Part shown: in pieces, positions 1 through 64,000 of the stretch
Layout of the letters: each line of letters opens with the position of its first letter
How positions within the stretch are numbered: position 1 is the first letter of the stretch
Notes under the pieces: model-generated
Databases searched by the model: none
What the model saw: the letters and a program-made list of their open reading frames with translations, nothing else
What the model was told of the DNA's origin: nothing
Made by a program: the position numbers and the translations under genes
Assembly: GCA_019155205.2 (NCBI GenBank)
Contig: JAHNZQ020000001.1
Coordinates: forward strand, 426,962-490,961
Direction of reading: 5' to 3'
DNA: 64,000 nucleotides
DNA from: Gracilaria vermiculophylla
Lineage: Eukaryota > Rhodophyta > Florideophyceae > Gracilariales > Gracilariaceae

Positions 1-240
1 TTGAATTTCTTGAAAAAAACGCATTGAATTTAAAAAACGCATTGAATTTAAAAAACGCATTGAATTTCTTGAATTTAAAATATCAAAATATCAAAAACGC
101 ATTGAATTTCTTGAATTTCTTGAATTTCTTGAAAAAAACGCATTGAATTTAAAAAACGCATTGAATTTCTTGAATTTCTTGAATTTCTTGAAAAAAACGC
201 ATTGAATTTAAAAAACGCATTGAATTTCTTGAATATTTCA
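1..240. repeat. AT-rich tandem repeat array
   Basis: The stretch is built from two short interleaved units: a 9-base TTGAATTTC unit and an 18-19-base unit with core ACGCATTGAATTT next to a run of A. They recur from the first base of the window to about 235, so the array probably begins before the window. No gene is visible in it. Long repeat arrays of this sort are typical of the one large non-coding region of diatom mitochondrial genomes; that assignment is an inference. Confidence 0.85.
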
Positions 241-400
241 TCTTTCATATTTTTCTCAATTTATGTAACTTTTTTAATCATAAATTTCATATTTTATGTA
301 AAACGCATTTCGTAAAATTTTTTTAATTGCAAATTTCTTGTATTTACAGTTTTTTTTCAATCCTTAGAATAAGGAATCATTGAGTGAATACGAAAAAGGA

Positions 401-529
401 GGGAGGGTGGTCGGGGGTGGGAGGAAGGTTCTCAATAGCATAGGTATAAGGACAGAAAAAGGGCTTGAAAAAAAAGGGAGGGTGGTCGGGGGTGGGAGGA
501 AGGTTCTCAATAGCATAGGTATAAGGACA
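401..529. repeat. 54-bp G-rich direct repeat (two copies)
   Basis: Copies at 401-454 and 476-529 are identical over 54 bases. Each begins with a run of G-tracts (GGGAGGGTGGTCGGGGGTGGG, given here as tract pattern 3-3-2-5-3) and ends with a mixed segment. A further G-rich stretch follows at about 546-570. The plus strand fits the G-quadruplex consensus of four G3+ tracts with short loops. G-richness is extreme for this AT-rich molecule and strongly strand-biased. It lies upstream of cob, so a role in replication or transcription control is possible but untested. Confidence 0.8.
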
Positions 530-710
530 AGTACGTGGTTGTAAGGGGTGGGGGTGGGGGTTTGTGGATGGCTCCGTTTTTGATATTTTAAATTCAAGAA
601 ATACAAGAAATTCAATCCGTTTTTTAAATTCAAATTGTATTTCACAAATTTTTTCGAATTTTTTAGAATATTCATGAAGAAGCGTAAATTGTTTAACAAA
701 ATTAAAAAAT

Positions 711-783
711 TGAGAATGTGATAAGTTGGTCTGCTTATTTAATGTTTTGGTTGAATAAACAAGTTCAAATCTTGTTTCTTACA
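711..783 (+). tRNA. tRNA-like structure directly upstream of cob, identity unclear
   Basis: A clear T arm (759-775, stem ACAAG/CTTGT around loop TTCAAAT), a six-pair acceptor (711-716 with 776-781) and a D-like hairpin (721-738) can be drawn.
The anticodon stem is poor. The best fit puts TTT at 34-36, but a better trnK(UUU) is at 56502-56573. It may be a decayed tRNA, an edited tRNA or a processing signal: its 3' end is two bases before the cob start. Confidence 0.3.
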
Positions 784-784
784 G

Positions 785-3700
785 ATGAGTCAAATTTCTA
801 TGTTTTTTTTAAATGTATCAAATGGTATTACCAAGTTTATTCTATTAAATGTTAATAGAATAAAGACAGTATTACCAGTAAATTTACCAAGAGTAAATAA
901 AAATTATCTTATTGACATTTTTGATAATCATCTTATTCATTATAGTTCTCCTATTTCTTTAACGTATGCTTGAAGCTTCGGATCTTTAGCAGGTATATGT
1001 TTGATAATCCAAATGTTATCAGGTATTTTTTTAGCAATGCATTATACTCCACATATTGATCTAGCGTTTAGTAGTGTAGAATACGTAATGCGAGACGTGA
1101 ACAACGGCTGATTAATACGTTACATACATGCTAATGGTGCTTCCATGTTTTTCATAGTAGTATATTCTCATATTGCAAGAGGATTATATTATGGTTCTTA
1201 CATGGCCCCAAGAGAACTATTATGATGTTCTGGAGTAATTATTTTTTTATTAATGATGGGAACAGCTTTTACTGGATATGTTTTACCATGAGGTCAAATG
1301 AGCTTTTGAGGAGCAACTGTAATTACAAGTATGGTAACCGCTATTCCAGTCGCAGGTAAATATATAGTACAATGACTTTGAGGAGGTTACACAGTAGATA
1401 ATCCTACTCTAAATAGATTTTTTAGTATTCACTTTTTATTACCTTTTTTAATTGCAGGTTTAAGTTTAATTCATTTAGCACTTCTACATAAAAAAGGCTC
1501 AAATAATCCAGTGGGTTCAGATACCGGTATTGATGATATACCATTTTATCCCTACTTTGTTTCGAAAGATATCTTTGCGTTTTGTTCTTTTTTAATTTTT
1601 TTTGCTACTTTTGTTTTTTATTTTCCAAACACTTTGAATCATCCAGACAATTATATTCCAGCTGATCCATTAGAAACTCCAGCTCACGTGGTACCTGAAT
1701 GATATGAACGGGAAGTTTTATCGCGCGCTATCAGAGTAGAAATATTTTTTTTTTGTTTCTCAAACGTACTGTCTTTAGCTACAAAAGTTTTACGTTTAGT
1801 TACTCAACTTCTTATTATGCTTAGTGATACTATAACTTTGCTAATTATAGAGTTATATCATTCGGTGGAATCCCTGCTTAAGAAGTTTTTAATATTGATC
1901 ACTTGTAGAGTGAGAGCTCGTTTTGTTTTAAAAAGGTGTAGCTCAGACATTTTGACTTGTCAATTCTTTTGTAATACTCATTTTGTTTTTCTATTTAAAT
2001 TTATGTTAACTTCTCTTTACAAAAAATTCCTGTTCAAAATCGCATGATTAACGGATTCGAGTACGGAGTTCAGATATGTAGCATTCATGCAAATTTTTCT
2101 TTTACACAGAAAAATATCGCCTCAAAGAAGCAAGTGGAGAATAATATTTTTTTAGATGAAGCGTTTGTAGATAAGCCCTTTTTAGTAAGGAAGTACGTCA
2201 TTAGCTATGGCTCCGCCTTGCTGAAATTGCGAAGAAAATGCAATGGAGTTTCTCCGGCGTGTTTTCTAATGGACTCTTTTGTAAACACTAAAAGTTTATC
2301 TCGAGAATTTTCTTCTGCGGTAGAAATAGAGTCAGAACGTTTAAAACGTTCAATTTTAGAAGATTTGAAAAGTGACAACTGGCCCACCGATTGCCTGATA
2401 AAACGTAAGGGTATAAATAATTACGTTCAAAATGTGCAAAATCAAATTTTACGTTGCAAAAGAGAGCAACGACTTGATTTTATAGTTTCTCATGTTTTCG
2501 ATATTAGAAATCGAATATTTTCAATTGATAAAGTTTCGAGTGAATCCAAGAGCAGTAGTTATTTTCAAGTCGGTTATAGCGATTTTAGTCGAAAGTCTGA
2601 TAAATTTGTTTTGTTAAAACAAACTAAGTTAATTAATCTTTCGAAATTGCCCCCATGCAAAGTAGTCATGGTTGAAATACCTAAAGCTAATGGAGGTAAA
2701 AGATCACTTGGTATAAGTATGCCTGCGGACAAGGTTTTACAACGTATGTTTTTAAATTTTTTAGACGTGCTTATTGAAGAGGTGTTAAAACCTGAAGTTT
2801 TTGCTTATCGTAAAGGGCGTGATGCCAGAATGGCTGTCGCCAGTGTTTATGCCAAACTAAATCAAGCTAAACATATTGAGCAAATGTGCTTGTGTTCTGT
2901 TGACATTGAAAAATGTTTTGATAATTTTTTTCACCACCAAATTTTGGAACAATATCCTTTCCCTAAAAAGTACCGTTTTCTACTTTTACGCTGGTTAACG
3001 CCTAATATTCTAGACGAAAATCGCGATTTTAAAAATTTAGGTAAAGTTAATCGGGGAGTTCTTCAAGGTTCTATTTTAAGCCCAAGTATTGCAAACTTAT
3101 TACTTTCTAATGCTTTTCCTGAAAACATTTTAAAAGAAAGAAGAGAAGACAGACGAAAAGTATGGGCAGATATTTTTTCTTATGCAGATGATATCATATT
3201 AATTGCAAATAATCAAGCAATTTTTTACCGTCATTTGGCCAAATTAAGAAAAAATTTAAAAAGAATTGGTTTGTCACTGAACGATAAAAAAACAAAATCT
3301 TTTGTGTGTATAAAATCCAAAGTAAAATTTCAGTTTTTAGGTTTTGAGTTTTTAATTATGACAAGAGATCAACTCAAACGAAGTCCTATACTTTCCAACA
3401 TGAAAAATCTTTATTCTTTGAAAAAAGGGAATAAGGGCTTTGGCATTATACTTAGACCTAGCTCAGAGAAAGTTAAAGACATAAAAAAACGATTAAAAGC
3501 AACCATAAAAAGAATTCTTCACCAGCCTCGTAATGAAATTTACAAATCTTTTCAACAAATCAATTCTGTGTTATTAGGCTGGGGGTCCTATTATTATTTT
3601 AGCCAAGGATGTATCTATGGAAAAAGGGTTGATAATTATGTCTTTAAATATTTAAGAAAAACTTTGGTTAAAAAATTTCGATATAAAGGTTTGTTAAGAC

Positions 3701-4703
3701 CAAAGTGGGTAGTATACAATTTTTTTGGTTTAGGTAAACTAAACCCAAATGGTAAAAAATGGCAACCTCGTGCGTTGCAGTATGTTAAAAATTCATCTAA
3801 AATAGCTAAGTATGTTTACATCTGGTATTGTCAAGATACCTTTTTTAGGCTATCAATAACTTCATTTCTTTTAGATTCTAAAATGCGTAAACAAAATTAC
3901 TATGCCTTTCAAGATAGTTTTAAAAAAAGTATAAGTGAGTTGTTTATCAAACGGTTAAAATCTGATTTAAAAGTGAAGTTGCATGATGAGCAAAATGGTT
4001 TATGTTTAGTTTGTAAAGAGCAGATGGATGATAAGCTTCTTCTGTCCCGTTCATCTAAGTTGCATATTCATCAATTAGTGTCACGTAGTGTATCAAATAA
4101 GATTAACTTGAATAAAAAATCTTATGAGTCTCGTAAAAATAAAGTACTTTTGCATGAGAATTGTCATTTGGTGCTTCATAAAAGCAATTTATTTCAAGAC
4201 TCTTACTTATTACGCATGTTGGTGCCAGAAAAACCCATGATTTCGTAATAATATTTTCTCTTTTTTTTTACTCGATTAGTTATAACAATCCATAGGGAGC
4301 TGTATGCATTGCAAGGTGCTCGTACAGTTCTGGTCAGAGGAAATAAGGCCTAATAAGTCTTTATACTCACTGACAGTTTTTACCTTATTATGCAATTTTA
4401 AGAAGCATCCCTCACAAAGCTGGTGGTATTGTAGCTATGGTTGGTGCTATCTTAGTTTTTTTAGTTATTCCATTTTCTAATACATCTGATGTGCGTAATA
4501 CCACTTTTAGACCTGTATTTAAATTTTGTTTTTGATTTTTCATAGCAGACTTTATCGTCTTAACATGAGTAGGTCAAAAACCAGTTCGAAATAGCTTTAT
4601 TTTATTAGGTCAAATTGCTACATTTTACTATTTTGCATTTTTTCTAATATTAATTCCAATGATTGGAATTATTGAAACTAAATTAGTACGATTTTACAAA
4701 TAA
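785..4703 (+). CDS. cob: cytochrome b, two exons
   Basis: Cytochrome b is the membrane core of complex III and carries the two b hemes and the quinol sites. Exons are 785-1705 and 4377-4703, joining in phase inside the conserved PEWYFLP motif; TGA encodes the Trp of PEW. Visible motifs include [35 protein letters not shown] and, after the intron, [14 protein letters not shown]. The amino end has about 30 residues more than usual before the conserved LID..HLI..SSP segment; no other ATG lies nearer, so this start is kept. Gene length is otherwise normal. A group II intron with an intact ORF splits it. The apparent stop codons are all TGA. Confidence 0.95.
1706..4376 (+). mobile_element. group II intron in cob
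   Basis: The boundaries come from restoring the conserved cytochrome b reading frame. Domain V is clear at 4297-4330: a 34-base hairpin with the AGC triad near its 5' side and paired arms GAGCTGTA/ACAGTTC. The 5' end reads GAACGG rather than the usual GTGYG, and the 3' end reads CTGACAG, so both splice sites are atypical and could be off by a few bases. It holds the 734-residue ORF at 2044-4248. Confidence 0.85.
2044..4248 (+). CDS. cob intron reverse transcriptase/maturase with HNH endonuclease
   Basis: The 734-residue intron-encoded protein has RT fingers and palm with a preserved active site YADD near residue 380. A maturase (X) domain with [10 protein letters not shown] follows near residue 515, and an HNH nuclease region with CLVC and a paired C..H..H pattern covers about residues 653-715. 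It should splice its own intron and support retrohoming.
Every Trp is TGG, unlike host genes, and the ORF is uninterrupted, so it looks young. Its start overlaps the end of a frame that runs on from cob exon 1 (ATGA at 2044-2047). Its RT layout resembles the cox1 intron 3 and 4 proteins more than those of cox1 introns 1 and 2. Confidence 0.9.
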   Translation: MINGFEYGVQICSIHANFSFTQKNIASKKQVENNIFLDEAFVDKPFLVRKYVISYGSALLKLRRKCNGVSPACFLMDSFVNTKSLSREFSSAVEIESERLKRSILEDLKSDNWPTDCLIKRKGINNYVQNVQNQILRCKREQRLDFIVSHVFDIRNRIFSIDKVSSESKSSSYFQVGYSDFSRKSDKFVLLKQTKLINLSKLPPCKVVMVEIPKANGGKRSLGISMPADKVLQRMFLNFLDVLIEEVLKPEVFAYRKGRDARMAVASVYAKLNQAKHIEQMCLCSVDIEKCFDNFFHHQILEQYPFPKKYRFLLLRWLTPNILDENRDFKNLGKVNRGVLQGSILSPSIANLLLSNAFPENILKERREDRRKVWADIFSYADDIILIANNQAIFYRHLAKLRKNLKRIGLSLNDKKTKSFVCIKSKVKFQFLGFEFLIMTRDQLKRSPILSNMKNLYSLKKGNKGFGIILRPSSEKVKDIKKRLKATIKRILHQPRNEIYKSFQQINSVLLGWGSYYYFSQGCIYGKRVDNYVFKYLRKTLVKKFRYKGLLRPKWVVYNFFGLGKLNPNGKKWQPRALQYVKNSSKIAKYVYIWYCQDTFFRLSITSFLLDSKMRKQNYYAFQDSFKKSISELFIKRLKSDLKVKLHDEQNGLCLVCKEQMDDKLLLSRSSKLHIHQLVSRSVSNKINLNKKSYESRKNKVLLHENCHLVLHKSNLFQDSYLLRMLVPEKPMIS

Positions 4704-4759
4704 TTTTTTTTATTACAAAATTGTAGTTTTGACTTTTAGAAGTTAATTAAAATTAGAAA

Positions 4760-4849
4760 GGAAAAATGGCTGAGTGGCTTATAGCGAAGATCTGCTAAAT
4801 CTTTATATGAAAAAAATTTATATCGTGGGTTCGAATCCCACTTTTTCCA
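4760..4849 (+). tRNA. trnS: tRNA-Ser(GCU)
   Basis: A seven-pair acceptor GGAAAAA/TTTTTCC, anticodon GCT in loop CTGCTAA, the long variable arm expected of a class II tRNA, and a T arm GTGGG/CCCAC. Confidence 0.93.
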
Positions 4850-4961
4850 AAAAAAACTTTAAATAGTAGTTTATGGAATAAATAAAAGAATTATTAAAAA
4901 TGAGAATTTCAAAACTATATTCGATATTAGTTGATTTCATTTTCAACTTCTATATTTAAAA

Positions 4962-7900
4962 ATGTATTTACTATTAATTTTTTTATCAATTATCGGTTCT
5001 TGTCTAGCTGGTTTTTTCGGCAGATATTTAGGATCTAATGGGTCTGCAATTTTAACAACTAGTTGTTTATTCATATCTTTTTTACTTTCACTTTTAGCTT
5101 TTTACGAGGTAGGTTTAGGGCGTTGTTTTGTTTATATTAAGCTTTCTACTTGGATAAGCTCAGAAGTATTACATGTGGATTGAGGGTTTATGTTTGATAG
5201 TTTAACAGTATCTATGTGTGTAGTTGTTACATTTATTTCATTTTTAGTGCATTTATATTCAACAGAATACATGTCTCATGATCCACATTTACCTAGATTT
5301 ATGTCTTATTTATCTTTATTTACTTTTTTTATGCTTATTCTTATTAGTGCGGATAATTTTTTACAAATGTTTGTTGGTTGAGAAGGAGTAGGTTTATGTT
5401 CTTATCTATTAATTAATTTTTGATTTACAAGAATTCAAGCTAATAAAGCTGCTATAAAAGCAATGATTTTAAATAGAATCGGAGATTTTGGTTTACTTAT
5501 AGCAATTCTTCTTATTTTTATTAATTATAAAGCTGTTGATTATAGTACAGTTGCAGTGATAACACCTTTTTTTAAGACTACTACAATTAGTTTTTTAAAC
5601 TTTAAAATAAATTTATTAAACACTATTAGTTTGTTTATGTTTATTGGAGCTGTAGGTAAATCTGCTCAATTAACATTGCATACTTGATTACCAGACGCAA
5701 TGGAAGGTCCAACACCTGTATCTGCATTAATTCATGCGGCTACAATGGTTACAGCGGGAGTTTTTCTAATAACTAGAAGTTCTTTTATCTATGAACATAC
5801 TCCATATATTTTAGAATATGTAGTAATTATAGGAGTTTTAACATCTTTTTTTGCTGCAACAACTGGTTTACTTCAAAATGATTTAAAAAGAGTCATAGCC
5901 TATTCTACATGTAGTCAACTAGGTTATATGGTATTTGCATGTGGCTTGTCAAATTACTCTGTTGGTTTTTTTCATCTAACAAACCATGCTTTTTTCAAAG
6001 CTTTACTTTTTTTAGGAGCAGGTTCAGTAATACATGCAGTGAATGATGAACAAGATATGCGAAAAATGGGAGGATTAAAAAATCTAGTGCCTTTTACTTA
6101 TAGTATGATAGTTATTGGATCTTTAGCATTAATCGGTTTTCCTTTCCTAACTGGTTTTTACTCTAAAGATTTAATTTTAGAGATATCTTATAGTAAATAT
6201 AATTCACTAGGAATTTTCAGTTATGGTTTAGGTACTTTAGGAGCTTTTCTAACAGCTTTCTATTCTATGAGACTAAGTTATTTAACATTTTTATCCAAAC
6301 CTAATGGGTATAAACAAGTTATTTGTTTCGCCTATGATTCAGGACCTCAAATTTGCTTTGCTTTAGGTTGTCTAGCAATTCCAAGTATTTTAATAGGTTA
6401 TTTAACTAAAGATATGATTGTAGGAATTGGTAGTTCGTTTTTCGGAACAGCAATATATGTAAGCTTACAAAATTTTAATCTTTTCGACGCCGAGTTTATA
6501 GATGTATTTTACAAAACTTTGCCTGTTAATTTAAGTTTGGTAGGTTTTTTTTCTGCTTTTTTATTTTACATTTTTAAGTCTCGGTTTTTATTCATTTTAA
6601 AAACATCGACAGTAGGTAAAAAAATTTATTACTTCCTAAATCGAAAATGGTTAATTGATAAGATATACGCAGAGTTTTTAGGTCAATTTTTTTTTAAATT
6701 TGGTTATTCAACGAGTTACAAAGTGCGAGCGAACAGTAATTGAAACGGTTTCCGGAAAGAAATCAAAAAAAAGTGAGTACATTTTCTAAAAGCATTGATA
6801 AACTTAAGAATTTTAGATTCTAACTTTAGGAACAACTCGATTCGAGGATATTCAATCCTTTCATTTTTATCTTCAATTTTATTTTTGAAAAAAAGGGGTA
6901 AATGTAAATGAATTATTTCATTTTTATTACATGACACAAATAGAAATATTCTATTCTATAAGTTAAATCGACAAAAATCATCACCTTTCAATTGCGAGTC
7001 TAGTATTAGGTCTCATAATAAATGTTACCTTAAGGATAAATTTACTAAAAAATCTTATGAAGTTTTGAATGTAAATTTGGTTTTTATTTCTTTTAATAAA
7101 CTTAATACTTATAAGAATAAATTTTTTTCCACGGATGTTTATCCGTTAAAAAATAAATTTAAAAAAGAAACCCAAAAATTTGAAGATATATTTAATCTTG
7201 TATGTTCCATTAAAAATTTGCGTAAAGCTTATTATGAAATCAGAGATAAGCCAAATAACTTAAATTGACAAAACAATCATACCAAAATTCTAACAAATTT
7301 GGAATTTAATTGATTTTTGAGAATATCAAACAAACTTAATTTTGGAGTTCACAAATTTAAAAATAAAAAATTATTTAACATAAATAACAAAAAATTTTTA
7401 ATTATTGAAAGTTTCTGTGAAAAAATTATTCAACGAGTTATTTTTCAAGTTTTACGACAAATTTATGAAGGAATTAGTGTTTGAGAACAAGTAGAATATA
7501 AAATATTCACAAGTTTTAATGACTTTTCTTTCAATGGCAATTCAAAACGTGTTAAATTGAAAAAAAACAAAAAAATATATGAAATAAAAAAATGAATTTT
7601 AAAACCTGTCTTCCGTTATAATTTTTTTGGTTGTCGATATAATAATTCTATTTATTCGACTTTAAAAGTGATTAAAAAAACTTGATTTCCTGTTACATGG
7701 TTTTGATCTCTAGATTTTGTTAAAATTCTCAATAAAATTAATCAGGACAAACTTATTTCTAAAATTGAAAAGAAGATAAATGATTCAAAATTTATTCAAG
7801 AACTTCGTAAATTGTTGCAACATAACATTAGTGAGTTTGCTTATAAATATTCAAACATATTAAAAAATAACGCCTTTTTTTTTCTTCTGTTAAATATTTA

Positions 7901-9716
7901 TTTATTTTCTTTAGACAATTATATTTGTAAATTACAGACTAAATTAATTGAAAAAAATATATTTCACTTAAAATCTTATGAAAATAATTCAAAAAAGTTC
8001 AAAAAAAAAGCTAATATTAAAAATTTAAGTGTAAATATTGTACCAAAGCAAACGGTTAAAATCTATTATTCAAGATACGCTGATAATATATTATTTGGCT
8101 TTTTGATGAATAAATCATTAGCAAAAAAAATTACAAATAAGATTCAAAACTTCATTAAATTAAACTTAAATTATGAAAAGTCAAGTACAAAATCAAAATT
8201 AATTCATGGTATTTCAAAACCAGTTACATTTTTAAACTTTGAAATTAGTTTATATCCTTTTAAGTATAGTTATAGACCTCAACAGTTAATTAAATTTTAT
8301 AAGTTTAAAGCTGAGTTGCAAAAAAAAAAAATAAATGAGTCAAAAAAATATTTAAAAATGCAAAAACAAATACTTTTAAAATTTTATGAAAAATTTAATC
8401 AGTCTTCTATTATTAGTAATTATATTTCAAAAAAAAAAGTAAAGGCTCATTTAATTCCAATTCATTGAGTTAAAACTAAAATGATTCGCAGCTTAAAAAA
8501 CAGCTTAGCAAACATTAAAGCCAAACAATGATTTAATCCGTTAATGTTTGAAGAAAAAAATATTAACTTAAATAACATCTTGGCATTAGTAGAACAAAAA
8601 AATTTGAACATTTTAAAAAATGTTACCGAAAAATGAGTAAAACACGCTCAAAATTTAGCCAATCAAGAAAATGTTTTGGAATTAAGAACGGTTTCTGAAT
8701 TATTCTTTTCTACAAGTTTTGTTAAAGCTAGGGAAATGTACTTTAAAGAACTTAAAATTATTTCTTCCAAAAATTTTAGTAAAAAAATAACAAAAAATAT
8801 TATTAAAAACATCGCACAATACAAAACAAAAAAAAAATTTATACGAGAAATTAATTCTAATTCTCGTCCCATTAGAATTCTATTTTCTAAAAAATATCTT
8901 ATAAACAAATTTAGACTTTTCGGTATTATCCATAAAACTAACTTTAATCCTACAAATTTTAAGTCTTTAATTTTTTTGAAAGATCAAGATATTATCAATT
9001 GATACATATTAAAAGCAAAAAGTATTTGAAATTATTATAAGTGTTCGGAAAATATTCGAGACGTTAAAAAAGTCTTGGACTGAATGTTACGGTATGCTCT
9101 TTTTAGTACGTTAGCTAGTAAACATAAACTAAGTATTCGAAAATGTATCCAAAAACATTCAATGTCTCCGAATTTCTATCACTTTTATAAAGTCAATGAC
9201 AAAATTAGATCAATTTTACTAGTACAATATCCTAGTTTAAAATGAATAAATAACAAAAGTAAAATATTTAACAGTAATTTTTTAACTTTTTCAAAACTAG
9301 AAAAAATTTATAGACTATAACTGATTTCATAAATTTAAAAATAATGAAATACTTGTTTTAGAATTCAATCCCAAATTGGGTTTTTTATTTAAAAAAATAA
9401 AAAAAGCCGTGTGATTAGAAATAATCACGCACGGTTTTATAGGCAGGTTTATCTCTGACCTAACAAGATTGATCGAGGTATTTTTGAAATTTTAGGTCCA
9501 ACCGGTTTATCTCTTTCTGTTTCAAAAATCAGTTCTAACATTCACAATATGCAAACCAATTACATTTACCACTATAGTTTAATTATATTAATCGCAATGA
9601 CTTTATTTTTTGGTTTTTTAGAAATATGATTATTTTTTGAGTTTTTCATTGATTATCGTTTATGAATTTTAATTTTCCTACTCAATTTTTTTTATTATGA
9701 ATTTTACAAAAAATAA
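4962..9716 (+). CDS. nad5: NADH dehydrogenase subunit 5, two exons
   Basis: This is a proton-pumping membrane subunit of complex I. Exon 1 is 4962-6722 and exon 2 is 9465-9716, giving about 670 residues, the family norm. Antiporter-like motifs are visible: [39 protein letters not shown], and a lateral-helix tail [12 protein letters not shown] is used for several conserved Trp codons, which is why the frame appears broken under the standard code. Exon 1 ends at codon AAA just before a textbook GTGCG intron start; exon 2 restores [14 protein letters not shown]. The exon 1 frame stays open far into the intron as a maturase ORF. Confidence 0.95.
6723..9320 (+). CDS. degenerate matR-like maturase in frame with nad5 exon 1
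   Basis: With TGA as Trp, a single frame runs from nad5 exon 1 through the splice site to a TAA at 9318-9320, about 865 intron-encoded residues. RT-derived blocks are recognisable: WSLDFVKI with DSKFIQEL, then [10 protein letters not shown], then [10 protein letters not shown] at 8073-8102, where the normal second catalytic Asp of YADD is Asn. The carboxy part ([19 protein letters not shown], then [15 protein letters not shown]) matches the maturase domain of plant mitochondrial matR. There is no HNH. Composition is very AT-rich and Lys/Asn-rich. Likely a splicing factor only, with RT lost. It probably needs cleavage from a Nad5 fusion or an internal start; a TTG near 7065 is one candidate. 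Confidence 0.8.
6723..9464 (+). mobile_element. group II intron in nad5
   Basis: Starts GTGCGAGC and ends CTAAC, both canonical. Domain V is at about 9404-9438 with arms AAGCCGTGTG and CGCACGGTTT around a GAAA loop. It contains a matR-like ORF continuous with exon 1. Confidence 0.93.
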
Positions 9717-9728
9717 TCACATATTATT

Positions 9729-9804
9729 GGCGAATATAACTCAGTCGGTTAGAGTGTTAGGTTGTGGTTCTAAAAGTCATAGGTTCGAGTCCTATTATTC
9801 GCCT
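9729..9804 (+). tRNA. trnH: tRNA-His(GUG)
   Basis: Anticodon GTG sits in loop TTGTGGT. The acceptor GCGAATA/TATTCGC is preceded by the extra 5' G opposite C73 that is characteristic of tRNA-His. Confidence 0.95.
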
Positions 9805-12261
9805 TTTAAAAAGTTATTATAAGCATTAAATGAATTCCTAAACATTAAAAACATATAACAGACATTTGACAATGAAAAATTATAACGAGCAAATAAAATT
9901 TGCTGTGAACTATAACTTTCTGTAATTAGAAAACTAAACTTTGTAATATTAAAGTTTATTTTAATTTCGAATATTAAAATAATAAAATGTAGTGAATTGA
10001 ACCATCTAAGTAACTATTTATAGAAATCAAACGAGATATTGTAAGTAGTGGCGAGCGAACATAATAAAGGTTGTAAATTTTTTTAATTTTTAGTTTAATA
10101 TTTTGTTAGCCATAGAAGAAAGCCCTGTAAAGCAACAAAGTTAAAAATTTAAATTTAAGTAAAGCGGTACAAGTCATGTGTTGCTTGAATTTTGGGGGAC
10201 CATCCTCACAATCTAAAAGTTTTAATGTTTTATAGTGTATTAGTACTGTGAAGGAAAGGTGAAAAAGAATTTTCGAAAATTGAAAAGATAATGAAATTTA
10301 ATGCTATCAAGCAGTTTTAGCTTTAAAAAAAAAGTAATAGCTTACCTTTTGAATAAGGGATCAACAAGTTTATTTTGGTAGCGAGCTTAATCTATTACGA
10401 ATAGGCGAAAAGAAATTGAGTTTTAAAATGCTATTAGTTTCCAAAATAAGACCCGAAATTAAGTGATCTAACCATGAACAGGTTGAATTTCAAATGGTAA
10501 CATTTATTGGAGGACCGAACTCGTGTATGTGGAAAAATACTGGGATGATTTGTGGTTAGGAGTGAAAGGCTAATCAAACTTAAAGATAGCTGGTTTTCTG
10601 CGAAATCTATTTAAGTAGAGTAATTAAAATTCTTTAATTTTAGGTAGAGCTCTTAATAAGTTATGGGGATGAAAATCTTACTGAGTTTATTAAAACTTCG
10701 AATAAAAATTAAAAGACTTTAATTAAACAGACTATGAATGCTAAGATTCTTAGTCAAGAGGGAAACAGCCCAAACTAATAGTTAAGGTCCTTAAAAATAG
10801 TTAAGTGAAAAAAATGTAATAAAATGCTGACAATCTGTAGATAGGCTTAGAACCAGCCATTCTTTAAAAAGTGCGTAACAGTTTCCTGATTTAGTTTTTT
10901 TGCATTAAAAATGTTTAGGGACTTAAACTATTTTACCGAAACTGTAGATTTAATTTAAAAATGGTAGCAGAACGTTCTGTAAATTGATGAAAGTTTATAG
11001 AAATATAAATTGGAAAGATCAGAATTGAAAATGTTGATATGAGTAACAACAAACAATGTTTAAATCATTGTCATCTTAAGTCTTAGGTTTTCAAAACAAG
11101 GTTAATCCGTTTTGATAAAAATTAATCGGTCTCTAAGAATGTAGACGAAAGTTTAGTTTAATGAGAATACATTATTTTAATATGACAAAATATGAATATA
11201 ATTTTTATTTAATAGTTAAAATAAAAGTTTTATAGTATTTTCAAGAAAAAGTATAAAATATAAAACCGTACTTAAACCAACACAGGTAGACAAGTTTAGT
11301 AAACTAAGATGTTTGGAAGAAATATTTTAAAGGAACTCGGCAAAATGACTCCGTAACTTTTGGAGAAGGAGTGACTTTTATTTGGGCAACCAAATAAAGT
11401 TGACACAAAATTAAGGACAGCGACTGTTTACTAAAAACATAGGTCTCTGCTAATTTGTAAAAAGATGTATTGAGGCTGACGCCTGCCCAGTGTTGTAAAA
11501 TTAAAAAAAAAAGTTATTTAGCTTTTTTTTGAACTCTCAATAAACGGCGGCTGTAACCTTGACAGTCCAAAGGTAGCGAAATTCCTTGGCATTTAATTGG
11601 TGTCCTGCACGAATGGCGTAACGACTGTCCTACTGTCTCTAAAATATATCCAGTGAAATTGAATTTTCCGTGAAGATGCGGAATACAAGCGGCTAGACGG
11701 AAAGACCCTATACACCTTTACTATAATTATATATTGTAATAAAATTTATTATGTATAGAATAAGTGGGAGTTTATTGATTTTAATCAATATAGATAACGT
11801 TTATGAAAGTAAATTGTTAAAACATAATATGAAATACCACTCTTAAAATTTTTTATTACTAATTTTTTAAAACAGTTTATAATGGGTAGTTTGACTGGGG
11901 CGGTCGCCTACAAAAGAGTAACGGAGGCGTACAAAGGTAAATTTGAATTGAATATATTATCAATTCGTAAGCGCAATAGTATATATTTGCTTATTTGTAA
12001 GATTGACAAATCAAACAAGGACGAAAGTCGGTTATAGTGATCCGATGACTCTGAATGGAAAAGATCATCGCTCAACGAATAAAAGGTACGTTAGGGATAA
12101 CAGGCTAATCATCCCCTAGAGACCCTATCGACGGGTTGGCTTGGCACCTCGATGTTGGATTATCGTATCCTGGAGCTGAAAATGGTTCCAAGGGTTTGGC
12201 TGTTCGCCAAGAAAGACGGTACATGATCTGAGTTTAGAACGTTGTAAAACAGTTTGGTCCC

Positions 12262-14456
12262 GTGCGATTTGTTGTATATAAAGAATTAATGAAAACGATT
12301 CGTAGATATACCTGCCTCTTCTGAGGTAGAACTAAATTTTGATTGCGTATTAATAATACGCTCACTTGTTAATTGGTGGAAAGCATATAACCGGCCTACT
12401 TGATAGGTCCGCCCGGTGCTTAGACTTAGCAACTCTAAAATCCAAGCAGGGCATAAAAGCGTGTAAAGGTGTCTGATCATAGAGGTATAACCCTTACAAA
12501 TCGCGAGCAAGTGAATCATACTCCCGTTAGTGTTGAAAGTTAACTCGTTAACGATCACTCTATATGGGTGGGGTAGAGAACACTCTTATGGCTTTTGCCA
12601 ATGAAATGCTGATCTTGCATGACACCTTAATATAAGGAGAGAGAACAAAGTACTGTCTGATGTGTCGTTAACTGTTTGTAGTGGTCTCTAAAATCAGTTT
12701 TCGGATTGATTGCTCATTTTAAATGGGCTACACTATGTTCAAAAAATTATCGAACAAAGTCATATAAGTGCGCAAGAAGGAGCCGCTTCGTCGCAATTAA
12801 CACTTTGACTTCGGCATAAAGGTGCACCCTAAAGTTTACATTTAAAGCAAAATTTGGAACGAAGTAACTTAGAATTATTTAGCTGTGGCTACACAGTAGG
12901 ACAATTGCTAGCTAAGGTTAAAACTTAGAGGGTACTTGTGACCCTTCTGCCTGATTATAGGTATGATAGTTTTAAGAGGGACGATGTAGGAAGCTAATGC
13001 TTATCTGGAACTGACTAGACTAGTGTTTGAAAAGAACGGGGGGTAATGCCCGAGATATGCAGACTTACGTCGCACATGTTTTAATCTGTATTATGAAGAT
13101 ATATAAATTGAATGCTAAATTTCGTGTATACGGCACAGAAAGGTATATAAGTCATGCTGTATTTAAAACTAATTGTTCATGCCCTGAAAGCTTCGTGTGG
13201 AAAGATGTGGACTGGAAGAAAATACAGTTACGACTAAATAATTTACAATATAAGATTTTTGCTGCTAAAAAGGAAAATAATATGAAAAAAGTCAGAAAAC
13301 TTCAAAAAACGATTTTAAATTCACACGATTTTAAAAAGTTAGCGGTTCGAAAAGTCACACAATTAAACCGTGGCAAAAACACTGCGGGTGTAGACAACAT
13401 AAAAAAGTTGAACGAAAAGCAATACATTTCATTAGGTATGCCGATGATTTAGTAATCATGCACAGGGATCTTGAAGTTGTTAAATCCTGTCGCACAATAC
13501 TAAATAGGTTTCTAGCAGAACGAGGTCTTGAATTAAGTGAAGCTAAAACTAAAATTGTTCACACCCGATTACCTTTTGAGTCGCAAAAACCTGGCTTTGA
13601 CTTTTTGGGGTTTACGATAAAACATTTTGATACGTTCCACAGGAGTTCTCTTACTTCCCATAAAGAACGAATTGGATACAGACTACTTACTTACCCTAGT
13701 AAAAACAGTAGAAATAAACACTTTCGTAAGATCGATGGTTTCTTAAAGAAATTTAAGACGGCAAAGCAATCATATATAATTAGCAAGTTAAATCCTATGA
13801 TTATTGGATGGGTGAATTACTTTAAATTCTCTCATATCCTGACTACTAATATAGCTGCGTCTATGGACCACATATTATTTCAAAAACTGCTATACTGGGC
13901 AAAACGTAAGCTTCAAGTACCTAATAAACGCATAGGGTACCGGAAATTCTGGCATAGAGTTAATGGCAAACTCCAACTCTCTTATACTAAACCTAGCAAA
14001 GAGACTCTAGCAATCGGCGGATATCGTGAGATATCTAAAGGCTATAGTATCGCAAAGTATGTTAAGATAAAAGGAGAGGTTTCGGTTTATAACGGAAATA
14101 TTTATTATTGGTCTAGAAGATCTATCACACCATCTTTGAAAACTAAAATGAAAACAAGATTATTAAAGAGACAAGAAGATAAGTGCGCTATATGCAATCT
14201 TAAATTCTTCCCCGGCGATATCATTGAAACCGACCATATTAAACCCATAGCAAAAGGTGGTAAACACATCATATCTAATTTACAATTAGTACATGCGTCA
14301 TCTTGTCATGATTATAAAAAGTATTAACAAGAATTTTGAAACAGTGCAAACCGTAATAGGTTTCCAGATTATAGTGTGAGGAGCCGTGTGCGCTGAAAGG
14401 CGCAAGCACGGTTTTGGAGGGAGTTGGTCTGGGGTAACTCGGACTTTCGACCCTAC
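12262..14456 (+). mobile_element. group II intron in rnl
   Basis: Starts GTGCG after GGTCCC and ends CCTAC before TATCTACCG, matching the bacterial 23S sequence GGTCCCTATCTGCCG. Domain V at 14381-14414 is a near-perfect consensus hairpin (GAGCCGTGTGCG, GAAA loop, GCACGGTTT). One C at the junction is ambiguous. It contains a deleted RT/HNH ORF. Confidence 0.93.
13027..14327 (+). pseudogene. rnl intron maturase with internal RT deletion and frame break
   Basis: Two adjoining frames, 13027-13452 and 13458-14327, make up one former protein. The first ends shortly after the amino-terminal RT0 motif and NRGKNTAGVD. The second frame is already open upstream and reads FIRYADDLVIMH across 13428-13460. 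It continues with the maturase domain (LNPMIIGWVNYFKF) and an HNH domain with CAIC, ETDHIKPI and LQLVH.
Most of the RT palm (RT1 to RT4, roughly 180-200 residues) is missing at the junction. RT activity must be gone; the maturase and nuclease parts are intact. Trp is TGG throughout, as in the other young elements. Confidence 0.85.
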
Positions 14457-14805
14457 CTATCTACCGCAAGTATTAAAAATTGAAAGGATTAGACCTTAGT
14501 ACGAGAGGACCAGGAAAAAAGAATCTATGGTGAATCGATTGTTAGACTAATAGCACCGTCGAGTAGCTACATTCTTAATAGATAATTGCTGAAAGCATCT
14601 AAGCAAGAAACTAACCTTAAAACTTATTTTTAAAAAATGTAAAAGATTATTACATAGATAGGCTTGAAGTGTAAGAGTTTTAAAGACTTTCAGCTGACAA
14701 GTACTAAAAATTTTATTCATAAAACTTTTTAAGATTTATATAAGATACAAATTTTTTAAAATAGATTTTAATTTTAAATAACTTAGTTTTATTCAAATAT
14801 TTTAA

Positions 14806-16350
14806 GTTATTAAAAGATGAGTTTGATCCTAGCTCAGGATAAACGCTAGTAGTATACTTAACACATGCAAGTCAAACGAAACTTTTTCGTGGCGTACGGG
14901 TGAGGAAAATACAAAATGCTTCCTTTTTAGTTTAGAACAAGAATAATTATATTATAATTCTTTAAATTCTAAATAATTCATAAAGGTTACACTTGAATTA
15001 AGTGTATTCCGCTAAAAGATGGGTTTGTATAAGATTAGGTAGTTGGTAATTTTAACAGTTTACCAAGCCTGTGATCTTTAGTTGGTTTTTGAGAATGACC
15101 AACCACACTGGAACTGAAATAAGGTCCAGGCTAAATTTTTGGCCAGCAGTGAGGGATATTGGACAATGAACGAAAGTTTGATCCAGTAATACTATCTGAA
15201 TGAAGACGGCCTTTATATTTTTTGGGTTGTAAATTTCTTTCATTAAGAATAATAATGATATTACTTAAAGAAGTTTTAGTCCCGGCTAATACTCGTGCCA
15301 GCAGCCGCGGTGATACGGGAGGGGCAAGCGTTATCCATCATAACTGGGCGTAAAGGGTCCGTAGACTGTAAAATAAGTTATTTGTTAAATTTTAAAGCCT
15401 CACTTTAAACAAACTTTTAATACTGTTTTACTAGAGTTTTATACAGAAGAATAGAATTTTATATGAAAGAGTAAAATCTAAAGATATATAAAGGAATGTC
15501 AATAGCGAAGGCAATTTTTTGGTAAAAACTGACGTTGAGGGACGAAAGTGTGGGGAGCAAATAGGATTAGATACCCTAGTAGTCCACTACTGTAAATTCT
15601 GAGTGCTGTAATTTAATATAAATTATCTTAAAAAATTTTAGTTAGATTATTAAGTTAACACTATAAGCACTTCGCCTGAGGAGTACGGTCGCAAGATTGG
15701 AACTCAAAGGAATTGACGGGGGCTAATACTAATGGTGGAGCATGTGGTTTAATGCGATACTCCGCGCAAAACCTTACCAATTTTTGATATAAATTTTAAG
15801 ACTTAATTTTTAATGTTTTTGATATTTAAATGAAGGTCTAAATTTTACAGGTGTTGCACGGCTGTCGTCAGTTCGTGTTTTGAAATGTTTGGTTAATTCC
15901 TTCAACGAACGAAACTCTTATTTTTAATTTTATTGTTTATATTCTTTCAAAATAAGTAAAAATTTTTTAAATTACTTTAAAAATACTGATAATAATAAAT
16001 TAAAGGAAGGTGAGAACTAAGTCAAGTCATTGTGACCCTTATAAATTGGGCTACACACGTGCTACAATAAAAACAACCACAGAAAGTTACAAAAGTTTAA
16101 TCTTTAGTTAATCTTAAAAAGTTTTTCCAGTTCGGATTGTAATCTGAAACTCGATTACATAAAGTTGGAATCATTAGTAATCGCGAATCAGCATGTCGCG
16201 GTGAATACGTCAATTGGCCTTGTACACACCGCCCGTCACATGCGGAGAGTTAGTTTCGCTTGAAGATTTGTTTTATCAAGTTGATTGAGAAATTGACAAT
16301 TTGGATGAAGTCGTAACAAGGTAGCTGTACGGGAACGTGCAGCTGGAAAG
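14806..16350 (+). rRNA. rns: small subunit ribosomal RNA
   Basis: The 16S hallmarks are all present: GAGTTTGATCCTAGCTCAG at the 5' end, GTGCCAGCAGCCGCGGTGATAC at 15296 (in part), GGATTAGATACCC, the 1400-region TACACACCGCCCGTCAC at 16222, and a 3' end GTAGCTGTACGGGAACGTGCAGCTGG. No intron is visible. It follows rnl by about 70 bases, the reverse of the bacterial operon order. Confidence 0.95.
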
Positions 16351-16414
16351 AATGAAAGAATTACGGTCAAATTATTGTTAAATAATTGTAAAGGTTCGAG
16401 TCCTTTTTTCATTA
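16351..16414 (+). tRNA. shortened tRNA-like RNA after rns, possibly anticodon UAA
   Basis: The acceptor AATGAAA/TTTCATT is perfect and the T arm AAAGG/CCTTT is canonical, with discriminator A. The region between them is only 32 bases, with at best a three-pair D stem. The best anticodon placement is TAA with T33 and A37, but the stem is imperfect. Acceptor and discriminator are the same as in trnM at 19335. It starts directly at the estimated 3' end of rns, so it may act as a processing signal. Confidence 0.35.
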
Positions 16415-16562
16415 ATGTCGTATTAATTACCTGAAATCTAGCAGAATTCAAGTGTATATTAAAAACTTTTTACAAAATACTAATACAAATTTAGGGAATC
16501 CTTTATAAAGTTTTTAATTGTTTATATAAAATGTTTTCAAAGTCAAACTTCTTTCATTTGAA

Positions 16563-17168
16563 ATGTTTAGTTTAAATATATTATTTTATGTGTTTTCTAT
16601 ATTCTTAGTTTTTAGTTCATCTATGGTTGTTCTATCGCAGCATCCAGTTTTTTCATTACTTTTTTTAGTGGCCAGTTTCTTATTCTCTGCGTTTTTATTA
16701 TTTTTATTAGAATGTGAGTTTCTAGGACTTCTTTTTATATTAATATACGTAGGTGCCATCGCAATTTTGTTTTTGTTTTCTATTATGATGTTAGAATCAA
16801 AATTAAACAACTTATCAAAAAATAGTATAAAATACTTTCCAATGGGTCTTGTATTTGGAGGGTTTTTACTAGTTTTTTTATTTCGTGAAATATCTTTAAA
16901 TTTTGATGATAATTATGATTCTAATTACTTTTATCTGAATATTTATCAAAATTGATATGATTTAATTGATTCCGTAAGTGATGTGGAAGTATATGGCCAA
17001 GTGTTATATTCTTATTATGTTTTTCATTTTTTAATCTCTGGTTTTATACTATTATTAATTTTAATTGGAGTAGTTTATTTAACGAACATTTTTATGAATT
17101 CAAAAACTTTAGAACAATCATTATTTAAGCAGTTGTCAAGAAATCCAAAGTTTTTATTCCAAAAATAG
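16563..17168 (+). CDS. nad6: NADH dehydrogenase subunit 6
   Basis: A hydrophobic proton-channel subunit of complex I, 201 residues, with about five membrane helices. The family signature ECEFLGLLFILIYVGAIAILFLF is present near residues 50-72 (shown in part). An in-frame TGA at about 16953 is Trp. It starts at ATG after a spacer of about 150 bases from the rRNA region, and nad2 begins 12 bases downstream. Confidence 0.93.
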
Positions 17169-17180
17169 ATCTCGAATTTA

Positions 17181-19332
17181 ATGATAAAACAAAAATTAAT
17201 ATTACATTTACCACTGTTAGTGACCTTACATTCTTTCACAGTGTTCCCTGAATACTTTATTGGCATTAGTTCAATTTATATTTTAATCGTTGTTGTTTTA
17301 AGTAGCTATAATATTTATGGTTGTGCGGCTGAGAACATATATTCTACTCTAATAAAATATTCAAAAATCGTAATTTATAAATTAAAATTTATGACATTTG
17401 ACAAATTTTTAAACATTACTTATGATGTAAAAAAATATTATGAATATGAAAGCTTATAAAAATTTGAAATTTAAAATATTACGCTAACAATTGTTTTATT
17501 CTAAGCAGTAAAAGTCACAAAATTATTTCAACCGTTAAAATTTTGAGATGCATTTACTCCGATCAGCCAAAGAATAAGTAAAAAGTGATAAAAGCGCAAT
17601 AATTTTTTTTTATATTTAATATAAAACTCAGTAAAAAATTAAAATTTTTGGATTTAAAATAATAGTTAAACGAATTAAAAAAAAATTTGTCTATTACTTT
17701 TATAAATAAAACGCCCGAATATATTTCTAAAATTCAATAGCGAAACGGCCGACCCATCACCAATTTTACATAAAATATCGGTGTATTTTCCTTTGTTTTG
17801 TTTTGAACTTAATGCAATACTATTCTTTGCACGTTAAGCTCTTAAATAAGGTTTAAATTTTCCTATATTTACTAATAATTCAACAAGCACTAAGCGAATG
17901 TATCGCTTTAATTTTATTTATGACAAGTTGCTTACTATTAAATGATGAATTATTTATGTTTAATTTTACAAATTTTAATAATTCAATAGTAAATGATTAT
18001 TTTGCTTTTTTTACTAAAATATCGATTTGCTTTTTCTCTCTCATCTATTTTCTGATAATTGCGAATTTTTTAAAAGAACAAAAATTAGTATCATTTGAAT
18101 ATTTGCTAACTATTTTATTTGCTGTACTAGGTCTTTTAATTATGTGTGGGAGTAATGATTTACTACTAGCTTATCTCGCCATCGAATTATCTAGTCTCGC
18201 ATTTTATGTTTTAGCTTCTTTTAAAAAAGTTTCGAGCTATTCTGTAGAAAGTGGGATTAAATATTTCATTACCGGTGCTATTTCATCAGCTTTCTTCTTA
18301 CTAGGAAGCTCATTCATTTATGGTTTAACAGGTACAATCAGTTTTTCTGATTTTCAAGATTTATTTAACTTATCCATTTTTTACTTAGATTCAGATAATT
18401 TTTTATATGAAGGATTGAGCCTTTTTCACGTTTTAGATGTTAATGGGCTATTAATGTTAGAACAATTATTCAGTTTTCGTTTCGCTGAATTTGGATTGAC
18501 ATTGATTTTATTCAGTTTGTTTATAAAATTAGCTTTAGCACCGTTTCACCTATGGGCATTAGATGTTTATGAAGGTGCGCCTACAAATTCAACTTTTTTC
18601 TTTGCAACAATTACAAAGTTAAGTATTTTTGTATTACTAGCTAGACTTTGTTACCAGAGTTTTTTTAGTTTAAAAGATTGCTGACAATTTTATTCACTTT
18701 GAATTGGCCTATTAAGTATTTTTGTAGGTTCTTTAGGCGGGTTAACCCAAAGAAAATTAAAAACTTTATTAGCTTATAGTTCGACAAGTCATATGGGCTA
18801 TTGTCTAATCGCTTTTAGTACAACTACTTTTATGGGACTTCAAGTTCTTTTATTTTATATGTTCATTTACATGATTTCAAATTTAGGAATTTGATATATT
18901 GTACTATTACTTAGACTAAAAAGAAAAAATATTGAAAATAAATATAACAAAGAATTAAGTGATTTGGTGTTATTAAAAAAATCTAATTTTATATTAGCTT
19001 TTTGTTTTTCCCTCACTATGTTTTCTATAGCTGGTATACCACCATTAGTAGGTTTTTTAGCGAAAATGAATATTTTATTATCTGTTATTGGCGTATCCTT
19101 CTATTTCATAGCTTTATTAGCAATTCTCTGTAGTGTTGTTTCTACTTTTTATTATATAAGGATTATTAAAGTTTTATACTTTGAAAATCTTTTAGTTGGA
19201 AAACTATATTATCCTATTAAAAGCAGTAAAATTCTAATTTTAAGTATTTTGATTTTCCTATTAATGTATCTATTCGTAAATCCTACTATTTTGTACTTAA
19301 TCAATTATAAAGTTATCTTATATTTATTGTAA
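17181..19332 (+). CDS. nad2: NADH dehydrogenase subunit 2, two exons
   Basis: A proton-pumping antiporter-like subunit of complex I. Exon 1 is 17181-17322 (starts MIKQKLILHLP, ends SSYNIYG) and exon 2 is 17873-19332. Joining them restores YNIYGLIIQQALSEC, a conserved early stretch. Exon 2 carries the typical LLAYSSTSHMGY and AGIPPLVGFLAKM motifs. Several Trp codons are TGA, such as the one at 18682. Total length is about 533 residues, normal for algae. The splice site follows one base of a split Leu codon (T|TA). Confidence 0.9.
17323..17872 (+). mobile_element. ORF-less group II intron in nad2
   Basis: Starts GTGCGGCTGAG and ends TTTAC, as expected. It is only 550 bases and contains no coding frame beyond run-through from exon 1. 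I could not draw a convincing domain V; an AAGCTC..AAATTTT segment near 17837 is the best but weak candidate. It must rely on a maturase in trans. Confidence 0.75.
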
Positions 19333-19334
19333 AA

Positions 19335-19408
19335 AATGAAATAGTTCAGTTGGTTAGAACTTTGGGATCATAATCCAAGTGCCAAGGGTTCGAATCCCTT
19401 TTTCATTA
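19335..19408 (+). tRNA. trnM: tRNA-Met(CAU)
   Basis: Anticodon CAT in stem TGGGA/TCCA, acceptor AATGAAA/TTTCATT, T arm AAGGG/CCCTT. The start lies three bases after the nad2 stop. Confidence 0.93.
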
Positions 19409-19456
19409 CATACTTTATTCTCAAGTTTAAAATATTTTTTAGAAAATGTATAAAAA

Positions 19457-19530
19457 GCATTTTTAGCTCAATTGGATAGAGCAATAGTTTTCTAAACTAT
19501 CGGTTATAGGTTCGAATCCTTTAAAATGTA
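19457..19530 (+). tRNA. trnR: tRNA-Arg(UCU)
   Basis: Anticodon TCT in stem ATAGT/ACTAT. The acceptor GCATTTT/AAAATGT has a G-U first pair, and the T stem has one mismatch. Confidence 0.92.
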
Positions 19531-19547
19531 AATTCAAAACAAAGTTT

Positions 19548-21496
19548 ATGTTACTATTCAAAAATATATTAATTTATACTTTAATGTTTCCAATTTTTGG
19601 AATTGTGCGGGTTTAATTTCATTACGATTTAAAATTTTAAATAATAAAATAAATGGATTTATTTTAATTAGACCAGAATCAGAATAAAAAAAAGAAATGA
19701 TAGATAAAAATTAAAAAAGAAAATAGCATATCCATTTTGACAATATTAAAAATTTAGTTTAAAAAATCATGCTAAAAAATTCTTCATTTAAGTTTAAAAT
19801 ACTCTTTATTCGAATTTGTTTTAACATTTAATAAAAATTCTATATTAAATTCTAAATCATAAAATGAAAATTCAAAAGACCATTATTCTTAAGTTATTTT
19901 AAAAACTAGAAAATGAAGTAATGAAAAAATTCTATAATTAACTACAATTTATCTAAAATTCATGTTAATAGATTTTGTGAATAAAAACAACTATGAAAAT
20001 TAAATTCGTAGTTTAGAGTTATATGATATAAAAATATCAAGTATAATTCCAAAATAGATCATTGATTTGTCAAATTTTATTTATTGTTGTTGTTCATACC
20101 TTCTAGTAAAAAAAAATTATTAAAAATTATAGCATTAAATTTTTCATGTTTATCTTTTGTCAGTTCTTTGCTTTTATGAGGTTTTTTTCAAAAATCAAAT
20201 AGTTCATTCCAATTTGTTGTAAAACTTTTTTGATTATCAAACTTAAATTTAAATTTTACATTCGGGATAGACGGTATTTCTTTGTTTTTCGTTTGTCTAA
20301 CTACTTTATTAATACCATTATGTTTATTAACAAGTTGAAATAGCATTAGTACTAATTTAAAAGAATTTTTAATCGCTTTCTTATTTTTAGATTTTCTTTT
20401 AATTGGTACGTTTTGCATATTAGACTTATTACTATTTTACATTTTTTTTGAGAGTGTTTTGATACCCATGTTTTTAATTATTGGAATTTGAGGTTCTAGA
20501 GAACGTAAAATTTTAGCGAGTTATTATTTTTTTTTGTATACTTTATTCGGTTCTGTTTTAATGTTTATATCTATTTTATATATATACGCCCAAGTAGGAA
20601 GTACTGATTATGAAACGTTATTAACGTTTTCTTTCTCTAAAATTGAACAAAAATTTCTTTGATTTAGTTTTTTTCTAGCTTTCGCAAGTAAAGTACCGAT
20701 GATACCAGTACACCTTTGATTGCCTGAAGCTCATGTGGAAGCACCTACGGGTGGTTCTGTCATATTAGCAGGAGTTTTATTAAAATTAGGTACTTACGGA
20801 TTTATTCGTTTCTCGCTCCCCTTATTTCCAAAAGCATGCTTTTTTTTTGCTCCTTTGGTATATACAATTGCTGCTATTGGAATTATATATACATCTTTTA
20901 CTGCTATTAGACAGACTGATTTTAAACGAATTATAGCCTATACTTCTATTGCTCATATGAATTTAGTTATTTTAGGAATATTTAGTTTTAATACTATCGG
21001 TTTGGAAGGTGCTATTTTACAAAGTTTAAGTCATGGTTTTGTTGCAAGCGCTCTTTTCTTAATTATTGGTGTCGTTTATGATAGATATAGAACTAGAATT
21101 GTGCAATACTATGGAGGATTGGCTACAGTAATGCCTCTTTACATAACTATTTTTTTATTTTTTACTATGGCAAACATAAGTTTTCCAGGTACAAGTAGTT
21201 TTATTGGCGAATTACTTATTTTAATAGGATCTTTTAAAGTAAATACTACAATTACATTTCTAGGAGCTACAGGTATTATTATTGGAGGAGCTTATTCACT
21301 TTGATTGCTCAATCGAATCGCGTTTGGAAATTTAAAAACCCAATATACAAGTAAATTTCTAGACTTAAGTGTTCGGGAATTTATCTTGTTTATACCTTTA
21401 ATACTCGGGACTTTAGTGATAGGGCTTTATCCACAAATTTTTCTAAGTTTTTTACACATTAGTGTAAATAATTTAATTGAACTTTTATACTTTTAA
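19548..21496 (+). CDS. nad4: NADH dehydrogenase subunit 4, two exons
   Basis: A proton-pumping subunit of complex I. Exon 1 is only 57 bases (19548-19604, ending MFPIFGI) and exon 2 is 20081-21496 (starting LLLLFIPSS). Conserved blocks: [58 protein letters not shown] and [16 protein letters not shown] Trp codons interrupt the frame under the standard code. The combined length of about 490 residues is normal. rps13 begins 16 bases downstream. Confidence 0.93.
19605..20080 (+). mobile_element. ORF-less group II intron in nad4
   Basis: Begins GTGCGGG and ends in AT. At 476 bases it has no ORF. A degenerate domain V hairpin (AACTA..TAGTT) lies at about 19988-20014, where the usual AGC triad is not recognisable. 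The splice points were fixed by the conserved Nad4 frame. Confidence 0.75.
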
Positions 21497-21512
21497 TAAT
21501 TTTTAAACTTGT

Positions 21513-21863
21513 ATGGTATATTTGTTTGAGTCAGAACTTCCTGAGAATAAACCAGTTTTTTTAGCATTAACACATATTTATGGTTTTGGTAAATCCAGAG
21601 CTATATTTGTTTGTCGAAAACTAGGTTTTTCCAAGAATTTAAAATTAAAAGATTTATCTAAAGAACAGATAAATAGACTGATAAAAACTATTGAAAGTTT
21701 GAATAAAGAATTAGCAAGTGACTTAAAAAAATCAAAAAAATTTGCTTTGAAAAAATTAGTCTTGATTAAATCTTACAAAGGTTTACGAAAAATTAAAGGT
21801 TTACCTATTCGAGGTCAAAGAACTCATACAAATGCTAAAACATCTAAAAAACGTTTTAATTAA
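21513..21863 (+). CDS. rps13: ribosomal protein S13
   Basis: A 116-residue small-subunit head protein. It shows the S13 pattern of an amino-terminal THIYGFGKSRA helix-turn motif and a basic carboxy end IKGLPIRGQRTHTNAKTSK that contacts rRNA and tRNA. It sits between nad4 and cox3, with cox3 starting 11 bases later. Confidence 0.95.
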   Translation: MVYLFESELPENKPVFLALTHIYGFGKSRAIFVCRKLGFSKNLKLKDLSKEQINRLIKTIESLNKELASDLKKSKKFALKKLVLIKSYKGLRKIKGLPIRGQRTHTNAKTSKKRFN

Positions 21864-21873
21864 ACTTAAAAAC

Positions 21874-24800
21874 ATGTCAACCTTATTTTCATTTATTTCT
21901 TCGGCAAACAAAAACACTAAAACTAATAAAGTTTTTTATACTTTATTTTGAAAAGAACAATTTAATTATTTAAAAACTACTCATTCTTATCATTTAGTAG
22001 ATCCAAGTCCTTGACCTTTGGCAGGTGGTTTAGGTGGGTTTATGATAACAAGTGGTTTAGTATTGTACATGCATAAATACATTGGAGGGTGACACTTATT
22101 TCTTACTGGCCTTTTATTCATCCTTTATGTAATGTATGGTTGATGAAGAGATGTTATTAGAGAAGCAACTTTCGAAGATCAACATTCGATTGTTGTTCAA
22201 AAAGGGTTAAAATTGGGAATGATTTTGTTTATCGCCTCAGAAATTATGTTTTTTTTTGCGTTTTTCTGAGCTTTTTTCCACTCTAGTGTCGCACCTGTTT
22301 ATACTATTGGGGGTGTATGACCACCTTATGCAATTACAACCATAAATACTTATACAATTCCATTAGCGAATACTTTCATTCTTTTAACATCTGGTGCAAC
22401 AATTACTTGATCACATCATGCTATTTTAGCAAGATCTAAAAAACAAACTATTTTATCTTTATTACTTACATTAATTTTAGCCGTTTTATTTACTTGTTTA
22501 CAGGTGTTAGAATATATGAATTCACCTTTTAATATAAGTGATGGTGTATATGGATCGTGTTTTTATTTAGCAACAGGATTTCATGGTTTTCACGTTGTGC
22601 GGACACAATTTCTATGATGGACTTTAGAGAGACAATTTAGAACAAAAGTTTTAAATTTTGAAAAAGCATCTTTGTACTTCAATAAACTAGATTTTAATTT
22701 TAAGGGTAGAACCACCCAAAAGTATTTGTTATACTTTTTGCGTTTATTTTATAAATTAGAAATGTGAAATAATGATAATTCTTCATTTTTTGGGAAAAGC
22801 AGTGAAAATAAAAACATTTTATTTGACAAATTAAATCGAAAAGTTATATACGTCCCTCGTAGAAAAGGTGGTTGAAAAATGCAATCTAAAAAATTGCATT
22901 TTAAGGTTAGCAAAAAAAAAATTTGCAAAAATTTAAAAATAAAGGTTAATTCTTATTTACATTTACTGGAGAGTGATAAAATACAAAGAAACGTACAAAA
23001 GCGTCTTTTTTCAACAGTGTTTTTGCTAAAGAAAAAAATAGATAAAAGATTTGGCAAATTTAAAAATATTTTTTCTATTATTTATTCAGTAAATAATATT
23101 TACGAAGCTTGAGATGAAGTCAAAAACTCTTTAAAGAACCCTGTATTTAAAAACAATTGGTCTAAAATTTTTAAAAAATTTGAGTTTAATTGATTCAAAA
23201 AAATATCTTTAAAAATAAAGTTGAAAAAAGATAATTATGGGAAAATGTTCCGTATTTCTATGGATAAATGAGATGGAAAAAGTAAACAAACTATTATTAT
23301 ATTAAGTCTTCAAGGTAAAATAATTCAAAGAGCGATACTTCGTGTAATGCAATATATGTATGAGGGTGTAAGTTTTTGGCAATTAGTTGATTTTGACAGT
23401 TTTAAAAATTTCAAAGTTACGGATAAGCTATTCGATAAAACCAACCCCTCTCGAGTGAGAATTCAAAATAAATTAAAAATGTATGAAATTAGACAATGAA
23501 TTTTAAAGCCTATTTTTATTAGAAATCAGCGTCTTTGTACAAATTCACCTATTCATTTAAGTTTAAAATTTATTAAAAAAACTTGAACTTCAGTAGATCG
23601 ATTTTGATCATTTGATATAGTTAAAATTTCTGAAAAAATAAATCACATTAAATTAATAAATGAAGTTAAAAAAATGACTTATGATTCTAAGTTTATACTA
23701 AAACTCCATAAGGTACTTAGGATTGAAATCAATAATTTTAAAATCATTCCTAAAGATTTGTCATTTAAATTATTTCAAGTTAGTATTATTTTTTTTTTGT
23801 GAAATGTACATTTAACTTCTTTCGATAAATTTATTATCAAATTAAAAAAAAAATATGATCCAAAAAAGTTTGTTTCGTTCTATATTCACTCTCAAAACAG
23901 TAGAACAAGTATTTCAAACAAAAATTTCCATAAAATTAATTATATAAGATTTTCTAACAATGTTTTATTTGGCTTTAGAATGAATAAATTTTTTGTTCAA
24001 AAAATTCAGAAATTAGTTCAAACTTTCATTAAATATGAATTACAACTAGATCATCCTTCGAATAATTTTAAAAAAGAAAAATTCGGTGTTTTATGTTCAT
24101 CAATAATGTTTTTAGGTTTTAAAATAGGAATATTTTTTAAGAAGTATAGTACTAAATCGAATAAATCCATTTGACTCCATAGACTTAAAAAAGCGGCTTA
24201 CCATAATAAAATCATGAAATTAAACAAACATTTTAAGATGCAAAAAAAAATTTTGCTTAAAACACATAAAAATGTTATCAATTCTATTTTTCTGATAGGT
24301 CAAGCCTTTCTGAAATCAAACACAAATTATTTAAGCCTAAAAAATAATATTTTTCAAATCGAATCGGAAATCCTTGCTTCTCCGTTCATTCTAAAATCAG
24401 TAAATCAAATGAATATTCCATTACAAATAGAATGAGCTTTAGCGGAACGAGTAAGAGTAAAGTCTATCAAAATCTTGATGCAAAAATGATTTCAACAAGC
24501 TAAAGAGTTAATTGTGAAAAATGAAGATTCACAAAAGACTTTTAAATCTTTCCTACTTCCTAAATTTATTAAAGTCAGAAAAGCTTATATGGAAGAATTA
24601 GAAATTATACTATTCAAAAATTCTAACAAAAATGTAGTGAAGTTACCAGTGAATAAAATTAAAAGCCCGAATAAACAATATGTAGGGAGCAGTTCAGTTC
24701 AAATTTTATTTCCCAATAACATATTTCTTAAAAAACTTAGGTCATTAAAAATTGTGAATAAGGTCATCACTAAATCTGTTGGAATTGACTTTCTTCTCTC

Positions 24801-25471
24801 CTCAAAAGATCCAGATATTATTACCTGGTTTTCATTAAAAGCGAAAAGTATTTGAAATTATTACAGTTGTGCAGATAACATAAAAGATGTTAAAAATGTT
24901 CTTAATCGAATTCTTAGATATTCTCTTTTAAGTGTTTTAAGTAAAAAATATAAACTTAATTTTAAAGCTGTAATGCACAAATATTCATTGGCTCCTAATG
25001 TAGTTTATTCTTGTAAAACATCTATTGGAATTACAAAAATCTATCTGATAGCTTTTTATCCTTCGCAAAAATATTACAGCAAAAAAAAGAAAAAATTTAA
25101 TAGTAATTCATTACACTTTGTAGAACTAAAAAAAATACTTAGATTAAAATAGAAAAGTAAGACTAAAACTTCTAAATAAAACTATCGAATTTAATTTTGA
25201 TATAAGAAATTTTCATCATATTCAAGTAATTTTTAAAAAGAGAAAAAGCTATATGATTTTAAAAAATCATGTATAGCTTAGAAGGAAGAAAAACTTACCG
25301 AACTTCATTGGTACTATCGCTTTATTTGTTTCGTTTGTTAGAATTGTATTAAATCATTTTACCAGCAAGCATCATTTTGGATTCGAGTCTGCTATTTGGT
25401 ATTGACATTTCGTAGATGTTGTTTGATTATTTTTATTTATCACGGTTTACGGGTGAAGTAGCACAATTTAA
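21874..25471 (+). CDS. cox3: cytochrome c oxidase subunit 3, two exons
   Basis: A seven-helix membrane subunit of complex IV. Exon 1 is 21874-22596 and exon 2 is 25304-25471, for 296 residues. Conserved [25 protein letters not shown] and FHGFHV are present before the intron, with FIGTIALFV and WYWHFVDVVWLFLF after it. Many Trp are TGA. The amino end has about 30 residues before [11 protein letters not shown]. The exons join between FHGFHV and FIGT, in phase 0. The exon 1 frame continues into the intron maturase. Confidence 0.95.
22597..25152 (+). CDS. degenerate matR-like maturase in frame with cox3 exon 1
   Basis: With TGA as Trp the frame is open from cox3 exon 1 to a TAG at 25150-25152, about 851 intron-encoded residues. 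It parallels the nad5 intron [24 protein letters not shown], and a carboxy domain [19 protein letters not shown] followed by [18 protein letters not shown]. The RT active site YADD has become FSNN at 23950-23961, so both Asp are lost. There is no HNH. It resembles plant matR in domain order and in the carboxy domain. It probably acts only in splicing. An ATG at 22879 is a possible internal start; otherwise it is made as a Cox3 fusion. Confidence 0.8.
22597..25303 (+). mobile_element. group II intron in cox3
   Basis: Starts GTGCGGAC and ends CCGAAC. Domain V lies at 25246-25279 with arms AAGCTATATGAT/ATCATGTATAGCTT. It contains a matR-like ORF in frame with exon 1. Confidence 0.92.
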
Positions 25472-25595
25472 TTTCCAAGGTGTTAAGCTAATATATTGTA
25501 GATTAAATACATAAATAAGAATAGTAACTTCAAATAATTTATTTACATTTTTATAAATAAAATTTTATATAATTAAAACTAAATTAAAGAATAAT

Positions 25596-26378
25596 ATGTT
25601 GTATTTTGTTAATTTTTTATCCTTGTATTGGCTAGGAGATTGTTCAGTTATGTATCAAATGGGGTTTCAAGACCCAGCCACGACAACTATGGAAGGTATT
25701 TATGTATTTAATCTTCATTTATTGTTCGTAATTATTAGTATTGTTTTATTTGTAGCTTGATTATTATTTATAATTTTAAAAAATTTTACCGAAGTGACAA
25801 ACAGTAATGTAGCTAATTTTACTCATTCAAATTTAATAGAAGTTATTTGAACGTCAATTCCTGCCCTTATTTTATTAAGTTTAGCTTCTCCATCATTTTC
25901 TTTATTATATAGTTTAGATGAGATTTCAAATCCAGAGTTAACCATTAAAATTTTGGGATACCAATGATATTGAAGTTATGAAATATCAGATTTCAATTCT
26001 TGCTCTAACAACCATAATTTAAAATATGCTAGTTATATGTTAACAAATGAATTTTTAAAAGAAAATAGCTCAGTAGGATTTTTCCGAAACTTAGAAACAA
26101 ATAATCGACTAGTATTGCCGACAAATACTCATTTGAGGTTACTAATTTCAGCAGTAGATGTACTTCATAGTTGAACCATACCATCTTTTGGGGTAAAAGT
26201 AGATGCCTGTCCTGGAAGATTAAATCAAGCCAATTTGTTTATAAAACGTTTTGGAGTATTTTTTGGCCAATGTAGTGAAATATGCGGCGTAAATCATGGA
26301 TTTATGCCTATTGTTTTATTAGCTGTTCCTTCTGCTCAGTATCACTTTTTAATTATGACAAATTTAAAGTTTAACTAA
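25596..26378 (+). CDS. cox2: cytochrome c oxidase subunit 2
   Basis: A 260-residue subunit with two amino-terminal membrane helices and a CuA domain facing the intermembrane space. The aromatic electron-entry motif GYQWYWSYE and the CuA ligands in [14 protein letters not shown] and [17 protein letters not shown] are all visible. Trp codons in these motifs are TGA. It starts at ATG with [17 protein letters not shown]. No intron. It sits between cox3 and nad3. Confidence 0.95.
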
Positions 26379-26420
26379 CTTTGAACTTTAAAAACTAATT
26401 TATTCCTTTAATTAAATTTA

Positions 26421-26822
26421 ATGTACAGTCCAACGGAGCTAATGTTATTCCTGAATAGTTCTTTAATTAAAAAAGAATATTTAATTTTATTAACTTTTTT
26501 ATTATTTGCTATCATTTTAACCGTGTTAATTATCGGTGCATCATATTTTTTGGCAAGACAAAATCCAGAACTAGAAAAACTATCAGCTTATGAATGTGGG
26601 TTTGACCCCTATGAAGATACTCGGCATACGTTCGATATAAAATTTTGTGTAATCGCAATCTTATTCATTATTTTTGATATTGAAATTATGTTTTTAATTC
26701 CTTGATGTATTTCTATTTCTAAATTAGATCTTTTAAGTTTTTGGTCTATGATTGATTTTTTAATTGAGTTAGGGGTTGGATTTTGTTATGTTTGATATGT
26801 AAGAGCTCTAGATTGAGATTAA
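26421..26822 (+). CDS. nad3: NADH dehydrogenase subunit 3
   Basis: A small three-helix complex I subunit of 133 residues. The loop motif YECGFDP and the helix FCVIAILFIIFDIEIMFLIPW are diagnostic. The frame continues through TGA Trp codons at 26703 and beyond to LDWD and a TAA. It starts at ATG 42 bases after cox2. Confidence 0.95.
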
Positions 26823-26858
26823 AAATTAAACCTTTTTGAGATTTAATCATAATTTAAA

Positions 26859-26932
26859 AAGCTTATAGCTCAGTTGGTTAGAGCGTGCGCCTGATAAGCG
26901 CAAGGAGAGTAGTTCGAGTCTACTTAAGCTTA
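26859..26932 (+). tRNA. trnI: tRNA-Ile(GAU)
   Basis: Anticodon GAT in stem GCGCC/AGCGC, a perfect acceptor AAGCTTA/TAAGCTT, T arm AGTAG/CTACT. Confidence 0.95.
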
Positions 26933-26942
26933 AAAATTCAGT

Positions 26943-29938
26943 ATGACTTTAAAAAAAAAACATTTAATTAAACAAGTAAAAAATTTTACTTTAAATTTCG
27001 GACCTCAACATCCAGCGGCTCATTTTCGACATTTTCTATTAATTAATCAAAAAAAGCTCAGATAACGTTAAAATTGATAAATTTTACTTTTATTAGGATC
27101 TGAAAAAAAAATAAATATAATATTTAATTTTATTTGCTATCCATTAATAAATATGGCTAAAAAAATGAATTCTTTATTTTACATTGTAATTTTTTATCTA
27201 AATTTGGCATAGCACATTGTAAAAAGTTATACATGAGCATAATTTTTTTACTTTTTGTGCTAAATACTACGTAAACTAAGCAAGCCTACATTTATTCCAA
27301 ATATGAGATTTTTTAATTTAAGATGGAAACTTTATAAAAGCGTAAGCAATAAAGAAAGAGAATTGAAAAAGTAAATGTTTTATGTAATAATAAAAATAAC
27401 TTCTTGTAGAAAGTGTAATCTTTTTTACTATTTACCTACTTTGATAATATAATTTAAATATGAAAATAATTAATTAATTTTGAATGGCTAAAAAACGAAA
27501 AATAACTGTTAAAATTCGACGTATTCATTCAAACTTAAATTTAAAATCTTTTTTTAGATGACCTACCGCTTGAAAAAACATTACCCTGAAAATATTAAAT
27601 TATCAATTAATACTAGCAAAACTAAAAGCCCAGTACAGTGTAAATGATAAAATTGTACAAAAATTTCAAAATAAAATGACGCGTAGATTCCCCACATGAT
27701 TAATCATTTTTAAACTTACTTTTGAAAATGATTTTTCAAGAAGTTTTTTATTTAAGAAGCCTTTAGTGAAGAATTTTAAAGAAAAATTAAAATTAATAAA
27801 TGAATTAAATTTTCCAAATTATAAAAGTTATAATTTGAAGTATTTAAAAATAAAGTATAAATGAATTCAACAATTATTAGTGTTAGTTTTTAAACCGTTA
27901 ATTTTCATCCGAAAAAAATTATCTTATAATAATTTGTGTAATAAGCTGAAAAACTCTGATGTATCTATAAAAATTTCTTCTTTTAATCAATCTTCATTAA
28001 ACAATTTCCCACTATGAAATATTTATTTAAAAAGATGTAAAGAGCTAGCGCGGATTTTCAGGTACAATTTTACTAATCATTATTCATTTCAATTATTAAT
28101 TTTTAATCAAATTGTATATAATTTAAATAAAAGAATTTTAAGAAATTTATGATGATTCACTTGTAAAATCAAATTTATTTTAGGATGAACTCAAAAAATT
28201 AAAAAATATAATAAAATTTTGAATTCTCGAATGTATTATTCCTTGCATTTAAAATATAGTTTTCTATTTTTTTTTAATCACTTCGCTATACTTTTTAAAA
28301 ATATGTTTTTTGTTCGCGCATTAATAAACCACAAATCTTGGGAATTTATGCTAAAAAATGCAAAAGTTAAGAAAATAAATAATTTTAAAAGTAGCTTACA
28401 TAGAAAATACTTTGAAAAACAAAAAACGATGATAAAAAAAAAATTAAAATTTGTTTTTTATAACAAACCTTCCAGATTCAATTCAATTCTCAGCTTGAAC
28501 AAATTAATTTGAAATTCATATAGATTTTTTAAACAAAATGTTTACAGAATACATTGAAAAAAGTGAGATTTATATTTACATCAAATTCGGTCAAGATGAA
28601 TAAATAAACAAGACTTGAATAGCTCAATGAATTTTTGGTTCAAAAACTCAAGATTTTCAAAAAAGGGTATTTATTTTATGATTTTCAAAAATTTGTATTT
28701 ATAAGTTTTACTAAAGTTAAGGGCAAAGTAATATTTTAATTTTTAATGGAGCTGTGTGCAAATAATTTTGCACGCACAGTTCTTAGGGGAGTTTTTAATC
28801 AAAATTAGTCTCAACCTCAACTGGTGTTCTTAGATTATTATTAGAACTTAAAGGAGAAACAGTAGTGAAAGCGGTTCCACACATTGGTTTACTGCATCGT
28901 GGCACTGAGAAACTTATTGAATATAAAAATTATTTACAAGCATTACCGTATTTTGATCGTTTAGATTATGTTTCTATGTTATCTCAAGAACATTCATATT
29001 GTTTAGCTATCGAAAAATTAACAAATTGTAAAATCCCGAAACGTGCCAAATACATCAGAGTAATTTTCGCAGAAATAACTCGAATACTAAATCATTTGCT
29101 GGCGGTAGGCTGTCATGCTATGGACGTAGGTGCTATGACTCCTATGCTTTGAGCTTTTGAAGAAAGAGAAAAGTTAATGGAATTTTATGAAAGAGTATCG
29201 GGTGCTAGAATGCATGCAGCGTATTTTAGACCCGGTGGTGTGCATTCAGATTTACCTTTAGGTTTTATTTCTGATCTTTATATTTTTATAGAACAATTTA
29301 ATAATAAATTACTTGAAATTGAAGAAATGCTTACAGAAAATAGAATTTGGAAGCAAAGACTAGTAGATATTGGTAAAGTATCTGCTAGAGATGCTCAAGA
29401 TTGAGGTTTTAGCGGAGTTATGTTAAGAGGATCAGGTATTAATTGAGATTTAAGAAAGAGTCAACCATATGAAATTTATGACGAGCTTAACTTCAAAGTT
29501 CCAGTAGGAGATAATGGTGACTGCTTTGATAGATATTTGCTTCGAATAATAGAAATGAAAGAATCTTTAAACATCTTATCTCAATGTATAAATAATATTC
29601 CACAAGGTCTAGTCAAAACTACTGATACGAAAGTATGTCCACCTACAAAAACTGAGTTAAAACAATCTATGGAAGCGATTATTCATCATTTTAAAATTTA
29701 TACAAATGGCATCAGTATAGCTTCTAATGAAACGTATATAGGAACTGAAGCTCCAAAAGGAGAATTTGGCGTATATCTTATTTCGGATAATTCAAATAAA
29801 CCTTACAGATGTAAAATAAAAGCTTCTGGGTTCGCTCATTTACAAGCATTAAACCATATGTCTAAAGGTCATTTAATAGCTGATGTGGTTACTATTATAG
29901 GAACACAAGATATTGTTTTTGGAGAAATTGATCGGTAA
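26943..29938 (+). CDS. nad7: NADH dehydrogenase subunit 7, two exons
   Basis: This is the 49-kDa-type peripheral subunit that helps form the quinone site of complex I. Exon 1 is about 26943-27023, ending in GPQHPAAH. Exon 2 is about 28822-29938, starting [12 protein letters not shown], so the intron cuts the conserved GPQHPAAHG motif. Exon 2 has [32 protein letters not shown] and [12 protein letters not shown]. Total is about 398 residues, normal. The junction is uncertain by one base. The gene is followed by a small ORF and nad9. Confidence 0.94.
27023..28821 (+). mobile_element. group II intron in nad7
   Basis: Domain V is clear at 28749-28782 (GAGCTGTGTGCA..TGCACGCACAGTTC). The 5' end lacks a GTGYG start (reads TTTTCGAC), so the 5' splice site was set from the protein. 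It contains a 406-residue remnant ORF. Confidence 0.87.
27484..28704 (+). CDS. reduced maturase-like ORF in the nad7 intron
   Basis: The ORF has 406 residues with TGA as Trp. The amino part ([20 protein letters not shown] then RFPTWLIIFK) resembles the RT0 region of LtrA-like intron proteins, including the rnl one. After that no RT palm, YADD or HNH can be found. A later [15 protein letters not shown] segment may be a remnant of the maturase or DNA-binding region. It is extremely Lys/Asn-rich and AT-biased. It is not in frame with nad7 exon 1. It could be a minimal splicing factor or a decaying gene; an unbroken 406-codon frame in such AT-rich sequence argues for selection. Confidence 0.6.
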
Positions 29939-29939
29939 T

Positions 29940-30140
29940 ATGTCACATTTAAGATTTAAATCAATTCAAGTTTTGTCCAATGGAAGCTTACTTTTCAATC
30001 AAAGCAATTATATTAAATATACGTCTATTAAAATATTAGAAAAAGATTTAAAAAATTTTAAGTTTAATAAAAAAATGAATTCTAAAATAACATTTAAAAG
30101 TATTTTTAATCATAAAATTAAATATACGAGTTACAAATAA
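29940..30140 (+). CDS. small ORF, possible ribosomal protein L31
   Basis: A 66-residue basic protein starting MSHLRFKSIQVLSNGS, one base after the nad7 stop and 10 bases before nad9. The VLSNGS start and Lys-rich tail resemble the short mitochondrial L31 proteins of other stramenopiles, but I see no zinc-binding residues and cannot confirm it. The tight spacing between two essential genes suggests it is real. Confidence 0.45.
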   Translation: MSHLRFKSIQVLSNGSLLFNQSNYIKYTSIKILEKDLKNFKFNKKMNSKITFKSIFNHKIKYTSYK

Positions 30141-30150
30141 ATATTTTTCA

Positions 30151-30708
30151 ATGCTATTAATATGTGAAAATATAATAAAAATATTACCAATCATAAGATT
30201 AGAGCTTTATAATAAAGAAAGTAGTCTTCTTGTTTCAACTAATTTATCGAATGAAATTTTAATTATACTAAAAAATCACTTCAAATATAATTTCAAAATA
30301 TTAACGTGTATTGTAGGGGTAGATTATCCTGAAAAACTTTATAGATTTCAAATTATTTACGAACTATTAAGTGTCAAATTTAATTCAAGGTTAAAATTGA
30401 AAATTTTAGTGAATGAATTGTTTCCTGTGAATTCTATTGAAAAAATATTTCCTGGCGCTTCTTGATGAGAGTGTGAAATTTGAGATATGTTTGGAATCTT
30501 TTTCACTAATCAGAACAATTTGACAAGACTTTTAACCGATTATGGATTTCAAGGTTATCCATTAAGGAAAGATTTCCCACTTAGTGGTTTTATTGAGTCT
30601 AAATATAATATTATCAAAAATCGAGTCGTATACGAAAATTTAGAATTAGCTCAGGAATATAGAACTTTTGAATTTTTATCGCCATGAGAAAAATACAAAA
30701 AAACTTAA
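30151..30708 (+). CDS. nad9: NADH dehydrogenase subunit 9
   Basis: The 30-kDa-type hydrophilic subunit of complex I, 185 residues. [14 protein letters not shown] and the signature WWECEIWDMFGIFF are visible, followed by [20 protein letters not shown]. The Trp pair and others are TGA. It begins at ATG just after the small rpl31-like ORF; rps14 starts two bases after its stop. Confidence 0.95.
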
Positions 30709-30709
30709 A

Positions 30710-31009
30710 ATGCAAAAATTATTAAAAAAAGATAAAAAACTCCGATCTAACATAAAACATTTAGAAGGAAAATATTATATTTTAAAATGTATTTTGACAA
30801 ATTTGAATTATTTTGTTTTGGTTCGATGAAATGCATTATTAAAAGTAAAGTCCTTACAAGCGAATAGTTACAAACATAAAACAATTCGCAAATGTTTACA
30901 TGGCATAAATAAAAAAAGATTTAACAAATTTACAGTTTTTTCGAGACATATTTTTCTAAAATTAATTCGTCAAGGAAATATTTCTGGGATGAAAAGAAGT
31001 AATTGATAA
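30710..31009 (+). CDS. rps14: ribosomal protein S14
   Basis: A 99-residue small-subunit protein. It has the S14 carboxy signature FSRHIFLKLIRQGNISGMKRSNW; the ending SNW uses TGA for Trp and is followed by TAA. It lies between nad9 and cox1. The usual zinc ligands of bacterial S14 are reduced, as in other mitochondrial members. Confidence 0.92.
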
Positions 31010-31042
31010 ACATTAAAATAGAAATAAAATGTTTTTTTATTA

Positions 31043-43355
<12,313 letters not shown>

Positions 43356-43727
43356 AGAACCATACGTTTATAAAAACTACCTTAAAAACATATAGAATAA
43401 AACGAGTTCTTTAACAAAAAATAAAAAATATGATATATAATACTTCTGGGTTGAAAAAATGCCTAGAAAAATCCCATAAAATTATTTACATACCAAACAA
43501 AACTCAAATTATTAAAACTGCTTAACTCTAGAATAATAGGCTAACTGAAGAAAATACACAATAATAACAAATTTTGAAAACATTAAAAAACAAGTTGTAG
43601 TTTATCGGAAAACTACTTAACCATTTTATCTTGAATTATTGAGAGTATGAAAGAAAATAAAAACAAAATAAGTTTATGTTTTATTTAAAATTTATTAAGT
43701 TTTACCTGATTTAATTGAGAAAAAAGT
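43356..43727 (+). other. AT-rich spacer after cox1
   Basis: I see no gene, tRNA or group II domain V in this stretch. It leads into the free-standing maturase-like ORF at 43728. Confidence 0.6.
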
Positions 43728-44828
43728 ATGGAACAAAAATTAATTAAGATTAATGTTAAATTTGCTCGTAAAAATAATAATAATTATATAAAAAAATTTT
43801 TAAAACAAAATTTGTCAAATCAAAATTTAAAGATTGGAACACATTCTGTCCATTTTAATAAATTGTGTCAACTAGCGTACAAATTTCAAAATACTGTTTT
43901 AAATAAATATTTTAATGTTATAAAAATGATTTCTTCCGACTGTGAGAAAAAATTATTTAATACTTTATGAAACGATAGAACTCATATTTTTGTATGAATT
44001 CACAGTATCAATTTTAATTTAGTGTTAAATATTATTAAAAATCATTTCGACAAAAACGCAAAAAGTCTTTTTAAAAAATTCTCCAAATATTCTTATTTCA
44101 ATTGTTTTACGGATCCGAAATATTTTCAAATTATATCGAATTTTTATTTTCATTATTTCGGTTTGTATCTTCAAAATAATATCTTGCGGAAAGTAAAATA
44201 TAAAAAAAGAATGGGTGTAAAAAATGTTGAAATGAAATATAATATTTTAGTGTTACAAAACATTTGAAATAAAACGAAGCAAGACGAATCCAATATTAAA
44301 TATGATCTCATTCAATTCAATCACAAAATCTGATTACGAATTATTTTAAACTTTAAACAAGATAGGATTATGCAGACAAAAATAAAACATTTTTTCTTAA
44401 AAAGACTTTTTTTAATTTACAAGACTATCAAAATTTACACAAACTACAATTGAAATGAACTTTTTTTCAATAAAAAATATAATTTGAGTAGAAAAACAAA
44501 AAACCAAAATTATGCCATGTTAAAAAATTTTATTGAAATTCTTTTTTTACATGCTATAGCCAAAAAATATGCAAGATTAAAAAAAAATGGTAAACCTATT
44601 AAAGCTACTGTAAATAAAACACTTGTAACGTTTGATGATACAGTTATTATAAGACACTTTCGTAATATTATTAATAAAATAATTAGATATCATTTGAAAT
44701 ATATTTTGTACTATAGCGTTCGTTTTCTTATTTTTGTTTTTCGTAAAGCGTGCGCTTTAACTTTATCTTACAAATATCAAACGAAAACTTCAGCTGCTGG
44801 TTTTAAAAAATTTGAAAACTTCATATAA
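43728..44828 (+). CDS. free-standing degenerate maturase-like ORF 1
   Basis: With TGA as Trp this is one frame of 366 codons. A middle block FYFHYFGLYLQNN is a worn form of the RT motif that normally reads NIYLHELD, and the carboxy end (IIRHFRNIINKIIRYHLKY, then FRKACALTLSYKYQT and AGFKKF) is a good maturase X domain of the cox1-intron-1 type. No YADD and no HNH. No intron boundaries, exons or domain V surround it, so it is not obviously inside an intron. Very AT- and Lys-rich. Suggested role: splicing in trans; alternatively a relic. Confidence 0.65.
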
Positions 44829-45011
44829 TACTTATAAGATCCACAAAACTTAAATTCTTTTTAAACCCTCATATCAAACTTATGATTTACGCATTTAAAC
44901 AGAATAAATACCGCTTTCCATTTTTGTCCAACGACGCTTTGATTATGTTCGTATCATTAAAACAGCGCTTATAAAAATCTTATATATTTATATTTTTAAT
45001 AATGAATTCTT

Positions 45012-46601
45012 TTGTTTTATTATCAAATTAATTGAACAGAAAATAAATTTATTAAAATAAAAAAAACCGTAAGAGATTGTTTTAGAAAGCATGTTAAAAA
45101 AATTTATCTAGGAAGAAATATAAAACAAAAATTAAACAAGACTACTTTTGGTCTAATGCCTTATCTTATAAAGAAAAAATTAATTGAATTATTTGAAACG
45201 AACAAAAAAAATCCTTTAAAAAAGAATAATAATTTAATAGAAATCATCTCGAATCTATATTTAGTCGAAAATGTTTATTATAGATTAAAACATCGATGAA
45301 TTGATTCTTCTACGAAAATAAAAATTAGAATTCCAAATAAAATAGATCTAAAAATATTAGAACGTTTGAGTAAAAAAATAAAAACAGGGAATTATACCTG
45401 GAATAATTATAAAAAAGTAAAAAATAACATTATTTTTGATTTTAAGGACAAAATAATAGAAAAACTTATTGAAATAGTATTACGTATAATATACAAGCCA
45501 AATTTTCAAGCTTTGGCATATAATCAAAGTTTCAATTCTCAAAAGCGTCATTACTTGATCATGAATCGGCTTAACATTCAAAAACACCATTGAACATTTG
45601 CATTTAAAAACAAAAATTTAAGAAATAATTGAGACTTAAATAGTAAAATATTCATGAAAGTTTTAAGGAAAAAAATCAATGATTTTAAATTTTTAAAAAT
45701 TGTAAGACGTTTATTGGAAAATGATCTTTTACTAAAAAATAAAATGGTAAATTTTATTTTTTATAATATTTACATCCATGAATTTGATTTATATCTTTCT
45801 AAAAAGATGAAAAGTCTTCGTAATGAAAATCTCAACGAAAACTTTACAGCAATTAAACTAAGCGAAGGATGCTTTATGACAAATCGCTATAAAAGAAGAG
45901 AAAGATATCGATGGAAAGAAAAAATGAGAAAAGGATTCCGATTTACAATTAAAATATTTCGAAGATTAAAAAACTCTATAAAATTCAATAAGAAAAAACA
46001 AATTGGTTTTGAAACTCAAAAAAAATGAAAAGAAAGTCCAAAAGTTATATACGACAGATCCAACCATTATTGAGTGATGTTTACGAACTACTGTTTATAT
46101 ACCATGAAAATAGTAAAAAGGAGATTAATTGGTTGATTTAAGAAAAATTTAAAAATGGATGTAAATAAAATGTTGTTAATTAATTTAATTAAAAATAAAT
46201 TAAACTATTTAGGATTTACTATTTGCGTGAGTCCTTCGAAAATAAAAACTATTTTCTACAACAATAAAATCAAAGCTCGAAGGAAAAAAAATATTATCAT
46301 ATTTATCGGAATAGACCATAAATACCTCAAAAATAAATTAATTAGAAAAAAAATAATAACGCATAAATACAGACCAAATTTTATAGATAATTATCTTAAT
46401 TTAAAACCATTGCAAATTATTTTAAAGTTTAAACAAAAACTAAAAATGCTTCTCAATTATTATCATAACACGGTTACATGCCTTCGCGAATTAAATTATT
46501 ATTACTACGTTTATAAATTTTCGTGTTTAAAAACTTTAGCTCGTAAAACAAAGAAAACTTTTTACTCTATATTTAAAAAAGAATTTTTAAAACCTTTTTA
46601 A
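45012..46601 (+). CDS. free-standing degenerate maturase-like ORF 2
   Basis: A second frame of about 529 codons with TGA as Trp; the first ATG is at 45156 and a TTG is at 45012. RT remnants are visible: FIFYNIYIHEFDLYLSKK, a YADD site replaced by a WVMFTNY-like segment near 46070, and LNYLGFTICVSPSKIKT. The carboxy maturase part shows LKMLLNYYHN and FSCLKTLARKTKKTF. No HNH. No intron structure was found around it. Same AT-rich, Lys-rich style as the ORF before it, from which it is separated by about 180 bases. Like that ORF it probably has no RT activity. Confidence 0.65.
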
Positions 46602-46741
46602 AAAATAAATTTAAAATAATTCTTTTTTAAAAAGTGTTAAAACAAACAATTTATCATTGCCATAGTGTTCTCTTGTGGAGAAACCCGAAAATATTATATA
46701 TTATAGATAATAAAATACTCAAAAATTTTTGAGACACATAC

Positions 46742-46813
46742 TGGAATATAGCCAAGTGGAAAGGCGATCGTTTTTGGTACGATCATTCAAAGGTTCGAGT
46801 CCTTTTATTCCAT
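46742..46813 (+). tRNA. trnQ: tRNA-Gln(UUG)
   Basis: Anticodon TTG in stem ATCGT/ACGAT, acceptor TGGAATA/TATTCCA, T arm AAAGG/CCTTT. Confidence 0.94.
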
Positions 46814-46932
46814 TTTTTATTTTCATTCAATATTTTCTGTTCGCCCCAAAATGAAAATTCTAATTATTCGTAAGAATGAAGTTTTATAATTTACTTAAGC
46901 AAAATTTTTTAAAATTTTGGGATAAATCATTT

Positions 46933-47007
46933 GAAAATGTAGCTTAATTTGGTCAAAGCGTCGGCCTGTCACGCCGAAAACTGTAGGTTCAAGTCCTATC
47001 TTTTTCG
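46933..47007 (+). tRNA. trnD: tRNA-Asp(GUC)
   Basis: Anticodon GTC in a strong stem TCGGC/GCCGA. The acceptor GAAAATG/CTTTTTC has one mismatch; discriminator G. Confidence 0.93.
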
Positions 47008-47040
47008 AACTTATAAAAAATATTCAAGATGAAAAACTTT

Positions 47041-47123
47041 GAAGAGATGGCTGAGTGGTTTAAAGCGGCAGATTGTAAATCTGTTAAGTTTTCTTATCGT
47101 AGGTTCGAATCCTACTCACTTCA
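47041..47123 (+). tRNA. trnY: tRNA-Tyr(GUA)
   Basis: Anticodon GTA in stem CAGAT/ATCTG, a long variable arm, and acceptor GAAGAGA/TCACTTC with one A-A mismatch. Confidence 0.92.
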
Positions 47124-47188
47124 ATGAAATATCCAAAAATATCTTATAACATATATTTCTTATATGTAAAAAGTCAAATATGTAGTTC

Positions 47189-47261
47189 AGACAATTAACT
47201 CAATTGGTAGAGTGTTTCGCTTACAACGAAAAAGATAATGGTTCAAATCCATTATTGTTTA
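47189..47261 (+). tRNA. trnV: tRNA-Val(UAC)
   Basis: Anticodon TAC in stem TTTCG/CGAAA, acceptor AGACAAT/ATTGTTT with one G-U pair. This is the last plus-strand gene before the strand switch. Confidence 0.92.
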
Positions 47262-47800
47262 AAATTACTGGAAGTACAGCTCACTTATTAAATGGGCTTT
47301 TAACGCATTGGATTTTATCATGATTATACTTTTCTTAAAACTTTCAATCCAAATAAACTACAGAATTTATATATCAAAACTCATATAAGCTTCTCAAAAA
47401 ACCAAGAAAGGATTTACCGCTAAAAGCCCTAAAAGACCTCTGCCCTGCTATCAGCGCAGATGCGCTGCATGTTTAATCAGGTACATTAGTTTACTGGCCT
47501 TTATATGCGTATATTCACAACGTATTAGTTTTAAGCATCCTATGTATCTTGACAAGGTGTATTCGTTTACGAATACTCTAGTAGTAGAACACAACTTATT
47601 AGTATAATACAAAGGAAATCCCACCGAAAGTCTGCCTAATTTAAGTCTAGTTAAACCACTTTTCCTGCCTAACGCTTTCTTTGATCTAGTTTTTTCAGAC
47701 CGTACTTCCGTTTATAAGCATGCGATTCAACTACTGTAGTTCCAACCAAATATCGGAATTGAATTGGTGTGACATTAACAATTTTCGGTTAGTTATTTTT
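47262..47800. other. GC-richer, hairpin-rich island of unknown nature
   Basis: No known gene is recognisable. A 100-base sample near 47400-47500 is about 45 percent GC, far above its surroundings. Perfect hairpins occur at 47452-47467 (CAGCGC-AGAT-GCGCTG) and near 47561 (GTATTCG-TTTA-CGAATAC), with smaller ones around. Short frames on the minus strand exist but overlap one another and match nothing I know. It could be a structured RNA, a worn intron or transferred DNA. Confidence 0.5.
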
Positions 47801-47802
47801 TT

Positions 47803-48316
47803 CTATAAAATATCAACCAAAACCTGAGAGACAGGGTCAAAATTTAAATTAAAAGAATCTAATTCATCATTTAACTGTTTTAATACAACATGTGGTGTAA
47901 TAGGAACGTTAAGTCCTTCTAATAAATCTTTGTCTCTTATAAATTCTAAAGCTTCTAATATTATCAGAAAACTTTCGTTTATTCCAAATCATTTTGAGTT
48001 TGAAATATTAATTGAAGTTATCAAATCATGACCTGATGTTATTTTCATTTCATTTGGGGACGATGGAATTATATATTCTATTAAATTTTTGTTCGTAAAG
48101 TTCTTCTCTCTTTTGTTTTCGGGAACGAAAAGTCAGAGGTTTTTTGGTTTTTTGCTGAATTATTGTATTTTTAGACACTGTAAAAAATGTTTTAAAGACT
48201 AAAACTTAATCTACCTATAGTTTATTTGCTTTTTTAAACGTTTCAGCTGAGCCCAAAGCTTCTTTTAATTTTTCCGTGAACTTTTTAGAATAAATTAAAG
48301 TATTATTATAAGTCAT
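47803..48316 (-). pseudogene. decayed ORF of unknown family in the convergent spacer
   Basis: The minus strand holds two protein-like frames that are out of phase: 48316-48215 (34 codons, starts MTYNNTLIYSKKF) and an open stretch 48159-47803 (about 118 codons, with LIEYIIPSSPNEMKIT, SKWFGINESFLIILEAL and NVPITPHVVLKQLNDEL). The second uses TGA for Trp and has no ATG before residue 40 or so. The residue mix is that of a normal soluble protein, unlike the Lys/Asn-rich decay around it. I do not recognise the family. A frameshifted gene from a plasmid or virus-like element is possible. Confidence 0.45.
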
Positions 48317-48968
48317 ATCAGTATATTTTTCTTATAATTTTTATAGATGTAATTCTATTTTTTGTTTTTGTACGAATCTAACCTATGGTTTTTTCTAATG
48401 AATTACTCAACTCTTTATAAATTTATAAATAAATGTTTGATAAAAAATCACTTGTTCTGTGAAAATTTTCTATAATTTGGATCCAAATTATGTCCTTAAA
48501 ACATGCGAAAATTCGATTCATTCAAAAAGGTATCATTTCTTAATATAAATGCTATAGTTTAACGGTATTTTTAAGTTCAAACACATAATTTTTTAATATG
48601 TTTTTTTTTATGATTTTCAATATTTGATTTAAAACTTTCCAATATTAATGATTTTTTGGTATTAAATTTTCATTTTTTTCAAGATCGAAAGACATAAAAA
48701 TAAAATTTTAAGACGTTTGCTACTGAGAATGGTGAGCTAGAATGGGCACCATGCTTTAGCCTAATAGACAAATAAATATGGTAAATATTAAGCACATTAT
48801 TAAAAAGTGAAAAATATGCTAAAGAACTACTGTGGATTTTATAACAGTTACTTACTATATAGTTATTAGTTTTTAACCTTTTTATGAATAGTTTTGTAAT
48901 AAGTTTATTAAAACAAAACATAATATAAAAAATAGAGAAAAATTGCACAATAATTCAGATTGAGTAGA
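48317..48968. other. spacer with no recognised gene
   Basis: AT-rich sequence. A minus-strand frame at 48679-48948 has no similarity that I recognise and a hydrophobic, low-information sequence. Nothing else can be supported. Confidence 0.5.
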
Positions 48969-49040
48969 CTCTTTAGGTTGGATTTGAACCAACGTCTTAT
49001 TGGTTAACAGCCAATTGCTCTACCACTGAGCTACTAAAGA
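48969..49040 (-). tRNA. trnN: tRNA-Asn(GUU)
   Basis: Anticodon GTT in stem TTGGC/CAATA region, acceptor TCTTTAG/CTAAAGA perfect, T arm GTTGG/CCAAC. First minus-strand gene seen from the left. Confidence 0.93.
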
Positions 49041-49044
49041 ATTT

Positions 49045-49758
49045 TTAATTTTGATGGTAACTCGTTATTATTTTTTCTAAATGTAAATGATACGAAAAGT
49101 TTAATGCTAAATTAGTGTTCTTAGACTCTCCGAGAATAATTTGTAACGTTTTATAATTAATCAACAAATGTTTAGGAGGTATCAATCAAATAGAGGACTT
49201 TTTTATATTTGATTTAATATAATCAAAAGAATTTGAATTAACGGTTATAGAATCTCCGACCTTTAACATATAAGAACCAACTTTTACTGGTTTTCCATTT
49301 ACATATATTTTATTGTGAAGAATTCATTGTTTTGCACTTCTAATGCTGTGACTAAATCGAGCTCGATATAATACAACATCTAGTCTGTTTTCAAAAAATT
49401 TTAAAAATTTTGTAATTAAATTTTTGTAATTTTTATTGTAAAAATTTTTTATTTGCTTTTTAACAAACATATTAGATAATCCTCCATAAAATAATTTGAA
49501 TTTTTTATTTGTAATCAACATGTTTTTATAGCGTTTCTGATAGGAAGATCCTCGATTAGGATAACGCGAAACGATATATTGAAATTGATCTTTGGGTTTA
49601 AATTTTTTATACCAATTCGATTTTCTTTGTTCTGCTTTTTGAAAAAGCTTTCATTTTTTCTTTTTAAAATTTAATAATTTTTTACGATTTTGTACATTTT
49701 CTCGAAGTTTTAAAAATTGTTTGTATAAAGGTTTAAATCTATTCTTTTTTTGAAACAT
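49045..49758 (-). CDS. rps4: ribosomal protein S4
   Basis: A 237-residue small-subunit assembly protein. The S4 RNA-binding domain is clear: ENRLDVVLYRARFSHSIRSAKQWILHNKIYVNGK, here given in parts as RLDVVLYRARF and NKIYVNGKPV. Trp codons are TGA. It is the last gene of the rps10-rps8-rpl6-rps2-rps4 run, five bases from rps2 (stop 49766, start 49758). Confidence 0.93.
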
Positions 49759-49763
49759 TTATA

Positions 49764-50366
49764 TTATTGATTATATTTTTTTAAACTTTTATTACGAGTA
49801 AATTGATGGGTCATGGAAAAGTTTGTGTACTTTATTCTCAAGCTTCTTTGTCGTGCCTTTTTGAAAATGACTTTTAAAAGATTTAAAAAGAAATGATTTC
49901 TTGTTTTTTTTTTATTAAATGAAAAATTTCCTAACACTCTATAACTGTCTAATAAATTAGAAAAAACTATTTTATTTTGTAAAACAACTATAGGTACTTT
50001 AGTTTTGTAAATCTCTTTTGTGATATTCTTATCAATAGACGAATCTAATATAACTATTAAATTATATTCTTTTTCAGTTTTTTTATTTGTAATTTTCCCA
50101 TTAAATCACTCTGATTGTGTCAAAAATGTATGCTTTGTGCCTTTTAATATTGCCTTTATTTTGTTAATGAAGTAAAGATTTATAAATAGTATTCTTTTTT
50201 GATTTATATGGTACTTATAAATTATTTGAAGGGATTTTTTTAACATATACAACACGTTTTCAATTTTAAGATGTTTAAATTTAGACTTTTTTTTATAAAC
50301 TTTAGTTTTAATAAGTCTTAATTTTAATAATTTGGTTGAATTTTGAGTTAAATTTTGGATTTTCAT
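49764..50366 (-). CDS. rps2: ribosomal protein S2
   Basis: A 200-residue S2. Recognisable features are KAILKGTKHTFLTQSEWFNGKITN (in parts: KGTKHTFL, EWFNGKITN) and PIVVLQNKIVFSNLLDS. It is short against bacterial S2 and lacks the coiled-coil insertion, as in other mitochondria. A TGA Trp at about 50106 breaks the frame in the standard code. Start ATG is four bases from the rpl6 stop. Confidence 0.88.
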
Positions 50367-50370
50367 AAAA

Positions 50371-50937
50371 TTAGATTTTTTTGCCTTCTTTCAATACTAT
50401 TTTTTCATTGCTATATAGTATGCCTTTTCCTTTGTAAGGCTCAGGTTTCCGATATGACCGAATTGAAGAACTTGTTTGAGTTAAATATTGGTAAGAATTT
50501 CCATATAAAAAAAGTTTGGTCGTTTTTAGACAAAAAATTTCAATTTCTACAGGCTTTTTAAAATAAATAGAGTGACTGTAACCTAACTTAAATAATAAAA
50601 GCTGGTTTTTTAAATTTTCGACAAAAAACGCTCGATATCCAATCCCGGTAAACTTTAATTTTTGATATAATAACACGGATGATTCAGTAATAAATTGTTT
50701 TATTAAAGCGATAGTTAAACCTTGATAAGCTTTGATTTTTTTCTTTTTATGGTTAGCCATTTTAAAAAACGGTATGGAACTGACTTTTATAATATTCTTC
50801 GTCTTATGAAAAAATAGTTGTAAATTCAATTTTAATGTTTTTATCAATAAAGGTCCTACAAATATTATTATTTTTTTTTTTCTTGAATAAAATAAGTTGA
50901 TATAATTTGGAACTTTTATAAGATGTTTATTTGCCAT
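50371..50937 (-). CDS. rpl6: ribosomal protein L6
   Basis: A 188-residue large-subunit protein. The carboxy-terminal motif is diagnostic: SIRSYRKPEPYKGKGILYSNEKI then KEGKK. The middle carries KFTGIGYRAF and KLGYSHSIYF, typical of L6. Part of the rps8-rpl6-rps2 run, with 16 bases to rps8. Confidence 0.93.
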   Translation of the reverse strand: MANKHLIKVPNYINLFYSRKKKIIIFVGPLLIKTLKLNLQLFFHKTKNIIKVSSIPFFKMANHKKKKIKAYQGLTIALIKQFITESSVLLYQKLKFTGIGYRAFFVENLKNQLLLFKLGYSHSIYFKKPVEIEIFCLKTTKLFLYGNSYQYLTQTSSSIRSYRKPEPYKGKGILYSNEKIVLKEGKKI

Positions 50938-50953
50938 AATTTGTAAGAAATAA

Positions 50954-51340
50954 CTAGTTAATTATAATAACGGGTTCACCTCCGAGTTTTTTTAGTTTAC
51001 ATTCATTTACGGTTTTTAATCCACAACTTGTTGAAAAAATAATTAAGAATTTACTAGAATCTGTTTTTCAAATTTGATTAATAGAATAATAAACTTTCCG
51101 ACTTGGTTTTGAAATAAATTTTAGTGTGTTTAGGGCAGGGCGATTCTTATAATATTTTAAAAAAATTTTCAATTTTGTAGGGTTTCTAAAAGAGATTTTA
51201 TACGATGCAATAAAGCCTTCTTTTCATAAAATTTTTAAAAAAGATTCACAAACTTTTTTTCTAGGATAATAAATAAACTTACGCTTTGTTAATTGCCCAT
51301 TTTTGATATTAGCAAATAAATTAGGTAAATAGTTTTTCAT
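50954..51340 (-). CDS. rps8: ribosomal protein S8
   Basis: A 128-residue S8. It starts MKNYLPNLFANIKNGQL and ends KLKKLGGEPVIIIN. The central SRKVYYSINQIW and LIIFSTSCGL are the usual S8 carboxy-domain strands. Two TGA Trp codons hide it in the standard code. It is between trnF and rpl6. Confidence 0.93.
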
Positions 51341-51354
51341 AATTACTATAAATT

Positions 51355-51427
51355 TGTTTGAAGGCAGATTTGAACTACCGACACAAGGATTTTCAGTCCT
51401 TTGCTCTACCGACTGAGCTATCCAAAC
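51355..51427 (-). tRNA. trnF: tRNA-Phe(GAA)
   Basis: Anticodon GAA in stem AGGAC/ATCCT region, acceptor GTTTGGA/TTCAAAC, discriminator A. Confidence 0.93.
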
Positions 51428-51456
51428 GTGTATTTTGAAAATTCTCCGTACGAATC

Positions 51457-51945
51457 TCATATTTTTAAAAGTATATTTGTCTTTTTATGAATAAATCCTT
51501 TTCTAGAGTTTTTTTTTTTTTTTAACAATTCTAATTGGATGTTAATATTTTTTATCTCTAAAAACTTTTTGAATTTAAAATTTTCTGGGATAAAAATTTT
51601 TAAATTAGATTTTCTAGTACCTTTTTTTTCAATATTATGTTTTAATATTATATTAACATCAGGAAATAAATTAAAATTTAATTTTTTTAGTAAAATTAAA
51701 TACTTGAAAAATTGAATACTTTTTATGGTAAATTGTGCTTCAAAGAAGCGAATCTCAAACTGCTCTTGTGAACTTTTATTCACATGAGGAGATTTTAAAA
51801 TTGTTATTTTTTTTTTATTTTTTTTTTTTGAAAATTGTTTTTTTATACTAAGAGAGTTGCCTAAAATAATTTTTCGAAAAACTGATAAAAAATTCTCTTT
51901 TGAAGTTTTGTTCTTCGATTTAATGATTATTGTAGATGTTTTCAT
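51457..51945 (-). CDS. rps10: ribosomal protein S10
   Basis: A 162-residue S10. The signature ILKSPHVNKSSQEQFEIRFF near residues 49-68 matches the conserved S10 stretch that binds 16S rRNA. The carboxy half is a Lys-rich extension beyond the bacterial length. It lies 145 bases from atp6; that gap holds no gene I can support. Confidence 0.9.
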   Translation of the reverse strand: MKTSTIIIKSKNKTSKENFLSVFRKIILGNSLSIKKQFSKKKNKKKITILKSPHVNKSSQEQFEIRFFEAQFTIKSIQFFKYLILLKKLNFNLFPDVNIILKHNIEKKGTRKSNLKIFIPENFKFKKFLEIKNINIQLELLKKKKNSRKGFIHKKTNILLKI

Positions 51946-52090
51946 TTTTAAAAATGTATATTATTTTTATTTAATGGTTTTAATAAAAGCATTTGTATAC
52001 GTTTTTGATTTAACGATAATACTCTTTTTTTGTTATAAAAATTTAAAGTTTTATAAAAATTAGTTTTTGAAGTTATCCATAGAAATGGAA

Positions 52091-52852
52091 TTAAGAACCA
52101 TCTTGTATATAAATACAAGTTAAAATTATAAATACGTATGTTTGAATTAAAGCTACACCAAGCTCTAAACCAAAAAGTATTACTAAAATAATCATTGGTA
52201 GAATTAATCCTATAGAAGTGAAATTTTCTAGTAATAACATACTTCATGAAAAACCAATAATCACTTTCAATAGACTATGCCCAGCCATTAAATTGATAAA
52301 TAATCGAACACCTAAACTTATAGGTTTAGCTATATACGAAATAAATTCTATTGGAACTAATAGCAATGCCAGGAAAAATGTAGTATTAGCCGGTAAAAAT
52401 AAACTAAACGTTTTCATTTTATATTTTTTAAATGTAATAATGTTAATCCCTATAAAAATCGAAAATGATAGAATGAAGGTTACAATTAAATGGCTTGTAG
52501 CTGTAAAACTATAAGGTATTAAACCAATTAAATTACTAAAAAGAATGAAATTAAATAATACTGAAATAATTGGAAAATATTTTTCATTATTAGTAGTAAT
52601 TACATCTGAAATTAACTGAGCAGTTATTTCAGAAATAGATTCAATTCCTTTTTGTCATGAATTAGGACTAAAAAAGAAAGAAGTTTCTTGCAAATAATTT
52701 TTTTGAGAAGCATTATAATATATGAAGCTCAGAAAGCTTATTAAAGCTAACAAGTTTATTAAAAAAAAATTTGTAATTGAAAAATCGAAAGAAAATATAT
52801 TAATAGATATTAATTGTAATATTTGAAATTGTTCTAGTGGAGCTTGTAACAT
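52091..52852 (-). CDS. atp6: ATP synthase subunit a
   Basis: A 253-residue membrane subunit that forms the proton half-channels of the Fo motor next to the subunit c ring. Conserved segments: LIGLIPYSFTATSHL, then AKPISLGVRLFINLMAGHSLL, which carries the essential Arg, then LELGVALIQTYVFIILTCIYI. Three Trp codons are TGA. The short start MLQAPLEQFQ is typical. It lies between trnE and rps10. Confidence 0.95.
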
Positions 52853-52927
52853 AAAATTTTAAATTCTTTAATTTTTACATATAATTATTCACAAAGATTA
52901 ACACAATAATATTTTAGCGTCAAAAAT

Positions 52928-52999
52928 TATCTCTAATGGGATTTGAACCCATGTTTTTGCCGTGAAAGAGCAAAGTCCTAACCTCTAGACGATAAAGAC
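52928..52999 (-). tRNA. trnE: tRNA-Glu(UUC)
   Basis: Anticodon TTC in stem TTGCT/GGCAA, acceptor GTCTTTA/TAGAGAT with two G-U pairs, T arm ATGGG/CCCAT. Confidence 0.92.
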
Positions 53000-53013
53000 T
53001 AATTTATTACTTT

Positions 53014-54600
53014 TTATATAAAATTATTAGATGAAGATTGTAAAACTTTCGAACAATTAGCTAATGCTGCAGAATTTTGGCTATATTCATCTTTGCCACC
53101 GTTAAAAAAATCATCTAATCAATATTTTAACTTGGTGTGATTAAATTTTGTTACTTTTCCTTTAAAATTCGAAGTTGCCTTATTTAGAAGAAGACTCTTA
53201 TTTTTAATATTTAAATAAAAGTTTATGTTGGATAATGTTTGAGTAGGATAATATTGGAACATCATAAAATTTTTAAAGTTATAAAATTTTTGAGAATTAA
53301 AAAATATGATTTGATTATCTTTTTGGGTTAAAAAAGTTAATTTGTTACTCAAACATTTTAAAAATTTTCTCAAAATTTGTCAATTATTTCTAGTTTTTTT
53401 TTTAAAAATGAGTTTAGCTGTTCGTTTAATATACCCTTCCGTATTAATATAAGTCTCTTCATTTTCATAAAAAGTACTAATTGGAATAAACAAGTAATTT
53501 TTTGTAATCTTTTTTGAAAAATCTTTATTATTATGTGTTTTATTATTTTGATCTAAAAAAAGTGATGTTTTAGTCGCCGTAACGGATTTTAATAATTTTA
53601 ATTCAGTAATTTTTTTTAAATGTGAAAAATTATTTGTTGTTACATTTAAGAAATATAAAGAACTAAAATTACTTAAATCTTTTAATATTAATTTAGAAAT
53701 TTGTTTAAGATTTGAGAATGTTGTTTCTGATAATGAAGAGTTTAATAAATTTAATCCATTTCAAGTTTTGTTAAAAATGTTGGAGTAACATAACATTTTA
53801 ATGTTTTTAAATAAATTTTCAGCATCATTTCGTTTAAACAATTCATTATTATAGATCAACATAGGGTTGTGTGAAAATTTTAGGTCTTGACACACAAAAT
53901 TATTTCCTTCTAATATAGTTTTGATTATATTAACATTAGAACCTAAAAAAGATACTGAAAATGTTAGGTCTATAAGAGAACCTATTAAAAGACATTTGAA
54001 ATTCCCTTTCAAAATTCTTTGTCTTAAATTTAAATTTAAATGATACCCTTCAAATCGTGAGTTTGTTGAAATTAATAAACATAAAGTTGATAAATTTAAT
54101 TGATGTTTTTTTGAAGCGTTATTTAATTGAAAGTCAGATTCTAGGTCCGAATTAATTTTTGAGTTTTCTATTTTTCTTAATTTTATGAATGAATAACTTT
54201 GTGAGATAAAAATTAAAACACTTAGGATTTCAAAACTTAAATTATTACAAACAATAGTAAAAAAATGATTTCTACTTTTTTGTTTGTTACAATGGTCAAA
54301 GATGTAGATCGTTTTTGTTATTTTGTTCAATAACTTAAATCAAAATTTGTTTTTAGATATTATTTTACTATCATTAGGCAAAATTTTGAAAATAGAATCA
54401 AAAAACTGCCTACCTTTATCAGTTAGTCAAACATTAAAATTATAGTTGTTATAATCTGGCTCGATTTGAACAATTTGATTTTTACTTATATAAACTTTAG
54501 TGTTAGATCCGAAACCATCCGTAGGGTCAAAACTTTCAAATTTTTCAATATCTCACCCTCGTATTTCAAAAGGAAAACTTTTTAACGTTAATGCTCCCAT
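53014..54600 (-). CDS. nad11b: NADH dehydrogenase subunit 11, carboxy part as a separate gene
   Basis: A 528-residue product with TGA as Trp. It starts MGALTLKSFPFEIRGWDIEKFESFD, which is the NuoG segment where the iron-sulfur domain passes into the molybdopterin-oxidoreductase-like domain. It ends NSAALANCSKVLQSSS. The middle has lost most recognisable sequence and is Asn/Lys/Ser-rich. It sits three bases after the stop of the amino part and has its own ATG. The two proteins should assemble in the peripheral arm of complex I. Confidence 0.85.
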
Positions 54601-54603
54601 GAT

Positions 54604-55218
54604 TTATCAGTAACTTTTTTGAGTAAAATTCCCTACAGGACATAAATCAATAACATTTCCTGATAATTCAGACAAAAAAACGCTATCAATGTAAGTCCCT
54701 ATTTCACTTTTATTACCACGACCAAACATGCCTAAATTTTCTACTCCTGCTATTTCTGTAGCAAATCTAACACATCTAGTACAATGAATACATCTTGTCA
54801 TAACAGTTTTAACAATAGGACCTAAATTTTTATCGCTTACTACTCTTTTGAATTTATAAAACCGTCGTTTAGTAAAACCAAAAAATAATGACTGATCTTG
54901 TAGATCACAATCACCTCCTTGGTCGCAAATAGGACAATCTAAAGGATGATTTAACAATAAAAATTCTAGGATGTTCTCTCGAGCTTTTTTTATTAATGCA
55001 CTATCATGATATAAATTATTATTTAATAATGTTGCATTTACATTTGTGGCACAAGAGACGATAGGTTTCATTGAATTTTTAAGTTCAACTATACAAACTC
55101 GACAATTTCCAGCAATGGATAAATTGTTATGATAACAATAATGAGGAACAGATATTCCGTTTGCTATTAAATAAGCAATTAATGAAATTTTGTTAGTAAT
55201 TTTTTTCGTAGATAACAT
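54604..55218 (-). CDS. nad11a: NADH dehydrogenase subunit 11, amino (iron-sulfur) part
   Basis: A 204-residue protein covering the iron-sulfur half of the 75-kDa subunit. Cluster ligands are visible: [17 protein letters not shown] (2Fe-2S), [17 protein letters not shown] (His-Cys3 4Fe-4S site) and [12 protein letters not shown] with a later LCPVG (second 4Fe-4S). It ends with [10 protein letters not shown] and TAA, with the last Trp as TGA. The end repeats in altered form what the next gene starts with (VGNFTQK against MGALTLK). This arrangement makes the split look like a gene fission. Confidence 0.92.
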
Positions 55219-55308
55219 TTAGTTTTGAAAATGTAGCCTTAAATTAAAAAAGCGATTGATTTTTGTATCAAAAATTATAGTTTAAACATTATTTTTCATT
55301 ATAAAAAT

Positions 55309-56453
55309 TTAAATTTTATTAGTTATTTTTTTTTTAATCGGTTCTAAATTAATAGAATTTTTAAGTCTAAAAAAGTTTAGTCAATTGTCATTGCTTACAA
55401 AACCATACGTGATTATACTTTAATCATATGGCTTCTTTTACTTATATACAAAAATATTTGCTTGATATGCTATGATGTAAAACGGAAACTTCATTTATCT
55501 AAAGTTATTTTAAGTAAAAATAGAATTTGTGTTTGAAAAATCTTATAAATCCATCCCTGAAGTAATTTTTTTGATGTAAAACTTCTCGTATAACTTCTCA
55601 TTCGTGGGTAATATAGTTTTTAGATGTCTAATTTAGTCTACAAAATACTTGCAATTACATATTAGAATTGTAATAAATTGATATTTTTTCTCACTTCTAG
55701 TGTTGAATTTACTTATTTATTAAAACTTAGACCTAAAACCTTTGAGTATATCTATGCTTTTAAAAAGTTTATAGTTTTATTTGATTTCTCTAGAAAAAAC
55801 CTTTTAATGATAATTCACCCGCACCACTACGATAATAGCCAAACCAATCGCTGATTCTGTTGCAGCTATTGTTAAAATGAATAGTATAAAGATTTGTCCT
55901 ATTATATCGTCTAAATATATGGAAAAAGTTGCAAAGTTTAAATTAATAGCTAGAAGTAAAAGTTCAATAGACATTATAATAATTAGAATGTTTTTTCGAT
56001 TTAAGACAATTCCTATTAAACCAATAAAATGAAATTGGATTAATTATTGTATAATAATAAATCTACTCTCAAACTGTACTTGAAATTTTAATTTCATACA
56101 GCTTTTTTATCTTTATTTGAAAAGATTTCTTTTGATCTGAATTGTTTTCTAATTTTTAATCAATTATAACAATTTAAATATATTAATAATTATAAAATGT
56201 TTTAGGTAAATGTAATGTATTTTATCAATTAAGTATTTTCTTCATTAATTGTTAATAATTTTTTTACTTTGAATCAGAGTATCATAACTTTACATTTATG
56301 TTACCTTTTACATTTTTTTTTAATAGACATGTTATATTTCCTGTAGATTTTTATTTTTTTTTTGTCTAGCGTTTTCTGAAAAAGGTTAATCTATTCATTT
56401 TAAATAAAAATTTATTTTGATATATTTATTTGTTTCACACGAAAACAATACAA
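55309..56453 (-). CDS. nad4L: NADH dehydrogenase subunit 4L, three exons
   Basis: A small three-helix complex I subunit. Exon 2 (55825-56042) holds [27 protein letters not shown] and the helix with the conserved Glu in [16 protein letters not shown]. Exon 3 (55309-55374) gives [16 protein letters not shown]. Both introns between are supported by domain V hairpins. Exon 1 is inferred as only 13 bases (56441-56453) with a TTG start before a GTGTG intron start. The sum, 297 bases or 98 residues, is the normal family length, which supports the model. Exon 1 remains the weakest part. Confidence 0.82.
55375..55824 (-). mobile_element. ORF-less group II intron 2 of nad4L
   Basis: Starts GTGCGGG and ends CTAAAC. 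Domain V lies at 55399-55434 on the minus strand (GAAGCCATATGAT..ATCACGTATGGTTTT). 450 bases, no ORF. Confidence 0.88.
56043..56440 (-). mobile_element. ORF-less group II intron 1 of nad4L
   Basis: Domain V at 56071-56104 (AAGCTGTATGAAAT..ATTTCAAGTACAGTTT) is convincing. The 3' splice site was set by the exon 2 frame. The 5' site (GTGTG) is an inference. About 400 bases, no ORF. Confidence 0.78.
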
Positions 56454-56501
56454 GTTAATTTTAAAACATAGTTTATGCTTACAGTTAACACCAAAATTTT
56501 G

Positions 56502-56573
56502 TAGGAGTACTGGGACTTGAACCCAGATCTTGTGGATTAAAAGTCCAATGCTCTACCATTGAGCTATACGCCT
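56502..56573 (-). tRNA. trnK: tRNA-Lys(UUU)
   Basis: Anticodon TTT in stem TTGGA/TCCAC region, T arm CTGGG/CCCAG, acceptor AGGCGTA/TACTCCT with one mismatch. Lies between atp9 and nad4L. Confidence 0.92.
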
Positions 56574-56587
56574 TAAAAATTTAACAT

Positions 56588-59500
56588 TTAAAGAGCAAAT
56601 AATAATAAGAAAACAATCATTAAAGCAAAAAGTGCAATTGCTTCTGTTAAAGCATTAAATTTGAGAGTAATTTGTCTACGCTCTATTTTTAAAACCACAC
56701 ATGATATTTCATATCATGTGGCTTTTCATGTAATTTTTATCGATTGAAGCGATTTCGATAGTTTTTTACTAACCAATTTCGTATTTTTGGGGGACAGTTA
56801 GGGTTAGTCGTTTGAAAATTGGAACATCATACTGCCTCTTCTATTGTTAAACTTGGATACTCATATTTCATCTGATTGGATAAGTCTCCTTCTAATTCTA
56901 AAAGTAAACTTACTTTGGCAATATCATCAGCAACATATCTTGCAAACTGCCTAATTGTTATATTTTTTTTAACACTTTGCATTACACTCTTGAACTCTTT
57001 TGCAGATAATGTATCATTACCGTATGAAAATTTGACTGAGTTTGTAGCATTTTTATTGGACCCTCCTTTTTGCATTAATCCAGTAATTAAAATTAACGCT
57101 TCTTCTTTGGAACTTAATTTAAATTTTTCTTTTATTTCTTCTATAATTTTGTTAATTACACTTTCGTCTATAAAAGTAATTTTTTTATAATTTTTTTTTA
57201 TGTTTGTCGCTATTTGTTGTATTTTGGTTAAATCGTATTTTGACTGTATAATGAGAGTTTGAAGCACTATTTTTTATTCGAAAAAAAAACAATTTCTTTT
57301 GACAAAGTTCTTTTAGCATTTTTTTAATTAAAAATTTTAACTAACAACAATAATTTAAAAAAATTTTATTCCTGATTTTAAAATGAATTATTATAATATT
57401 GATTTTTTTAATAAATATTAAAAACTAACCGTGGATCTAAGGCAGTTGTACTTAAATTTCTTTTTATAGGAAATTAAATATTTTTAATTTATTTTTCAAT
57501 ATTAATATAATTTAAAGTATATTTTCATTTAATGAATCTTTATTAAAGTTCTTTATGGTTATGCTATTTTTCCTTAAATTTTTATTTCTTGTCGATTCGA
57601 TTCTTTTTTAGGTTAAACCATTTGTAAATTTTTTTAATTAATTCGCACAAATCCTAAAATTGCCATTTTGAATAACTCATCTTTTAATGATGGGTTTCTA
57701 GAGATACCTAGTACTAAAGCACCGAATAATGTGTCTCAATATTTTACGATTGGACTATAAAACTTAACATGATTATTTCTTATCATTAAGCTTCACTCAA
57801 AACTAAAAATTTTTTGATACAACAAAATTGCTATATTTTTATGTTATATTTATTATGAACTGATTTAAAAACAACACTGATATTTTTAAATGATAAATTA
57901 TTTGTAGTATTCTTATTTTTGATTTGAAAACTCTTGGGTCAGTTGTAGATAACATTTTTTTGAATAAAACTAATTTTATAATTTTTTTTAAAAGGATGTA
58001 ACGTATTTATGTTTTCCCCATAGTTTTTGAAAATTTTATTTAAACTAGGAATTTTATATTTCTGTTTTAAAGTACTTGCTAGTGAAAGTCTAATATAGTA
58101 TTGTACAATAAACTTGACTTTAAAAAAGTTATCACAAAAAGCAAAATAATTTAATATATTTTTAGCTAAGCCTACAAAAAAAGTGATGATTTTATAGTCA
58201 TCCAACAATAAAATCGACTTTTTTGTGTCTACTTTCATTTTCGTTCTTTGTACGATTCCATTTTCTTTGAGTTTTGAATATATAAATTTTATATCCGCGT
58301 TTATCATAATGCTATAAAAAAGTGGATTTTTTTTTAAAAATTTATTTTCTATGAACGTTTTATTTTTAGAGTTTATTTTTAAATATCTTATTGTGTCTAC
58401 TAAAAAGTTTGTTTTATTTTTATCATAAATACTCTTAAATTTGATCTGTAATGGTAGTTTTCCCGGCAAAAGAGTGGAAAGAGAAAAAGCTTTATTAAAA
58501 ATAAATCTTAAATTTTTTGCTACATATGAATATTTGTATCTGCTCTCACAAAACCAATTATCTTTATATTTTAAAACTAATTTTATAAGATTTTCTCTTT
58601 TTGAAACACGTTTTTGGTTAATAATTTCATTTTTATGCTTCAATAAAATATGATTTTGTTTTTTAAAAGAATTTCTAGTTGTAAAATCTGAATTTATTTG
58701 TAAAAATATATGTTTGACAAAATTTTTTAAACCTTTTCTTCTATTTCACCTAAGGCTATCTAAAAATATTTTTTTAGTTACTTTAACATTATTATCTTTT
58801 AGAAAATGAATTAATTTTAGAAAGTTTCTTGGATTTGTTTTAAAGTTGTTTCAAGCATTATTCATCATTTGTTTAAAAAATTTGTTTTTTTCAACCTTTC
58901 GTCGGTTTTTGATATTGCGTTTAATTCTAGAATTATATTCTAATACTCTGTTTTTTCTGGGTGATAAATAAGTCTTTTTAACATTATAAATTTTACATGA
59001 TAAAAAATTTACAGAATTGTTACATATATTAATAAGTTTTACTTTTTTTTTGTGAATTTTTAAAAACAATTGTTTAGACATAAAATCTATAATCTTTTGT
59101 TTATATTGAAGTGCCACTTCTTTTTTGCCTTTTATACCCAAAATAAATTTATTTAAGTATCTAATGTATTTAATTTTGATAAAACTAATCTCATGTTGAT
59201 TTATAAGTTTTTTAACATAATTATCTAAAGACGTCATATAAATATTTAAAAATAAACATGACAATGTTTCATTTTTGAGAAAACTTTTTTTACGAGTAAC
59301 ACTTTTATTATAATCTCAAAAATTGTTATTGAACATATGATTTAACAATAAAAATAGTGCTTTGTCATTAATATTTTGTTTTAATAATTGGATTATTCTA
59401 TATTTGTGCAAAGAATCAAATGGTTCTTTTAAATTAGATTTAATATATCAATTTATCCCAGACCATTTAAATTTTATTTCTCGTAGAGCAAGATGAGAGT

Positions 59501-60509
59501 TTTTATCTTCCTTAAAACCGTAAAAATATTCAGAAAAATAATTCAACTTATAACTATAAACTTCCAAAAAAACTATGTAAAGAGCTTTTTGTACAATAGT
59601 ATTACTAAAACAATTTATAATTAGCTTCTTATTTATTGTATTTTTAATCAAGTAGATTTGTTTAGAATAATCTCACTTGAAATTATTTTTTTTTAAATTT
59701 TCACTAAGATTCACAAATCAGTCTATGTTAATTTTTTTTAATATTATTTTATTAAGCAAATTCTCTAATATTATATGATTTTTTTTATTAATCATAGTTT
59801 TATAAACATAAATTAAAAATAAAGGCTCCGAAATGATGTTTTTTAATAGATTTTCATATTTAGAATTCTTTTTTTTTAAATTTTGTAAAATAAAGAAGAA
59901 TTTATACGATTCAAAATTATACACATTAATCTTTTTGAAAGTATCTGGGAAAAAATTTATTGACGTATTTTCTATAACTTTCACGTGGGCATTTTTTTTT
60001 TAAATAACTTTAAAAGATTTTAAAGTTTTTGTTCACAGATAATTTTTAGTAAAATGAGCTAAAACTAATTTTATAATTTGGAATCACATTTTTAATACAA
60101 ATTCTTTTTTTGTTTTCTCTTAAGATTAGACCTATGTAAAAGTAACACGAAATCTTTTAATGAAATATGATATAAATTTGGATTTAATATTATATTTGGC
60201 ACTTATTTGTATAAATAAACATTTTGTACGAAAAACGTTTCTATTTACTGTAAAATATACTTTGCTTAATTATTTATTATAAAATGACAAACTTTTCCTC
60301 TAAAAATTTTATTTATCATTATCACTCTCATTATTGAAGACCATAAAGCTGTTCCAAGTAATTTTGATTTATGATATTTTGGATTTTATCGACATATTAA
60401 TTAAAAATAAGTGTTCTTTTCACGCACCAGTACCTATTCCAACTCCTGCTCCTGCTAATCCAATTGTTGCTAAACCTGCTCCTATATATTTGGCTGCCTG
60501 TAATAACAT
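56588..60509 (-). CDS. atp9: ATP synthase subunit c, three exons
   Basis: The proteolipid of the Fo rotor ring, with two helices. Exon 1 is 60428-60509 ([20 protein letters not shown] then AGVGIGT), exon 2 is 57649-57728 ([20 protein letters not shown] then KMAILGF) and exon 3 is 56588-56653 ([21 protein letters not shown]). They sum to 75 residues, the normal size, with the essential Glu in ALTEAIALF. Exons 1 and 2 both end at a GTGCG intron start. So a gene of 228 coding bases is spread over 3.9 kb. It lies between rpl16 and trnK. Confidence 0.95.
56654..57648 (-). mobile_element. group II intron 2 of atp9 with a non-maturase ORF
   Basis: Starts GTGCG after GGATTT and ends TTTAAT. Domain V at 56691-56725 (AAGCCACATGATAT, GAAA, ATATCATGTGTGGTTTT) is very good. 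About 995 bases. Its only ORF ends 12 bases before domain V and is not a maturase. Confidence 0.92.
56737..57267 (-). CDS. unknown 176-residue protein in atp9 intron 2
   Basis: The frame starts [20 protein letters not shown] and continues past one TGA Trp at 56827 to a TAA at 56737-56739. Two Cys and a [15 protein letters not shown] segment lie near the end, and [15 protein letters not shown] lies near residues 104-118. Predicted mostly helical, soluble. It has no RT, maturase X, HNH or LAGLIDADG features. Composition is that of an ordinary protein, not of the Lys/Asn-rich decayed ORFs nearby. I do not recognise the family. Placement in domain IV is where group II introns carry their cargo. 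Confidence 0.7.
57729..60427 (-). mobile_element. group II intron 1 of atp9
   Basis: Starts GTGCGTG and ends ACACAT. Domain V at 57759-57793 (AAGCTTAATGATAA, GAAA, TAATCATGTTAAGTTTT). Carries a degenerate maturase ORF on the same strand. Confidence 0.92.
57831..59984 (-). CDS. degenerate maturase of atp9 intron 1
   Basis: One frame of 717 codons with TGA as Trp, starting at GTG and bounded upstream by a stop, so not fused to exon 1. RT remnants: [32 protein letters not shown], and the active site YADD changed to YLNK at 59148-59159. The maturase X domain is better kept: [18 protein letters not shown], then [18 protein letters not shown] and FKNYG. The amino part still shows DTIRYL-type motifs. 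There is no HNH. Its X domain is of the cox1-intron-1 type, not matR type. RT activity cannot remain; splicing help is likely. Confidence 0.78.
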
Positions 60510-60623
60510 ATTTGTATAAAAAATTATAAAAATATTTTTGTAGCGGAAACACACAAAGCAGCCGATTTTTATTATTATATCAGAGTGTCAAACATTGTTT
60601 AAATAAAATTGTCTTTTTTCTTT

Positions 60624-61028
60624 TTAATAAAAAATTTTGGTTTTTATAGGTAATTTTGCTCCTCCAGTTTTTAAAGAAGAGAAAATAACATTCGGGTTCA
60701 CTCCACAAATTTCAAAAAGAATACTTCCTTTAACTACTCTTGCGCCTCAATGAGACACTTGTCCTTTACCTTTACCCATTCTAATAGCTATTGGCTTAGA
60801 TGTAATAGATAAATGAGGAAAGATACGGATTCAAATTTTTCCTTTTCGTTTTATTTTTCTAGCTATAGCTTGTCTTGCAGCTTCAATTTGACGTGAATGA
60901 ATTATTCCTGATTCCTCAGCTTTTAAACCATAAGTTCCAAATTTTAATTTATTTGTTTTAAATTCTAGTTTTTTAAGTTTACCTTTTTTAATTTTTTTAA
61001 ATTTAATATATTTTGGCCCATTAAACAT
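60624..61028 (-). CDS. rpl16: ribosomal protein L16
   Basis: A 134-residue large-subunit protein near the peptidyl-transferase centre. LKFGTYGLKAEESG, then RQIEAARQAIARKIKRKGKIW and PIAIRMGKGKGQVSHW are conserved. Trp codons are TGA and hide half of it in the standard code. Last of the rpl2-rps19-rps3-rpl16 run, seven bases from rps3. Confidence 0.95.
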
Positions 61029-61034
61029 GATTTT

Positions 61035-61871
61035 TTAAAACTCGTGTATTCATACTTTAATTCCAATAGTACCATTTAAGGTAAACGCAGTTTCTTCTGA
61101 ATAGTCTATTATAGACTTTATGGTCAGTACAGATACACTGTTCGATATTTTAATTATTTTGTTTCGAGCTCGTGGTCGGCGATTTAATCTTCCTTTAATT
61201 TCTATTTTGATGCCTTTAAATTTAGAAAATTTATTATTTTTGAATGATTCTAATGTATTTTGGATAAATCTTAGAAAAAAGTTATGACGTTTTAAATTTT
61301 TTAATTGTGTCGCAATAAATTTCGCTAATAATTTGGATGACTCTTTATTTGTAGCACAATTTAACAAGACATTTATTCCTTGTTTAAAAAATTTACTTGT
61401 TTGATATTTTCTCAAAGAAGCTATATTTTTTTTAATGACTATTTTACTTTTTCTATTAATAATTATTTTTTTTGTATTAAGCTTTAATCCTTTTAAAATT
61501 AAGAAAAAATTAATCTTCTTTTTAGTAAAATTTGTCAAGCTTTCAAATAATTTTTTAAAAAGAATTTTTTTTTTTACGTCAAGGCACTCTATCCCAAAAC
61601 GGTTTCACATGTTTCTTTTTATTCCATGAAAGAAAAAACTTAAATTTGGTTGATAAGAAATGAAAATATGCAATGATTGATTAAAATAATATAGTCGACA
61701 ATTATGCAAAACTATTTGATGGATTTTAAAAAATCTAACAATAAAATTTCGAATTTCTTTATCTTTTTGTGAATATATCGAGAATTCTATAGGAATTTTT
61801 TCAAAATACTTAGATTTTCATTTGTTATTTTTAGTTAATTGCAGAAGATTTGGATTGATTTTTTGTCCCAT
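61035..61871 (-). CDS. rps3: ribosomal protein S3
   Basis: A 278-residue S3. It starts MGQKINPN, the universal S3 start, and ends in the conserved carboxy domain GIKIEIKGRLNRRPRARN, then SEETAFTLNGTIGIKVWIHEF. Several Trp codons in the amino half are TGA. ATG follows the rps19 stop with no gap. The middle is a Lys/Phe-rich, poorly conserved insertion, as in other algal mitochondria. Confidence 0.94.
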
Positions 61872-62117
61872 TTATTTTTTTCTAATTTTTTTTTTAAAAA
61901 TAAAATTTGCGCGTGTAAAAGAAAATTCACCAAACTTATGTCCTATCATATTTTCTGTAACAGTTAGATCAATATGTTTTTTACCGTTGTACACTTTAAA
62001 AGTTGAGCCTAAAAATTTAGGAATTATTTCTGAATTTCTGGAAATGCACCAGATTTTTTGTTTATTATTCAAAGACTGTGGCTCTACGAAAGGGCCTTTT
62101 CATAAAGATCGACTCAT
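61872..62117 (-). CDS. rps19: ribosomal protein S19
   Basis: An 81-residue S19 of the small-subunit head. MSRSLWKGPFVEP at the start and [28 protein letters not shown] toward the end are diagnostic. The Trp is TGA. Its TAA abuts the rps3 ATG. Confidence 0.95.
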
Positions 62118-62123
62118 TATTTG

Positions 62124-62897
62124 TTATTTTTTTGATTTTCTAGAATTAGGTTTTCCTCAAGGAGTTTTATTTTTTCCAGATTTTTTTCCTTCTCCACCTC
62201 CATGTGGATGGTCGACTGGATTCATAGCAACTCCTCGAACAGTAGGTCGTTTATTTAACCATCTAGCTTGACCTGCTTTTTTTAATTGTGATAAAAAGAA
62301 TAATTCATTTGAAACTATACCTAATGTGGCATAACATTTTGAAGAAATTATTTTACGTTTTCCTGAACTTAATTTAATCACACCATAATTTAATGTTTTT
62401 TCTTTAAGTCTCGAAAAAGTACCCGCCGAACGTGATATTTGCGCTGGTTTGGATAGTTTAGATGATATATTATGAATATAACTTCCTACAGGTATTTGCA
62501 TTATTGGTAATGAATACCCTAATTTTAATTCTACAGTATTGCTGGATTTTAATATATCACCGATTTCTAAATTTTTTGGTGCTAATATGTAGAAAAAAGC
62601 CTTATTTAAAAAGCCGTATACTGAAGCAATGTTTGAATTTCTATTAGGATCATATTCAATGCTCGATGTAATCCCTACAGAAACTTTTTTTCTGCAAAAG
62701 TTTATTTTTCTATATTTTTGTTTACTACCCGCTCCTTTATGTCTAACAGTAATTTTTCCTGAATTATTTCGGCCTGCCGAATTTTTAAATCCTTTTATTT
62801 TATTTTTTAATAAAGATTTTTTTTTTGAGTGTCACGTATTTATTTCAAACACATTTTTTTGTGGTAATATTCGTGAAAGGTTATTGTTAGATTTCAT
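62124..62897 (-). CDS. rpl2: ribosomal protein L2
   Basis: A 257-residue L2 of the large-subunit core. GRNNSGKITVRHKGAGSKQKYR, then VSVGITSSIEYDPNRN, IPVGSYIHNI and the catalytic-centre loop RPTVRGVAMNPVDHPHGGGEGK are all seen; the last holds the essential His. Two Trp codons are TGA. Six bases separate its stop from rps19. Confidence 0.95.
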
Positions 62898-62931
62898 ACT
62901 CTGAATTTTTAAAAAAATATATATTTTAACA

Positions 62932-63381
62932 TTAATATTTCAATTTGAGTTTTCTTAAATTTGTAATCGTAAATCGAAATATTAACTTTTTATTATTTTG
63001 GTATTCTAAAGAGTAATTTTTTTTTAATTGCATCGTTTGATAGACTTTATTATTTATTTTTATGGCCAATAAATTAAATAATATAGATTCAAAGTTAGTA
63101 ATTAAAACTTGTTTCGATAATTGATTATTTTTGGGTTTAATCAAAAATGTAAGACTATTTATTATTCACTTTATATTTTTATAACAGGATTTATTTAATA
63201 TTTTTCTTGACATTTGATTAAAAATTTTATAATAATCAAAATTTGCAGTTTTTAAACTTTGTTCAATGCTAATTCAATTATTGGAGCTTTTACTAACGCC
63301 GTTAAAAAAAAAGTATATGTTTTCTTTTTTTATATAATTTTTAGTTTTAATAGTTTTATAACTTTTAAAGTCAAGTTGCAT
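62932..63381 (-). CDS. conserved-position ORF upstream of rpl2, possible ribosomal protein L10
   Basis: A 149-residue basic protein with TGA as Trp. It starts MQLDFKSYKTIKTKNYI and contains FNGVSKSSNNWISIEQSLKT, then FDYYKIFNQMSRKILNKSCY, then WIINSLTFLIKP. The order (Trp, then a helix with K.FNQM.R.ILN, then a hydrophobic TFLI strand) recalls diverged mitochondrial L10 proteins that were long annotated as orphan ORFs. It leads the ribosomal block, 34 bases before rpl2, on the same strand. The match is at pattern level only. Confidence 0.5.
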
Positions 63382-63417
63382 AATTTTATATCAATTTAAT
63401 CACTAATTAAATTATTT

Positions 63418-63489
63418 TAGGCTTAGTAGGAATTGAACCTACGACTTGACCGTTATGAGCGGTATGTTCTCCCACTGAACTATAAGCCT
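63418..63489 (-). tRNA. tRNA with anticodon CAU, Met or lysidine-type Ile
   Basis: Anticodon CAT in stem ACCGC/GGT, perfect acceptor AGGCTTA/TAAGCCT, T arm GTAGG/CCTAC. With trnM at 19335 this is the second CAU tRNA. The acceptor and T arm resemble bacterial tRNA-Ile(CAU), so it may read AUA after modification, but an initiator role is also possible. Confidence 0.88.
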
Positions 63490-63549
63490 TAGTTTAAAAT
63501 ATGATCAATGCGAATTGTTCTTAAAAAAAACAGACTTTAAATAATGATG

Positions 63550-63622
63550 CAAGAAAAAAGAGATTTGAACTCTTGGCTTTTGGTTTTGAAAACCAATGCT
63601 CTACCAACTGAGCTATTTTCTT
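63550..63622 (-). tRNA. trnW: tRNA-Trp(UCA)
   Basis: Anticodon TCA in stem TTGGT/ACCAA, acceptor AAGAAAA/TTTTCTT, discriminator G. UCA reads both UGA and UGG and is the molecular basis of the TGA-as-Trp code seen in the genes. Confidence 0.95.
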
Positions 63623-63640
63623 TTTAATATTTCAAATTTT

Positions 63641-64000
63641 TTAGTTTGCTAATATGTTAAAACCAATAAGAATTCCTATTGTAAAAATAAAATAACCTAG
63701 CGTTAAAGGTAGGAAACATTTCCATCCTAAACTCATTAACTGATCATATCTATATCTGGGTAACGTTGCTCTCGTAACGATGAAAAAAATTACTCCCAGT
63801 ATGATTTTTGAACTTAATCACAGAGTGCCAGATAAAAAATTAAACAAAAAATAATCAAAAACGGGTAGTCAACCTCCTAAGAATAAAATAGCCGAAAACG
63901 TACTCATTAAAATCATGTTTGCGTACTCAGCTAAAAAAAATAACGCAAATGTCATGGCTGAATATTCTACATTATAACCTGAAACTAATTCTGCTTCGGC
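63641..64000 (-). CDS. nad1: NADH dehydrogenase subunit 1, carboxy part, cut by the window end
   Basis: The visible 119 codons read [20 protein letters not shown], then [13 protein letters not shown], then [24 protein letters not shown] and a stop at 63641. These are the hallmark quinone-chamber segments of Nad1. Trp codons are TGA and TGG. The gene starts beyond the window. Confidence 0.96.

Follow-up and report, generated by a model that had tools for sequence, protein, structure and literature searches.

Results

Introns and restored genes

The window, the whole stretch of 64,000 nucleotides analysed here, takes up the greater part of a mitochondrial record of 70,763 bp. Introns account for 41% of that record. 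The record holds two nad11 ORFs side by side. A nad11 encoded as two parts is a trait of diatom mitogenomes (PMC10778710), and this arrangement, together with UGA read as tryptophan, fits a diatom-like mitogenome, the comparison being with published descriptions of diatom traits. Among 28 viral matches, 12 are to named coat or capsid proteins and nine to polyprotein fragments.

A sequence-only reading of the window had placed about fifteen introns in ten genes, and that census holds: we count 15, the first beginning at 1706 and the last ending at 60427 (Table 1). A sixteenth lies just beyond the end of the window, and was therefore invisible to that reading. It splits trnL(UAG) and was found by a domain V (D5) model built on 13 introns; ARAGORN detects the tRNA after exon joining and not before. 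In the search for a group I core, no group I intron family appeared among Rfam matches at E<=1.

Table 1. Introns, intron-encoded proteins and freestanding maturases, in positions of the window; layers are assigned per intron, and Trp gives UGA : UGG codons.
Feature	Position	Strand	Layer	Trp	Evidence or remarks
cob intron	1706..4376	+	young		one-block cob after joining; D5 4297-4330
cob intron protein, 734 aa	2044..4248	+		0 : 7	RT with YADD, GIIM maturase domain
nad5 intron	6723..9464	+	old		GUGCG...AAC; exon joining; D5 9404-9437
nad5 RT-dead maturase	6726..9320	+		16 : 1	in frame with exon 1
rnl intron	12261..14456	+	young		boundary uncertain by 1 nt; flanks; D5 14381-14414
rnl intron protein	13024..14327	+		0 : 6	broken
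nad2 intron, 550 bp	17323..17872	+	old		no ORF; exon joining; D5 17805-17841
nad4 intron, 476 bp	19605..20080	+	old		no ORF; exon joining; D5 20016-20049
cox3 intron	22597..25308	+	old		exon joining; D5 25246-25279
cox3 RT-dead maturase	22600..25152	+		14 : 4	in frame with exon 1
nad7 intron	27023..28821	+	old		non-canonical 5' end; exon joining; D5 28749-28782
nad7 intron ORF, 408 aa	27478..28704	+		13 : 2	
cox1 intron 1	31836..34265	+	young		exon joining; D5 34172-34205
cox1 intron 1 protein	31872..34118	+		0 : 7	RT YVDD, domain X, HNH
cox1 intron 2	34353..36870	+	young		exon joining; D5 36809-36842
cox1 intron 2 protein	34448..36781	+		0 : 7	RT YVDD, domain X, HNH
cox1 intron 3	36915..39584	+	young		5' end GGUCGAC; exon joining; D5 39508-39541
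cox1 intron 3 protein	36945..39467	+		0 : 13	RT, GIIM maturase domain, HNH
cox1 micro-exon CATATGTAT (His-Met-Tyr)	39585..39593	+			6-9 nt by boundary; restores WAH-HMY-TVGLD
cox1 intron 4	39594..42788	+	young		exon joining; atypical D5 42727-42762
cox1 intron 4 protein	39588..42662	+		0 : 6	RT with YADD, GIIM maturase domain
Freestanding degenerate maturase	43689..44828	+		7 : 0	domain X
Freestanding degenerate maturase	45003..46601	+		8 : 2	domain X
nad4L intron 2, 450 bp	55375..55824	-	old		no ORF; D5 55400-55434
nad4L intron 1, 412 bp	56029..56440	-	old		no ORF; exon joining; D5 56071-56104
atp9 intron 2	56654..57648	-	old		D5 56692-56724
atp9 intron 2 ORF, 178 aa	56737-57273	-		1 : 1	left out of the 65 : 11 total
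atp9 intron 1	57729..60427	-	old		exon joining; D5 57760-57793
atp9 intron 1 RT-dead maturase	57831..59999	-		7 : 2	

The introns had been positioned by restoring conserved proteins or rRNA, and the joined exons are indeed open and match C16, an intron-poor mitogenome in the same sequence file. One block covers cob (409 aligned amino acids, 82%), nad4 (490, 81%), cox3 (243, 72%), nad7 (395, 86%) and nad4L (109, 84%); nad2 aligns in two blocks (525, 67%), and nad5 (659, 72%) and atp9 (84, 94%) in three. Joined cox1 is a single open frame of 483 amino acids, and the position of the rnl intron follows from its flanking sequence and its D5. The third and fourth cox1 introns are adjacent, with a micro-exon of only 6-9 nt between them, so that intron 3 probably has to splice before intron 4 can obtain its full 5' exon.

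The ends of the cob intron are uncertain by 6 nt (alternative 1700-4370), and the end of the cob 5' exon could pair with the intron near position 150. An IBS/EBS scan, used solely to weigh this boundary, found exon-intron pairings for only some introns, amid many chance candidates, and no EBS1 candidate for nad5, cox1 introns 2 and 3, atp9 intron 1 or the cob boundary at 1700.

Domain V and intron ends

RF00029 gave eight matches above its gathering score. With permissive filters, D5-family matches were obtained at the D5 sites of 13 of the 15 introns (10 by RF00029 and three, in atp9 intron 1, nad4 and cox3, by RF04356; weakest E 0.19), which bears out the earlier claim that most of the introns carry a domain V hairpin. 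The two remaining sites are that of nad2, a weak and degenerate D5 (22.2 bits with filters off) with A.C at the G.U position of the triad, and that of cox1 intron 4, where the lower stem only is matched (12.6 bits); neither was matched by the 13-intron model with default filters at E<=10. Across the 13 aligned D5s, 98.9% of 182 cells are paired, 10 of the 14 pairs have changed on both sides, and the covariation score reaches 0.738, with shuffles averaging 0.248 and none of the 500 scoring as high. Model and covariation agree on the group II identity of these introns. A model of the 13 D5s finds its own training set again and one new site, in the trnL intron (E 1.2e-7); the next match across 70,763 bases has an E of 0.39.

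Single minimum-free-energy (MFE) folds of 16 intron tails were examined for domain VI. Thirteen show a stem and, between -6 and -9, an unpaired A, which sits 3' of the stem in atp9 intron 2 and trnL; cox1 intron 3, cox1 intron 4 and nad4 do not show this. The nad4 tail does form a stem with the boundary used in exon joining. The 5' end is GUGYG in 10 of 15 introns (within 1 nt in rnl) and GUGCA in cox1 intron 2, and the 3' end is AY in all 15 but cob and cox1 intron 4, with boundaries chosen partly by those same end motifs. Non-canonical 5' ends occur in the cob, nad7, cox1 intron 3, cox1 intron 4 and trnL introns.

Two classes of introns and their proteins

Six introns (cob, rnl and the four of cox1) are assigned to a young layer and ten (nad5, nad2, nad4, cox3, nad7, two each in nad4L and atp9, and trnL(UAG)) to an old one. 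G+C is 0.32-0.37 in the young introns versus 0.17-0.25 in the old (trnL, 0.20). Tryptophan codons stand at 0 UGA : 46 UGG in the young-layer proteins, at 65 : 11 in six old-type ORFs (nad5, cox3, nad7, atp9 intron 1 and the two freestanding) and at 90 : 10 in 28 exon pieces of the host; Fisher tests against the host give 1.6e-28 for the young layer and 0.48 for the old-type ORFs.

Five young-layer proteins are RT-intact. Those of cob and cox1 introns 1 to 4 have RVT_1 and maturase domains and YxDD, as in mobile-type proteins, with motif A aligned for cox1 introns 1 and 2 only. The sixth, of rnl, is broken: its N-terminal domain and late RT/GIIM/HNH part lie in two frames, and the RT middle is missing. 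In the same sequence file, the best relatives outside the window of the cox1 intron 1, cox1 intron 3 and cob proteins are 31-34% identical, the window's own cox1 intron 2 being left aside.

The old-layer maturases are of another kind. In alignments, motif C reads YADN in the nad5 protein and FSNN in that of cox3; in both, the Asp of motif A is intact, which leaves motif C as the basis for calling them RT-dead. The atp9 intron 1 protein has Asn for the motif A Asp and YLNK at motif C. All three keep domain X and, with the two freestanding ORFs, share a splicing-only signature in which RT residues are lost and domain X is kept. This signature is absent from the ORFs of nad7 (no family match, no domain X, no match to the maturase profile) and atp9 intron 2 (no match to that profile). 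Between RT7 and X, the three intronic RT-dead maturases have 193-229 amino acids, versus 31-33 in cox1 introns 1 and 2. The cox3 and nad5 maturases are paralogues (33% over 892 columns). The nad5 protein model had group II intron RT structures as its best structural matches and the maturase profile matched LtrA at 2.2e-97; inputs to these comparisons included two RT-intact cox1 proteins, so the matches show kinship, not function. The RT-dead maturases group on one side of the tree (93/90), on long branches, so that this grouping may reflect attraction. An IMG/VR scan with the maturase alignment returned 34 loci.

Around the freestanding maturases, the 13-intron model found no D5 in the 43689..44828 region, and its sole match inside 45003..46601 is at chance level (13.9 bits, E 0.39). 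A split trnG was considered as their home and rejected, no trnG being found.

Discussion

Taken at the level of sequence, these data make it likely that young, standard-code, RT-intact introns overlie an old, low-G+C, splicing-only layer with RT-dead maturases. The young introns would have come in recently from a donor that uses the standard code, and mobility may persist among them; the old ones would be immobile and spliced as ribonucleoproteins. We found no report of a layering of group II introns by tryptophan codons in the literature, chiefly open-access. Exclusive UGG usage could also reflect selection for a portable reading frame, with the layers possibly equally old, and its occurrence in all six young-layer proteins agrees with that idea. 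We hold it unlikely, since the layers differ too in whole-intron G+C and in RT integrity, and the broken rnl copy is still UGG-only although portability is of no use to it. It is highly improbable that the intron-rich record is an assembly artefact, a chimera or a nuclear copy of mitochondrial DNA. The contig that bears it has long N stretches, but one tandem repeat is common to both ends of the record, the 28 counted exon pieces are open under a single code, and a nad5 search of the readable parts of the sequence file found no second near-identical copy (the next is at 76%).

The old-layer proteins seem, from their sequences, to have been kept as splicing helpers after the loss of copying residues. 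The alternative is that all the introns form a single mobile set of the ordinary kind, in which the RT-dead ORFs are decaying pseudogenes and splicing is left to the RNA itself or to nuclear proteins. Decay of intron-encoded proteins is common in organelles, as described in PMC4424553, the rnl protein is broken and no maturase domain can be recognised in the nad7 ORF. Nevertheless, six UGA-coded frames of 379-864 amino acids stay open at 20-24% G+C. Further, the atp9 intron 1 protein and a relative (P0123) are 42% identical over 700 columns with both frames open, most strongly in domain X (0.63, versus 0.42 in RT), whereas neutral simulations at 41% identity (200 runs) accumulated 38.2 stops on average and 25 at minimum. 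P0123 shares its listed contig number and longest contig with P0004, a nad11 relative at 75% identity. We thus regard the pseudogene explanation as quite improbable.

If the RT-dead maturases are indeed splicing helpers, each would act in cis on the intron that encodes it and in trans on ORF-less introns resembling that intron. Two ORF-less introns, nad4L intron 2 and that of trnL, resemble maturase-bearing ones. The nad5 and nad4L intron 2 RNAs are similar at both the 5' end (z 11.2) and the 3' end (z 12.9; 0/200 shuffles each), and those of atp9 intron 1 and trnL at the 3' end only (z 13.2; 0/200 shuffles); other intron pairs also show 3'-end similarity through D5 (z 3.5-9.0), which tempers the trnL link. 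Candidate trans pairs are therefore the nad5 and cox3 proteins with nad4L intron 2, and the atp9 intron 1 protein with the trnL intron. No likely helper was matched to the nad2, nad4, nad7, nad4L intron 1 or atp9 intron 2 introns.

A bolder proposal, possible but in our opinion doubtful, is that the UGA = Trp code acts as a one-way gate that leads standard-code group II introns into an RT-dead, trans-acting splicing apparatus. Standard-code introns would enter and be readable, and residents that gained UGA would be unreadable in a standard-code genome. The residents would then lose RT activity and become a fixed, multi-protein mitochondrial splicing apparatus, which would serve ORF-less introns in trans, one of them in an essential tRNA gene.

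The sequence-only reading had also called the intron density unusual for diatoms. Unusual it is, though not unprecedented: in one table of 68 diatom mtDNAs, two have more than six introns, Halamphora calidilacuna and Psammoneis japonica, the latter with 11 (PMC8987724, Table 3). The H. calidilacuna mtDNA (MF997424) is likewise very intron-rich and has more introns than ours, one group I and 19 group II, in cox1-3, nad7, cob, rnl and rns; the same table lists none for it in nad2, nad4, nad4L, nad5 or atp9, and none in nad4, nad4L or atp9 for any of the 68. Among diatoms, Cocconeiopsis is also reported to carry an intron in a mitochondrial tRNA gene (PMC10778710). We found no diatom intron in nad4, nad4L, atp9 or trnL in the literature, chiefly open-access. 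The density seen here is thus unusual, not a record. The title of the Amicula paper is said to claim the largest stramenopile mitogenome.

Beyond diatoms, the mitogenome of Porphyridium purpureum is also intron-rich (46 introns, 14 intron proteins; PMC8742464), but it is that of a red alga, 129-132 kb in size, and contains twintrons. Chlorokybus atmophyticus, of another lineage, likewise carries group II introns inside tRNA genes of its mitochondrion, 10 of them according to PMC8742464, whereas we found a single tRNA intron, in trnL(UAG). MatK and further degenerate maturases of organelles have, as here, lost RT residues and kept domain X, and MatK binds several introns (PMC4424553). Our case differs from MatK in that three intronic and two freestanding proteins of this type occur in one mitogenome, alongside RT-intact intron proteins. 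A putative reverse transcriptase (P0001), named as coming from the red alga Erythrolobus coxiae, is also RT-dead (WADN, motif A Asn), with domain X and a long RT7-X stretch; it matches the nad5 protein at E 1.8e-16, with an identity of only 24%.

Within a single genome, a count of tryptophan codons thus separates introns that appear to be recent from those that appear to be resident. The passage from mobile to splicing-only introns, a frequently suggested stage on the way to spliceosomal introns, would be visible in one molecule and is testable in related algae. Further, concrete enzyme-RNA pairs can be named as candidates for the trans action of maturases: nad5/cox3 with nad4L intron 2, and atp9 intron 1 with trnL.

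The record, its code and its reference

The window lies at 426962-490961 of a contig of 497,724 bases. All 9,962 bases fetched 5' of it are N, and 3' of it sequence extends for 6,763 bases, up to the contig end (stretch L018). Because both ends share a tandem repeat, we regard the window and this extension, 70,763 bases in all, as a single mitochondrial record. Of 100 Trp codons counted in 28 pieces of host exons, a subset of the gene set, 90 are UGA, and nad11 consists of two adjacent ORFs. These features fit a diatom, as judged by traits rather than by named diatom sequences. No trnG was found in the whole record, although one is present in C16, an intron-poor mitogenome from the same file that served as the exon reference (36,999 of 39,086 bases fetched). 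Five matches to group II domain V (D5) occur in the fetched part of C16 (L021, L033): three in cox1, one within the first nad11 part and one between rpl16 and rps3. Beyond the mitochondrial stretch, further D5 matches at 17993, 90468 and 147050 of this same contig (G000:C2; L010, L011, L012) possibly lie in plastid DNA.

Features of the record
Feature	Coordinates	Strand	Basis or remark
16th group II intron, in trnL(UAG)	66702-67160 (L018 2702-3160)	-	13-D5 model + ARAGORN
Tandem repeat common to both ends	1-234; L018 6321-6763
G-rich 63-base unit	392-529		two copies, 97% identical
Lone T-arm-like motif near cob start	759-775		not a clear tRNA
tRNA-like element just past rns	16351-16414		29.2 bits; not a clear tRNA
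ORF between trnV and trnN	47448-48159	-	no significant match in family searches
ORF between trnV and trnN	48571-48972	-	no significant match in family searches

Sixteen group II introns

The sequence-only reading had claimed about 15 introns in the window, most of them backed by domain V. All 15 are upheld: joining the exons yields open frames, and a covariance-model check returned an Rfam D5-family match at 13. Aligned to C16, the joined exons form a single block for cob, nad4, cox3, nad7 and nad4L, and two to three blocks for nad5, nad2 and atp9. In C16, nine of ten genes are uninterrupted at the record's intron sites, with rnl assessed via an ORF match across the site; C16 cox1 carries its own introns.

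Across the 13 aligned D5s, 98.9% of cells are paired, 10 of 14 pairs carry double changes, and the covariation score is 0.738 versus 0.248 in shuffles. The nad2 D5 has an A.C pair at the triad G.U position and a 9-base loop; that of cox1 i4 retains the lower stem alone, with AGC. A model built from the 13 aligned D5s, run on the 70,763 bases, found one new site (E 1.2e-7), in L018, and nothing else below E 0.39 besides the training rows. There, a 459-base intron interrupts the anticodon stem of trnL(UAG), which ARAGORN detects once the halves are joined and misses unjoined. The record thus totals 16 introns in 11 genes, or 28,974 bases (41%).

GUGYG starts occur in 10 of 15 introns (rnl within one base) and AY ends in 13 of 15, the ends counted having been selected partly by those same motifs. 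In cob, the conserved PEWY is retained only with non-canonical ends, canonical ones changing the Tyr; the PEWY boundary is favoured by a putative base-pairing between the end of the exon and the intron near position 150. Between cox1 i3 and i4, CATATGTAT supplies the otherwise missing His-Met-Tyr.

Two layers of introns

The cob and cox1 i1-i4 proteins have RT and maturase domains with YxDD; the rnl intron protein lacks the RT middle. These six proteins contain 0 UGA and 46 UGG Trp codons (Fisher p versus host usage 1.6e-28). The ORFs in nad5, cox3, atp9 i1 and nad7 and two freestanding ones contain 65 UGA and 11 UGG, resembling the 90:10 of host exons (p 0.48); the atp9 i2 ORF (178 aa, Trp 1:1) was left out of the count. 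Whole-intron G+C separates the same groups (0.32-0.37 versus 0.17-0.25), with the trnL intron at 0.20.

Motif C residues are lost in the nad5, cox3 and atp9 i1 proteins and in the freestanding pair, and motif A is lost in the atp9 i1 protein but kept in those of nad5 and cox3. Pfam finds the maturase domain X in all five. The nad7 ORF had no match in family searches.

A family of RT-dead maturases

The three intronic maturases and their two first hits served as the query against 5.8 billion proteins, of which 7,992 candidates were scored; five proteins came back, including the two hits already present in the query. In alignment A5, at least one catalytic Asp is missing in all eight rows besides cox1 i1 and i2; P0124 lacks only that of motif A. 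The stretch from RT7 to X measures 193-259 aa in seven of these eight RT-dead rows, 78 in P0125, and 31-33 in cox1 i1 and i2. A 14-row tree places nine RT-dead rows, including the freestanding ORF at 45003 (that at 43689 was left out), on one side with support of 93/90 and a long-branch warning. The atp9 i1 protein and P0123 are 42% identical over 700 columns, with domain X better conserved than RT (0.63 versus 0.42); simple neutral change simulated to 41% identity gave a mean of 38.2 stops (minimum 25, 200 runs). P0123 and P0004, a nad11 relative (75%), probably share contigs, because each is listed with two, the longest 13,511. An AlphaFold model of the nad5 protein has a mean pLDDT of 55.5, rising to 70-89 across most blocks of the RT core and of X; its best structural matches are group II intron RTs, the input alignment having included RT-intact cox1 proteins.

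Discussion

Both organellar maturases with a dead RT and introns lacking an ORF are already established (PMC4424553), as are intron-rich algal mitogenomes (PMC8987724, PMC8742464). The RT-dead family with a long stretch preceding X is described here from the data of this analysis. Searches of the open-access literature found no diatom mitogenome with intron sites in nad4, nad4L, atp9 or trnL(UAG), and no codon-based layering of introns.

Among the 16 introns, kinship was assessed for pairs with a score of at least 30, over the first 220 and last 115 bases. The nad5 intron resembles nad4L i2 at both ends (z 11.2, reached by 0 of 200 shuffles, and 12.9); two other pairs reach z 3.5-3.9 over the first 220 bases (1 of 200 shuffles). 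At the 3' end, the trnL intron matches atp9 i1 (z 13.2), exceeded by cox1 i1 versus i2 (z 22.3); other D5-driven matches score 3.5-9.0. Given these similarities, some ORF-less introns appear to be shortened relatives of introns that carry a maturase, the setting where action in trans, putative here, would be expected. Bacterial introns without an ORF are almost always found next to related ones that encode a protein (PMC4424553).
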